Shown in pieces: positions 1 through 64,000 of a stretch of 64,000 bases of DNA (position 1 is the stretch's first letter; every line of letters begins with the position of its first letter). Below the pieces are notes generated by a model, which made no database searches, was not told the origin of the DNA, and saw nothing but the letters and a program-made list of their open reading frames with translations. The DNA is taken from positions 84,108,324 to 84,172,323 of the forward strand of contig CP136061.1 of assembly GCA_032622095.1 (NCBI GenBank), given 5' to 3'. Source of the DNA: Siphonodentalium dalli (Eukaryota; Mollusca; Scaphopoda; Gadilida; Siphonodentaliidae). The translations under genes were made by a program, and so were the position numbers.

Positions 1-292
1 AGGCAAAAATATTGCCTATTAAGCATCTTTCCTTAATTCCCAGGGTTGTACTATTCATGATATTTCACTAGGGTATACATACTAGGCTACTATTTAGCCG
101 GGGATGATTTGACCCAGGTCAGATTCGGCAGGGCAGATTCGGCAGGGACAATTCGGCCGATGGTTTGGACCGAATCTTCTCACCTAAAAATGTTTTTATC
201 AGTATGATATGACTATATATTCTATTGTATGTTATTTTATTATTATAATAAAACATTTTAAATCTTAATTTAAGTGTATAAAAGGGTATCAT

Positions 293-508
293 TGTTCTAG
301 TTTATATTATATGTTGATCTTACTTGTATGAGTTGATCTTACCTGTATGAGTTGATCTTACCTGTATGAGTTGAACGTTACCTGTGATTTGTTCTAGTTT
401 ATTTTATATGTTGATCTTACCTGTATGAGTTGAACGTTACCTGTGATTTGTTCTAGTTTATATTATATGTTGATCTTACCTGTATGAGTTGAACGTTACC
501 TGTGAATT
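293..508. repeat. Minisatellite, ~59-bp unit
   Basis: Units starting TTGTTCTAG occur at 293, 389 and 448. Each contains TTGATCTTACCTGTATGAG and GTTGAACGTTACCTGTGA. The first unit is longer because a ~19-bp sub-block is repeated. Confidence 0.8.
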
Positions 509-644
509 GTCTGTGAGAAGGTTGATAATAAAGTTGTACATATGTTTCTATATAGATTGATATCTACCTTGAATAGTTTAGCGTTTTTCACACTCAGAAC
601 AGCTTCTGACGGCACAGGTTTGTTTGAACAAGATACAACGGTGA

Positions 645-1075
645 CAAGCAGAATGAGGTCCCCAGAGAGTGAATTTAATGATGCTACAAGACATACATGT
701 ACAACATGTAGTGGAGTAGCATCACTAAATTCTCCCTCTGGGGACCTCATTCTGTTTAGGCCTCATTTGCTATGGGAGACATACCCCGGTAGACTCAGAT
801 TGAAGTTCCCAAAATGGTTAATATTGTGATATACATCCATTGGGAACCTCAATTATGCAATGTGTCGTCGGCCAATTTGGGGATATAGAGAAACTAAACT
901 AAAAAAGAAATAGAATCTATGTGAAGAAGTTTCTATAGTAAATTTGACAATAAAGATACATCTTTCCAGAGAAGATGAGGCCTAAGCAGAATGAGTTCCC
1001 CAGAGCGTGAATTTAGTGATGGTAGCTTTGCGGGATAGCGTCACTAAATTCACCCTCTGGAGACCTCATTCTGCA
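645..1075. mobile_element. Foldback element, 'GAATGAGGTCCCCAGAG' family, long form
   Basis: Both ends carry inverted copies of GCAGAATGAGGTCCCCAGAG followed by GTGAATTTAGTGATGCTA, and each end is itself a short hairpin. The interior (about 760-990) contains GGGAACCTCAATTATGCAAT and AGAAGTTTCTATAG, shared with 26880-27070 and 41440-41640. It has no coding capacity. Confidence 0.75.
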
Positions 1076-1188
1076 AATGACAGACACTCTTTAATCACGC
1101 TTTAATGGTGATCGATCCAAGTTGAGAATCACTCAGTGGGTATCATTCATGATACAATTCGATTTATTTTCATAAGCAATTCACAACA

Positions 1189-1337
1189 AAGCCTGAGTTT
1201 AGTATGCCTGTCATTTGCAGAATGAGGTCCCCAGAGGGTGAATTTAGTGATCATAACCCGCTATGAGAGATAGCATCACTAAATTCACCCTCTGCAGATC
1301 TCATTCTGCAAATGACAAGCACACTAAACTCAGGCTT
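1189..1337. mobile_element. Short foldback copy of the GAATGAGGTCCCCAGAG family
   Basis: A near-perfect inverted repeat runs from AAGCCTGAGTTTAGT to its complement ACTAAACTCAGGCTT, with the hairpin turn near 1262. It has no interior, and looks like the two terminal repeats of the long form joined together. Confidence 0.8.
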
Positions 1338-1525
1338 ATTAACAACAAAGGCAGTCTGCTGCCAAAACAATTCATAATAAAACAATAATTTATAAATAGA
1401 TACATGCAAGTGAACATGATATGTCTAGCTACATGTAATTTTATTTCGTGATGGCACGCATAATATTTATTCAGAATGATTATCAAAGACGCACTGCAGC
1501 ACGTTGTACAATTTACAGCAATTAA

Positions 1526-1995
1526 AGGTACTCAATCCGATCAGAGGGTCCCCATCTCAACAGATTCCAACAACAACAATCCGATCAGATGGTCCTATAT
1601 TACTATTTCTTTGGCTTTGGGGTTAAAAAATATTTGATTCGAGTCGAGGAACCCATCAAACAAAGCTCAGAGTTATTAGATATTGATTTTTGAAATTTGT
1701 TATTTTCTCGAGATGAGTACTAATAATTGCCCTTAACTTCGTAATCTGCTCGAGATGTGTACACCAAAACACTATTCAAACAGACAAGGATGGATAACTC
1801 TAAAATCAAGTGGTAATAATAACGCAATTTTGACTGTGTTCTGGGACAGAAAGAATAGAAATAACGAAACTTCAAATATCGATATCTGATCACCCTGAGC
1901 GTTGATTGGTAGGTTCCTCGACTCGAATCAATTATTTTTTACCCCCAAAGCCAAAGAAATAGTAATATAGGACCCTCTGATCGGATTGAGTACCT
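1526..1995. mobile_element. TTAA-flanked inverted-repeat element (470 bp)
   Basis: The ends AGGTACTCAATCCGATC and GATCGGATTGAGTACCT are inverted, flanked by TTAA at 1522-1525 and 1996-1999. A related copy of nearly equal length sits at 62907-63375. The TTAA duplication is typical of piggyBac-type integration, although these ends do not begin with the usual CCC. Non-coding. Confidence 0.85.
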
Positions 1996-2529
1996 TTAAT
2001 ATGTTTTCACCAAGTATAGTTAACTGTTTAAACCTCAAAACTTATCGTATACTAACGTTATGATTAACTTATGAACTTAATCGATAATACATCTTTGCAA
2101 AATTGCATCGCATTTTGTCATAACTGATTCTTAAAACATGATACTCGTCTATATTAAGTTTCAACAACACAGTGTTGTAATTAAGTACAATCGCTAAAGG
2201 CAAAAGAAAATTATAACACTCAAACCAGTCTTCGCCAACCTCCCTGAACTGACATTTCCGTCGTATAGCGCCAAATTTACATTGCAATACTATGATACAA
2301 ATTGATGAGATGCCTACATACAATGTATGTGTGTGGACTGTGTGGTGGAAGTTAGTGCTAATCACTATCCATAACCGAATGGTGCATATTTTCCCACCAG
2401 GTCCGAACTAACAACCACATCGAAGGTGAGAATCATTATACATTTATAGAACAATTTTGATACCTTAAGAAGTATGCAGAAATATGGAGACGCTATGGGG
2501 ATCTTATAAAGACGTCAGCATCAAGACGA

Positions 2530-3562
2530 CGGAGTTTCTACAAATTAAATGAACACGGCATCAGAGGCCCAATCTTAAATTGGATTAGATACTTCCTATA
2601 TGGCCGCAGCCAAGTAGTTGTCCTGGAAGGGGAAACCTCTGCTTCAGTCCCTGTCACCTCAGGGGTGCCACAGGGCTCTATCCTGGGCCCTCTGTTGTTA
2701 CTTCTGTATATTAATGACCTCCCTGAGGAATTAATATCACAAACCAGACTCTTTGCTGATGACACAGCCATATATATAACCATAAAAAGCCCCTCAAATC
2801 ACAACACTCTACAAACCGATCTAATTAAATTGGAGGAATGGGAAACAAAATGGGACATGTCGTTCAATCCGGGAAAATGCCAAGTATTAACAGTGGCTCA
2901 CAAGAAAAACCCAGTTTACCACCAATACATCTTGCATGGGCAAATCTTGCAACATACCAGCACAGTCCGCTATCTCGGAGTTGACCTAACCACAAACATG
3001 TCATTCAATGAACATATACAAATGTAAATAAAATAACATCAAGTGCAAATCAAACTCTTGAATTCCTGAAAAGAAATATAAAAACCAAAAATTAAGTTAT
3101 TCGTAAAATAGCATATCAAGCTGTGGTATGGCCTAAATTAGAATATACAGCAAGCGCTTGGTCACCTTACACAGCCACAAATATTGTAGAATTGAAAAAG
3201 TTCAGAACAGGGCTGTAAGGTGGATAAAAAATCAATACTCAAGATATGCAAGTGTTTCGGCTATGACTTCTGATCTAAATTTGAAATTACTGGAGGCTAG
3301 AAGAACTATATCACGACTGCATCTCTTCCAAAAAAACATCCAAAGCCAAGTGGCAATTCAAATTCCAACTTATCTTGAAAAGCCCACAAGAAAAACTTGA
3401 TTCCACCATCAGGAAACATTCCGAGCATTCATACAGGCCCAAATTACTTCAGATGTTCCTTCTTCCCCTCCACTGCAATTCTCTGGAATAATCTAATCTC
3501 TGAGCTGGTCACACTCTCAGACCCTGACATGTTCAGAAAGGGTGTGTACCAGCATATCAAAT
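2530..3562 (+). pseudogene. 5'-truncated, frameshifted LINE (non-LTR) reverse transcriptase relic
   Basis: The reading frame gives YKLNEHGIRGPILNWIRYFL, then SVPVTSGVPQGSILGPLL, YINDLP, LFADDTAIY (the RT catalytic FADD box), KWDMSFNPGKCQVL and YLGVDL. A +1 shift near 3025 leads to AYQAVVWPKLEYTASAWSPY, which is broken by stops, then another frame gives IEKVQNRAVRWIKNQYS and SVSAMTSDLNLKLLEARRT. The end has the usual FFPSTAILWNNL-type tail. The order is that of Jockey/CR1-like LINE ORF2 C-termini. Endonuclease and 5' RT are missing. Clearly inactive. Confidence 0.9.
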
Positions 3563-3599
3563 AATTGGCTCAAATCATCATTCTTTTAACCTAGTGTTT

Positions 3600-4660
3600 T
3601 TAACTGTTTTTAACTCTCTTCTGTAACATAAAACCTATATAAACTTGATTCTCCTATCTCACTGTCATCTCCTTTCTGAACACACGCTATCTCCAATCTG
3701 CACAGACGCGCACTGGTTATAATACCCTATAAGGGGGTCTCCAGTAACCATAGATACAGGGTATGCGCTGGACTGAAATTTACATTTGCCAAATCATTTG
3801 GGAAATTAAAATATTTTTTGCCAAATTATTTTGGCAATAGCCAAATGTTATCCCTGATAGTAGGCTATCATTTTCTGCAACTTTAAGTCTTATGTTTAGA
3901 AACTCTTGGTTTTAACGACTTTGATATCGATAGAAAAGCAGTTATAGTTAATTATTTTCACTTTGTAAGGCGTTCTCTAGGCCATTACTAGTAGCACTGT
4001 TATACCGGGCGTTCGAAATGACGTAACACTCGGCATTTTTGCGGGCCGCGGGTCGATATTGGATCGTGCTTTTCAATAACGGCCCGCGGCCTGCAGAAAT
4101 TATTCGCAGCAGAATTACCTCCCCGTCTCAATTTGTGCTTCCGTTTTAGGCAAATCTCTAACGAAAAATGGGAACAGATTATCACTAATTTACTTATGTT
4201 TTCCACTAATTTACAGTCGGATAATTCCTGTTTTTCCGAAGGATTATTACCCCAAAGGTTAGTATACTTAGTTATTTTGATATGCCAATGTCTCAATTTT
4301 CGCAATTCGTCCTCAATACTTGGTTGATTTATCACCTATATTCGATACAATCAAATGTCACGTGATTAGAAACCAACCATGATAACCGGTGGTACATTCA
4401 ATAACTGCACAATCCAGTATTTATCGAAATAAAGACATGTTAAAGTGAACGTTGAAGTGACAATCTTATTATTCTGTTATGATTTGAAAATCAAAGTTGA
4501 AAGATTTATTGAATTGAAGAAAAAAAGTTTTATTATTATCCCCCTCTTCCCCACCCCACAAAAAGGCCCATATATTGGACTTTAATTGAAATAAACAATG
4601 TCATGAAGTCATTAACGGCCCAGTGAAATGTTATGAAGTCATTAACGGTCCTGTGATAAT
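3600..4660. other. No recognised gene; AT-rich intergenic
   Basis: The stretch contains a GC-richer patch (about 4010-4110) with inverted GGCCCGCGGCC / GCGGGCCGCGGG pieces. A 111-codon minus-strand ORF (4000-4335) has no recognised domain. Near 3780-3850 and 5130-5230 there are 'ttgccaaat' repeats. Confidence 0.4.
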
Positions 4661-4667
4661 AATAGTA

Positions 4668-4842
4668 ATAACATGATTTTCAAGGGCGTTATGGTTCAGT
4701 ACCGGCCCTCCTGGAATGATTAACAGCCCTTGGGCTATTAGCGGCCCTCGACTTCGTCTCGGCCGCTAATAGGCCCTCGGGCTGTTAATCATTCCTGTCG
4801 GGCCGTTAATGAACCATAACGCCCTTGAAAATCATGTTATTG
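4668..4842. repeat. Imperfect inverted repeat (foldback), GGCCCT-rich
   Basis: The left arm has ACATGATTTTCAAGGGCGTT and the right arm AACGCCCTTGAAAATCATGT. The centre near 4755 carries CGGCCGCTAATAGGCCCTCG and its partner. Arms are about 80 nt. The end sequence was not tied to a named family. Confidence 0.7.
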
Positions 4843-5724
4843 CTTCATTATTAGTTATACTCGCATCTCTATTGTGGTTTATCATATATACAACAATAAG
4901 CCAATCACCGAACAATACAAAGGTAGAAAGGTTTCTCCATCAGTAGGGCACATCACAGGATTAGTAATCCCTCCAACCATTGATCAGTAGGCCTACTAAT
5001 GCTATGAGATTAAATGCAACTTGATAGAGGTGTTAACTTTCCCTAAACCTAATAAAACACCACTAATATAATTACGATGTAAGAGTTTCCTGAAATTAAT
5101 GGTATTAATTTACCAATATTTTTTCAAATTGCTTGAGGAATTAAAAAGTGACTTGCCAAAACTTTTGCCAAATGAAAATATTTTTTGCCAAATGTGAATT
5201 ATTTTGGCCATTGGCAAATTTGGCAAGTGGCAGCGTGAACCCTGCACAGATAGATAGTTTCTACAAGAGGTGTTAACAAGATCTACAAGAAAGGCAAATC
5301 CAAGAACTGAGGCAGCTACTATACGATGACCAACAACGTATTCCATGTTTTAATAAATAATTTATCTTGTATAATTGTATTGATTGATTCTTCCATGTTT
5401 TAATTTGTTTTTAAATTGTTTTTAATCAATAAACTTGCCAATGTTTTATCATGTAAAATCTATATATTCATATCATTATTTGAATTTTTTATGTGTTTTT
5501 ATTACTACCGGTATGTACGGTACCGCGGGTACTATCATAACTATGATATATATCTGTTAATATTGTTGCCAATAAAAAAGTTAAGTATAAATACATGTAT
5601 CTCCATACATTGTCAACAAAACACTGGTCCAAAATCAAAGGCAATTAATACCCGCAAGATTTAATCAACATAAATGGCCCTCCAATGTTACAACCACACC
5701 ACCTAATTGTACCCCGAATTTTTT

Positions 5725-6800
5725 TTTGGGAGACTATTAAAATAGCCAGTGTCCGTCCGTGCGTCCGTAAATGGTTTCCGATGATAACTTTCGTTTCGGT
5801 TATTAGATCAAAAGCAAATTTCATAGGTGTGTTTATCAGGCCAAAATAAAGGTCAAGTTCGATTATGGATTTGCTCCGCCCATTTTTGCGAGAGTTATGG
5901 CCCTTTTTTGACTTAGAAAACCCCTGAAAGTTGGTTTCCGGATGATAACTTTAGTAGAGTTAATCGGATTCAAACCAAATTTGGTAAATTACTTTCTCGC
6001 AGCAAAACACAGGTCAAGTTCGAACTTGGGTTCAGAGTTATACCCCTTTTTCGACATAGAAAATTAAGTTTTTCTTCTGTTTTTTGGTTTCCGGATGATA
6101 ACTTGATTTTGGATTGTTTTTTTGTGGATTACTTATATCAAAATACAGCTCAAGTTCGAATTTCAGTTTAATCCGATAATTTTTGCGAGAGTTATGGCCC
6201 CTTTTTTGCCCACCGACCCGACATACATGTATAAAACCCCAAAAGTTGGTGTCCGGATGATAACTTTATTAGAGTTAATCAGATTTAAACCAAATTTGGT
6301 ATGTGTCTTTCTCCCAGCAAAACACGGGTCAAATTCGAATTCGGGTTCCGCCCGCCAATTTTCACCAGAGTTATGTCCCTTTTTGACTTAGAATTTTTGC
6401 CAATTTGAGGTTTCCGGATGATATATAACTTTAGTAAATGTGTACTGAATGAAATTAAATTTGGTATATGTTCATGTAGGTTCACTAGCACAAAAGACAG
6501 ATCAAATTCGATTTCGTGTTCTGCCATGCCAATTTTTATGTGCAAACAACGGTTGTATCAAGCCGATGCTTAGAGGCGGACATGAGGTCTACCGACCTTT
6601 TATTCGACTTGTTTTACTTAGAAAATTTATCATTTTTTTGGTTTCCGGATGATATCTCAAGTTTGGATCCTTTAATTGCAAATACCGTTTTTATGTGGAT
6701 CGGTCATATCACGATACAGGTCAATTTCGAATGATTTTTCTCAGAGTTATGGGCTTTTCGACTTAGAAAATTTAATTTTTCTTGTAATTTTCTTCATTTG
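5725..6800. repeat. Degenerate tandem repeat with gtttccggatgataactt / gagttatggccc
   Basis: Six or so diverged units of ~150-200 bp each carry 'tttccggatgataact', 'aaaccaaatttggt', 'aggtcaagttcgaa', 'gagttatggccc' and 'cgacttagaaaa'. The array opens with a GTCCGTCCGTGCGTCC tract. Pieces recur at 41070-41220, 50640-51070, 56010-56480 and 57060-57260. Short ORFs across it are frame noise. Confidence 0.75.
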
Positions 6801-7077
6801 CCAATTTGAGGTTATATTTTGACTTTAAGAGTTTTTTTAAAGATTTGGTTATGTGTATGCATGTCAGTAATGAGACAATGCACAAGTGTCTTATCCATAT
6901 AGTATACATGTACTTCTACAAAGACTCCGCTCCAAATGAAGCCACCGGTTCGGGGGACACTGTGGCCGAGCGTCTTTTATTACCTGTTAAAATTGAATAG
7001 GGGCAGATTTTTCCCTGTCAAATCATCCCTGGACTGAAAATACCATGCCCGAATCTTCCCAAATAAGGTTTTAATCA

Positions 7078-7145
7078 AATTTATAAATTTGTACAACTCA
7101 TAGTTGAATCAATTTATAAATTTGATTAAAACCTTATTTTGGGAC
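7078..7145. repeat. Short palindrome
   Basis: AAATAAGGTTTTAATCAAAT and its complement ATTTGATTAAAACCTTATTT face each other across a short AT-rich loop. Confidence 0.8.
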
Positions 7146-8400
7146 TTTATCATTTTATGTCCAGTATCTGTGTTCAGTCAGACTCGAGAAGAGTCAAGTC
7201 AAGGGTTCAGGCAGACTGAAAATGAACAGATGAAATGTGAAAACAATATAGGTTGCAAAAATTAAGTTTTTATAACGAGATAAAACAAAATATTTCGGAT
7301 GTCCTCAATCAGCCACCGTAGATATGAAATTACGTTCTGAAAAAATTATGGCGATTTTCAATATTATTTTGTTTAAAATCTGAAATCGACGGAAAACTTA
7401 TGTGAAAACCTTCATTTTTGTTCGCTACGAACGCCCTTGTGTGTGGGCGCGGACATCTTGGATCGCTAGCGACATCTGGGCGCAGGTGCCCGTTGATATT
7501 AATTTCTAAGAATTTGATTGGCTGGCTCCCAGATCTCAGCCAATCACATTCATCCATTTAGTGTTACAGCGTTGATAAACACTCTTTGTAAATGACAGCT
7601 TCACGCACGGTTTAAAATCTTCTAATCATCGCCTAGATTACTGATCTGATAGTAAGATTAATACTGATTAGTTTATTGTTGTACTGTTTACGTAATCCGT
7701 TATTCGCACCCATTTCAGACGGTCAAAATGGCTTGCAGAACCAGAAACAATAGTCGCCAAAATATCACTCATGTATTTATATTGTATAGTCTATAGACTC
7801 ATTGAGTGATTATTGGTTTGAGTTCCACACGTTGTGTATAACTTTCTGGTGCACAGTGAGATTGAGCACATCATCAACATGCATTTGACAGTTTGGGAAC
7901 AGTTTCTTTGTTGGTTGACCGAGAATGACCTGTTCAACAGTAGTTTAGTCTTTTGATGAATATTTTTCCATTAAATACTAGAGTTATTAAAATCATTAAT
8001 TATGAATTTATGTCAGAATTTTAATGAGGTTGTCTGTCACCTGGTTGTGCATTTTGACTTCTTACTAATTTCATTGTCAGTCAGGTTTGTTCACCCAGAG
8101 CCCAGGAACTCACCCTCCCCTTTGTTGATGGTGGTTCAAGATATATAGGGCCTACCGGTACCAATACTACAAATTTTACAGCTGCTTCCATTGGCCTGAC
8201 TATTGCATGCACTGTTTTTAAAAATTCTCTTAAAAACTTGCCGATAAACATGTGCTTTCTGTACATAAGTTACGGCCCTTTGTTTGTCTATTTTTAGCAA
8301 TATTTTGACTGTTGGCGCAAAAGCTTAGAACAAAATGAATGTCGACCGAATACATTCATATTTGATAGAGCTACATTGTACGGTATACTTAAATTAAATG
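7146..8400. other. No gene recognised
   Basis: AT-rich unique-looking sequence. The piece at 8250-8350 ('tttgtctatttttagcaat', 'ttggcgcaa') belongs to the repeat seen at 12480-12990. No conserved protein was found on either strand. Confidence 0.4.
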
Positions 8401-8565
8401 ACGACCTCTAACGTGGTGTCACCTCGGCAATAACGCAGTGTTAATACCGCAGTCACCTCCAACAGCGCGGTAAATATACTGCTTCAACACAGTGCGTACC
8501 CCGGTCACACCATGATCCATGCGGTCATGGTTCACAATACCGCAGTGATTTTTACGGACAATATA

Positions 8566-8946
8566 CCCTGCTGGACAAAACAAGTGTCCACTTAACCACG
8601 GTGCGGTTAGCGTTGCCACCACGGCCGAAATTCAACAACACCGCGGCTCCACCGGCTAACTACAGTTGGGCCGCGGTGTATACTATACTTGCCATTCGGC
8701 CATGGTGTAGTTGCTGCGGTGTACGTTCATTAAACTGAAAAAAGACGATACAAACTAGAAATCTAACCATGGTGTACATGCCATTCAGCCGCGTTGTAGT
8801 TGCCTTTCGGCCATGGTGTACTTGCCATTCGGTCGCAGTGTACTTGCCGTTCGGCCGCGGTGCTCAACTGCAGTTACAAACCCTGACACCACGGCCGAAC
8901 GGCAAATACACGCGGTACCAATTGACACTTGTTTTGTCCAGAGGGG
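8566..8946 (+). mobile_element. TA-flanked MITE, GGACAAAACAAGTGTCC family, copy 1
   Basis: The ends CCCTGCTGGACAAAACAAG and the inverted counterpart are bordered by TA on both sides. The inside is a string of variants of GTGTACTTGCCGTTCGGCCG and its complement around CACCGCGG motifs, on either side of an A-rich core (ATTAAACTGAAAAAAGAC). The apparent ORFs in this element are by-products of the repeated CCGCGG sequence. Confidence 0.9.
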
Positions 8947-9151
8947 TATGAAATAAAATCTAAGCTCACATTTATAAATAGATGGGACGATATGTAACAA
9001 TTTTTTTCCTGATTATTCAAGATGCTTTTCCAATATCTCCACCACGGTGACCGTCTCAATCCCTCTGTGGATCTTGTATACTACCGGTAATACTGCGATC
9101 ATGACCGAGGTACCGTATCAACCCATTTTTCAGATCAATTACCGGTACCGG

Positions 9152-9856
9152 TAGTGTTGAAACGATTAGTGAATTTCAGAGTCGACTAGTCGAGGCCCAA
9201 AAGTCGCGTTGCGTCGACTAGTCGGTACCCGATATCAAAACTTTCAAACATAACATTGTACGGAAAATTCATCGTACATGGCGTACACTGATGACTGATG
9301 CAATGGTGTTCTATTGCGTTGCGCATTTCCCTGCATACACACCAATTTATTTGGGAAATAATACTGTAAACATCTTGATATTTATCCAACACACTGAATG
9401 TAATTATATAATTAGACATGTGGTGGATAATGATTAGATACACAATCATTGATACAGGTTTTAAATTTAATATCAGCGTTCGAGATTATTTCGTTTAGTC
9501 ACGTGATCACCAATAAACCGGTGCCGAGCGGTAAGCTGCGTCAATCATTGCCATCATGTCTTTGACCTCAAACGACGAGTGAGACATTGTGTTGTCAATT
9601 TCATTCGTCCAATTAATAGTCGGGTCACCGATCCGTGTGTGTCTATACTAGTAACACTGTCAATTCCGGGTACCACCAAACGTTATACTTACCATAACTT
9701 ACGCGCAGTTAACACCGTTTATGCTGGAATCGATCTTGAAAACGTTATACATGAAACTAATACATTATATTCCGACTAGTCGACGGCAAAATTCAGAGTC
9801 GACGTTCTGACATTTCAGCGTCGTCTACGACTAGTCGATTAATCGTTTCAACCCTA
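9152..9856. mobile_element. hAT-type non-autonomous element with 8-bp target duplication
   Basis: The ends TAGTGTTGAAACGATTAGT and TAATCGTTTCAACCCTA are inverted, flanked by GGTACCGG at 9144-9151 and 9857-9864. Subterminal CGACTAGTCG palindromes repeat at both ends (about 9181-9225 and 9774-9838). An 8-bp duplication and ends of this type are typical of hAT. No transposase reading frame was recognised. Confidence 0.88.
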
Positions 9857-10140
9857 GGTACCGGTACAAGTTTGCAGGATAGCAGGTTTTCCACAGCAGT
9901 CTGTCAACAGACCGGCCATCCACCAGCCTCATTACCCTCCCCAAACATGACTTGATAGTTGGTCACAAAATGGACACAGACCGAGCTCAAGCCCTATAGG
10001 GCGATCGCCGACACTGACGATTAACAAATCGCAGCGAATCATACACATGGTGCCTTAATACATGTAAGACACAGTCAGTAGTTCATTTCATGTGGATAGT
10101 TGTCTACACAGTGTTGGTTATTAAATGCTTCGGTGGTATA

Positions 10141-10515
10141 CCCTGCTGGACAAAACAAGTGTCCACTTAACTGCGGTGCGGTTAGCGTTGCCACCGTGGC
10201 CGAAATGGAACTACACCGCGGCTCCACCAGCTAACTACAGTTGGGCCGCGGTTTACTTGCTATTTGGCATGGTGTAGTTGGCGTGGTGTACTGTCATTAA
10301 ACTGAAAAAAGACAATACAAACCAGAAATATAACCACGGTGTACATGTCATTCGGCCGCGAGGGTAGTTGCCGTTCGGACACAGTGAACTTGCCGTTCGG
10401 CCGCAGTGTACTTGCTGTTCGGCCGCGGTGCTCAACTGCAGTTACAAACTCTGACACCGCGGCCGAACAGCAAATACACCGCGGTGCCAATGGACATTTG
10501 TTTTGTCCAGCGTGG
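10141..10515 (+). mobile_element. GGACAAAACAAGTGTCC-family MITE, copy 2
   Basis: TA-flanked (10139-10140 and 10516-10517), 375 bp, same interior as copy 1. It lies 1.2 kb from copy 1 in the same orientation. Confidence 0.9.
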
Positions 10516-11292
10516 TAAGTCAAACCAATCATCATATAAAGAGACCGCTGCCATCAAAGACAATTGCCGATCGATGCACTCGGTTTGAAGTGTCAGTTGA
10601 ATAAATCAGCAAAATATCAGTTAAAAAGATTCCATGAACAATCGATATGAGTTACAAGGAAAGAAGGTTTTTACTAAAGAAAACTGAAGCATTAAAGGCA
10701 CGGGCGGCGTTTGTTGCAGTAATATTCATATTTGTTCAAATCGCCATAACAGGAGGAATATTAAAATATATATAGTTTTGTTCAGATGCCAAACATAATC
10801 AGCGCGTAAATAGTATATTGTCATCAAGATGTACGATGGTGTATACATGTAAACAAGAACCTGCTCATGTTATTGAAGTTTTGCTTCTGTTTACCGGTAT
10901 ATAACAATGCCCAGGGATCAGCCCAAATTATTCCGTGTTATTATACTGAGAGACCTCAAAACTTGTCACCATCGACAAAGATAAATTACATTAACATCTT
11001 TGCAAAATAATGCGCCAAATTCTATATTTTGATTATCAATGGCAGAAATATTTTCATGTTTGATAAAAAAAAAATCTCATTTTTGCCAGATAACCAGTAT
11101 ATTTACATATAAATAGCCGACGGTATAATATTTCCCTGTCGCTTTTGGAATCTCTTGGAGCCATGTCAACAATGCCACAAGGTCGGCATCCTGCCAAAAA
11201 TTGTGGATGGAAAGCCTGCCAGTAATAATGTTGTATTGTGTACCAGTTTAGAATCTTGTACAGTATAAAGAACCTGCGGTAGTACATGTATA

Positions 11293-11835
11293 TGGGAGGC
11301 CCTTTTCACATTTATTATTTATTTGCGCTTAAGCGCAAATATTTACGCTTAAGCGCAAATATTTGCGCTTAAGCGTAAATCATTTGCGCTTAAGCGCAAA
11401 TAGGGTTTTTTCCCCCTATTTCAAGTCAATAAGTACACCATATGAAGGAAGCAAGCCCCCCGGTAACCCCTAATTCCCTTTTTATGGCCATGGAAATGGT
11501 ATATATCTGTGCAGGAGATATCTCTTTAAAAAATATACTAGAGCTCTTGGAGTGAGACACCAATTCCTGGGACACCAGGGACAGAGATGCTGATATGCAT
11601 ATGGAAATCTATGTTTTTTCTTCAACTTCGAGTCTGTATGTGGCTATTACTATGGGCCCATTATAATATACTATGAGATGGACTCAATCATTCACAATCA
11701 GTCTCAGAGGGAAGGTAGGGAGTGTTAGGTATTTGCGCTTAAGCGCAAATGATTTGCGCTTAAGCGCAAATAAATTGATAGACACATATTTGCGCTTAAG
11801 CGCAAATAAATAATAAATGTGAAAAGGGCCTCCCA
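11293..11835. mobile_element. Inverted-repeat element with 4+3 copies of a 20-bp palindrome
   Basis: The terminal repeats TGGGAGGCCCTTTTCACATT and complement are flanked by TA. Immediately inside lie perfect or near-perfect copies of ATTTGCGCTTAAGCGCAAAT: at 11321, 11341, 11361 and 11382 on the left, and at 11731, 11752 and 11788 on the right. The 330-bp centre is non-coding. Confidence 0.88.
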
Positions 11836-12299
11836 TACATGTAGGCCCTAACTTCCATCTTTTGGAACCACAAACAATGCCATGTGGTCATCCATCTCTA
11901 CTGCCTTTCTGTGTAAAGTTTGGAACTACCGTAGTAGTCCGTAGTAGTAGTGTTGAATTTGCACCAGTTTAGCGTCAGGTACATGTACATTGGTTGTACA
12001 TGTACAGTGTAACTTTACCCTCTTTGTTTTTTTTGTTTTTTTTACAAAATAATTATTCACCCATTGCTGGTTTCCGTTTTATGGTAGTTAAACTTCCATT
12101 TCTATATTCCATATTTATGTTACAGTCGCAGGTTCGACTTGGCGCAAAATCTTTGTTTATTTTGACAAAGTTCAATCCACGTAATACCACAATGTTAGCT
12201 TCCCGCCAAAAACTTTTCCAGCTTAAGTCAGGATATTTCCTGGCAGGATAGATTGTTATTTGCTTTTACTATTTCATCGCAAGATTTACCATGCATGTA

Positions 12300-13000
12300 G
12301 ACACAAAAATTAATAGTTCTTATTTGATTTCAAAAGCTGTATCACTGATTTAGGTACTACTCAACTGCCATTTGAGTTGTATGTAAATCAGCCGCTCGCC
12401 TTTTAAAAAATTTATACGTTGTCGCATTATTGCTTTTACATGTAGTTCAGTAACTTGAAATAAAATAAACATGCTCTGTTTTAATTTGGTTTTTGTATGA
12501 AGCATAAATGTTACTGCCTTTTATCTCAGGTGCAAGGAAATATCTCCTTTTCAGTGACAAAAATCTAAATCTTATTCGCATTATGTGTTTCACTAACAGC
12601 CTCATTTATTTCCCCCTGGCGGAAACCCTGAGGATAGTTGTACTAGTAGTATATGGATCTTTCACAACAATATTTCGATTGATTTCGAAACCAGGTTTGC
12701 CGATTAGTTTTACCTGAGTTACGGCCCTCAGTTTGTCTATTTTTTTAGCAATTTTAGGTCCGTTGGCGCAATACCGGTAACTTGAAAAAAACATAAACCA
12801 ATCTCATTCATACCAGTATTTGATATATGGATCTTTCACAACAATATCACGAAAAAGTTTGAAAACCAGCTACATGTACATGTAGTTTGTTCAGTTTATT
12901 TTACCTGAGTTACCTGTGCGGCCCTTAGTCTATTATAGCAATTTTATGGATGTTAGTGTGAAAACCAGTCTGGGTGAACGTCGACTCTGTATTTGAAATA
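12300..13000. repeat. Dispersed repeat 'ggatctttcacaacaatat / gagttacggccc'
   Basis: Diverged units with 'tatatggatctttcacaacaa', 'gaaaaccag', 'acctgagttacggccct' and 'tttgtctatttt' occur near 12640-12770, 12820-12960 and again at 13820-13990, in part at 8270-8350. Non-coding. Confidence 0.6.
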
Positions 13001-13137
13001 TAGAGTCTGGAGCTAATGTCGCGAAAACCATTTCTATTCAGCGAAGAGCTTCCCCAAAATGACGTCACGGATTTAAAAAAATACATCGATGATTGACAGG
13101 TGTCCCCACGTGTTATCTGTTGTGCTTCCCAATAACA

Positions 13138-13327
13138 ATGGCCCGTGTCGCGACAAAAACTGACAGAAGATAATATTTGTCTTGTGTGCGACTATTCTTT
13201 TTCGGGAGATGAACTCGCTGCATCAACCGGAAAGCTGCATCCGAGAGCAAAAAATAAGGTCGTCATCAAAAATGATGCTTTAGAACTATTTAAAAGCATA
13301 AAATTAAGTCATTTCCTCGGTGTTTAA
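13138..13327 (+). other. Short ORF with one C-x2-C pair; unproven
   Basis: A reading frame ending at 13327 gives EDNICLVCDYSFSGDEL and continues to a stop after LSHFLGV. It contains a single C-x2-C pair and basic residues. The nearest ATG (13138) is in another frame, so a start is lacking. About 80 bp upstream there is a TGACGTCA (CRE-like) site and nearer a CACGTG, which could mark a promoter or first exon. AATAAA follows at about 13372. I do not recognise a family. It could be a lost transposon exon. Confidence 0.2.
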
Positions 13328-14009
13328 CTTTCAGATGACTTATTTACGACAAATAATTTGATATGCACACCAATAAAGTAAATCAAATACACGGACATGA
13401 GTGAGTTCTATTTATATTTATGGGAGGCCAAGTTGGTACCATGCGCAGGCCTATCTATCAGGTCTAGCACATCCTTCAAATTAATCCGAATCGTACCGAA
13501 TATATAATTTCGAAGCCATTTTTTCTGTCTGTTGTATTTGCAAGCATCGCTTTCGATCGGAGAAATGCCGACTCTGTTACTATATTTAGAGGTGACATTA
13601 TGGGAGTTTCCGCCCACTAACACTTGTTTATTAACCCATGCGGTTTCATTGGACGGAAAAAAAATTACGCAATCAATCAGATTACGGAATCCCGAGGACT
13701 TGGAAATGAGATAGCGATGTTATCCGTCAGACCTAATATTCAATGTTGTAATGAATATTTAGGTATGATTTTACTCAGACTGTGTGAAAACTTGAACAAA
13801 TGTCAACCGATTCTATTCATATTAGGTACGGTATACAGGTGGATCTTTCACAACAATATCTTGATTGAGTTTAAAAACCAGGTTTGTCTGACTTTTTTTT
13901 ACCCGAATTATGGCCCTTAGTTCTGAGTTATGGTATTTAGTTCGTCCATTGTTTTAGTGATTTTCGGTCAGACAGATAATTCACTCTTATGGGCAAAAAA
14001 ATTGACCAG

Positions 14010-14360
14010 AGCCATCTCTGATGCGCAACCCTTGCATGACTAAATTCTTTGGCACACCCTACTAGCATAGACCATATCCCTCATCCAATTGTCGCCAAAT
14101 TTCATATACCGGTAGATCTTTTTGGTGACCACCAGATTGGAGCCATCAAATTTTTCCGAATTTCATTGAAAAATATGGCCACCGGCAGCCATCTTGGACT
14201 TTACTGTTTTCACAGCCTGCAACCCACATCCATCATCTGATCGCCATCAAACTTCTTAATGATCTTCGGGCTGACAACTAGATTGGAGCTACCGTAACAA
14301 ACCTTTTTGAATTTTATTGAAAACCATGGCCGCCAACACGGTCATCTTGGATTTGACTTA
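14010..14360. repeat. Copies of the 'catggccgcc...ccatcttgg' repeat
   Basis: Two units of ~170 bp with 'tggcacaccctac', 'cccatccgatcgtcaccaa'-like text, 'ggtgaccaccagattggagc' and 'gccatcttggactt'. The main array is in intron 1 (15955-17140). Confidence 0.7.
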
Positions 14361-14531
14361 ATATATATGCATGTACGTTGAACATGTAAATGTATCTCTT
14401 CATGTTGACATCCAGTATTACTTAGACATTTCAACTTTCCGCATTCCGAAACGCTTCATTGACTGTAACACATGAAATTACCCCCCTCCCAAGTTGAGCA
14501 TGTACATATACGGTGTCATTTTATTTTGTAG

Positions 14532-14580
14532 GAGGTATGATTTAAGTGAACTTCATCACAGGAGGATATAAATAAACAAC
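14532..14580 (+). other. TDG: Probable 5' UTR part of TDG exon 1
   Basis: A T-rich tract ending in TTTTGTAG at 14531 looks like a splice acceptor. It suggests that the first coding exon begins at 14532 and that a non-coding exon lies further upstream. The 49 nt before the ATG contain a stop in the coding frame (TAA shortly before AACAACATGG). No CpG-rich promoter is visible next to it, and the upstream exon and transcription start were not found. Confidence 0.45.
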
Positions 14581-14609
14581 ATGGAAAGCCAGGGAATCAG
14601 CTCTTACTT
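14581..14609 (+). CDS. TDG: TDG coding exon 1 (residues 1-10, phase 2 end)
   Basis: The 29 coding nt read MESQGISSY plus two bases of codon 10. The donor is GTAAGTAA at 14610. Joining to exon 2 gives TT+T, Phe10. The short acidic/aromatic start resembles the vertebrate MEAENAGSY start, which supports this ATG. Confidence 0.85.
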
Positions 14610-17600
14610 GTAAGTAATAGGAATGTAATGAGTATAATGACACGTCGATGTACCCGCACATTGTACTTGTTGGTCAACATCTTCCTATTTCTCCTCTGCA
14701 TTGAGGGCAGGCCTGGTTTATTTTATGATCTATAATTATAAAATGTTCAAAAGAGAAATGGGCAACAAGCTTAGGGGCTTTATCAGAAAAAAATGTTACC
14801 CAACTTACCCCAGGGTATCTCGGAGTAGATACCATTGGGGTAGGGCTGGGCGGTATTTCAATATATTGACTATAGTCGGTTTGGAAAAGAAAAACCGTAT
14901 TGAAACCGTGTGTAAAATAAAAATTCAATATATCGTAACCGTAATTTTATCACCTGAAAAGACGGTTTCAAATTACAATCCAATACTGAGTTGAATACTT
15001 TACCGCTGATTGAAAGCAGCCTTTATCGGTCGCTCCCATGTTATGTCTCTGTTGTATTCAATTGTAACCAATGACGCAATGGTTGTATTTTGGGCTGAAG
15101 TAGAGCGATGGAGTATCTTCTTCCGAATTCAACCTGATAGCGGTGTAACGTCACGAGTGATACTTCGTCCAAACTTTTCGACTCACGACTCGGCAGTATT
15201 TGTCGTTCAATTATATCTTAAAATTTGACTCAGGTTGACTGACAAATCCGTGACATTCATTCAACTAGCCCGCCATTGAGTATTTGCAGACCCGCAGGTG
15301 TTGGTCGAAGTATATCACTTGGAACGTTACCTCACTACCATCAACACTAATTTTAAATATAGTTGAGCTGCATTGTCTCCCTTCCGTTTCACCTTGCTAT
15401 TATCATTTCATTATTATGATAATAGATGAATAAAGTTCTCCCCCTTAACTAAATCCCGTGTTCAAAAGTTAATTAAAAATGTTCCGTAATTCATTGTGTG
15501 TGATAGACTGCAGACAGCCCAGAATGAACCATCTTGGCCCAATTCTACTAGGTCCTCTATCAACCTATGAGCACGTGCTTAGCTATGACGTCACGGGAAT
15601 GTGAATCGCGTGCTGAAATGTAAACAATGGAGTGATCAGGATAACTTGAGCCTGTAATTCACTCAATGTTGTTGCGTATTCCAGAATGCAGGAACTTTAT
15701 ATAATGGACACATGCCATTCTGAGAATAGTTTATCATTTACTGCCTGGCGATAGTGTGTAGAATTTTAATCCCTAATAACGAAAACCCGGAGTGTTATAT
15801 CTCTCGTTTAAAATTTGAATTTACGTGATATTTTTCAATAGTAAAATAATATTCAATAAAACCGTATATCGCGGTGTTATTTTGGAAAAATCGCGGTTTT
15901 TAAAAACGTCAATACCGCCCAACCCTACATTGGGGTATGTATAGCAGACAGGTTAAATTTTACTCTTGGCATGCCTAAATCCTTTGGCATGCCATACAGA
16001 CCACATCCTCATCTGATCACCACAAAACTTCATATGGATCTTCGGGGTGACCTCCCAATGGGAGCCGTCGATTATTTTCAAAATTTGATGAAAAACATGG
16101 CTACCGGCAGCCATCTTGGATTTTACTCAGTGCATTACTAAATCCTTCGGCACACCTTACTGGCCACATCCCTCATCTCATCATTTCGAGACTTCATACG
16201 GATCTTGGGGGGGACCTCTTGATGGGAGCTATTGATTATTTCTGAAATTTGTTAAAATACATGGCCGCCAACAGCCATCATGGATTTCAAATTTGAATCC
16301 ATCAATACAACTTGCAGCCTGCATATATTGAAGAAATGTTTTGTAAGTTTACAGGCATGAATTGGATCACCTCTAGATGAGAGCTACCGGTATTAAATTT
16401 GAAAGATTTTCGGTGAAAAACATGGCTGCCAGCAGCCTTCTTTGATTTAAATATGGCTGCCAGCAACTTTCTTTGATTTTACTCTTCATATGACTAAATC
16501 CTTTGGCACACCCTACAGACAACATCCCTCATCTGATCGTCACCAAACTTCATATCTTCAGGGTGACCTAGATGGAGCCATAATTTTTTTTCGAAATTTA
16601 TTAAAAACATGGCCACCAGCAGCCATCTTTGGATTTTATTCTTTGCATGACTAAATTTTTTGGCACACCCTATAGACCACATTCCTCATTTGATTATCAA
16701 GAAAGTTTATATGGATCTTTTAGGTGACAACTGCCAACTGGATGGAAGCCATCAAATGTTTCCGATTTAGTTAGGAAAACATGGCTGCCAGCAGCCATTT
16801 TGGATTTTACTCTTTAAATGACTAAATCTTTTGGCACACCCTACAGAGAACTTCCCTTTGACCGATCGTGACTAAACTTCAATGACCACTAGATGGGAGT
16901 CATCTAAATTTTTTGAATTTCGTTTAAAAAAAACATGGCCACCGGTGGCCATCTTGAATTTTACTCTTTGTGTTATTAAATTATTCCGCCCACCATACAT
17001 GTACATGCCACATCCCTCATCCGATCATCATCAAACTTTATATTGATCTTTGGGGTGACCACCAGATGGGAGCTATCAAATTTATTTCATTGGAAAAACA
17101 TGGCCGCCAACAGCCATCTTGGATTTTACTTTAAATACATGTATGTATCTCTTCATGTTGACATCTTGATTACTTAGACATTTCAAGTTTGCGCATTCCT
17201 ACCGGTACTTGTTCCATTGACATTTTAATTGTTTGTTTTTTTCAGTAACCCTTCTACAGGATTCATGGCGGCTCCTGCTGGTTTTCACTCGTCTCAGTTC
17301 GCAATAAAGTCAGAACCTATCGATGACTCATATAATGGACAGATTCACATAAAATCAGAGCCACCTGAACCTAAAAGGTAAAGGAAGTTACCCTTGTCTT
17401 GGGAAGTTACCCTTGTCTTCACATAATGGATTCTCCCATCAGTAAGCCCGGGGGAGGGGACGTAAAAACCGAGCCACTAGAACCTAAAAGGTAAGGACGT
17501 TACCCTTGTCTTCGCAATGGATTCTCCCATCAGTAAGCCTGGGGAGGGGGGGACATGAAACCGAGCCACTAGAACCTGAAAGGTAATGAAGTTACCCTTG

Positions 17601-20600
17601 TCTTCACAATGGATTCTCCCATCAGTAAGGCTGGGGGGGGGGGCATGAAACCGAGCCACTGAAACCTAAAAGGTAAGAAAGTTACCCTTGTCCTCACAAA
17701 ATGGAGTCTCCCCCATCAGTAAGTGGGGGTGGGTGGTGAAACAGATCCACGAAACCTAAGAGGTAAGAAAGTTACCCTTGTCCTCACAAAATGGAGTCTC
17801 CCCCATCAGTAAGTGGGGGTGGATGGTGAAACAGATCCACGAAACCTAAGAGGTAAGAAAGTTACCCTTGTCCTCACAAAATGGAGTCTCCCCCATCAGT
17901 AAGTGGGGGTGGGTGGTGAAACGGATCCACGAAACCTAAGAGGTAAGAAAGTTACCCTTGTCCTCACAAAATGGAGTCTCCCCCATCAGTAAGTGGGGGT
18001 GGGTGGTGAAACAGATCCACGAAACCTAAGAGGTAAGAAAGTTAATCGTTTTCCATTGAATGGATAATCCCTTCAATAAGCCAGTGGGGGAGACGCCGAA
18101 ATAGAGCCACCTGGACCTAGTCGGTGAGGAAGTTAACCTATGTGCTTTGAGAACAATTCCCGCACTAAAAACTTAATGACATAATGGAGGATCAGAACGG
18201 TAGTTTTGTTGACAATTTTCGCAAGCAACTTGTCAAAATTGGAGCAAAATTAGAACTCTTATGTCTGACTTGCCATGCGTGTGATGTGCATTTTGATTTG
18301 TGTGTTGATAAAATAATCGGAGAACCGAATCACACAGTTTCGAAATATAGTTCTTTCGTTTCAGTGGGACTTTTCAAACTTAAGGTTCAAAATGTATACA
18401 AATTTTGTTTGATTTTTTGTGTGCATAACAAGAGCAATATATTGCCCTGTTCGCTTAGTATATATCTTAATTTCGCGGAAGTCCACCAAATGTGGGTGAA
18501 ATGTAGCACCATATAAGGCATATTATTTATTCTAATGCTCGTTGTGTTTACACTGTTTTAAACTTTGAGAGGGTTATAATTCCCGTAATTTATTTAATGT
18601 ATTACATTTATATCTCCAATGTTTAATTAATCTATTTATTTTTTATTTATTGACACACATAATTACGATTACAATGGAGAATTTATCGTAATTTGCGTTG
18701 TTAGTCCAAAATCTACGGAATATTTTCAACGGAAAATGCCGAACACAGTTCGCGAGGTCAACTGAATTCGCATACTTTAAAAAAATTGTAAACATTGCGA
18801 TAAATGTCTCTTTTCGCATTAAATTACCGCTTTCAATTCACAACTGATGTGGGTTTCAGATCAAATAGCATGTCTTCTGTTGAAAATATCCGTTTATTGT
18901 CGCAATTGTGATATTTTATTTCATATAATTGTGGTTTTATTTGAGCGGGTCACTAACGCTTAAGTCGTGTCATAGGAATGCATGGGCCTGGAACTCGGAC
19001 TAAAGACCGGCACCTCCATCCCAATATCTTAGCCGGCTTTAGTACGAGAAGACTTGGACTATAGTGTCATTGACACTTTCATTTTTGTCGACTTGTGGTT
19101 TGTTGAGGTGTGGCTGCCCCTAAACCTGTTTAACATAGCCATTGATGTTGATGGATTCTTTCAATCACCTTTGCTCCTTGGTGACTTGAGGAAATACCGG
19201 TACATGTATCAAGTATGGACATTAAACAACTAGAGTAGTGTAGATGGTAGAATACATGTATATGGTAGAATTACTCGGTTGGCATTTACATGTATGGCAA
19301 TCAGAAAAGGAAAGGAAATTTAATAGTGTAATGAGGAGTGCTGAACTGATTGTAGTTACAAATAAGCGGAACAGGCCGTTGCTGGAGCAGTAATCACGGT
19401 ACCATGCAGTATGCCTGTTTCTATAGGGTTGACAATTACTGCACATTTTCATATCTATTATCCAATTTTGTATACCGGTATTGTTTAATCATAATCATGT
19501 TATAGTTAACAAAAAATCATTTAAAAAAAATTGATTTAAATCAGCCAACCCTGCTATTTTTAGCCATTTTATTGTTATTTTAGGCCATTTTCTTACATGT
19601 ATTGAATATTTGATGGGGGCTTCGATGCCACTTTATTTAATATTTACAGACCTGCACCAAAAAAGGCACCAAAGAAGAAAGTGAAGAAAGAACCTGTGCA
19701 GCAAGAAATAACAGACCATCTGATCGTGAAGAAAAAACGGAAGATCGATCGATTTAACGGAATGCCGGAGGAGGAAGTGATGGCAAGGCTGCTGCCAGAT
19801 CATTTAGCAGAAAATCTCGACATTATTATCGTAAGTTAAACCAGATCATAACACGGAAAATCACGACATTTTTAACTGCTGACTCTAGGCGTTTAATTCA
19901 TATATCCATAAATTAATTGAAGTTCAAGTAAACAATTCAGTTAGTACACGTCCCTTATCCATTTTATTTTTCAGATTGGTATAAACCCAGGATTATATGC
20001 TGCGTATGTTGGCCACCATTACGCTGGTCCTGGAAACCATTTCTGTGAGTAAATAATATAGCTCATCCAAATTACACCAACACAATGGTGTATGCATGAC
20101 ATTAACCCTTTACCTAACAGAAGGGCCCTGTGCCAATGCATTCTCTTATATATGCGAGTCGACCATAGGTCGCCTCGCATATATAAGAGAATGCATTGGC
20201 TTAACACATTAAAAATTATAAAATTGTTAAAGAATGTAGAACCGCGCGAATCTCTTATATATGCGAGGCGACAGGGACCAGCCTAGACCATATTTTCAGG
20301 GCGAAATGACTTCGCCCTACTATCAAAATAAGGCGAAGTGGCCGTTCTATAGGGCGAAGTGAGTCTACAAAACTTAAATTGAACAGTACTACGACAGGAG
20401 TCGCTATAGAACGAAAATAGGAGAGATGTAATATGTCAATTAAACTTATGAAACAATGGTTGAAATATGGAGTCTTTATGTTCACTTCATGACCCTAATA
20501 ACTATTAATAATACCCAAACATAATTGTGAGAGGATAGCAGCATTTTATATCGTAATTGTGGGAGAATGACAAGATTTTATTTCATATTTTTCGGGTTTT

Positions 20601-23600
20601 TAAAAATGCCAACAATATTTATCAAACCGAAACGAAACGAAATCATGAACACTTTCACTGCGCTCTATTAGTAATCCCGTTTGAAAATTTAATATGCTTC
20701 ACAAATGAATTTGTTTTAAAATTTCTTTAACCAAACTCCATAGAGGGAGTGATGAACTGACACATTGTGAGAGCTGTGAGTTGTAATCTTCATTGTAAGG
20801 TGTGGTAATCACGGTAATCTAAAAATCACAACAACCAGATTAACATTGAGGCCCGACGATGTTTTAACAGCTGCCAGTAATCAGACTCCGTTGTCAACAT
20901 GCTTCCAGATTGGAGCAATACAGGTGTTAATTGTTTTACAACACCCTGATAGTGGAGTATTGTGTGCAATCACTGTTGACAGTTGTAAATTATCATAAAT
21001 TATTTGGGGAATTTTGCCGATTTTCGTCAGTCAACTTTGGAATTTTCAGGGCGACTTGAACTTCGCCCGACTGCAAAAATAAGGCGAAGCGGACGGCGCT
21101 AGGGCGAAGAAGTCGCCCACGTCGCCCTCTCGGCTGGTCCCTGCGAGGCGACCTATGGTCGACTCGCATATATAAGAGAATGCATTGGCACAGGGCATAA
21201 CTGTAACTATCACAATGTGGTCAAGGAGCCGGTTCCAATGATATCCATATTTGTATGGTTCTATTGAGACAGACCGAAGATATTTTAGGCTGTTGAAGCT
21301 TTATTTGGCCGGTTTGTTGGGTAAAGGGTTAAAGTATGATTATATCTTGTGATACGGTCTCATTTAATTATACATGTACTCGCGCATTTCAAAGAAAAAT
21401 AGGGGGTATACTGGTATCAGGCCTTAAAATTCGACGCAATCCATTCGCGTAAATATTCGCTCAAACGAACTGACGAGAATCCGCTTAGATTCGCGCGGTT
21501 CTACTATTTAGATTCGCGTAGATTTGAGTATTGTCTCCTTGACGAAGTTGGAAACGAGGCCACATTGGTGGAGATGTGGCACGACAGGGAGTGCAGGCCT
21601 ATACCACATATCAGGCAAGGAGTAGAGGGCTGCCACAATTGTTGAAATTCAATTGGGGGAGCTGAGTCTGTTGAGTTGACAGGTACAAAAATGTCATAAT
21701 TAAAAAAATATTCAATTTCACTTGAACTTTCAACATCAACTTGTTAGTTTAGAACATTGAGATACATGCCATATGTATTTAGTTGCATAATGCGGAGAAT
21801 GGGGTATAACATTTTGCTATCATGTGATCGATCACGTTGATAAAATCGTAGCTGCAAACATCGTAGCGTCTGCGGGCAAGCTACGATTTCTCCACCTACG
21901 ATTTTCCCCACTTACGATTTTAATCGTAGCGTCTGTGGTGGCACTTATAAATAGACATTGTTTCTATACTACATGTAGTATATTATGTATGTGTCTCACT
22001 TGAATTTTATAAAATAGCCTATTATATGAATTAGAGTGATAATGGTAAGTCTCATTTCAAGCAGGATAAGCATAATCCATTGAACCAAAAGATATCTGAC
22101 AATAATCTGACAAGTTATGCTTGAGAAACTTGATCAAATTTACCTCTCAGTAAAATTCAAAATACTGACTCAAAGTGGCCTAGATTAACTCTAAATGCAA
22201 TGGATTTTCAAAAAATTTCCAGGGGAGAACCCCCACCATCAGCAGGGGGTCACCCCTCCCAAACCTTCCTCCGCTCAGGCCTTCACCTTCAGGTTATGTC
22301 TTTGGCATATCATTGCCCAAAAAACAAAAACAAAAATACCTAGATCCTTCACAGAATGCGGAGGAGAAGGTGGGGTTGTGAAGCCATCATTAAGAGATCG
22401 GTACAAGACGGTCACTCCAATATGTGACAGTGCAGTGGTGCTGGACTGACTCCAGTTGTCGCCAGACCATATGGGAAATATTAGGATGATCAAAGACTAT
22501 ATTAGTATATAGACAAGTTTATACCCCGGTATATGTAAATATTGAAGCATATGTAAGATTGAATTGGAGATATTAGTTCCTCTGTCATTTGGGTTAACCT
22601 GATTGGGGCTAAGGACTGCATAGTTTGGGTTATTGACAAGTATTATACAGTTATTATTAAAGATACTGAAGAAAAAAAGTTAACAAAAAAAAAGAAATTA
22701 AGCCTGCCTACCTACCCTAATTTTTTTCAGCTCGTTAGCGGAAACAAATGTATTTTTTTTAGGCCTTAGCTACCTTGACCACGGATTACCATTGACCAAT
22801 AGAAATGTTCGTTCTTTTGTAGATATTAATCTTAGTCAATCAAACAAACCAATGCATCGGCATTTAAATCTCATCGAATTGATCGATCATCCATGTGACA
22901 AAATGGGAAGAATAAACTGAAATATTCCCTTTGAATACTCGGTATTTTTTTTATCAAACTCATCGTTTATAAGTTATAACGAAATCGGGAACTTTGTTTA
23001 TGTATGAAAGCGTGTTTGTGAATGAAATCGATATCGAATTTTATACTTATTTATTTTTTTCTTTCTAATTCTATTCTGTTATTTTCCCAATCTGAAAAGT
23101 TACGGTCATGTTCCCCATGCCAACGCACGCTACCGTTCAGATGAACGGTCTTCAACTTCAAATGTATAATTTGCACGCCTATTCAAAATAAAAATGGCGA
23201 AATGTATTTTTTTTAAAAGCTGCAGAAAAATGGCCTCTTGAAATTAGAGAGAACTTCAGGTTATTGGAAGAACTCTCCAATGATACCAAATATTCAAAGG
23301 CAGTATGCCTATTATGTATAGGATATTCCCCGAGCTGTCGGGCATTCGGAGAAATAATTCACCGAGGCGAAGCCGAGGTGATTATTTGGACGAATGGCCG
23401 ACAGTGAGGGGAATATCTGGCTTAATCCTCAGTATTTAAAGAATAACAAGACGAAATTTCATTTTACCTATAGTATTACTTTGAAATTTGTCAATGACAT
23501 TACAATGTATGATATATTCAACTAAAAGTCAATAAAAGTTTTAACAAAAAATGTGAACATGACCATTAAACAATTTCCGAATCTGTCAGACAAATAAAGA

Positions 23601-26600
23601 TTTGTACGCAAATTCAGTTGCCACTTTAAATAGTGATCTGGAGATTTGGAATTAAAATTGTCATTAAAAATGTGTCAATCGCCATTGACACCTTCCAGTT
23701 ACAACAAACATTTAATTTGCTTGGCCTGATACTGCTCGTCCTCGCTGCATTGTCTCAAATCAAAACTGTCGCATTGAGTTGGTATGCACTGAGCCGCGTT
23801 GACAATCCAGTTATGATGAGTGGTTATCGGGATATCAGTTATAGGTAGCCCCAAACATGATATTGCCTTTGTCGCCGATTAGCTTACCCCACGCTTTAAT
23901 CTAATTAATTAACACGTCGTTCTCGGGCGCATTTGTAAATTGAATGTGAGAAGAGTGAATTTTGTCAGTAAAACGTACTCGAACAGGGAATGAAGTAATT
24001 TTCTAAACTTTCTGTGTCGACGTTATCTAAATGGATATTACATAGTTATATGTTATCAGCATGGCGTTCATTTTATAAGCGAAATAAACATCACAAGCAC
24101 CCGGAGGTAAATGACAATCCAGCCGATGATCAAACTGATGTTTTCCGTTAATATTGGAATAAAAAAATCTTTCGATGAGTCGTTTTCGTATTGTACTGTT
24201 TATCTGATTTATTTCCATGAATTCGAAGTTGGATTTACAAGGAGTTCTTGACCAACGTAAGTTATCGAATGAGGTTTATTTACTATAAATATATAGTAGT
24301 CGTTACCCGTATAAAACGATCTTCAATTTCAGCATTTTGACATCAAATTCTTAACATTTTATTAAAATCCATGTAATCAACGTAACTAATCCACTTAAGT
24401 TATAGTGTGGTGTACCCGACATTACGAACTGATTTGGATTATCAACATTTAAATATTTAGCATTTACCAGAAAATTATATTGTGCGAGTGATTCCGTGTT
24501 ATAAGAAGGCTCCACCTTCGTAAGTTTTTCATTATTAGAACAAGTCTCAAATACAATGCAAATGTGTCGTTAAAGATACGGGCGGCGTTGGCGGTGGGTA
24601 TGCTGTTAAAATATTCCCAATCGTCAAAAACCGCCATAAATAGTGAAATATAGACAGACTTTGTTCTTATAGCAATCAGAAATATGACATAAGCAGTATG
24701 TTATTGTCGATTTCTTCCCCTTTGGCATGTAAACAAAAGCAAAACATGTTACGTTTTCTGGCTTTTGTTTAGATCCGGATATGGTAAACATAAAGAGCGT
24801 TATTTATTACTGTTTTCCTGATATGGAAATAATAAAGAGCGTTTATATCATTGTGTATGAATAACCAATCGAATTGCTCTGTGTTATGTAAGCAGAGCAC
24901 AACTTGTGTGTGTTTACGTACACCATCGTACGAAAATATAGTCGAATTTCAACAACTAATACAACCAGTATTAAACATATTTCGCAATAAATATGTTTTG
25001 AATGTTTGATACGCATAATGGCTTTTCGTGGATATGTTCAGATTATCGCAACACCGCGAAAAAGACAAATTAAAAAATATATAATGGTAGTATTTGTTAT
25101 CAGCATCAGTTTGCCCTAACATCATCAGAGAAATTCAGTAGGACCCAACCGCATCATAGCAGATTAGCAGGACCACTTGACCGGGGTGGAATATATTTTT
25201 TCTAGTCCGAATTGTCTAATTCCGAAATTACCAATTTCACATTCCGGTTTGTAACTGTTTTCTTTATGTTCTGGCGGAATCGACGATTATAAAATAATTT
25301 ACCCCCCCCCCAAATAAGTGAATTCTTTAACTATTTCTAGGCTACAGCCTCCATACTTGAATGTGGGGAGATTTTTCGACCATTTCTTCGTGAAAATCAT
25401 TATTTTTTTTGTTTTTGTATTGACTTGAAGCTTCCAAGCTTCTGCATAATCGACAAAGGCGAGGAGAGCCCCAGTGATATACCGGCTTTGTGTGCTCTGA
25501 AAATAAATGTTAATATAACATATATTTTTCAGCTGTTTTAAATATTTCGCACACAAGTGAGAGAAAAACGCTCTTTATTCATACCACACCAGGAATGTAT
25601 TAACAAGGAACGCTCTTTATTGTTCAATGCCAAAGAAGTTGGGGAACCGAACTTTCTCAATTCAATCTCTTGAACTAGGCTATGTGCGGCATACAGAGGC
25701 CTTATACGAATATAACAAACGCGAGCATAATTTAGACCTTCATACCACTTACATGTATTCCCATAATCACACTGGTAACTTAAATAATAAATCTAATAAA
25801 TATATTGTTTGTTCGCAACCAAATTACGACACTGACTTAGCATATGTGGCGTTGAGCAATGCATTTGCTATGCATATTGTCCAAACTCACACAAGAGCAG
25901 ACTTCAATTTTAGCTTGTACATTGTTTTAATTCGTTGTGGAACTCACGCTACTATTTGTTAACAGCAACAGTTTGCCCTACCATCATCAGAGCAATTCAG
26001 CAGGACCCAACCGCATCATAGCAGATAGGATAGGATAGGATAATTTTATTTATAATACACATATTAATAGTACAATAAATTAACACATAACTAGATCATA
26101 ATTCAGTATATTGCTGGACCACTTGACCAGGGGTGATCTTTATTTTTCTAGTCCGAATTGTCTAACATTGATGTAAAATTGTTGTTATTACATTAAACAA
26201 ATTCCACCCACCGTCTTTCTTAGTATCCCTATGATCATTATAATCACCTAAGACTGTTCAGTTTCTTATTTGATTGATTGATTGGTCACACCAATTTTAC
26301 ATTCCGGTGTGTCAGCAAGTGGAGAACACAGCAAACAATGACTTGCGATTGTTATGACAATACCTGGGGAATATTTTAATATTCCACAGTTATTGTTAAA
26401 ATAATGCACACTTATTGTTTAAATAATCCACAGCTATTGTTACCAGTGGGCAATCGGCTGGATATTGTGCAAGGGAGAACAATAGAAAATATGGCGACTG
26501 TGGATTAAGTGAGAATAATGCCAAAAAAATCTCAGATTGAGTGGATGATTTATTTGGATATTTTCCTTCCAGAAGCCAGGAAATGAGACTTGGGCATCCT

Positions 26601-29600
26601 CAAAATTCAAAATTTCCTCCCATCGGATCCTGGGACCATAAACATGTGTTGGATTCTCGCAAATATTTTTACGAGAAACCATATGGATTCTCCTAAAATA
26701 GAATGAAATTTATGGCCTGGGTATTGACTTTGTCTGTCTGTCCAAGTCTGAGTTTAGTGTGCTTGTCATTTCCAAAATGAGGTCCCCAGAGGGGGAATTT
26801 AGTGATGCTATCCCACATAGCGGGCTGGCATCAGCATCACCGTTCACCCGCTGGAGATCTCATTCTGCATGACCTCATCTGCTATGGGAGACATAGACTC
26901 AGATTGAAGTTCCCAAATGGTGATGTACACCCATTGGGAACCTCGATTATATAATGTGTCGTCTGCCAATTTAGGGATATAGAGAAACTTGACTAAAAAA
27001 GAATTGGAATCTATGAGAAGAAGTTTCTATAGAAATTTGATATTAAAGATATTTTCCAGAGAAGATGAGGCCTAAGCAGAATGAGGTCCCCAGAGGGTGA
27101 ATTTAGTGATGCTAGCCTGCTATGCGGGATAGCGTCACTAAATTCACCCTCTGGGGACCTTATTCTGCAAATGAAACTCACTAAACGCAGACTTGTGTCA
27201 GTCCGTCCTTCCTTCTGGGCATTTATCTCAGGAATGGGTTGTCATGGCTGCTTTTAATAGAGTGCCCAATCACGCCTGGAAATAACTCAAATTTTGGTGC
27301 TGGACAAAACGACAGGCACCAATTGGTTTGCGCTGGTCACTAAAGTTATGTGAAATTTGTGGTATTTTGATCAAAGCAATAATTTTGCATTGTCTGGTGT
27401 TGGCGCAGCTTTTCAAAATAGTAATCTGCCTGAATCAATATAAAGAAACGGTGTAATCATTTTGTTGGCGCCATGCCAAGTGATATGTAGCATATGCCTG
27501 TTCATCACTAGTGAGAGATAAGGAAATATATATGAAATTGCTTTTTAAATGATATAATAGGGGTTTCATGTGATATATACCATAGGAATTTGATTAGATT
27601 AGTCCTAAATAAAAATAAAACCCGCCCGCCCACTGCACTTATTTAAAAAAAACAATTGTCTGTGAAACAAAACATAAATTTTGATTGTCTAAGGCCAATA
27701 TGAAATATATGCTGGATTAGGCCAAAACAAAAATTATGCGTGTTTCCCGTAACCCGACCGACCGTCTTCAAAACCCCCCGAACCAAGTTCATTTTATTGG
27801 TTTTAAATAAAAAAAATCAATCTATAAACCAACCGACCGCACTGATAACCAAACTATGTACACGTGGTTCTATTTTATCTGATTCACCTCGCGAGATAAA
27901 TAATATCTTTGATATATTTATATATTTTTCGCAAAGCCACATCGTCACTCTAACGAAAAGTCAAATTTAATACGATCTGATTCAATACCGGAAGATCACG
28001 AGTTATCGTTCCTCTTCGCTGACCGGAAACACGTGTTTTTGTTGATATTTTACATTAAACATCGATGTTTTCCGCGGTTGATTCGAACCGAATCGATTCG
28101 AACAAGTTCATCTCAACGATGGCGGTCGCACATGGGTCGATTCGAAGTATCTGGGTGAAAATGGAGACGTGTTCTCTTTAATATTTACTGTATATATAAC
28201 CACAGACTACAATCGATGCAATCAGGTTCCTCTTTCGGTGTCCGGTTCGCAGTTATATCGTCCGGTTTGATACTGATAGCACAAAATACACTGTTTTCGA
28301 ATGTCGTTCTCTTTCTCAAGAATTGACAAGTTACTGAATCCGATTTTTTGCGCATCAATTAAATCTTATAAATGTTGTCTCACATTCAATTATGTGATTT
28401 AATCGCTCGTTTCATATATATAAAACCAAGAAATATCATTTACATCTAAATATTAACTCAAATAATAGTTATCTTCTCCATAAACATGCAAGATTTGCGA
28501 TCGAAAACTCGGGGAAAGTTTGTGCTGATTGTTAGCAAGTCCAGGGCTTTGTATTTTTTTCGCATGCATGTTAATCGCAATTTACAACAGATATAAAACA
28601 CAAAATAAAGCCCATGGAATGACTTTGCATGAACAGGATGTTGTATTGTGGTATGGTAAGATATATTACATATAGAATACCTTTACTTTGTCCATAGTAT
28701 GCACAATTTGAATTCCACATGCCATGCATGATTTACTAACTGATAAGCTACATACTATGGTATAGATACCAACACTAACTAGTAATCAACAGAAAACCGA
28801 CTTGCCACTTCAAATTTTCTGGTTACAAAACGTCCAACAGGACATCGAAAGTGGGCCTGTGATAACACAAAATTTCCATTCATGGGGTCTAAGGTCCACT
28901 CATGGGGTGTTAGGTCCATTCATGGGGTGTAAGGTCCACTCATGGGGTGTTAGGTCCATTCATAGGGTGTTAGGTCCATTCATGGGGTGTAAGGTCCACT
29001 CATGGGGTGTTAGCTAGGTCCACTCATGGGGTGGTAGGTCCATTCATGAATATTCCCAGCTCAAAATTTTGCTTGGTTCAGGGGGTGTGAACTTCAGTTT
29101 GAAATAGGGGGTCCTGAAATTTTCCAACAAAGACCCTGAAGCCAACTAATAAATTACTCATCTCTCCCCCGTGCCCCCTACAACAACTCATCTCCCCCCC
29201 ACATCCCCTACAATGTTAACTGTCAACTAATAGATTTCTTATCTCTCCCCCATGCCCCCTACAACTCATCTCTCCACCACTCCCCCTACAGCGTTGACTG
29301 TTCCCCGCACCCACTACAACATTAACTGTCCACTAACAAATTACTCATCTCTCCCACATTCCCCCTACAAAGTTAACTGTCAATTAATAAATTACTCATC
29401 TCTCCCCCGTGCCCCCTACAACTTTAACTCACCTCTCCCCCTGCCCCCTACAACAACTCATCTCTCCAATGCGCCCCCTACAACAACTCAGAAATCCAAA
29501 CTTTGTTAGACATTTTGTACCAGGCTCTCAGCATACAAATAGTAGTTTCCTTCCTTCCATGATTTCGATATGGAATGGCCTAGAAAAAATAGCACAACAA

Positions 29601-32600
29601 AGCGCATCAATTACTACCTTCTCTAATATTGTAAACCCACAATTTGGGACACTTAAACCACCAATGTTTTATTCTAGCGGCAAAAGGAAAGCTAACATTT
29701 TGTTATGTAGACTCCGAAATAAATGCAGCGATTTGAATGGGGACAAATGTCAAAATCACTTAATAAGTAACCCGGAATGTAGTTGTGGCTACCTAAACGA
29801 GGACGCTGATCATTACATTTTCACTTGTCCCTATTATCGAACAGAAAGGGCCAACCTCGAAGAAAAAATAATTCGAATAGGATTATATCAAGTTCATGTT
29901 GCTGATCTACTCTGTGGATCAGTCTCACTTTCCAATGAAGGAAATTACAGATTGTTCGCAGCTGTCCAAAAATATATTATAAACTCATTGCGATTTGGCG
30001 ATGAACAGATGCATTACATTTAGTGAACATTATCAGTTGTGTATTAACTTAAATTGAGAACAACATGCACTAAACATAAACATATGATATAAAACTATCT
30101 TCCCTTACCCCATACCAATCTTGAACATTCCATATTGTATTTGTGTATTTTGCCAGATTTCTTTTTGTTTTGTGGTTAACATTTATGTAGTTAAATTTTT
30201 CATCTGTGCATCACCATCTTTTGCCCGGGGAGAGGAGCTCCACCTAAGTTGTTATAACTTGTGCTCCAATCCCTATTCACTCATCCTACATTATTGTGTT
30301 ATAAATATGTTTTGTTTGATATGTTAATATGGGATGATCAATAAAATAAACAACGAGACCATAAAAAAATAAAATGAAAAGCCCACCGCCCGCCCCTATT
30401 TTTTTTGGGCTCGTTACGGGAAACACGCATTCATTTTGTTTTGGCCTTATCATCTCCACGCGACCCTAAGGCCAATATAAAATATATGCCAAACTTATTT
30501 TTTGCCCCTCAAAAAAGATAAATTTTATTATGAAAATTTAGTTATAAATTATTATAAAGCCTTCAATTGTATAAAAAAAAACAATGCAATTAACTGTTCT
30601 TTCAACCATTCTTAAACAGGCCTTAAGGTTCAACGAGTCACTATAATGTTTCTCGCGAAACTAATCAATTTTCAGTGCTTTATGACCAAATTGATTCAGC
30701 ATTTGATTTTCGCAAAATTAAATGTATTTTGAGCACTAAATTAAGTATCTTCAAAGCCTTTGGTATATTGAGAAGTAGACTACGCCTTAAATTGTTGTAC
30801 TAGCCATAACTTTCTTTGTTGGCATGAATACAAAATTAATCTTCGCCCGCCCTAATTTTTCAAAAAAGTTTGATGATAATCTAGCAGTTCATAAATTGTG
30901 GCCTAACCTATTTATAAATTGTGGCCTGACCTATTTATAAATTGTGGCCTGACCTATTTATAAATTGTGGCCTGACCTATTTATTAATTGTAACCTACCG
31001 TACTGACCCGCGTTTAGGCCCAGGGGGCCTTTGTTTTATTTGAGCTCAAAAATCCAAGTGGGCTTAAACCCGAATATGACCCTTTGCAAACCAAAAATCC
31101 CAAGAAATCGGGACAGTAAAACTGAAGAAAAAATAAAGTCGATCCAGCAGAGTTTCGGTGAAATATACACGTCTTCCAGATTAAATAAAGTTAAGTATAA
31201 GTTACTTGGAGAAAGTATTTGTTTCATTTTTATGTGTATATTAAAATATTACTTGTTGTCTTGTTTTATTGCCCAAAATTCCCATAAATGACAGTTTGTA
31301 AGCATCATGGGTCATCGGATTTTTCGGCCATTTCAGACAGTTGGGTAAATCCACTATCTATAGTCTATATCTATAGTTATTATCTATAGTTTATATCAAT
31401 GTTCAGATAATTAAAAAATGTCAGAAAATTGTACAGGGAAATATTATGCAACATATAAGAGAGCGACTTAATCCGATTAGGATAACAATGAACCCATGCA
31501 CTGATGCAGTGCTATATTCATGGCCCGTTGTCTACAAAGATGTTACAATACAATAGTGACCAATTTAACAAAGCCAGTGAGTCTAGTTAATTAACGAAAT
31601 GACGTTGTAAATACGTATACAAAAAAACACGTGTTTTAATGTTTAGAGTCATCGCTCCCAAACCGTTGACACAGATTAATGTTTATACTATAGACTATAG
31701 TCTATACCGTAAAACGTGAAAAATAAAAGTTTAAAATTTTTAAATAATGATTATTATATACTAACCACCGGGTACCAATACGACATCGGTATCTCTTTTT
31801 TTGAAGGCATCTTGTGCTGTTGTTGTTGTTGAATGACAAGTGCCCCTTCTGCCCCATTATTATACCCACCGTGTGTTTACATAACCAGGGAATGAGTTCT
31901 TTTTGTGTTTGGCCACATGTAGGAACATACCGACATACAAAGAATATGTTTTTACAGTACTGTTGTTGACATGTGTGCGATGCACGCACGTGATTCTTTG
32001 AAGTGATTGATGTTTACCGCGTTCTCAGATATACGCCGTTAGCGAGTGGGTTTGATGTCTGTCGACGTTTGGTTTCCCCCAGGAAGAATAATTGAATAAA
32101 CAAATGAGATTTTAAGATTCACTTTATTTTATTTTATATATTATTATCACTTACCTACGAAGTATAACTTTCCATTTTTCGTGGCATTCTCGCCGTCACC
32201 GATCGTTTGTGAATATTCTTCCCGTTATATATTGGAATTATTTATTTGGGAAGTATCATTAGCAAATAATTACTTACCACCGCTGAAATTTAACAAAATA
32301 TGGGGTGGGCTTAAACACGAATATACCCCTGTGCATGGAATTTGGTCAAAAGATATGGGTGGGCTTAAACACGGGCATGGGCCTTGAGCCGGGTCAGTAC
32401 GGTAACCTATTTATAAATTGTGGCCTAACCTATTTATAAATTGTGGCCTAACCTATTTATAAATTGTGGCCTGACCTATTTATAAATTGTGGCCTAACCC
32501 ACCGGTATTTGTTAATTGTGGCCTGACCTATTTGTTAATTGTGGCCTAACCTATTTGTTAATTGTGGCCTGACATATTATAAATTGTGGCCTAACCTATT

Positions 32601-35600
32601 TGTTAATTGTGGCCTGACCTATTTATAAATTGTGGCCTAACCTATTTGTTAATTGTGGCCTAACCTATTTATCAATTGTGGCCTAACCTATTTATCAATT
32701 GTAACCTAACCTATTTATAAATTGTGGCCTAACCTATTTGTTAATTTTGGCCTGACCTATTTGTTAATTGTGGCCTAACCTATTTGTTAATTGTGGCCTA
32801 ACCTATTTGTTAATTGTGGCCTAACCTATTTATTAATTGTGGCCTGACCTATTTATAAATTGTGGCCTAACCTATTTATTAATTGTGGCCTAACCTATTT
32901 ATAAATTGTGGCCTAACCTATTTATCAATTGTAACCTAACCTATTTATAAATTGTGGCCTAACCTATTTATTAATTGTGACCAATTTGTTTTTTTCCAGG
33001 GAAGTGCTTATATCTGTCGGGTCTCATTGCGGAACCAATGAATGCGTACGATGATTTTAAACTGTTGGAGCATGGGATTGGTTTCACCAACATCGTTGCC
33101 AGGACAACCAGAGGCAGTCCAGATCTCTCTAGGTATGATACCTCCGGAATAATAGATCTTCATTTTTTTTTATGCAATTACACAGTATAAACAAATTTGG
33201 GCCGAATCACAAGTGACATACAATTAAAGATGGTCTATCTCTTTATAAACAAACTAAACATGTGTTATATAATTACCGGGGTAAAAAATATTAGATATGA
33301 ATCGAAGACCCCTGTCTGGAAATGCTTCTATCGATTAATATTGGTTATATTTCAAATATGTTTTTTTAGTTTAGTTTCCTATATCCCCAAATTGGCTGAT
33401 GACATAATGAATGCATAATCAAAGTTCCCAATGGGTGCACATCACCATTTTCACCATCTGGGAACTTAATCTGAGTCTAGTTCTCCCCATAGTAGATGAG
33501 GCCATGCAGTATGAGATCCACAGAGGATGAATTTGGTGATGCTAGCCCATTGTGTGGGGTAACGACACAAATTCACCCTCTGGGGACCTCATTCTGCAAA
33601 TTGTCGCTTCAGAACTAAAGTGTTCTATCTCCACATTTTTATTTTTGTGGGAAATTGAGTTTAAAATTTTGACCCCCCTGGGTTCACATGTTCTCATTCT
33701 ATTTTGAAAGATAGTACACAGCGGGTATGTTAGCTGCTGAAAAAATACAATTATAGGACGAGTTTTGAGACAAATATCTTGGGTGTATTCACGAAAAAAC
33801 ACTGGAGAGTTTCCGGTTTTTTTTGGTGTTACAGTGATTTTGTGTTTTTTAATGATATAAACATGAAAAAATCCCAAATCAAACCATTTTCTGTGTTATT
33901 TTAACCAAATAATTATCTAAGAAATAAGATGTTCATACCTAGGAGTGAGAAAGCATTATTTCCAACTAGTCACTTCGTTGGCACTCTGCCAAGTTCAGGT
34001 TCCATTGCTTTCTATTGAAGGTCAGAGATACAACATTTTAGCACTGAAATTTATTTATTCACTAGGCACAAAATAAATAGATTCATTGGTCCACAGTGGA
34101 GATAGAACAATATAGCACTGTCAAAAATGTGAGTTTCGGACAGGAAATCCCACACCGAATCGAAAGATACCAATATCTCATTTTCCCGCCTAAATTGAGA
34201 TAGAACAGTTTAGTTCTGATGCGACAAAATGTTGAGCACCATATTTGGAGGCCTGATGTTCATTGTTCTATCTATGTTTCATTGTTCTATCTATGTTTCA
34301 TTGCAGAGCTGAAATAAAAGAAGGTGCTGAGATCTTAGTCGAAAAAATAGCTAAATATAAACCAAAGATAGCAGTGTTCAATGGGAAAGGTGAGAAAATA
34401 GCTAAATATAAATCAAAGATTGCGGCATTCAATGGGAAAGGGAGAAAATAGCTAAATATCATTAAAAGATAGCGGCGTTCAATGGGAAAGATGAGAAAAT
34501 AGCAAAATATAATACAAATATAATACAAAGATAGTGGTGTTCCATGGGAAAGGGAGAAAACAGCTAAATATATACAAAGATAGCGGTGTTCAATGGGAAA
34601 GTGAGAAAATAGCTAAATATAAATCAAATATAGCAGTGTTCAATGGGAAAGTGGAGAAAATAGCTAAATATAAACCAAAGATCACTTTGTTCAATGGGAG
34701 AGGAGAGAAAATAGCTACATATAAAACAAAGATAGCTAAATTTAAACCAAAGATCACTTTGTTCAATTGGAAAGGTGAGAAAATAGCTAAATATAAATCA
34801 AAGATAGCTAAATATAAACCAAAGATCGCTTTGTTCATTGGAAATAGTGAGAAAATAGCTAAATATAAAACAAAAATAGCTAAATATAAAACCAAAGATT
34901 GCGGTGTTCATTGGGAAAGGTGAGAAAATTGGTAAATATAAACCAGTGATAGCTAATATAAAACCAAAGATCGCTGTGTTCATTAGTAAAGGTGAGAAAT
35001 TGGGCTGAATTATTTTCGACGAGGCAGTGGTATTTTGTTAGTAAAAAACAAACTTTTGGATAAGCACCTATATTGATTTTATATGGGGTGACCTCTGACG
35101 TTATCATTGAACTAATATGGGTTCATCCTTGCACCATCACTATTATCCACGCTGATAAAAATGCAAGATGATGGATAAGCACCTAATATTGATTCATATG
35201 GGGGTCACTTCTGACGTCATTATTGACCTAATATGGGTTCATCCACCATCATTATTTATCGACGCTGATTGGTTAATCGCAAGAGCTGACATAAATTAAA
35301 TTAGTGGGTCTGATTACCCTTCGTAGAGTTTTCATTTCCCAACCCCAGTCCTCACGAAGAATTCCTCGCGGGAGTAATAAATTACTCCTGTATAACAGGT
35401 TACGGGAGCAATTGCTCCCGCAATTCATAAATGAATAAATGTTCATTAACTTCATATTATTGGTAAATTAAATAGTTATTACTGTTTTACATATTAAAAT
35501 TTACAATGTACAAGTACATGTTGTTGTTTCTACTTTGATTTTGTGTTGACTTAAAGTATTATTCCCTGGGGTCTTATTACAATGAATGCCAAGTCAATTA

Positions 35601-38600
35601 CATGTAGGGTCCATGAAATTTTATTAATAAATAATTCAACTAGGACTAGTTGTTGCACTATTTTCGGCATCAAGTTGCTCGAAATACACAGCACTCAGGT
35701 GGCTTTTGGTGTTTAAGTGCCGCTCCAGAGTCCATTTGGAAATAAAAGACGAACCGGCTGCCATTTCGTACTTTCGTACTTTACCGGTAAGTATTTTTCC
35801 GAATGCTTGGTGCATGCTTTACAATAATCTTTCGTGATGATTGTTTTGCCATCCCTGTTCTCAGTCTTATAACCAAAATATTGTTTAAACATCCATGATA
35901 GGAACAGTGACAGGAAAACCATGATTATTTATTTTATTTTCAAAATGTGGTGCGTTCGATACGATTTCCCGGAGTTTCCGGTGAGAATACATTCCGGTCA
36001 GAAGTTAACACTAAAGCGCCGGTTTTCACTATGAAAAAAGATACTTTGCGCCAGGAAAATTGAAATTGCGGGCGCTGCCGGGCAATAGCGCCCGCTTCGT
36101 GGGGAGGACTGCAACCCCGGGATTCAACTTCAGTAGAGCCAATCAGAACACACTATTAGTAGCTCCAAAATAAAGGAGTCCAATCGAAACGATTAACATA
36201 GCACGATGTGATATAATTCGGGGGAATACTGCAAGACTTCCGAGAAATGAAAAGTTGACGGGAATACGATAGACTCAGTATCCATATGAATCTGAGTTTA
36301 TGTTTACAAAGACTGGCGACGATTCAGCTTTACCCAGCTTTACCCAGCTAGCAATATTTTGAAATACCAGCATACTTTAGGTCATCATGTATTAATAATT
36401 GTCTGATTTCAGGATATATAGTTTACATCTTCTTAAACATATTCTGTTTTCAGGTATCTATGAGATATTTTCTGGAAACAAACACTTTGTCTTCGGAAGA
36501 CAACCAAAGTATTTAGAGGGCACAAAAACAGTGAGTTCTTAAAATATGTCCCTGTAAATACAGTTAGTTATTTTCCCGCCAAATTTTGTTTAGGAATAAA
36601 CTATGTGCATCCGTTTCGTGAGTCTGTCTGTGAGAACTATGTGCATCCGTTTCGTGAGTCTGTCTGTGAGAACTTGGATGCTCTTTATCTTTGTCATCAT
36701 CAGTTGGATACAAAGCAATTATTTCATGTGTCTTTTGGGAACAGTCAAAATTTTACCCATACAGAGCCCCAGACAAACAGACGACACTCTTCTATATGCT
36801 TCTATATATGTGTGGGGCTCCCTGCAGGGTAATGGATGTTTTTTATTTTATGTCCTAAAAAATGTAAGAAACATTTATTTAAAAAAAATGATAAAAAATT
36901 GTTAGGCCAATGCATTCTCTTATATATGCGAGGCGACCTATGGTCGACTCGCATATATAAGAGAATGCATTGGCACAGGGTAACAGTTTAAGATTATTTA
37001 CAAAGAGCGGGTTACATCCATTGATTAAATTTGACAGGCATGTTTAGGACATAAAATAAAAAACATCCATTACCCTGCAGGGAGCCCCACACATATATAG
37101 AAGCATATAGAAGAGTGTCGTCTGCTCATGTTTGTCTGGGGCTCTGTATGGGTGAAATTATAAAATTGTTAAAGAATACAAGAAAAAATTATTAAAATTG
37201 TAAAAAATTGTTAGGCTAATGCATTCTCTTATATATGCGAGGCGACCTATGGTCGACTCGCATATATAAGAGAATGCATTGGCACAGGGTAAAAAAAATC
37301 TCGACTCCAAATGGGAGTTATTGAATTTGAACATTTATTTAATTTTGTTGATACTTTTTCTTTTTATTTATAAACAAGCCTTGAAATAGTGTGTCATTTG
37401 CAGAATGAGGTCCCCGGTGGGTGAATTTAGTGACACTACCCCGCACAGTATGCTGGCATCACTAAATTCACCCTCTGCAGGACCTCATTCTGCTTAAGCC
37501 TCAACTGCTATGAGATACCTAGGATCAAATTGAAGTTCCCCAGTTGATGTTGGTGATGATACTCTCAGGTGCTAAATAAAAGTGCTGGGTGACATTTTTA
37601 CCCAAAAAAAAGAATAATAGTGCTGGTGCACAATAAATGTGCTGGGTTACGGATTTTACTTTTCATGGTAGTATGCTTAAAACTCAAGCCATGAAGGCTT
37701 ATGTGTACATTTATATAGTACAGGGAATCATACCTGTGCGGAGGAAGTGACATTTAGGTATTATGCCTCATGTATCTTCACTATCTTGTTTACCCCATTC
37801 ATACGTTATGTATGACCAATGCGTGCAATTACATATTACTCATATGATATATAGTTGGCATAGATTGTGTTACATGTTGATTGTTGTATTCTACAGTACA
37901 CACTGCACATGACTCTTTTTTCTCTTCTTGTAGGTTGGGGGGTCTTCGGGTAAATATGGTTCATTATTCCGATGGATAATTATTCTGAGGGTTCATTATT
38001 CCGCTATACAGTAAGTGGAGAGTTTAGCCATACCTCCATGATGTCATGAATATACAATCCCCCCCCCCCCCCAGTCGCTACGTCCAATGTCACCTTCAAG
38101 TAAAATACAACCTGGAAGTAAATGCAGACGGAAATGATTGACACAGATTTCGCCGTATTTTCGTATCTATAAATACGTTGTCTATTTTCATCTTAAAACA
38201 CCGGATAAATAAATCATGAATCGAGAGTTAAATTTGTCTAAAAGTAATACGAGTTATAAATTATGTACCGTAGGCCTAATTGTAAAAGATATCCGCATAA
38301 ATAACAGTAGGCTCGTTTCGGGTCCCGTGATTGGGCGAACCGTGACTCTCAAAATAGGTTTTATATCGAAGCGATGTCGCATCTCAGCCAACCAAAAACA
38401 GATTTATTTAGTGGTTTGTGACTTCTAGTATTGACATTAGCACACTCGTGATTCGTTCCATTGTTATATTCGTTTGTTTATCACCCAAAAAAAAGAATAA
38501 TGTCACATTATATGATGGATTTACCCCCAAAAAAATAATAAACGTGATGGGTCACAATAAGCGTGATAGTGTGTATTTTTGCTCCAAATTAATAAACGTG

Positions 38601-40308
38601 CCACCTGAGAGTATGCATTTTATCTTCAGCAAATTACTGAAATTAGGGGATATAGAAACTACCCAGAAGGGAAAAGGTAACTAAAAACAATGTTAATTTG
38701 AGACTAGATACTTCCCAGAAGATGAGGCTTTAGCAGAATGAGGTCCCCAGAGGGTGAATTTTGTGTTGCTAGCCTGCTGTGCGGGATAGCATCACTAAAT
38801 TCACCCTTTGGGGACCTCATTCTGCAAATGACAGATGCTATTTTCAGGCTTGTTGGTATTAGACGGAGAGTAAGAGAGAATTAGATAGTAATGTTTCAGA
38901 TAGACGGAGAGTAAGAGAGAATTAGATAGTAATGTTTCAGATAGAAGAGAATTTGAAGATATGTGGATAATCTGATATAGACAGATTTAGGAGAGCTGAC
39001 CTATAGCCCCTGAGTCGACGATAACACTTTACAAAGAATTCAAATTTGAATGCAGGTGTTTTATCTTTTGATTTGATTTGGTTATTATGCGCGGGTGTGG
39101 TTATAATGAGCGATTCTTCATGGCTATTATTAATTGAATCGCTTGGTGCTTAAAATAAATTTTTATACTTTGAAAATGGTTATATTATCGTCAGGTGAGA
39201 GTTCAGTGGACCCACGGAGTATATTAAATGGAGAATAATCTTGCTCAAAGTAGTTATTTTTATGAATATTAATTCATATTAACAACGCACACCGTCATTC
39301 TTATATATTAATTAAATGCAATAACGCTAGATGGCAATATCATTTGCATTAGTTTATCGCCGATTGTTTTCTATGAAGTAGAATGGTCGATTTCTTTGAA
39401 AATTTCAGTGATGCTACATTCCACAGGTTGTCATAGAGCCTGTAAACTAACTTATAAGTTTTATCACACTCGAGCAAGTCCCTAATATGTCTTTAATTTG
39501 ATTCTTGCAGAGCGTCTATGTGATGCCAAGTTCAAGTGCTAGATGTGCACAGCTTCCAAGGGCTATCGATAAAGTTCCATTCTATCTCGGACTGAAAACA
39601 CTCAGGGCCCATTTACGGGGTGAACTTCCTAATATGGAAGAGTCGGAGGTGACTTTTCCCGATATCGAACTGAAGAATGCCAAAAAGGAACCTGTTGAGG
39701 TTCCAGATCTCAAACCCGACATCAAAAACGAAACTCTGGAAAATGACTCTAAAAGCAAGGGAAATAATCGGAACAAGAATGGTGTATCTAGTCACAGCTC
39801 AAGACATTCGCCTGTTACCTCAGCAGCTCAACCGAGTCAGTTCACTCAGCACAACCCCTACTCAACCATGCAGGATTTCACCACCCTCATGTCTAGTCAA
39901 CCAGTGTTCACTAATCCTCCGTATCTACCCGTCAAGCAAGAGCGAGACGCCGATAGTAACTGCATGCAGAATTACTACGGCAACGGAGTACCTGCTCCGT
40001 CAACGACGACGGCGCAACCATTCATGCCAAATTACGCTGTTACGTGTGGCCATTATACAGTGCCCATGCAGCCCTACCCACAATACTCGGCGGCTAGTTT
40101 CAATGGATCCATGCTTCCGATGGCGAATCCGGAATACTCGCATAATTACTGGTCTCCTCACTCTTCCACGCAGTCTTCAATGCAATCAAACTTTGTTGAG
40201 AACTGCTTCAACAACAACAGCCAGGACTCGAGCAACAGCGGTGACAATCTGTTACTCGATAATCATGTCCGGATTAAATCGGAGCCTCTTGACTTCGACC
40301 AGTTATAA
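14581..40308 (+). CDS. TDG: Thymine DNA glycosylase (G/T mismatch-specific), eight coding exons, 500 aa
   Basis: The enzyme removes thymine or uracil opposite guanine, and in vertebrates also 5-formyl- and 5-carboxylcytosine, in base excision repair and active DNA demethylation in the nucleus. Joined coding exons: 14581-14609, 17246-17377, 19650-19830, 19975-20044, 33000-33132, 34307-34389, 36454-36530, 39511-40308. All introns are GT/AG, phases agree, and the sum is 1503 nt including TAA. Domains: disordered Lys-rich N-tail (1-85); KIDRFNG (85-91), which starts the core; GINPG with catalytic Asn118 (human Asn140); HHY at 128-130 (human 150-152); PGNHFW at 133-138; GFTN/RTT at 165-174 (human Asn191/Thr197 area); [17 protein letters not shown] at 240-249 with Arg246 (human Arg275). 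A Ser/Gln/Asn-rich C-tail follows (about 300-500). Human TDG is 410 aa, so the tail is long. The start is chosen for its strong AACATGG context, an upstream in-frame stop, and an N-terminus resembling MEAENAGSY. Residue equivalences come from memory of the human protein. Family assignment is very secure; expression was not tested. Confidence 0.96.
14841..15927. mobile_element. hAT-type element in TDG intron 1 (1087 bp)
   Basis: The ends TAGGGCTGGGCGGTATTTCA and ATACCGCCCAACCCTA are inverted, flanked by CATTGGGG at 14833-14840 and 15928-15935. TAGGGCTGGGC ends with 8-bp duplications are classic for hAT. Interior ORFs (up to ~97 codons) show no transposase motif, so it is probably non-autonomous. 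Confidence 0.9.
15955..17140. repeat. Diverged ~170-bp tandem array in TDG intron 1
   Basis: About seven units run 'ttggcacaccctacaga..acatccctcatctgatc', 'aaacttcatatggatctt', 'gggtgacc..agatgggagcc' and 'catggc(c/t)gccagcagccat'. The same family occurs at 14010-14360, 59285-59870 and 60850-60940. Confidence 0.85.
17246..17377 (+). CDS. TDG: TDG coding exon 2 (residues 10-54), two SUMO consensus sites
   Basis: The acceptor is a T-rich tract ending TTTTTTTCAG at 17245, and the donor GTAAAG starts at 17378. The exon encodes a disordered stretch with two psi-K-x-E sites, AIKSEP (Lys31) and HIKSEP (Lys46), and ends in EPPEPK plus two bases of Arg54. The last ~30 nt of this exon and its donor are the template for the tandem array that fills the start of intron 2. 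Confidence 0.9.
17361..18130. repeat. Array in intron 2 made from the end of TDG exon 2 and its donor
   Basis: Each unit joins a copy of the last ~30 nt of exon 2 (GAGCCAC..GAACCTAAAAG), its GTAAG donor, GTTACCCTTGTC.., and CTCCCATCAGTAAG. The first three units are 85-92 bp and diverged. The next four (AGGTAAGAAAG at 17671, 17761, 17851, 17941 and 18031) have an exact 90-bp period. A final diverged unit ends near 18125 (GAGCCACCTGGACCTAG, donor GTGAGG). Confidence 0.92.
17443..17490 (+). other. TDG: Candidate 48-nt in-frame mini-exon inside the intron 2 array
   Basis: It is bounded by CTCCCATCAG (acceptor-like, weak polypyrimidine) and GTAAGG (donor). Inserted between exons 2 and 3 it keeps frame and has no stop, giving [16 protein letters not shown], with another SUMO consensus VKTE. 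Corresponding segments of later units are 49, 47 and 43 nt and hit stops. No expression evidence is available. Confidence 0.35.
18131..18537. other. No gene recognised
   Basis: A 110-codon + strand ORF (18184-18516) has no recognised domain, lies inside intron 2, and has unremarkable codon use. I do not call it a gene. Confidence 0.3.
18538..19075. mobile_element. One-ended copy of the AGTCCAAGTCTTCTCGTACT element
   Basis: This segment matches 60290-60812 closely, in the same orientation, and ends in TTTAGTACGAGAAGACTTGG. The other terminal repeat is missing, so it is a truncated copy. Confidence 0.8.
19650..19830 (+). CDS. TDG: TDG coding exon 3 (residues 54-114), Lys-rich tail and core entry
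   Basis: The acceptor TATTTACAG ends at 19649 and the donor GTAAGTT starts at 19831. The exon encodes a basic stretch ([13 protein letters not shown]) containing VKKE at Lys66, then [12 protein letters not shown] and IDRFNG, matching the vertebrate ITDTFKVKRKVDRFNG region that opens the catalytic domain. It ends in NLDIII, the first core beta strand, in phase 0. The basic tail in mammals binds DNA non-specifically and contributes to G/T processing; the same role is inferred here. Confidence 0.95.
19975..20044 (+). CDS. TDG: TDG coding exon 4 (residues 115-138), catalytic motif
   Basis: The 70-nt exon lies behind a 144-nt intron, with a TTTTTCAG acceptor and a GTGAGT donor at 20045. It encodes [19 protein letters not shown] and GNHF, then the first base of Trp138. 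It carries the catalytic Asn118 in GINPG and the HHY and PGNHFW residues that line the base pocket. Every key residue of the family is present, so the enzyme should be active. Confidence 0.97.
20106..21328. mobile_element. TTAA-flanked element with TATATATGCGAG palindrome, carrying a hAT insertion
   Basis: TTAA at 20102-20105 and 21329-21332 flanks CCCTTTACC and GGTAAAGGG ends, as in piggyBac-type elements. Just inside is the hairpin CCAATGCATTCTCTTATATA ... with CTATGG/CCATAG at its turn, a module found at least seven times in the window. Its right half is interrupted by a hAT element. Confidence 0.82.
20272..21143. mobile_element. hAT-type element nested in the TTAA element (872 bp)
   Basis: The ends CAGGGACCAGCC and GGCTGGTCCCTG are flanked by CGAGGCGA at 20264-20271 and 21144-21151. 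Subterminal TTCGCCCT / AAGGCGAAG repeats occur at both ends. No transposase is visible. It splits a hairpin module of the older element, so it is the younger insertion. Confidence 0.92.
21340..25090. other. Large part of TDG intron 4 with no recognised gene
   Basis: It contains a short run of TCGTAGC / GCTACGA inverted pieces near 21845-21935. Near 22700-22775 is a segment ('ctcgttagcggaaac', 'aggcctta') related to 30400-30450. A hairpin lies at 23318-23420. A piece at 24570-24930 shares 'acgggcggcgtt' and 'tacaccatcgtacg' with 10690-10850. No coding evidence. Confidence 0.4.
23318..23420. repeat. Hairpin palindrome
   Basis: GATATTCCCCGAGCTGTCGG pairs imperfectly with CCGACAGTGAGGGGAATATC, and AAATAATTCACC pairs with GGTGATTATTT, around GAGGCGAAGCC. 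Confidence 0.7.
25095..26200. repeat. Two copies of the 'agtttgccctaacatcatcag' repeat, one holding a LINE tail
   Basis: Copies begin near 25100 and 25970, with a third at 54690-54780. Each has 'gcaggacccaaccgcatcatagcagat' text (spread over positions) and 'ggaccacttgacc'. The second is split at 26029-26113 by ATAGGATAGGATAGGATAAT and AT-rich text, which looks like the reversed 3' tail of a LINE. Confidence 0.65.
25306..25480 (-). pseudogene. LINE reverse transcriptase fragment
   Basis: The minus-strand frame gives [20 protein letters not shown], then [20 protein letters not shown] and [12 protein letters not shown]. This is the thumb-side segment of non-LTR RTs (W-x-L-x-V-N-x-x-K-T-K ... 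F-x-Y-L-G). Only ~55 codons survive, bounded by a poly-C run at 25303-25312. Dead fragment in TDG intron 4. Confidence 0.82.
26744..27194. mobile_element. Full long-form foldback element, GAATGAGGTCCCCAGAG family
   Basis: The terminal repeats AAGTCTGAGTTTAGTGTGC and complement are followed by the GAATGAGGTCC hairpins at each end. The interior is shared with 760-990 and 41440-41640. This is the cleanest complete copy (451 bp). Confidence 0.85.
27600..28870. other. No gene recognised; arm of a possible larger element
   Basis: The segment 27690-27775 has 'aggccaaaacaaaaattatgc' and 'gtgtttcccgtaac', whose complement occurs at 30400-30450, so the LINE tail and satellites between may sit inside a larger inverted-repeat unit. 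No coding evidence. Confidence 0.35.
28874..29050. repeat. Minisatellite, ~19-20-bp unit
   Basis: About nine units of TTCATGGGGTGTTAGGTCCA or ACTCATGGGGTGTAAGGTCC. Confidence 0.9.
29140..29490. repeat. C-rich degenerate repeat
   Basis: Imperfect units contain CATCTCTCCCCCGTGCCCCC, TACAACAACTCAT, AATAAATTACT and GTTAACTGTC. The ORFs that cross it (runs of Pro/Thr/Leu) are repeat artefacts. Confidence 0.8.
29490..30370 (+). pseudogene. 3' end of a LINE (ORF2 C-terminus and 3' UTR)
   Basis: After the repeat, the frame reads [20 protein letters not shown], then IWNGLE (the usual SFLP..I..WN-L box), later [37 protein letters not shown] (the CxCG..E...H..F.C zinc-like tail), and stops at 30023. 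The 3' UTR runs to AATAAAATAAACAACG near 30345. RT and endonuclease are missing. The surviving ~175 codons are open, suggesting a fairly recent truncated insertion. Confidence 0.85.
30889..32990. repeat. 23-bp array 'attgtggcctaacctatttat' ending at the exon 5 acceptor
   Basis: About five units (30889-30996) and about 25 more (32403-32990) have been split by an inserted element. The unit reads GTGGCCTAACCTATTTATAA with variants (GACC, GTTAATT). The last CTAAC lies 37 nt before the AG of exon 5. Confidence 0.92.
30998..32402. mobile_element. TA-flanked inverted-repeat element inside the 23-bp array (1405 bp)
   Basis: The ends CCGTACTGACCCG and CGGGTCAGTACGG are bordered by TA. Further inside, GTGGGCTTAAAC(C/A)CG repeats occur near both ends. 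ORFs within (86, 95 and 68 codons) show no transposase features. Confidence 0.85.
33000..33132 (+). CDS. TDG: TDG coding exon 5 (residues 138-182)
   Basis: The acceptor is TTTTTTTCCAG ending at 32999 and the donor GTATGAT starts at 33133. The exon encodes [12 protein letters not shown], a variable loop ([12 protein letters not shown]), then [19 protein letters not shown]. Asn168 and Thr174 match human Asn191 and Thr197, which contact the flipped base. The intron before it is 12.95 kb, and its last ~590 bp are a 23-bp tandem array that reaches the polypyrimidine tract. Confidence 0.96.
33220..33600. mobile_element. Partial elements in TDG intron 5
   Basis: 33220-33375 matches one arm of the element at 49260-49795 ('gaagacccctgtctggaaatg', 'cttctatcgattaatatt'). 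33400-33600 is a reversed, partial GAATGAGGTCC foldback element with a terminal hairpin around 33545. Confidence 0.7.
34307..34389 (+). CDS. TDG: TDG coding exon 6 (residues 182-210)
   Basis: The acceptor is CATTGCAG ending at 34306 and the donor GTGAGAAAA starts at 34390. The exon encodes [20 protein letters not shown] and IAVFNGK, corresponding to human EFREGGRILVQKLQKYQPR and IAVFNGK. The last ~50 nt are repeated about ten times in the following intron. The donor itself lies at the boundary between the exon copy and the first intronic copy. Confidence 0.95.
34390..34995. repeat. Array in intron 6 made from the end of TDG exon 6 and its donor
   Basis: About ten units follow the exon, each a copy of exon positions ~34341-34389. 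They read GAGAAAATAGCTAAATATAA, (C/A)CAAAGAT(A/C), TTCAATGGGAAAGG. Translation of several gives [16 protein letters not shown] variants. Some units have an internal extra ATAGCTAAATATAAA. Several units keep AAAGGTGAG, a copy of the functional donor. Confidence 0.93.
34996..36453. other. Rest of TDG intron 6
   Basis: It contains a direct duplication (about 35055-35115 and 35170-35245, 'atggataagcacct', 'actaatatgggttcatcc' type), a GGGAGCAATTGCTCCCG palindrome near 35404, and a BED-finger fragment on the minus strand. Confidence 0.5.
35713..35922 (-). pseudogene. BED-type zinc finger fragment, hAT transposase-like
   Basis: A 69-codon minus-strand ORF has [19 protein letters not shown] and [18 protein letters not shown]. 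The aromatic W/F-x-x-F start, then C-x2-C, is that of BED fingers at the N-terminus of hAT transposases and ZBED proteins. The distal His pair and the whole catalytic part are absent. A decayed fragment or lone exon; moderate certainty. Confidence 0.5.
36454..36530 (+). CDS. TDG: TDG coding exon 7 (residues 210-235)
   Basis: The acceptor TGTTTTCAG ends at 36453 and the donor GTGAGTT starts at 36531. The exon encodes [20 protein letters not shown], then LEGTKT, ending in phase 0. It matches human IYEIFS...FGLQP. The loop between IYEIFS and FGRQP is shorter than in vertebrates. Confidence 0.94.
36605..37300. mobile_element. Inverted-repeat cluster with two TATATATGCGAG hairpins
   Basis: A 39-bp direct repeat (TGTGCATCCGTTTCGTGAGT) is at 36603-36680. 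GAGCCCCAGACAAAC and GTGGGGCTCCCTGCAGGG text at about 36758-36835 recurs inverted at 37070-37150. Two perfect ~67-nt palindromes (36907-36973, 37216-37282) of the CCAATGCATTCTCTTATATA type sit beside each other. A third pair lies at 61470-61780. Confidence 0.75.
37385..38855. mobile_element. Foldback GAATGAGGTCC element split by another insertion
   Basis: Left hairpin end at 37400-37490, right hairpin end at 38730-38830. Between them lies an insertion with ends ACTCTCAGGTG (about 37560) and CACCTGAGAGT (to about 38609). The inner element contains AATAATAGTGCTGG / AATAAACGTGATGG subrepeats and a C15-type run near 38070. No transposase was recognised. Confidence 0.72.
38865..38950. repeat. 46-bp direct duplication
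   Basis: AGACGGAGAGTAAGAGAGAA and the following ATTAGATAGTAATGTTTCAG occur twice in tandem. Confidence 0.85.
39511..40308 (+). CDS. TDG: TDG coding exon 8 (residues 236-500), DNA-insertion loop and long C-tail
   Basis: The acceptor ATTCTTGCAG ends at 39510. The exon opens with [18 protein letters not shown], the family's second conserved motif; Arg246 corresponds to the human Arg275 that fills the gap left by the flipped base. The core ends near residue 275. The tail holds EVTFPDIEL, which resembles a SUMO-interacting stretch, three psi-K-x-E sites (IKNE Lys307, VKQE Lys377, IKSE Lys491), and a Ser/Gln/Asn/Tyr/Pro-rich disordered middle. It ends EPLDFDQL and TAA. Human TDG's tail is much shorter and has one main SUMO site. 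Confidence 0.95.
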   Translation, partial: SVYVMPSSSARCAQLPRAIDKVPFYLGLKTLRAHLRGELPNMEESEVTFPDIELKNAKKEPVEVPDLKPDIKNETLENDSKSKGNNRNKNGVSSHSSRHSPVTSAAQPSQFTQHNPYSTMQDFTTLMSSQPVFTNPPYLPVKQERDADSNCMQNYYGNGVPAPSTTTAQPFMPNYAVTCGHYTVPMQPYPQYSAASFNGSMLPMANPEYSHNYWSPHSSTQSSMQSNFVENCFNNNSQDSSNSGDNLLLDNHVRIKSEPLDFDQL

Positions 40309-40795
40309 TGTATTCTTACTGAGAAGGCCGACAAGATCGGCCAGTATAATCCATGTGCATTGTTAACATCGAGTCCTGAAATCATGTCCGGATTAAAACG
40401 GAGCCTCTCGACTTCAACCAGTTATCGTGTATTCTTACTGAGAGAAGATCGGCCAGATAATATATGTGCAGTGTTGACATCGTGTCTTGAAATCATGTCT
40501 GGATTAAAATTGGAGCCTCTCGACTTCATCTAGATATAGTGTATTCTTACTGAGAGAAGATCGGCCAGATAATCTATGTGAAGACATCGTGTCTTGAAAT
40601 CATGTCTGGATTAAAATCGGAGCCTCTCGACTTAAACCAGTTATCGTGTATTCTTACTGAGAAAACTGAAATGATTGGCCAGATAATCCAATTGCAGTGT
40701 TGACATCGTATCTTGAAATCATGTCCGGATTTAAATCGGAGCCTCTCGACTTCAACCAGTTATCGTGTATTCTCATTCAGAAGACCTGACCAGCC
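40309..40795 (+). repeat. TDG 3' UTR array: four copies of the last coding segment
   Basis: The final ~45 coding nt plus ~65 nt of 3' UTR are repeated. Units begin with AATCATGTC at 40261 (coding), 40380, 40491, 40598 and 40717, a period of 107-119 bp. Copy 1 still reads RIKTEPLDFNQL in its own frame. Copies 2 and 3 have one extra base and copy 4 has ATTTAAA. All lie beyond the stop. The repeated GGATTAAA places ATTAAA, a common polyadenylation hexamer variant, in copies 1-3. Confidence 0.9.
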
Positions 40796-41322
40796 CAGTT
40801 GGTTAGTGTCGGGCTGCTAAAATGGTAAAAAGAAATTCTGTTGGGGTATTGTTTTCTAAATTGTTTTCGAATGCCTTTTGTCCCTTTAATGTTATAGACA
40901 GAAATAGTCGTCCATGTATACAAATCATTGTTTTAAAAGGTGAAAATTTTACTGACCATGTACGTGTAGTTTGCACTGTTCTTTTTTATGAGTTTTAATG
41001 GCCAGTTTTTTTTTTTTAAAGGAAACTGGACGTATTATGTTATTGCTCTGAAAGTCTGTCCGTTCCATTTTGGTTTCCGGATGATAATTTTAGATCATCT
41101 GAATGGAATGTAGTTTGGTGTGTGAGTTTCCTAGCCCAAACTACAGGTCAAGTTCGAATTTGGGTTCCGCCTGCCAATTTTCACCAGAGTTATGTCCCTT
41201 TGTTGGAATTACCATGGGCATATTTTGCCACACCCTAGCGATGCTCTTATGAGTTTCTGATGGCCAACACTGAGGTTGTGTGAATTTAAGATTTAATTAC
41301 ATGTAGCACCAGGTGTTCGATC
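40796..41322 (+). other. Possible distal TDG 3' UTR and a gagttatgtccc-type repeat
   Basis: From 40796 to about 41020 the sequence is unique and AT-rich and may be 3' UTR; I saw no AATAAA there. From about 41070 to 41220 it turns into the dispersed repeat with 'gtttccggatgataa', 'caagttcgaatttgggttcc' and 'gagttatgtccctt', also found at 5725-6800. The polyadenylation site is not determined. Confidence 0.4.
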
Positions 41323-41710
41323 AAGTCTGAGTTTAGTGTGTGTCATTTGCAGAATGAGGTCCCCAGAGGGTGAATTTAATGAAGCTATCCTGCATAGAGT
41401 CACCCAATTCACCCTCTGGAGACATCATTCAGCATGGCCTCATCTGCTATGGGAGACATAGACTCAAAATTGATGTTCCCAAATGGTGAATGTTGTGATG
41501 TACACCCATTGGGAACCTCAATTATGCAATGTATCGTCTGCTAATTTGAGGATATACATGTAGAGAAACTAAATATAATCTATGTGAAGAAATTTCTATA
41601 GAAATTTGGTATAAATAACGAAACTTTCCAGAGATGAGGCTGTGCGGTATAGTCACTAAATTCACCCTCTGGGGACCTCATTCTGCAAATGACACACTAA
41701 GCTCATGCTT
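41323..41710. mobile_element. Foldback element, GAATGAGGTCCCCAGAG family
   Basis: AAGTCTGAGTTTAGTGTG at the left and its counterpart ending CATGCTT at 41710. The interior is shared with 760-990 and 26880-27070. Confidence 0.8.
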
Positions 41711-41792
41711 GTTTTCGATGTCTTAAAATTGTACTAGTCGGCAGAAGTGTGGGCTAGCTTTTCATGTTCTAGACATGATTGGTGTCAATTAA

Positions 41793-42227
41793 CCCTTTGA
41801 GTGCCAGGGGCCGATCTCATCGGCCCGAATTTACGGTCTGTAAAATTGGCCCTAAAAAAAAAAAAAAAAAAAAAAAATTGGTTTTGGGTATGCTTAAGCA
41901 TGCTATAGCGAATTTAAAAACATACTGGATAAAACCTTAGGGGCATGTTATAACTCAAAACTATCACCAAGTATTCATAGTAATAATTTTGATGTCCATG
42001 AAAAAATGTAAGATTCCCTGGCACTAAACCTACAAAATAAGTCTGTTAAAGAATATAAGAAATAATCATTAAAATTGTAAAAAATAATAACAAGTGATGA
42101 AAAAATGTTAGGCCAATGCATTCTCTTATATATGCGAGGCGACCTATGGCCGACTCGCATATATAAGAGAATGCATTGGCACAGGGTATATGGGTTGATA
42201 CCAAAATCGGACCTGGCACTCAAAGGG
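41793..42227. mobile_element. TTAA-flanked CCCTTTGAGTGCCAGG element
   Basis: TTAA at 41789-41792 and 42228-42231, ends CCCTTTGAGTGCCAGG and CCTGGCACTCAAAGGG. It carries an A20+ run near 41848 and one TATATATGCGAG hairpin (42114-42180). piggyBac-type termini; non-coding. Confidence 0.85.
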
Positions 42228-43333
42228 TTAATAGACTAATAATCAATTTATCAGTCAGTAAATGTTCTAATTGTTACAAACTAGGGGGTATGACTGTTTC
42301 TGATTGTAGATGATTTACTTTACAAAGAGGCCCTGCATGCACATGATCCAAGTCTGCATATAGTGTGTCTTGACATCTGCAGAAGGAGGTCCACAGAGGG
42401 AGAATTTACTGATGCTACCGTGCACAGTGGGCTAGCATCACCAAATTCACCCTCTGGGAACCTAATTCTGCTTAGGCCTCAACTGCTATGGGAGACCTAC
42501 ACACCTTCTCAAAGTGCACATTTATTTACATTATTCTCCAAAATTCGTTATCATTTCTGCTGACAAGTACATCATGAAATATCAGCAATTCATATCATCA
42601 TAAGTCTACACATAATGGCTTACCCATTTGATTTCAAACGTCGATGCCGGACAAAATATATACGGTAATTCAATGTCCCGCTAAAAAAAACACAAACACA
42701 CCACCACTACCAGATAACTTTTCTGTAACTCCACCCACATTTGAAAATTGATCTTCTAATTGGTCAGATTCACACCCTGAACGGAGACTGACATACTGCT
42801 GCGGAGAAACGACAAACATCATGCTTTCACTGCACGTTTTAAATCTATTATAGTTGACGAAGTTAACCGACTACGAAACCAGAATGATAGTTAATAGTGG
42901 TTTATTTACTGTTGATAAGCCTATTAGATATATTCTTTGTTCCGTTTGCAACGACATGTACATACATGTATGTTTACTCTCCAGCAGCCAGCATTTCTAT
43001 AGCGGACATATACAGTATGGCAATACTTTCGTGCGTAGTGTTTTACTCCATATACATTGGGAAACACGACCGCTCCATGCGATACACTATTACAATGACG
43101 TATACAATGTATACATGTATGACAAACAAAGTCTAACACGAGTCAAAAGCTGCAAATCAACTGCCTTTTTTGGAACGAATGCGTAGATATGTGATTTTCG
43201 GTGAGTGGTGAAATTACACTAAATTAATCATACATGTAGGTCATCGTAAATAAATCCAAAAAAATTGAACAGTATAAAACTAAATAACGTGACTCATCGT
43301 CTGTTTACTTTTCGGCGCGGTGATTGTAATCTC

Positions 43334-43540
43334 CAACGTGTGTGTGTTGATCCTTAACGCAACGCGTTTAAAGTAAAAGCGGTCTGCGTTACACTTCAAC
43401 GCAGTCTGCGTTAAACTACAACGCGGTCCGTTGATTTCCAACGCGGTCGTAACGTATCACCACCGCGTTATCAACGCAAATACCGCGTTGCGTTGGCGTT
43501 ACGACCGCGTTACAACCACGTTGATGACCGCGTTAAAAGG
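43334..43540. repeat. AACGCGGT-rich degenerate repeat block
   Basis: About a dozen AACGC(G/A)G(T/A) or complementary ACCGCGTT motifs lie in ~200 bp (e.g. CAACGCGGTC, ACCGCGTTAT, GACCGCGTTA), in an otherwise CpG-poor area. A related but weaker block of ACCGCAGT/AACGCAGT motifs lies at 8405-8560. Confidence 0.7.
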
Positions 43541-43607
43541 GCCACTTATTTTGAGAAGGTCTGTAGGATGAGATTGAATTTCCCCAGTTGAAGTTGGTGA
43601 TGTTCAC

Positions 43608-44652
43608 CAGGCTTTCCGCCAGATTTTGGGGAACGGGTCCTGTATCCGCCGAGGGGGAAATGCAGTCAATGTTTTCAATGTCGTGGAAACACTAGTGGAC
43701 CTACATTTATTGTATCGGCCAATAGAAGAATCAGAGAGTAGATTTGCTAATCGTTTTGCATCCATTTTCTACCCAAGTCACTATGCTACCAACCGCAATA
43801 ACTTTAAAACCTAGAAAATTTATTAGATAAAAATTAATTGCCAGGTTTATGTCACCGGTAGTGAAGGCCTTGCGTTGTTCCCAGTATACGGAAACGCGCC
43901 CGTTGAAGTTAATCGACTCACTATTCAAGACTCGGCAGATACATGTACCGTAGTTCGGATGCATAACGTGCCAGAATATAATACTCAGCAGATACATGTA
44001 GATGATTAGCAGGTTGGAAGCAATGAAGGAATAGAATAAAGGCACAATGTTTTAGTTCTAAATATCAAGCTAAATTATAATAAACATAGATAAGATGCTT
44101 TGAAAAAAATGGAGTGATATATATATTTTACGACATGAAGATAGAATCAGTGGGTATGATTAAATTATCGGTAGTCATTTTTCGTAACCTAACTGCAGCA
44201 ACGTAACCAGCGGACACCAAAGCATGTGTTCTAGCGATGTCGGGTTTGATCACTTCCTCAGTTCATCGAACTGTGTCTGCAGGTTGGAGCTAGCGTGCAA
44301 CATGCAGAGCCATGTGTGCTCGTTCAGAATCCGGAGCATTTCAGTAAAAACTAAATAAAGTGTACTCTATATTCTAAATGGAACACATCGACCCTGCACG
44401 TTGAATGTTAGCTCCGGCCTACAGACATACTGACATCCAACTTTTAGTGTTCGATCTGTCCGAGTGTGTATTCTCGCTAGAATTTCAAATAAAGTTGACA
44501 ACTATTTAAATTTATTAGCACTGTCCCAACAAAATTGAGAAGTAAACATCTTTTATATATGGAATATGTCCTGTGGTATGACATAAGGGGAAAAATTGGC
44601 TGGGGGGATGGGACCCTTAAAGGGACTCCCTGCCCTACTAGCGGAAAGCCTG
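43608..44652. mobile_element. hAT-like inverted-repeat element (1045 bp)
   Basis: The ends CAGGCTTTCCGC(C)AG and CT(A)GCGGAAAGCCTG are flanked by TGTTCAC at 43601-43607 and 44653-44659. The 7-bp identity may be an 8-bp duplication with one change. No transposase was seen. Confidence 0.75.
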
Positions 44653-45501
44653 TGTTCACACATCAGTCACCCCTATTATGCAATTAATATTCTGCAAATT
44701 AAGGGATATAGAAACTGAACAGAAGGGAGAAAAGTAACAAAAAATAATTTTAATTTCAGACTATTTATACTTCCCAGAAGATGAGGCCTAAGAAGAATGA
44801 GGTCCCAAGAGGGTGAATTTGGTGATGCTAAGGCCAAAACAAAAAACTTTTTTCAGATAACATTGGGAAAATTTACAGAAGGCCTGAGAAGGCAGGGATT
44901 TGATTTTTTTTTAAATCTTTGATAGAAACATGTTGTCCCTTGTTCATTCACTCTGCAGTAAAATCTCTACCAATGTTGAGCTTAATAACCCACTTGTTTT
45001 TGCTTTTGGGATTGGGGAAAACAATAAATATTCACATTGACACTCTAACAGGTATATGTAACTATATAGACTAGGGCACTAGGCTGACTAGCTTTCTGAA
45101 AAAAATTGAAAAATAAAATTGAGACAGGCAAGAAAATCTCAGCCAGGCAGGGTATTGGAAACAAAGAGGTTTTTTTTTTTGCCTAACCAACTGTGTGGTG
45201 TAGTATCACTATATTAATCCTCTGGGAACCTCATTCTGCAACGAACCGGACGATGTCTTACATAATTATGAATGTTATGTTGTTTATTCTATACCTTACC
45301 TCATTTTAAAGTTTTTAGGATGGGGGGGGGGGGGGGGGTGGCGCTAAATGAAAATAGTGACATTTCTACCCGTTTATCGCAGTCATTTCATAGGGTTGCG
45401 ACCTTTGTGCGAAACTTTCTCATAACAATACGAAACCTAAGCTCTATTTTTATTGAAGACACTGAGTGAGTATCTGGTCTACTTGATGGCATAATGAAAT
45501 T

Positions 45502-45717
45502 CAGTAATGCCTTAAATAATCGACTCCTTAACCACAGCAAAACTATGGGTAACTTTTCAGGATTTAGTCAGAAATATAGCTTGTTGCCATTCATCGGAAA
45601 GCTCACTGAGGAGTGAGCTTTCCGATGAATGGCAACAAGCCATATTTCCGACTAAATCCTGAAAAGTTACCCATAATTCTGCTGTGGTTAAGGGGTCGAT
45701 TATTTAGGGCATTACTG
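45502..45717. mobile_element. ~215-bp palindromic element, CAGTAATGCCC family, copy 1
   Basis: The arms start CAGTAATGCC and end GGGCATTACTG. ACCACAGCAAAACTATGGGT and TTCAGGATTTAGTC pair with their complements, with the turn at AGCTCACTGAGGAGTGAGCT. TA follows the right end. The whole element is one hairpin. Confidence 0.88.
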
Positions 45718-46110
45718 TACTCCATTTTTATTTGAAATTGGGCAGCGCAGTAACAAAAAATGTACATCAAGATGGGTGTGATACTAGTATGTCTGACATT
45801 TGCGGAATGAGGTCCCAGGCAGTGAATTTAGTGATGCTATCCCGCACATGCCAAATCTCGTCAGTGGAGAGTTATAAATAATATAAATAAGAATGAAGTC
45901 TATCTCTACTGATGATATTTCGCATGTTGAAACCATTGTTATATAAACATACATGTATATGTTGTGCGGATAGCATCACTAAATTCACTCTCTGGGGACC
46001 TAATTCTGCAAATGTCAGACACTATATTCAGGCTTTGTCATGATTTATTAGTTATATGTTTAACCCACAGGGAGCCTCACACAGATGGAAGCATGCACTG
46101 GGGCCCCATA

Positions 46111-46485
46111 CCCCGCTGGACAAAACAAGTGTCCATTGGCACCGCGGTGTATTTGCCGTTCGGCCGCGGTGTCAGAGTTTGTAACTGCAGTTGAGCACCG
46201 CGGCCGAACGGCAAGTACACCGTGGCCCAACAGCAAGTACACTGCGGCCGAAAGGCAACTACACCGCAGCCGAACGGCATGTACACCGTGGTTAGATTTC
46301 TGGTTAGTATCGTCTTTTTTCAGTTTAATGAACGTACACCGCGGCAATTACACCATGGCCGAACGGCAAGTACACCGCGGCCCAACTGTAGTTAGCCGGT
46401 GGAGCCGCGGTGTAGTTGCATTTCAGCCACGGTGGCAACGCTAACTGCACCGCGGTTAGGTGGACACTTGTTTTGTCCAGCAGGG
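46111..46485 (-). mobile_element. GGACAAAACAAGTGTCC-family MITE, copy 3 (reversed)
   Basis: TA-flanked (46109-46110, 46486-46487), 375 bp, opposite orientation to copies 1, 2, 4 and 5. Confidence 0.9.
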
Positions 46486-46572
46486 TATGTTCAGACACCC
46501 TATATCAGGCAGGAGTACAGTATAACATTTTTTACATGTACTTCTGTGTTATACACTGGACTAAGTCTTTAA

Positions 46573-46832
46573 CCCTTTCATGACGGGAGCTGAGCTGGTG
46601 CAGCAATAAAGACCCTGTGCCAGTGAATTATCTTATATACATGTATGTGAAGCTCCCATTGGGAGCCTTGCATATATAAGAGAATGCACTGGCTTACAAG
46701 ATCAAAGTAAATATTTTTAGGCCAAGCATTCTCTTATATATGTGAGGTGCCCTATGGGAGACTCACATATATAAGAGAATGCATTGGCACAGGGTTTTCG
46801 CAAAAATCCAGGAAGCTCCAGTCATCAAAGAG
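46573..46832. mobile_element. TTAA-flanked CCCTTTCATGACGG element with two hairpins
   Basis: TTAA at 46569-46572 and 46833-46836. The ends CCCTTTCATGACGGGAGC and GCTCCAGTCATCAAAGAG are diverged inverted repeats. Inside are two TATATA hairpins (about 46618-46690 and 46724-46790) with CTCCCATTGGGAG and CCTATGGGAG turns. Confidence 0.8.
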
Positions 46833-46847
46833 TTAATATGAATGTTA

Positions 46848-47073
46848 CAGTAATGCTCTAAGTAATCGACTTCTTAACCACAGCAGAATTATGGGTAACT
46901 TTTCAGGATTTAGTCGGATATATGGCTTGTTGCCATTCATGATTCATCGAAAAGCTCTCACCGAGAGCTTTCCGATGAATGGCAACAAGCCATACCGGTA
47001 TTTCCGACTATATCCTGAAAAGTTACCCATAATTCTGCCGTGGTTAAGAAATCGATTACTTAAGAGCATTACT
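46848..47073. mobile_element. CAGTAATG palindromic element, copy 2
   Basis: TA-flanked on the left (46846-46847), hairpin arms ~105 nt, turn near 46960 (CTCTCACCGAGAG). The right end has decayed into a T-run. Confidence 0.85.
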
Positions 47074-47265
47074 TTTTTTTAACATTCATATTAACCCTTT
47101 GAAGTATATGTAGTGTCTGAACACACGGAGCCCCAGTGCATGCTTCCATCTGTGTGAGGCTCCCTGTGGGTTAAACATATAACTAATAAACCATGACCAA
47201 GCCTTGAAATAGTGTGTCTGACATTTACAGAATGAGGTCCCCAGAGGTTGAATTTAGTGATGCTA

Positions 47266-47662
47266 CCCTGCTGGACAAAACAAGTGTCCACTTAACCGCG
47301 GTGCAGTTAGCGTTGCCACCGCGGCTGAAATGCAACTACACCGCGGCTCCACCGGCTAACTACAGTTGGGCCGTGGTGTACTTGCCGTTTGGCCATGGTG
47401 TAGTTGCCGCGGTGTACGTTCATTAAACTGGAAAAAAAAAATACAAACCAGAAATCTAACCACGGTGTACATGCCATTCGGCAGCTGTGTAGTTGGCTTT
47501 CGGCCGGGGTGTACTCGCCGTCCGGCCACAGTGTACTTGCTGTTCGGCCGCGGTGTACTTGCTGTTCGGCCGCGGTGCTCAACTGCAGTTACAAACTCTG
47601 ACACCGCGGCCGAACGGCAAATACACCGCGGTGCCAATGGACACTTGTTTTGTCCAGCGGGG
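47266..47662 (+). mobile_element. GGACAAAACAAGTGTCC-family MITE, copy 4
   Basis: TA-flanked, 397 bp. It is inserted at the TA of a GAATTTAGTGATGCTA foldback end, so it is younger than that element. It has an additional GTACTTGCTGTTCGGCCGCG subunit compared with copy 2. Confidence 0.9.
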
Positions 47663-47728
47663 TATGCATGCACTGGGACTCCGTGGTTTCAGACCCCCTA
47701 CACATACTTGTGTGTTATAACTGGACTA

Positions 47729-47941
47729 CAGTAATTCCCAAAGTAATTGACCACTTAACCACAGCAGAATTATGGGTAACTTTTCAGGATTTAGTCGGAA
47801 ATATGGCTTGTTGCCATTCATCGGAAAGCTCTTGGGGAGAGCTTTCCAATGAATGGCAACAAGCCATATTTCCGACTAAATCCTGAAAAGTTACCCATAA
47901 TTCTGCTGTGGTTATGGAGTCGATTAATTAGGGCATTACTG
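47729..47941. mobile_element. CAGTAATG palindromic element, copy 3
   Basis: TA on both sides (47727-47728, 47942-47943), near-perfect hairpin with turn at GAAAGCTCTTGGGGAGAGC. Confidence 0.9.
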
Positions 47942-48032
47942 TACTTGTAACTGGACTAAGTCTTTAATATGAATGTTATGTTGTTTTATACTATACCTCT
48001 TCTTTTTTTTAGATTTAGGATATTTGTTTTAA

Positions 48033-48239
48033 CCCTTTCAGTGCCAAGTCCGATTTTTGTATTCACCCATATTTCCTTGATCATTTTTCAAATTTATTGA
48101 TTATAATAATGTGATACATTGATGGAAAGAGCTCTAAGAGCTCTTTCCATCAATGTATCACATTATTATAATCAATAAATTTGAAAAATGATCAAGGAAA
48201 TATGGGTTGATACAAAAATCAGACTTGGCACTGAAAGGG
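48033..48239. mobile_element. TTAA-flanked, almost perfect 207-bp palindrome
   Basis: TTAA at 48029-48032 and 48240-48243. The ends CCCTTTCAGTGCCAAGTC and GACTTGGCACTGAAAGGG are inverted. The two arms are complementary along nearly their whole length, turning at GAGCTCTAAGAGCTC. The ends match the 41793 element. Confidence 0.92.
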
Positions 48240-48243
48240 TTAA

Positions 48244-49255
48244 TTGTTTGTTTTCTTGATTATTTTTTTGGTATAACTGGAAACTGTATGACTCTCCCTA
48301 CAGAGGGAATTGAATGTTATTGTATAAGTTTGATCCTTTATGTCTCTGCTGATTGATTATTTGTTTGATTATTTATGATGTGGAAGGGTGTGTAGTGTTC
48401 ATATCTGTTGAAATACATAGATAGAACAACACAAGTGTGTTAATTAGTTAATGTTATAGCATGAGTTTGTTGAGACGCGATGGATAAACAAGAACCATAG
48501 GTTCGAGTTTTACCTTGCGGCATGACATATGCATACCTTAATGTTAACATGTTCATACAACTGTGTTGTTCTATGTTTATTGCACAGTCTGAAGATTTTA
48601 TACTGAAATTTAGGTCAATACTGCTTTATTTAATTAAACAGTTGACGTTGTCAATGATGTCAACTTAATCGGGTTTATTGTCCAAGGACAAGACAAATAT
48701 TTTTATTGAACGTTTAATATATTCTGTATTTTGCTCTTATTTCGCTAAAATGAACCAATGGGCGTGCAATAAATTTATATACATACTGTGGAAGGATGAC
48801 ATACTGTTAGTTTGCCTGTTAATAAGCTATCACTCCACTTCATAATAATGAAGACTTCATTCAACTGTAAAGATATATTCAGGGTTTCTTGCTAATCATA
48901 CGAAACCTACTTTTCTGATTATTTAGATTCTAGTTCATAAAATAACAGGTTTGGAACAAGAATTTAGTGCTGGGATGTATTTGCATATAAAAATACTGCA
49001 GTAATTCTAAAATCACACCGTGGTAAACCTTATTACCGATTATCTTAACATATATTCAGTACTAAAGGCAGCGAGATGGACCTAATTGTAATTTGGAAAT
49101 AACTTATTGAAGTTGCTAAGCCAATGTCTGTCATACGCTGTGTAAATTTCCCTCATAATTTACATGTACCGCCATGTTTGGGAGTTACATGTATAATCCA
49201 TGTGCGGATAGAGTATTGATAAACCAGGATTTATTGAGCATGAAGGAAAGCTGTT
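48244..49255. other. No gene or strong repeat recognised
   Basis: AT-rich sequence with no ORF of note and no clear repeats to the rest of the window. Confidence 0.4.
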
Positions 49256-49259
49256 AAAA

Positions 49260-49795
49260 ATGGATTATCTCTTTAAATAACAAATTTGAAATAGTTGCGT
49301 GGGTCTAAAATAATAAATATTAACTGAAGACCCCTGTCCGGAAAGGCTTCTATCAATTAATATTGATTTTATTTCGAATATTTTATTGGGACCGTTTATT
49401 TGTCTATTTTTAGAACAGACCATTCGGGTGATACCATATATCGATATAGAGCATTAAGCTGTTCCTATGGCTACTTACCGAACGTCAAATGTCCCAGATT
49501 GATTGGTTGTATTGTTTTATTCCTTAGTTATAAGCGATAGTGGGTATAATTAACGTTTATTTGTGACAAAATTACACAATAAAATTTGTGGTCTCTGTAA
49601 ACAGTAACCACTATTGTTCGTTAGCTAAACAACCACACCTTTTTAGACCAGAAAATATTCAAAATAAAATTATTATTAATCGATAGAAGCATTTCCAGAC
49701 AGGAGTCTTCAATTCAGATCTAATATTTTATACCCCGGTAACTACCGGTATATATATAATACATGCTTACAAAGAGATAATCCACCGTTATTGTT
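49260..49795. mobile_element. Inverted-repeat element, 'gaagacccctgtccggaaa' ends
   Basis: The left arm holds GAAGACCCCTGTCCGGAAAG and CTTCTATCAATTAATATTGA. The right arm (49670-49790) holds the complement CAGGAGTCTTC and ATCGATAGAAGCATTTCC. A second copy lies at about 52215-52665 and one arm at 33220-33375. Confidence 0.7.
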
Positions 49796-49885
49796 AGATA
49801 ACTCTATTCTTCTTTAATGTTAGATAACTATTCTTCCAGATAGGTAGTTTCTTGACTCCTTTTATTCATTTGTTTCAATGTTTAA

Positions 49886-50159
49886 CCCTTTCAGTGCCAA
49901 GTCCGATTTTTGTATGAACCCATATTTCCTTGATCATTTTTTAAATTTATTGATTATAATAATGTGATACATTGATGGAAAGAGCTCGAAGAGCTCTTTC
50001 CATCAATGTATCACATTATTATAATCAATAAATTTGAAAAATGATCAAGGAAATATAGAGCTCTTTCCATCAATGTATCACATTATTATAATCAATAAAT
50101 TTGAAAAATGATCAAGGAAATATGGGTTCATACAAAAATCGGATTTGGCACTGAAAGGA
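49886..50159. mobile_element. TTAA-flanked palindromic element with one arm partly duplicated
   Basis: Same family as 48033-48239, with TTAA at 49882-49885 and 50160-50163. About 70 nt of the right arm (AGAGCTCTTTCCATCAATG... to GGAAATAT) is present twice in tandem, making a 274-bp element. Confidence 0.9.
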
Positions 50160-50434
50160 TTAAATAATAATGTTCAACAAAGAGCCTTGTTTCTTGAACT
50201 TGGAAATATTATCGAAATATTCTTATGATTTAAATGCTGCACCAGCGCTGCTCCCTTAAAGGGTTAAGGCAGGACTGGAAAATGAATCTATCGGATACTG
50301 ATATATCCTGTGGGTTGATTGTTTGCTATTTATACAAACTGAGTTTTAGTTTTAAAGTTTCAGATTTGTTTTATTATAACATATTTATTGACACACTAAC
50401 ATAATTTATTCTTCATATCAATTTCTGGGCAGTG

Positions 50435-50530
50435 TTTCGGGCCACACTAATATTATAGCCTGGTTTACGAGGCCACACCAATATTATAGCCTGGTTTACG
50501 AGGCCACACCAACATTATAGCCTGGTTTAC
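50435..50530. repeat. 31-bp triplicate
   Basis: GAGGCCACACCAATATTATA with GCCTGGTTTAC repeats about three times. Confidence 0.85.
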
Positions 50531-50639
50531 GAACATATTGCTGGAATTATAGTACATCAGTCCTTCCAAGGAGACGGGAGCAATTGCTCTCGCATCCGTA
50601 TGCGCTCTTAATTTGTTCATTCACTGGTGCTGAAATTCG

Positions 50640-51110
50640 CACTCGTTGTCCGTCGGAGGACTATAGAAATGACCCTCATCCGTCCGTCCGTCCGTCCGTC
50701 CGAGATTGGGTACCTTCATGGTGTAATCAACTCCTCCTACAGTTTTAAACGTAGAGATTTGAAACTCTGGGATATTGTTCCTAACATGTTGGTGATTTGC
50801 AACATCTATATAGCTAATCAAAAATAGAATTTTTTCCATATTTTCGGGGGGTTTTTCGACTTAGAAAATTTGGAACATTTTTGCCTTTTGGATGAGGTTG
50901 GGTACCTTCATGGTGTAATCAACTCCTCCTACAGTTTTAAATGTAGAGATTTGAAACTCTGGGATATTGTTCCTAACATGTTGGTGATTTGCAACATCTA
51001 TATAGCTAATATTTTTTTTATGGAGTTATTAACCCTTTTCGACTTAGAAAATTTCAACAATTTTTTTTAATTTCTTTGACAAAGCGGCATCGACTTGCCA
51101 TGTTGTCGGG
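50640..51110. repeat. GTCCGTCC tract and two ~190-bp direct units
   Basis: After TCCGTCCGTCCGTCCGTCC (50682-50700), the text TTGGGTACCTTCATGGTGTA to CAACATCTATATAGCTAAT occurs twice. Each is followed by 'cgacttagaaaattt'. It belongs to the same broad class as 5725-6800. Confidence 0.8.
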
Positions 51111-51320
51111 GGACACTGTGGTCTGCTGACCTTTTATCCCTTTTGAACTGCTCACTGTAATCATTGATGCAATATTGAACTATTTGAAGGTATATATAGA
51201 ACCTTTTCAATCTCAGTTAAATTATGGGGCATGTGAAAGTGTAACTAGACAAAAAATGTAGGTCTGTCACGCGAAAACATTTTGTTTGAGAAAAACCCAA
51301 CTTATGATATATTACGAGTA

Positions 51321-51689
51321 CCCTGCTGGACAAAACAAGTCTCCACTTAACTGCGTTGTCACCACGGCCGAAATGCAACTACATGTACACCGCGGCACCA
51401 CCGGCTAACTACAGTTGGGCTGCGGTGTACTTGCCATTTGGCATGGTGTAGTTGCCGCGGTGTACTTTCATTAAACTGAAAAAAGACAATACAAACCAGA
51501 AATCTAACCACGATGTACATGTCATTCGGCTGCGAGGGTAGTTGCCGTTCGGCCGCAGTGAACTTGCCAATCGGCCGCAGTGTACTTGCCGTTCGGCCGC
51601 GGTGCTCAACTGCAGTTACAAACTCTGACACCGCGGCCAAACGGCAAATACACCGCGGTGCCAGTGGACACTTATTTTGTCCAGCGGGG
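51321..51689 (+). mobile_element. GGACAAAACAAGTGTCC-family MITE, copy 5
   Basis: TA-flanked (51319-51320, 51690-51691), 369 bp, the most diverged at the left end (an ACATGTA insertion near 51383). Confidence 0.9.
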
Positions 51690-52214
51690 TACAATTACAC
51701 CTGTCTACTGAATTTATTTGCTCTCGCTGTGTTTTCCTATTTGGAATGACTGCTGGATGCAGGCTAGAATAAAATAATAAATACAAATATTCAACACTAC
51801 CTCAATAATAGATAAACAGTGGAACTGTCCACAAGAATTTCAATTTTTTTTAAAACAGTGTGGTTTATTAAATTAGGTCAATGAAAGGATTTCTTTCCAT
51901 ATAACAGTGTAAATAATGGAACAGAAAACAATTTGGTAAAGAAAGTTGAGTCCAGTTAGTAAACCAGCCTATTAAATTACTGTTGCCATGGTACCTGTAC
52001 TCTTGTTTATTTCGCAGCTACTCTTGCCTTCCGTTTCTTCTCTTCTAGTCTTCTATCAGATCTTGTCTTTCCATGTGCTGACTACTCAAGTACAACCTCC
52101 TACATTTACATCCCACTTCCAGTTTTGGAGTGCTAACGGCAACATTGAAAATAAACAAAAGAAAAAATAATAACGATAATTTCAAGATGGGTAATCTTTT
52201 CAAATACATTTTTT

Positions 52215-52665
52215 TTAAAGAAAGTTTCCTGTCTATGAAATAATACGTATGAGTTGGAAATGCCTGCCGGAAATGATTCTATCAAATAATATTGATTTTA
52301 TTTTTATATTATTTTATTCAATTAATGGGACACTTCTTTGTTCTATAAATAGAACTTTTAGATGGAGACCTCCAGCGTGGTGCTCCGAACGAATGCGATC
52401 CGCAAAATGTCTCTGATTTATTGTATCGTAATATTAAGTGTGAATCAAGTAGATAAGACCCAGAATGTATCATATGCTTATTTTCAATGATTAAAATAAC
52501 TGAAAATAAAAAATCGCAAATAAAAAAGATGGTTGTGAATATCAGTGACCATTATTGAATGGCACAGTTATTTTAGAGGAAAAAAAATTGATTGACTCAT
52601 TTCCGGACAGTGGTCTTCGATTCGTATTTATTATTTTATACCCAGGAAACTATATAGATCATGTT
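52215..52665. mobile_element. Second, diverged copy of the 49260 element
   Basis: Left 'ggaaatgattctatcaaataa', right 'atttccggacagtggtcttcg', inverted to each other and similar to the arms at 49260-49795. Confidence 0.6.
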
Positions 52666-53098
52666 GCAGATCAGATATTTCACCTTTAATGTATGAAATT
52701 ACATGATTTGTCAAACAGGGCAATTGGCACTCCAGAACACCATACCATAGCATGTAGTACCTTTTTGATTTGATAGTCACTGCATACATGTATTCATGTT
52801 TGGAAATTTTACTGAAGTTTTGTGGGTGTCTTGGTTTTGGAATACAATTTCGTTTTTTTAGTGAGAGAGATGAGTTATTCATCAGGGTCCGTACAGGTCC
52901 TTGAAATTCTGGAAAAGTCATGGAAAATGACATGTTCATCCTGCCTCTAAGAATGATAATAAATATATATCGGGCCATATGAGCACCGTAAATTACGATA
53001 TGCATAGTCCATGGTCCGTTATTCCTTAAACTTTAATTTACAGTATGCGCATAACTCAGCACTTTCAGTAATAAATTAGCATGTCATTGAAAAATTGC

Positions 53099-53300
53099 AC
53101 TGATTCATGTAGTTGATGTACCAGGGTGTACAAACTCTGATTCATGTAATCGTTGTACAAATGTGTATGACCCCTGATTCATGTAGACGTTGTACGAAGC
53201 TGTACAAACCCTGATCCATGTAAACATTGTATGAATGTGTATGGCCCCTGATTCATGTAATCGTTGTATGAAGGTGTACGAACCCAGATTCATGTATTCT
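53099..53300. repeat. Minisatellite, ~39-bp unit, five copies
   Basis: Units of CTGATTCATGTAATCGTTGT followed by ACGAAGGTGTACGAACC-type text, with alternation between two subtypes. Confidence 0.88.
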
Positions 53301-53471
53301 TGTTATTTTCGATTTAGTTTATTTTCAATGTTGGCGTCACTCTCCCTATACCCGGAGGGAGATGTTGGGGCTGACTCCTTTAATAGTGTGTCTGATTATG
53401 CTGTGTGCTTGTAATATGCATGTGCTTTGAACGGGTGGAATGGTTGTGACTTCATTATGCTACACATTAAC

Positions 53472-53607
53472 AAGCCTTGAAATAGTGTGCCTGTCATTTG
53501 CAGAATGAGGTCCCCAGGGGGTGAATTTGGGGATGCAGGGTAGCATCACTAAATTCACCCTCTGGGAACCTCATTCTGCAAATGACAGACACATTATTTC
53601 AAGGCTT
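53472..53607. mobile_element. Short foldback copy, GAATGAGGTCCCCAG family
   Basis: AAGCCTTGAAATAGTGTG at the left and its complement at the right, with ~60-nt arms. Its outermost bases differ from the AAGTCTGAGTTTAGTG subtype, so there are two subfamilies in the window. Confidence 0.85.
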
Positions 53608-54248
53608 GCACATTAAGTCAGCAGTCAAGGCAATTACAGAATGAGGTCTCTCTATTGCATTGATGATTTGAATTAATTTGTAACGTTCTGCAGTCGGACC
53701 TAATTTTATTTGCATGTTCACATCCCTGGATAAGTCATAAGTGGTCCTGGTAGTGTGCTATGATGATGGTGGGTCCAGCTGAGTAGTTATTATGTTATTA
53801 GGGCAAACTGATGTTAAGAAAAAGTATTCTTTTTTTTTCTTCTAAAGTTGTCATTTTCATGTTATTCTGATAATCTGAAGATATCCAGAAAGAGCTATTA
53901 TATAGACAGAACACAACACACATCTTAATTGAGAATCTTTTATCAAGTGAGTTGCAGATATTGCAAGGATATATTTCGCGAGAGCATGCACCATCTGCAA
54001 GGAGTTTGTTAAAAGATTGTAAATTATGATGCAAGTTGTTTTCTGTATTTATTCTACACCGTTGTATCAGAAAAGTTCCATCCACGACTGTCAACTTCAT
54101 TGATACTTTAGCTCCCTTTATATTTTGTGATTTAAGTTGGTGAATAACCAGTAATGATCGGGACATCACCCGAACGGATCATTGACGTACGTCATCTTGC
54201 TTCGCGACAACAGGAATAGTATTGTATTCAACTAGAGGTACTAGTATA

Positions 54249-54465
54249 CAGTAATGCCCTAAGTATTAAATCGACCTCTTAACCACAGCAGAATTATGGG
54301 TAACTTTTCAGGATTTAGTCGGAAATATGGCTTGTTGCCATTCATCGGAAAGCTCTCCCCGAGAGCTTTCCGATGAATGGCAACAAGCCACATTTCCGAC
54401 TAAATCCTGAAAAGTTACCCATAATTCTGCTGTGGTTAAGAGGTCGATTACTTAGGGCATTACTG
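54249..54465. mobile_element. CAGTAATG palindromic element, copy 4 (best preserved)
   Basis: TA on both sides. The arms are ~105 nt with only a few mismatches, and the turn is GAAAGCTCTCCCCGAGAGC. Confidence 0.92.
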
Positions 54466-54689
54466 TACAATACTATGTATTCCTCACATTAATGGATGAG
54501 GAATAAATGTAAATAAAACATTCAAAAACATGTTTTGAAATATTTTAAAGCACGAGCCATTATTAAATATCAGAATATATATGAGCTTGAATGTTTCATT
54601 CATACACTGACTTTTTCCCAAATCGCTCAGATCAGTCAAACACCGTAAAAATGACAACTTCAGAAAAAATAACGGTACTTTATCGTAAC

Positions 54690-55600
54690 GGCATCAGTTT
54701 GCCCTACCAGCATCATAGCAATTCAGCTGGACCCACCAGCATCACAGCAGACTAGCAGGACCACTTGACCAGGGGTGGTTCAAGTGCAGTCTGAGTGAAG
54801 GAAAGGTTTAGTATACACTTTAGAGAGTCTGACCTGGTCTGACTCTGAATTTCATTTCCCCATGCAAATGTTTTGATAATCAATGATGTCTCCGCTCACA
54901 GAAGGCTGTCACTAAAATAAAATTTTCATAATCAAATCTTTAATTATTTCCACACGTTACTATTTTTAGGACAATGATTTAACACAGTTTCTCTTGTTTT
55001 GGGAGATTTAAATGAAAAAGTTCCAATAAGAGGGTTAAATTACAAATATCAATACAAATATATTGTTACCACCATAAAAGAGAGGACATCAATGTCATGT
55101 AATTCATGGAAATATAATCATGTGGCGTCTAATTCAGATTCTGTATAGTGTGTACTAATTCTATGCTTATCTCAGACTGGTTAAGCGTGAACAAATTGTA
55201 TGTATATTTACTGTTTTGTTGCATATATTTTAAGCTTATTTGTAGTAATGCCATTCTCTACATTAATTCTACATCCGTCATTTGATTTTATTTATATATT
55301 GTCCATGTTGTATCGGGACGAAATAAAAATCTACATCAAATGTTAAAATCTTTTTTATTTCTGAAGTTTGAAGGTGAGCTACATGTAGTTGGCGACCCCT
55401 CACCCCATACAACAATCTTTAACTTCACCCCATGATTTGATGACACCTCTATTGGGTGGAGTATACCAAACCCCCCTTACTTTCACCATGTTCACTACTT
55501 ATTATTGGGTGGAGTATACCAAACCCCCCTTACTTTCACCATGTTCACTACTTATTATTGGGATAATGTCTCACCAGCCATTTCTATTCCATACCTTATC
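54690..55600. other. Repeat copy and sequence without recognised genes
   Basis: 54690-54785 is a copy of the 'agtttgccctaccagcatcat' repeat. 55440-55560 holds a ~52-bp direct duplication (GGTGGAGTATACCAAACCCC). Otherwise AT-rich with no gene. Confidence 0.5.
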
Positions 55601-55602
55601 TA

Positions 55603-55742
55603 CAGTAATGCCCTAAGTAATCGACTCTTTAACTACAGCAGGCTTTCCGATGAATGGCAACAAGCCATATTTCCGACTAAATCCTGAAAAGTTACCCATA
55701 ATTCTGCTGTAGTTAAAGAGTCGATTACTTAGGGCATTACTG
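55603..55742. mobile_element. CAGTAATG palindromic element, copy 5, left arm deleted inside
   Basis: TA-flanked. The left arm jumps from TAACTACAGCAG to GCTTTCCGATGAATGG, losing ~75 nt, while the right arm is complete. Confidence 0.88.
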
Positions 55743-56009
55743 TAAATTATTTTATTATCCATCACATGTACATGTATAAGCATTGTTTCATGGTGGGGAA
55801 TCACGTGGTTTCGAGTTGAGGAGTATCACGCATTCAAAATGGCCAAGGTGATCGCAAACATGACCAGAAATGAGCAAAAAAAAGGTACGAAACTAGGATA
55901 ATAACTTCTTACATAGTATATTGGCGGCTACGAGCATATGCTGTACTATTTTTATGTTTACCCATACCATAGTATGGTAAACATAATGTCGACGTCCGGA
56001 TTGACCACT

Positions 56010-57260
56010 CGTTGTGCGTCTGTATGTCTGTCCGTGGACACTTTACGCATGGTGTGATAACTCAATAATTTTCTATCCGATCGAAACCAAATTTTGTATA
56101 TGGGTTTCTCAGCACCAAATACAGATCGAGTTCAAATATGGGTTTGATCCGAGTTTTGTTTGTTTACGGAGTTATGGCCCTTTTTCGACTTCGAATTCAC
56201 GCATGCTGTCATAACTCAAACAATTTTTATCTGATCAGAACCAAATTTGGTATGCGAGTTGCTCAGTCCAGAATACATATCGAGTTCGAATATGGGTTTG
56301 ATCCAATATTTTTTAATGGAGTTATGGCCCTTTGACATAGAACTCATGCATGTTTCAATAAATCTACAATTTTTCAACTGATAGGAACCAAATTTTGTAT
56401 GTGAGTTACTCAACTCAAAATACAGATCGAGTTCGAATATGGGTTTGATCCGATATATTTTAATGGAGTTATGGTCTTTTGATTATTTTATTCATCGCTA
56501 AAATATATCAAAGATACCCAGTTTGCACTGTCCAAATAGAATCCTATAAATCAGGTCTGAGGTTGTCTTTGCACACAGAGTTAGTATCCAGTTACAATGC
56601 CATGAATTGTCTCTCTCTTTGCATTGAGATAATTAACTACTAGGGGATGTGTTGGCCATATCATATATACAGTATAGTGTATATGCCCAGGAACTGTGTT
56701 GTGGAAGGAATAATTTTAATGGCCTTGCACTGTGTTTCTCCACAGATCTGAGGCAATTATATGGCAGTGTACATTAGACTGTATACTTTATACTCTATAA
56801 AGTATCTCTGACCATATGCTGAGATAGCACAGATGGAATGTTTCTACTATATATTTTATATGCATGGTTATTTAAATTCCATCTTAAAGGCATAATCTGG
56901 TTTCATTGTTTAATAGCATTACTATTGGAGATTAATAATGTGATTGTGTTTAGTAGATTTGTTGGACATTAATTTCAATTGATTACAAATGTGAATTGAA
57001 ATATTAAAGGGGCACACCAGGTTTGATATATTTTTCTTGTACTCTGCAGGAGATAAAACTTTTTATGTGCACCTATACCATAGTATGGTACACATAGTGT
57101 CAATGTCCGTAGACACTTTGGGCATAATGCGATAACTCTAACATTTTCTATTTGATCGGAACCAAATTTTGTATATAGGTTTCTCAGCCCAAAATACAGT
57201 TTGAGTTTGAATATGGGTTCGATCCAATTTATTTTAAAGGAGTTATGACCCTTTTTCGTA
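56010..57260. repeat. 'accaaattttgtatatggg / gagttatggccc' repeats
   Basis: Three units of ~150 bp at 56010-56480 ('gcatggtgtgataactca', 'atccgagttt', 'gagttatggcccttt') and a further unit at 57060-57260. Both stretches begin with the palindrome ACCATAGTATGGT (55967, 57067). 56480-57050 shows nothing further. Confidence 0.75.
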
Positions 57261-58455
57261 AAAAAAAAATATTTTTATTTTTATGTTTTATAATAATAAT
57301 AAACAAAATGTCATTGACTCTTTCATTGGTTTTCATTTATATATTGATGATTATGATACAAGTTGATAAAAAGGTTCCCAATCTTTTTTTTTGAAATAAT
57401 TAAAAACAATTTTTTTTTTAAGTTAAACAAATTTGAAAAACTAACACAATTATAACTCTGCCAAGGGTACCCCGAATCACCTCACCAAATTTGTTTAAAT
57501 CTGTCCAAAATCTTGTGTTATTTACTGGTAAATCTGTTTGGAGAAACATTAAATCCAATTCACCAATTCTATCCCATGCCTTTGGACTACTTAGCTATTG
57601 ATAAGGCTATATTATTTTCTGATGTCTCTTATGCCAGTGTGCAAATAATCTGATAAAGAAGGCTATGGTATCTAATTTAAAATAAAGATTCAACAATAAA
57701 CATCACATGATATTAACAGTAGACATGGACATCTGTGCTGCAGAGTTATATCTTCAGATGGTCTGAGATCATTATAATTGTTATTGGTTTAATAGAGAGG
57801 TCAGTTTTCAAAATAAACAATTCCTGTGATTTGTTGACAGCTCTGCTATATAATTGATATTAATGGGTCAGCAATGTGGTGGCTAATCTGTATACTATTG
57901 GTAGAATTTGACACATTATTATTGTAAACTTAAATTGGACTCTCTTAACCTAAGTATCCATGTCCAGGTCACACTTTTCACATTTAACCCAAGGCTCTGT
58001 TGGTTTAGCATTATCGATCCTGTACCAGTGTATTCTCTTATATAAATGCCAGTGACCCATAAATTCCAATAATTTGTGTTATGTACATTTGTCTATAATT
58101 CAACTCTCATTTATCCGATCATAGTCAATTTTTATCGCCAAGGGATGGGTTAACATCTGCCGATCGTGATCGGCCTCTCGTTCAAACAAGATGATACCTC
58201 ATTTGTGTCCAAACTAATTGTTGTTTGCTCTAACATTCTAACCAAAGTGGTCAGCCGAGGGATTCACACAGATGTATGGATTGGTGTATTCCACGAACAT
58301 CTTGACTGTCAACATTGGTCAGAATGTTATAGAAAACATTTCCGAACAAATAAAGTATCATTATCAACTTTTTAAAATAAACTAGCATATGCTCGTAACA
58401 GTCAAAATGCTGTTTTGTGTCAGTTTCACAAATATTATGTTTGTGTGCATTTGCA
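57260..58455. other. No gene recognised
   Basis: AT-rich. A single arm of the TATATA hairpin module ('ccagtgtattctcttatata') is at about 58026. ORFs up to ~69 codons show no known motif. Confidence 0.4.
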
Positions 58456-59163
58456 CTCACCTCGGCCAGTTTGAATGCATGGTACTCACCGACTCACCTC
58501 GGCCAGTTTGAATGCATGGTACTCACCTCGGCCAGTTTGAATGCATGGTACTCACCGACTCACCTCGGCCAGTTTGAATGCATGGTACTCACCGACTCAC
58601 CTCGGCCAGTTTGAATGCATGGTACTCACCGACTCACCTCGGCCAGTTTGAATGCATGGTACTCACCTCGGCCAGTTTGAATGCATGGTACTCACCTCGG
58701 CCAGTTTGAATGCATGGTACTCACCTCGGCCAGTTTGAATGCGTGGTACTCACCTCGGCCAGTTTGAATGCGTGGTACTCACCTCGGCCAGTTTGAATGC
58801 GTGGTACTCACCTCGGCCAGTTTGAATGCGTGGTACTCACCTCGGCCAGTTTGAATGCATGGTACTCACCTCGGCCAGTTTGAATGCATGGTACTCACCT
58901 CGGCCAGTTTGAATGCATGGTACTCACCTCGGCCAGTTTGAATGCATGGTACTCACCTCGGCCAGTTTGAATGCATGGTACTCACCTCGGCCAGTTTGAA
59001 TGCATGGTACTCACCTCGGCCAGTTTGAATGCATGGTACTCACCTCGGCCAGTTTGAATGCATGGTACTCACCTCGGCCAGTTTGAATGCATGGTACTCA
59101 CCTCGGCCAGTTTGAATGCATGGTACTCACCTCGGCCAGTTTGAATGCGTGGTACTCACCGAC
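58456..59163. repeat. Satellite, 29-bp unit (about 24 copies)
   Basis: The unit reads CTCACCTCGGCCAGTTTGAA then TGCATGGTA. A block of units has GCGTGG in place of GCATGG (58740-58830). Several units at the start and one at the end carry an extra CTCACCGA, giving 37 bp. Confidence 0.95.
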
Positions 59164-59284
59164 TTTGAAACCACATGTTTCCCCACCGTGTGTTTATCTT
59201 GTGTTTATCTTGTTGGCAGACACCTTTGTTATTAGCTCAACTTTGACAAAGTTTGAGCTATTGCCATGGGTTGGCGTCTATCAA

Positions 59285-59870
59285 CAATTTCCTTGAGCAC
59301 ACCCTACAGCCACATTCCTCAACCAATTGCCAACAAACTTTGTATGGATCTTCGAGGTGACCTCCAGATGGGAACTTTCCATTTTTTCCGAATTTTGATT
59401 AAAAATATGGCCACCAGTGGATTTCACATTTGAATCCATCAGCAGCCCACAATTGAAAAAACATGGCCACCGGAAGCCATCTTGGATTTTTCTCTTTGCA
59501 TGACTGAATCCTTTGGCAAACCCTACAGGCCACATGCCTCATCCGAATGTCACAAAATTTCATAGGGATTGTTTGGGTGACCACTAGGTGGTAGGCCTCG
59601 CTTTTTAGCTCAACTTGACAAAGTAAAGCTTGATCCACTGCTATGGGTTGGCATCCGTCGTCCGTCTGTCTGTGTGTCCAACAATTTCCTTTGGCTCACC
59701 CTACAGGTCGCATCCGATCATCACCATACTTCACATGGATCTTCGGGGTGACCTCTAGATGGGAGCCATCAAAGTTTTCCGAAATACGTTAAAAACATGG
59801 CCATCGGCAGCCATTTTGGATTCAAATTTGAATCCTGCGTTTATTGGAAATATTTTGATAATTTACAGGC
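59285..59870. repeat. 'catggccacc...ccatcttgg' repeat units
   Basis: Four partial units of the family that fills intron 1 (15955-17140). 'agctcaactttgacaaagt' occurs at 59234 and, modified, at 59607. Confidence 0.75.
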
Positions 59871-59881
59871 ATGTTTAGAGG

Positions 59882-60812
59882 TAGTCCAAGTCTTCTCGTA
59901 CTAAAACTAGCTAAGATTTTGGGATGGAGATGCTAGTGTTTAGTCCGAGTTCCAGGCCCATGCATTTCTATGACACGAGTTACGCCCAGGATCTGTGGCG
60001 GGAATCTGTGGTGTATTTTACTCGATTTACCTAACAAAGCAATACATGATGCTATATACATCGGAAAGAGTGACATCTTATGGTCATAATGGTGTATAAT
60101 AATCTAACTTTAATGTTAAATTACACATAGAATATTCCGGTTGATTGCCACAAACATCGTTGTTTTTTCTGTTTGTTTACTTAACTGAAAGCCGAACTCA
60201 GGTTCCGAAGAACTTCGGCATTGTCCGGTGTTTGTTTTGGCCGAGACGAATTTCGATACAAACAAAATGGCGGCCCCCATGATATTCTAATGGTCATTGT
60301 GTTTACACTGTTTTAAACTGTGAGATGGTTATAATTCCCGTAATTTATTTAATGTATTACATTTATATCTTCAATATGTATTTAATCTATGTATTTATTT
60401 ATTTATTGTCACGTATAATTACGATTACAATGGAGAATTCATCGTGCGTGGTTGATTGAAAATCTACGGAATATTTTCACCAGAAAATGCCGAACGCAGT
60501 TCGCAAGGTCAACTGAGTTCGCATACTTTAAAAAATATGTAAACACTGCGGCAAAAGTTTCTTTTCACATTAAATTACCGCTTTCAATTCACAACCGATG
60601 TGGGTTTCAGATCAAATAGCATGTCTTCTGCGGAAACTATCCGTTTATTGTAGCAATTGTGATATTTTATTTCATATAATTGTGGTTTTATTTGAGCGGG
60701 TCACTAACGCTTAAGTCGTGTCATAGAAATGCATGGGCCTGGAACTCGGACTAAACACTAGCATCTCCATCCCAAAATCTTAGCTAGTTTTAGTACGAGA
60801 AGACTTGGACTA
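59882..60812. mobile_element. Inverted-repeat element with ~100-bp ends, AGTCCAAGTCTTCTCG
   Basis: TAGTCCAAGTCTTCTCGTAC at the left and its complement GTACGAGAAGACTTGGACTA at the right. Homology continues through GGAACTCGGACTAAACAC. About 930 bp, non-coding interior; truncated sister at 18538-19075. Confidence 0.88.
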
Positions 60813-61420
60813 GTTTAGGGGCTCTAGGTGGGAGCTATAAAATTTTAGGGGATGAAAAACATGGCTGATGACTCGTTTGGCACACCCTGAAGACCACATC
60901 CCTCATCCGATAGTCACCAAACTTTATAATGAACTTTTGGGTGTAGAGATGCGGACCAGACCGCAAAAAATCGGTGGTCCGGTACTGTAGCAGTTCGCAA
61001 ACTTGAATACATTGATATATGCCTAGCTTAAGTACTGGCCCTATGTACTGGGGTTCACTGGTACGGAACTCCTAAGTTCCAATAGCCAGCCAATGCCCCA
61101 GTGTCGCCAAATGTCTGTCAACTGGTGTCGGATCACATAGCAGCTTGTGAGATACATTCTTTGATGTCAGCGACATCAAACTACAGTGATTGAGTACCTC
61201 CTATGTCTTATGATTTCAGCTGACTTCAGCGATTGTGCTTGAGGTAGCGACTATGCACACGTAACTATTTTCAATCATGACGATCTCACATGGTACATGT
61301 TCAGACTGACACATTGGGGTAAATATGTCAGACAAGATAGCGAATTACCATCAATACCATGTCAACTAAACGTTTCAGTGTACTGTACATAGGTTGCAAA
61401 TCGCGATATACTAGCCTATA

Positions 61421-61826
61421 TGTGACCCGCCATATAAAATCCAGTCGCAAGTCAGGATTTTTTTACCCTGTGCCAATGCATTCTCTTATATATGCGAGTC
61501 GACCATAGGTCACCTCGCATATATAAGAGAATGCATTGGCCTAACAATTTTTTATCATTTTTTTAAAATAAATGTTTCTGACAATTTTTAGGACATAAAA
61601 TAAAAAACATCCATTACCCTGCAGGGAGCCCCACACATATATAGAAGAGTGTCGTCTGCCCATGTTTGTCTGGGGCTCTGTATGGGTGAAATTATAAAAT
61701 TGTTAAAGAATACAAGACAAAATTATTAAAATTGTAAAAAATTGTTAGGCCAATGCATTCTCTTATATATGCGAGGCGAGTAAAAACAATCCCGACTTAC
61801 GACTGGATTTGATATGGCGGGTCACA
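61421..61826. mobile_element. TGTGACCCGCC inverted-repeat element carrying hairpin modules
   Basis: The ends TGTGACCCGCCATAT and ATATGGCGGGTCACA sit in TATA context. CCAGTCGCAAGTC pairs with GACTTACGACTGG. Inside are one full TATATATGCGAG palindrome (61473-61539) and half of another (61749-61780). Confidence 0.85.
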
Positions 61827-61984
61827 TATATAGCAATATCTAACTCCCAAGTTACTACATCCAATACCGATATGGCAGTAGGCACACCTGCATGTCGGAA
61901 ATTGATCAATCTATCTGGAATATGTCCGTTAGTAATGCTAGGAACAAAATGTTAGGAGTGCTGAAAGACTTGGGACCATTTGCA

Positions 61985-62115
61985 CTCAACCCAATCATAG
62001 CATGTGGGGGAATAGGGGAAGTGTCAACTACAGACTCTACACTGAATCACAGTCAACCCAATCATAGCATGTGGGGGAATAGGGGAAGCGTGAACTGCAG
62101 ACTCTACACTGAGTC
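61985..62115. repeat. ~68-bp direct duplication
   Basis: CAACCCAATCATAGCATGTG and the following 'ggggaataggggaag' to 'gactctacactga' occur twice. Confidence 0.88.
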
Positions 62116-62309
62116 AGTCACAAGTTTTAAGCACATTTATTTCGTTCTCTAACTTCTATACAATGACTGAGATAAGAAAATACACTACACATTTCACAAT
62201 TTGCATACAATGTATTAGATATATGTTAAGAATTTAATAAAAGCTTGTCCGGCCTGAGAAGTGGCAGATTTTAGGGAGATGTCTCCCAAAGTATATTGGC
62301 TGGTTCCTG

Positions 62310-62775
62310 GGACAGGGCATCTATAATTTGGGTGTGTTAAATCCGACAGGGCATCTTTAATTTGGGTGTGTTAAATCCTGCAGGGCATCTTTAATTTGGG
62401 TCTGTTAAATCCTGCAGGGCATCTTTAATTTGGGTGTGTTAAATCCTGCAGGGCATCTTTAATTTAGGTGGGTTAAATCCAACAGGGCATCTTTAATTTG
62501 GGCATGTTAAATCCAACTGGGCATAACAGGGCATCTTTAATTTGGGTGTGTTAAATCCTGCAGGGCATCTTTAATTTGGGTGTGTTAAATCCTGCAGGGC
62601 ATCTTTAATTTGGGTCTGTTAAATCCTGCAGGGCATCTTTAATTTGGGTGTGTTAAATCCAACAGGGCATCTTTAATTTGGGAATTTTAAATTCATATAG
62701 GGCATCTTTAATTTGGGTCTGTTAAATCCGACGGGCATCTTTAATTTGGGTCTGTTAAATCCAACAGGCATCTTT
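62310..62775. repeat. Satellite, ~34-bp unit
   Basis: About 13 units of GGGCATCTTTAATTTGGGTG then TGTTAAATCCTGCA with variants (CCAACA, CCGACA). Confidence 0.93.
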
Positions 62776-62819
62776 AACTGTTTTCTAAAAATTATAAACC
62801 TCCACCAATTGAGAGACTT

Positions 62820-64000
62820 GTCTTGACAGTTTAAATGAATGGGATTTTGACAGTTTAAATGAATGGGATCTTGACAGTTTAAATGAATGGGATCTTGGCA
62901 GTTTAAAGGTACTCAACCCGATAAAACTCCTCTCAATTACTATTTCAATGGCTTCGGGGGTCAAAAATATTTGATTCGAGTCGAGGAAGTCACCCATCAA
63001 AGCTCAGATTTGTTAGATATCGATTTTAGAAATCTATTATTTTTCATTATCTGGAATACTATCTGGCCCAGAACTCAGTCAAAATTGCGTTAAAATTACC
63101 ACTTGATTTTAGAGTTATTCATCCTTGTCTGTTTGAATATATTTGGAGTACACATCCAGAGCAGATTACAGCAGTTATTAGTACTCATCTCGAGAACATA
63201 ACAAATTTGAAAAATCAATATCTAATAACTCTGAGCTTTGTTTGATGGGTTCCTCGACTCGAATCAAATATTTTTTACCCCCAAAGCCAAAGAAATAGTA
63301 ATATAGGACCCTCTAATCGGATTGTTGTTGTTGGAATCTGTTGAGATGGGGACCCTCTTTACGGGTTGAGTACCTTTAAATGAATGGGATGAAGTTTAAA
63401 TGAATGGGATCTTGGCAGTTTAAATGAATGGGATCTTGGCAGTTTAAATGAATGGGATATTGATAGTCTAAATGAATGGGATCTTGGCAGTTTAAATGAA
63501 TGGGATATTGATAGTCTAAATGAATGGGATCTTGACAGTTTAAATGAATGGGATCTTGGCAGTTTAAATGAATGGGATATTGATAGTCTAAATGAATGGG
63601 ATCTTGGCAGTTTAAATGAATGGGATCTTGAGAGTCTAAATGAATGGGATCTTGACAGTTTAAATGAATGGGATCTTGACAGTTTAAATGAATGGGATCT
63701 TGGCAGTTTAAATGAATGGGATGAAGTTTAAATGAATGGGATCTTGGCAGTTTAAATGAATGGGATCTTGACAGTTTAAATTAATGGGATCTTGATAGTC
63801 TAAATGAATGGGATCTTGACAGTTTAAATGAATGGGATCTTGACAGTTTAAATGAATGGGATCTTGACAGTTTAACTGAATGGGATGAAGTTTAAATGAA
63901 TGGGATCTTGGCAGTTTAAATGAATGGGATGAAGTTTAAATGAATGGGATCTTGAAGTTTAAATGAATGGGATCTTGGCAGTTTAAATGAATGGGATGAA
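62820..64000. repeat. Satellite, ~23-bp unit, runs off the window
   Basis: Units of TTTAAATGAATGGGATCTTG plus GCAG or ACAG, with shorter GATGAAG units and ATAGTC variants. It is interrupted at 62907-63375 by a TTAA element and is still running at 64000. Confidence 0.95.
62907..63375. mobile_element. TTAA-flanked inverted-repeat element in the 23-bp satellite (469 bp)
   Basis: The ends AGGTACTCAACCCG and CGGGTTGAGTACCT, TTAA at 62903-62906 and 63376-63379. It is related to 1526-1995 but in the other orientation. It inserted at the TTTAAA present in each satellite unit. Confidence 0.9.

Follow-up and report, generated by a model that had tools for sequence, protein, structure and literature searches.

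Does a tandem array that begins inside a coding exon point to something acting at exon ends, or is it what local duplication leaves behind wherever it happens to fall? A single thymine DNA glycosylase (TDG) gene poses this question three times over. It lies in a 64-kb stretch (the window) of a 2.23-Gb assembly in 9 contigs. An earlier note on this DNA had described arrays that start in three coding 3′ ends, those of exons 2, 6 and 8, and copy each of them downstream together with the border signal, and three such cases in eight exons were judged hard to explain by chance. The analysis below indicates that the arrays are a real, well-formed case of a known kind of minisatellite, most likely a neutral by-product of local duplication, and that the TDG case is vivid rather than surprising.

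In the PDB, exon 8 and exon 3 each match best to chains of G/T mismatch-specific thymine DNA glycosylase (E-values of 3.2e-11 and 2.1e-9, respectively), from which the gene was called TDG. The motif words GINPG, GPGNHF, KCLY, GFTN, FNGK, EIFS and VMPSSSA are found on the + strand in this order; they are short words taken from general knowledge, and other matches to them are also present. Together, the PDB matches and the ordered motifs identify a UDG-fold core with TDG sequence. A search of the assembly with the Pfam UDG profile reported another locus only and not the TDG locus, probably due to the splitting of the coding sequence over exons. The possibility of a TDG retrocopy at C7:58046326-58046694 was rejected: the frame found there is another UDG-family frame with no reported resemblance to the window, and we take this gene fragment to be SMUG-like. 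Seven coding exons were defined, with borders placed from frame and splice words, and are numbered 2–8 as in the earlier note (Table 1). Exon 2 ends in IKSEPPEPK plus AG, followed by the phase-2 donor GTAAAG. The window also holds an open frame of 210 codons (29391-30023) that on visual inspection looks like the terminal part of a retroelement reading frame.

Table 1. Features of the TDG gene and its arrays (window positions), and control loci with duplicated exon borders.
Feature	Position	Strand	Description
TDG exon 2	17246..17377	+	open frame in phase with exon 3; acceptor tttcag
Array 1	17378..18139	+	TRF period 90, 7.1 copies; unit dissection
End of dispersed repeat family in array-1 unit (intronic part)	17399..17443	+	usually bounded by TTAACC
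First array-1 copy, possible cassette exon	17443..17490	+	48 nt, 16 residues with upstream AG
TDG exon 3	19650..19830	+	without array
TDG exon 4	19975..20044	+	GINPG...GPGNHF; without array
23-bp intronic array, not exon-derived	32403..32982	+	TRF 24.9 copies; blast
TDG exon 5	33000..33132	+	KCLYLSGL...GFTN...PDLS; 3′ splice-site region adjoins 23-bp array
TDG exon 6	34307..34389	+	3′ end + G; last ~49 nt = array-2 seed
Array 2	34390..34999 (end approximate)	+	ten downstream units, exon-6 end + donor
TDG exon 7	36454..36530	+	IYEIFS...; without array
TDG exon 8	39511..40308	+	to stop TAA; last 48 nt = array-3 seed
Array 3	40309..40786 (end approximate)	+	rest of unit 1 + four downstream units
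L009 (myosin)			exon end + donor
L045 (TCP1)			exon end + donor
L031 (TCP1)			acceptor + exon start
L081 (USP)			acceptor + exon start, long array
L046 (TCP1)			acceptor side, degenerate, mostly intronic

Unit dissection, blast, TRF and a test for duplications spanning a border all confirmed that each array starts in a coding 3′ end (exon 2, 6 or 8) and repeats it downstream, and the coordinates first given for them proved correct within ~50 nt. The best E-values for the exons against their downstream copies within the window were 1.8e-12, 2.0e-29 and 1.3e-21 for arrays 1, 2 and 3, respectively. According to the spanning test, arrays occupy 3 of the 14 TDG exon ends, every one of them a 3′ end, and the borders of the first copies agree with the exon phases. 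The tandem units of arrays 1 and 2 take in both sides of the predicted exon/intron border, while the border spanned in array 3 is that between the stop and the 3′ UTR and not a splice site. The observation that the border signals (a donor, a donor and the stop/3′ UTR) were copied along with the coding ends also held up: a GT donor is present at all eight downstream unit ends of array 1 and is retained at six of the ten in array 2.

The seed of array 1 is the 3′-terminal ~31 nt of exon 2 (17347-17377) plus the donor. Eight downstream copies follow, each consisting of the donor, ~60 nt of intron and ~27–31 nt of exon-2 end, with a period of ~90 (113 nt for the first, 90–92 for later ones); they reach 18123, and donor-like sequence continues to 18139. 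The exonic letters of exon 2 alone gave 34.6 bits, below the 38-bit cut-off. Identity of the exon-like part to the genuine exon end is 85% in the first copy and 69–74% in the other seven, with a mean identity between copies of 80% for the exon-like and 81% for the intron-like part. Copies 4–7 are nearly identical and the edge copies divergent, which is the usual mark of exchange within an array. For array 2, the seed is the 3′-terminal ~49 nt of exon 6 (34341-34389) plus the donor, and the downstream units measure 49–73 nt, the last four (72–73 nt) containing an extra internal duplication of ~21 nt. The complete AAGGTGAGA is present at 3 of the 10 downstream unit ends, and the frame is broken by indels. 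Array 3 is seeded by the final 48 coding nt with the stop (40261-40308) plus 3′ UTR, and its units, which combine coding end, stop and 3′ UTR, are 107–119 nt long when complete.

The stretch of intron in the array-1 unit has a history of its own, being the end of a dispersed repeat. With arrays 2 and 3, a DNA search of the whole assembly returned their own locus only; with array 1, it returned the own locus and a 45-nt match (91%) to the intronic stretch on contig C3. Because this search passes over common words and missed ~400 short matches, it is weak evidence that the arrays are unique. A 26-nt piece of array 1, allowing up to 3 mismatches, matched the assembly 401 times (207 forward and 194 reverse, own locus included), while the reversed 26-nt control pattern gave 0 matches in the whole assembly at the same tolerance. 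When nine copies of the repeat were compared, similarity began at about one left edge, and TTAACC was found there in seven of them. This edge is perhaps that of an element of the piggyBac type inserting at TTAA, as we presume. The simplest reading is that array 1 would have formed once the element, in whole or in part, had come to sit about ten nt into intron 2. Membership of the whole arrays in a dispersed satellite was also considered and set aside, since the search that skips common words gave no such matches, the intronic part of array 1 excepted.

Other arrays are present in the window as well. The 23-bp array (~25 copies) stops 17 nt before exon 5 and enters its 3′ splice-site region; its unit junction contains CTAAC, which we take to be a branch-point-like word. 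Ten further long arrays were found, none of which overlaps TDG exons 2–8 by coordinates. The share of sequence in long arrays is 8.9% for the window and 4.9% for 86 control loci.

These control loci are the exons that matched Myosin_head, Cpn60_TCP1, Kinesin and UCH best, taken with 1,500 nt on each flank. Ten near-duplicates were removed, leaving 76; as best family matches including several paralogs, they do not form a random exon sample. The family searches also took in 14 control genomes. A splice-site predictor was too crude, and the counts were made without it. Boundary-spanning tandem duplications were found at 5 of the 76 exon loci, two on the donor side and three on the acceptor side (Table 1), a figure that is the union of an exon-only and a spanning test, judged by eye. 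Two loci were left out of the count, L086, where an array touches the border without spanning it, and L087, where an array ends near the match. In the exon-only test, 3/76 exon intervals (L009, L031 and L045) were duplicated versus 266/1,234 intronic intervals, the latter spread across 47 of the 76 loci; in the spanning test, 4/152 exon match edges (L009, L031, L046 and L081) scored versus 725/5,776 intronic points from the 76 loci. Comparison of 5/76 exon loci with 266/1,234 intronic intervals gives a Fisher p of 0.001, and p-values of this kind are optimistic because the intronic points and intervals overlap. Array coverage does not rise towards the exons: the 250 nt closest to them have 4.0% and 4.9%, and bins farther away 2.6–9.5%. 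In this sample, exon ends look depleted rather than targeted for tandem duplication, as purifying selection would give.

Two pairs of control loci show related borders. In the myosin family, L009 (1446-1594) and L011 (1608-1756) are two related genes with a common tandem duplication of ~67 nt covering exon end and donor, which may be older than the gene duplication or may have been converted. A USP-type exon has its acceptor and exon start repeated at one border in L081 (1704-2688) and L082 (1680-1870), loci that are >85% alike over >1.5 kb and lie ~240 kb apart. The former carries 16.5 copies of period 59 (or, counted at period 90, 11.0) and the latter 3.0 copies of period 63.

Set against this background, TDG does stand out. 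With arrays at 3/7 of its exons versus 5/76 in the control, Fisher's test gives p = 0.018 for a gene that was picked for its arrays; at the control rate, three or more of 8 would be reached with a probability of 0.012. By the stricter exon-only test, the figures become 2/7, exon 2 falling under the 38-bit cut-off, versus 3/76. If the genome has thousands of multi-exon genes, as we assume, many of them would have three arrays by chance, and TDG was chosen as a striking one. We regard the excess as real and as not needing a special cause. The argument from improbability is not supported in view of the 5/76 control loci and the more frequent duplication of introns: exon-touching arrays in the 76-locus sample are not commoner than the intronic background. 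As for the recurrent local process proposed earlier, local duplication remains the natural cause, but the part that placed the process at exon ends was not borne out (5/76 versus 266/1,234).

We consider it very probable that the TDG arrays are neutral minisatellites of the kind described in amphioxus as mirages, whose seeds happened to straddle a coding border. They would have begun with the local tandem duplication of a segment of 50–120 nt across the border, caused by replication slippage or by break repair through short homologies, and the copies would then have been expanded and partly homogenised by slippage and unequal exchange. As the sequence shows, the first copy still forms the end of the exon and keeps its donor or stop, and the extra copies all lie downstream within the intron or 3′ UTR. 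The copies appear to drift, accumulating stops and frameshifts and losing some donors, and look unselected. The lower frequency of duplication at exon borders than at intronic positions in the sample gives no sign of targeting. That borders are seen duplicated would follow from how common tandem duplication is in this genome and from a presumed tolerance of copies outside the message: a copy placed downstream of a donor or stop leaves the first signal intact and lies outside the message, and so should be free to expand. The preference for downstream copies is not strict, since copies upstream of acceptors were found in 3 of the 5 control cases. Several observations count against the neutral reading: the TDG excess, the position of all three TDG cases at 3′ ends, the low number of copy–exon differences at second codon positions, the high scores of most array-1 copy donors, the ATTAAA words in array 3 and the altered splicing caused by boundary repeats in human duplicated genes. 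Under this reading the excess must come from the case having been picked.

An alternative that we regard as unlikely is that the copies are used, either as decoy donors that tune the splicing of exons 2 and 6, as a nascent cassette exon (the first array-1 copy) that would add a second K-x-E-P motif, or in 3′-end formation through ATTAAA. The donors of six of the eight array-1 copies score 10.1–11.4 versus 7.6 for the real donor, and the other two are within 0.3, on a rough matrix of consensus frequencies taken from general knowledge. On the other hand, TAA is met at once on reading through the exon-2 donor, so use of a downstream donor would truncate the protein. When segments running from acceptor-like to donor words were measured, the first array-1 copy was the only one of seven (the eighth was missed by the segment pattern) that is open and a multiple of three in length; it is phase-matched and could be an in-frame cassette exon of 48 nt. 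The six others, of 43, 47 or 49 nt, are out of frame and each is stopped in that frame. ATTAAA, a variant poly(A) word, occurs in three of the four downstream array-3 copies (40392, 40503 and 40610), where it derives from coding letters, and AATAAA is absent from 40306-42500. The ATTAAA words might thus be poly(A) signals, and a role in 3′-end processing is possible. The earlier suggestion that copies were retained for extra splice signals fares poorly, given that most array-1 copies are frameshifted or stopped and that their exon-like and intron-like parts have diverged equally. Boundary repeats alter splicing in some human genes (PMC2812944), whereas regular splicing is reported to be undisturbed by amphioxus mirages (PMC3087553, PMC3902484).

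A more far-reaching version, to which we give very little credence, holds that boundary minisatellites would be a standing source of cassette exons in the lineage, the first array-1 copy being an already spliceable 48-nt exon and the others decayed. If this were true, the first copy would give TDG a second V/I-K-x-E-P motif, a motif that we take to be of the SUMO type. A living case of a mirage copy recruited as an exon would seem to be new; the model itself has already been published for the amphioxus globins (PMC3087553).

Equally improbable in our estimation is a process linked to exon ends, in which repair or slippage associated with transcription or splicing would seed arrays preferentially at coding borders. 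The proportion of TDG exons affected, its excess over the control and the exclusive location at 3′ ends are what such a process would leave. However, duplication of the sampled exon borders was ~3–5 times rarer than that of intronic positions in these loci, array coverage shows no rise towards exons, and the acceptor side is affected too.

We find it extremely unlikely that the arrays were inflated, collapsed or misplaced during assembly. The near-identity of array-1 copies 4–7 makes the copy number uncertain, and one amphioxus mirage seemed misassembled in a draft (PMC3087553), but most copies differ by substitutions and indels, unlike what duplicated reads would produce.

Differences between copies and exons were also counted by codon position. 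At positions 1/2/3 they number 22/6/27 in array 1 (p = 0.001, with the near-identical copies 4–7 not being independent), 17/12/24 in array 2 (p = 0.13) and 9/2/5 in array 3 (p = 0.10). Second positions have the fewest differences in all three arrays, which hints weakly that coding constraint may have acted on the exon or the copies. That the arrays are decayed former coding repeats is hardly credible: lengths of 51 or 72 nt, multiples of three, are found in six of the ten downstream units of array 2, and read-through of array 2 is open for 20 codons beyond the donor, but units of 49, 50, 61 and 73 nt break the frame, the codon-position comparison for array 2 is not significant, and array 3 is located after a stop.

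Read as neutral minisatellites, the TDG arrays carry a more general message. Minisatellites at exon borders are frequent in another large animal-type genome, and the 5/76 sampled exons provide a measured background against which claims about arrays at exon ends can be judged. In addition, duplicated splice sites are a supply from which new exons or introns could possibly arise.

The statement that no parallel has been described may hold for TDG itself, for which a literature search covering a small part of the TDG papers found no report of boundary repeats. It does not hold for the structure, since amphioxus mirages and human boundary repeats are in print. The original amphioxus Adh paper reportedly concerns mirages. 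Mirages are minisatellite-like tandem duplications of exon/intron boundaries in the Adh3 and globin genes (PMC3087553), with further examples in PGBD5 and troponin C (PMC3902484). They affect 5′ and 3′ borders, carry splice signals in many copies, apparently leave splicing undisturbed, show length and somatic instability, and are homogenised in the cluster interior with the boundary units excluded (PMC3087553). The TDG units resemble mirages in spanning the exon border, copying splice signals and having a homogenised interior with divergent edges. Mirage units measure 10 to ~160 bp and vary in copy number; those of TDG measure 49–119 nt, and the two similar loci sharing the USP border differ in copy number as mirages do. 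Unlike those mirages, the arrays described here are in a TDG gene, three of them in one gene and one at the stop/3′ UTR. The reports found under the name mirage concern amphioxus only, and the TDG arrays, known from sequence alone, fit the name by anatomy.

Human genes in segmental duplications provide a second parallel, with minisatellites at exon-intron boundaries whose number varies between paralogs and with transcripts showing altered splicing and new introns (PMC2812944). The boundary position and the paralog variation, which recalls L081 and L082, are shared; unlike the human genes, the TDG gene is not known to lie in a duplicated block. The origin of introns from tandem duplication is reportedly treated by Rogers 1989, Zhuo 2007, and Gao and Lynch 2009. 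A model in which introns arise through tandem duplication of exon sequence containing AG/GT is set out in a further paper (PMC2891723). The model shares with the TDG arrays the local tandem duplication that includes splice signals, but its new intron arises within an exon, whereas the TDG copies sit in an existing intron or 3′ UTR. Ordinary intronic and intergenic minisatellites are arrays of the same kind, from which the TDG seeds differ in that they include coding sequence.
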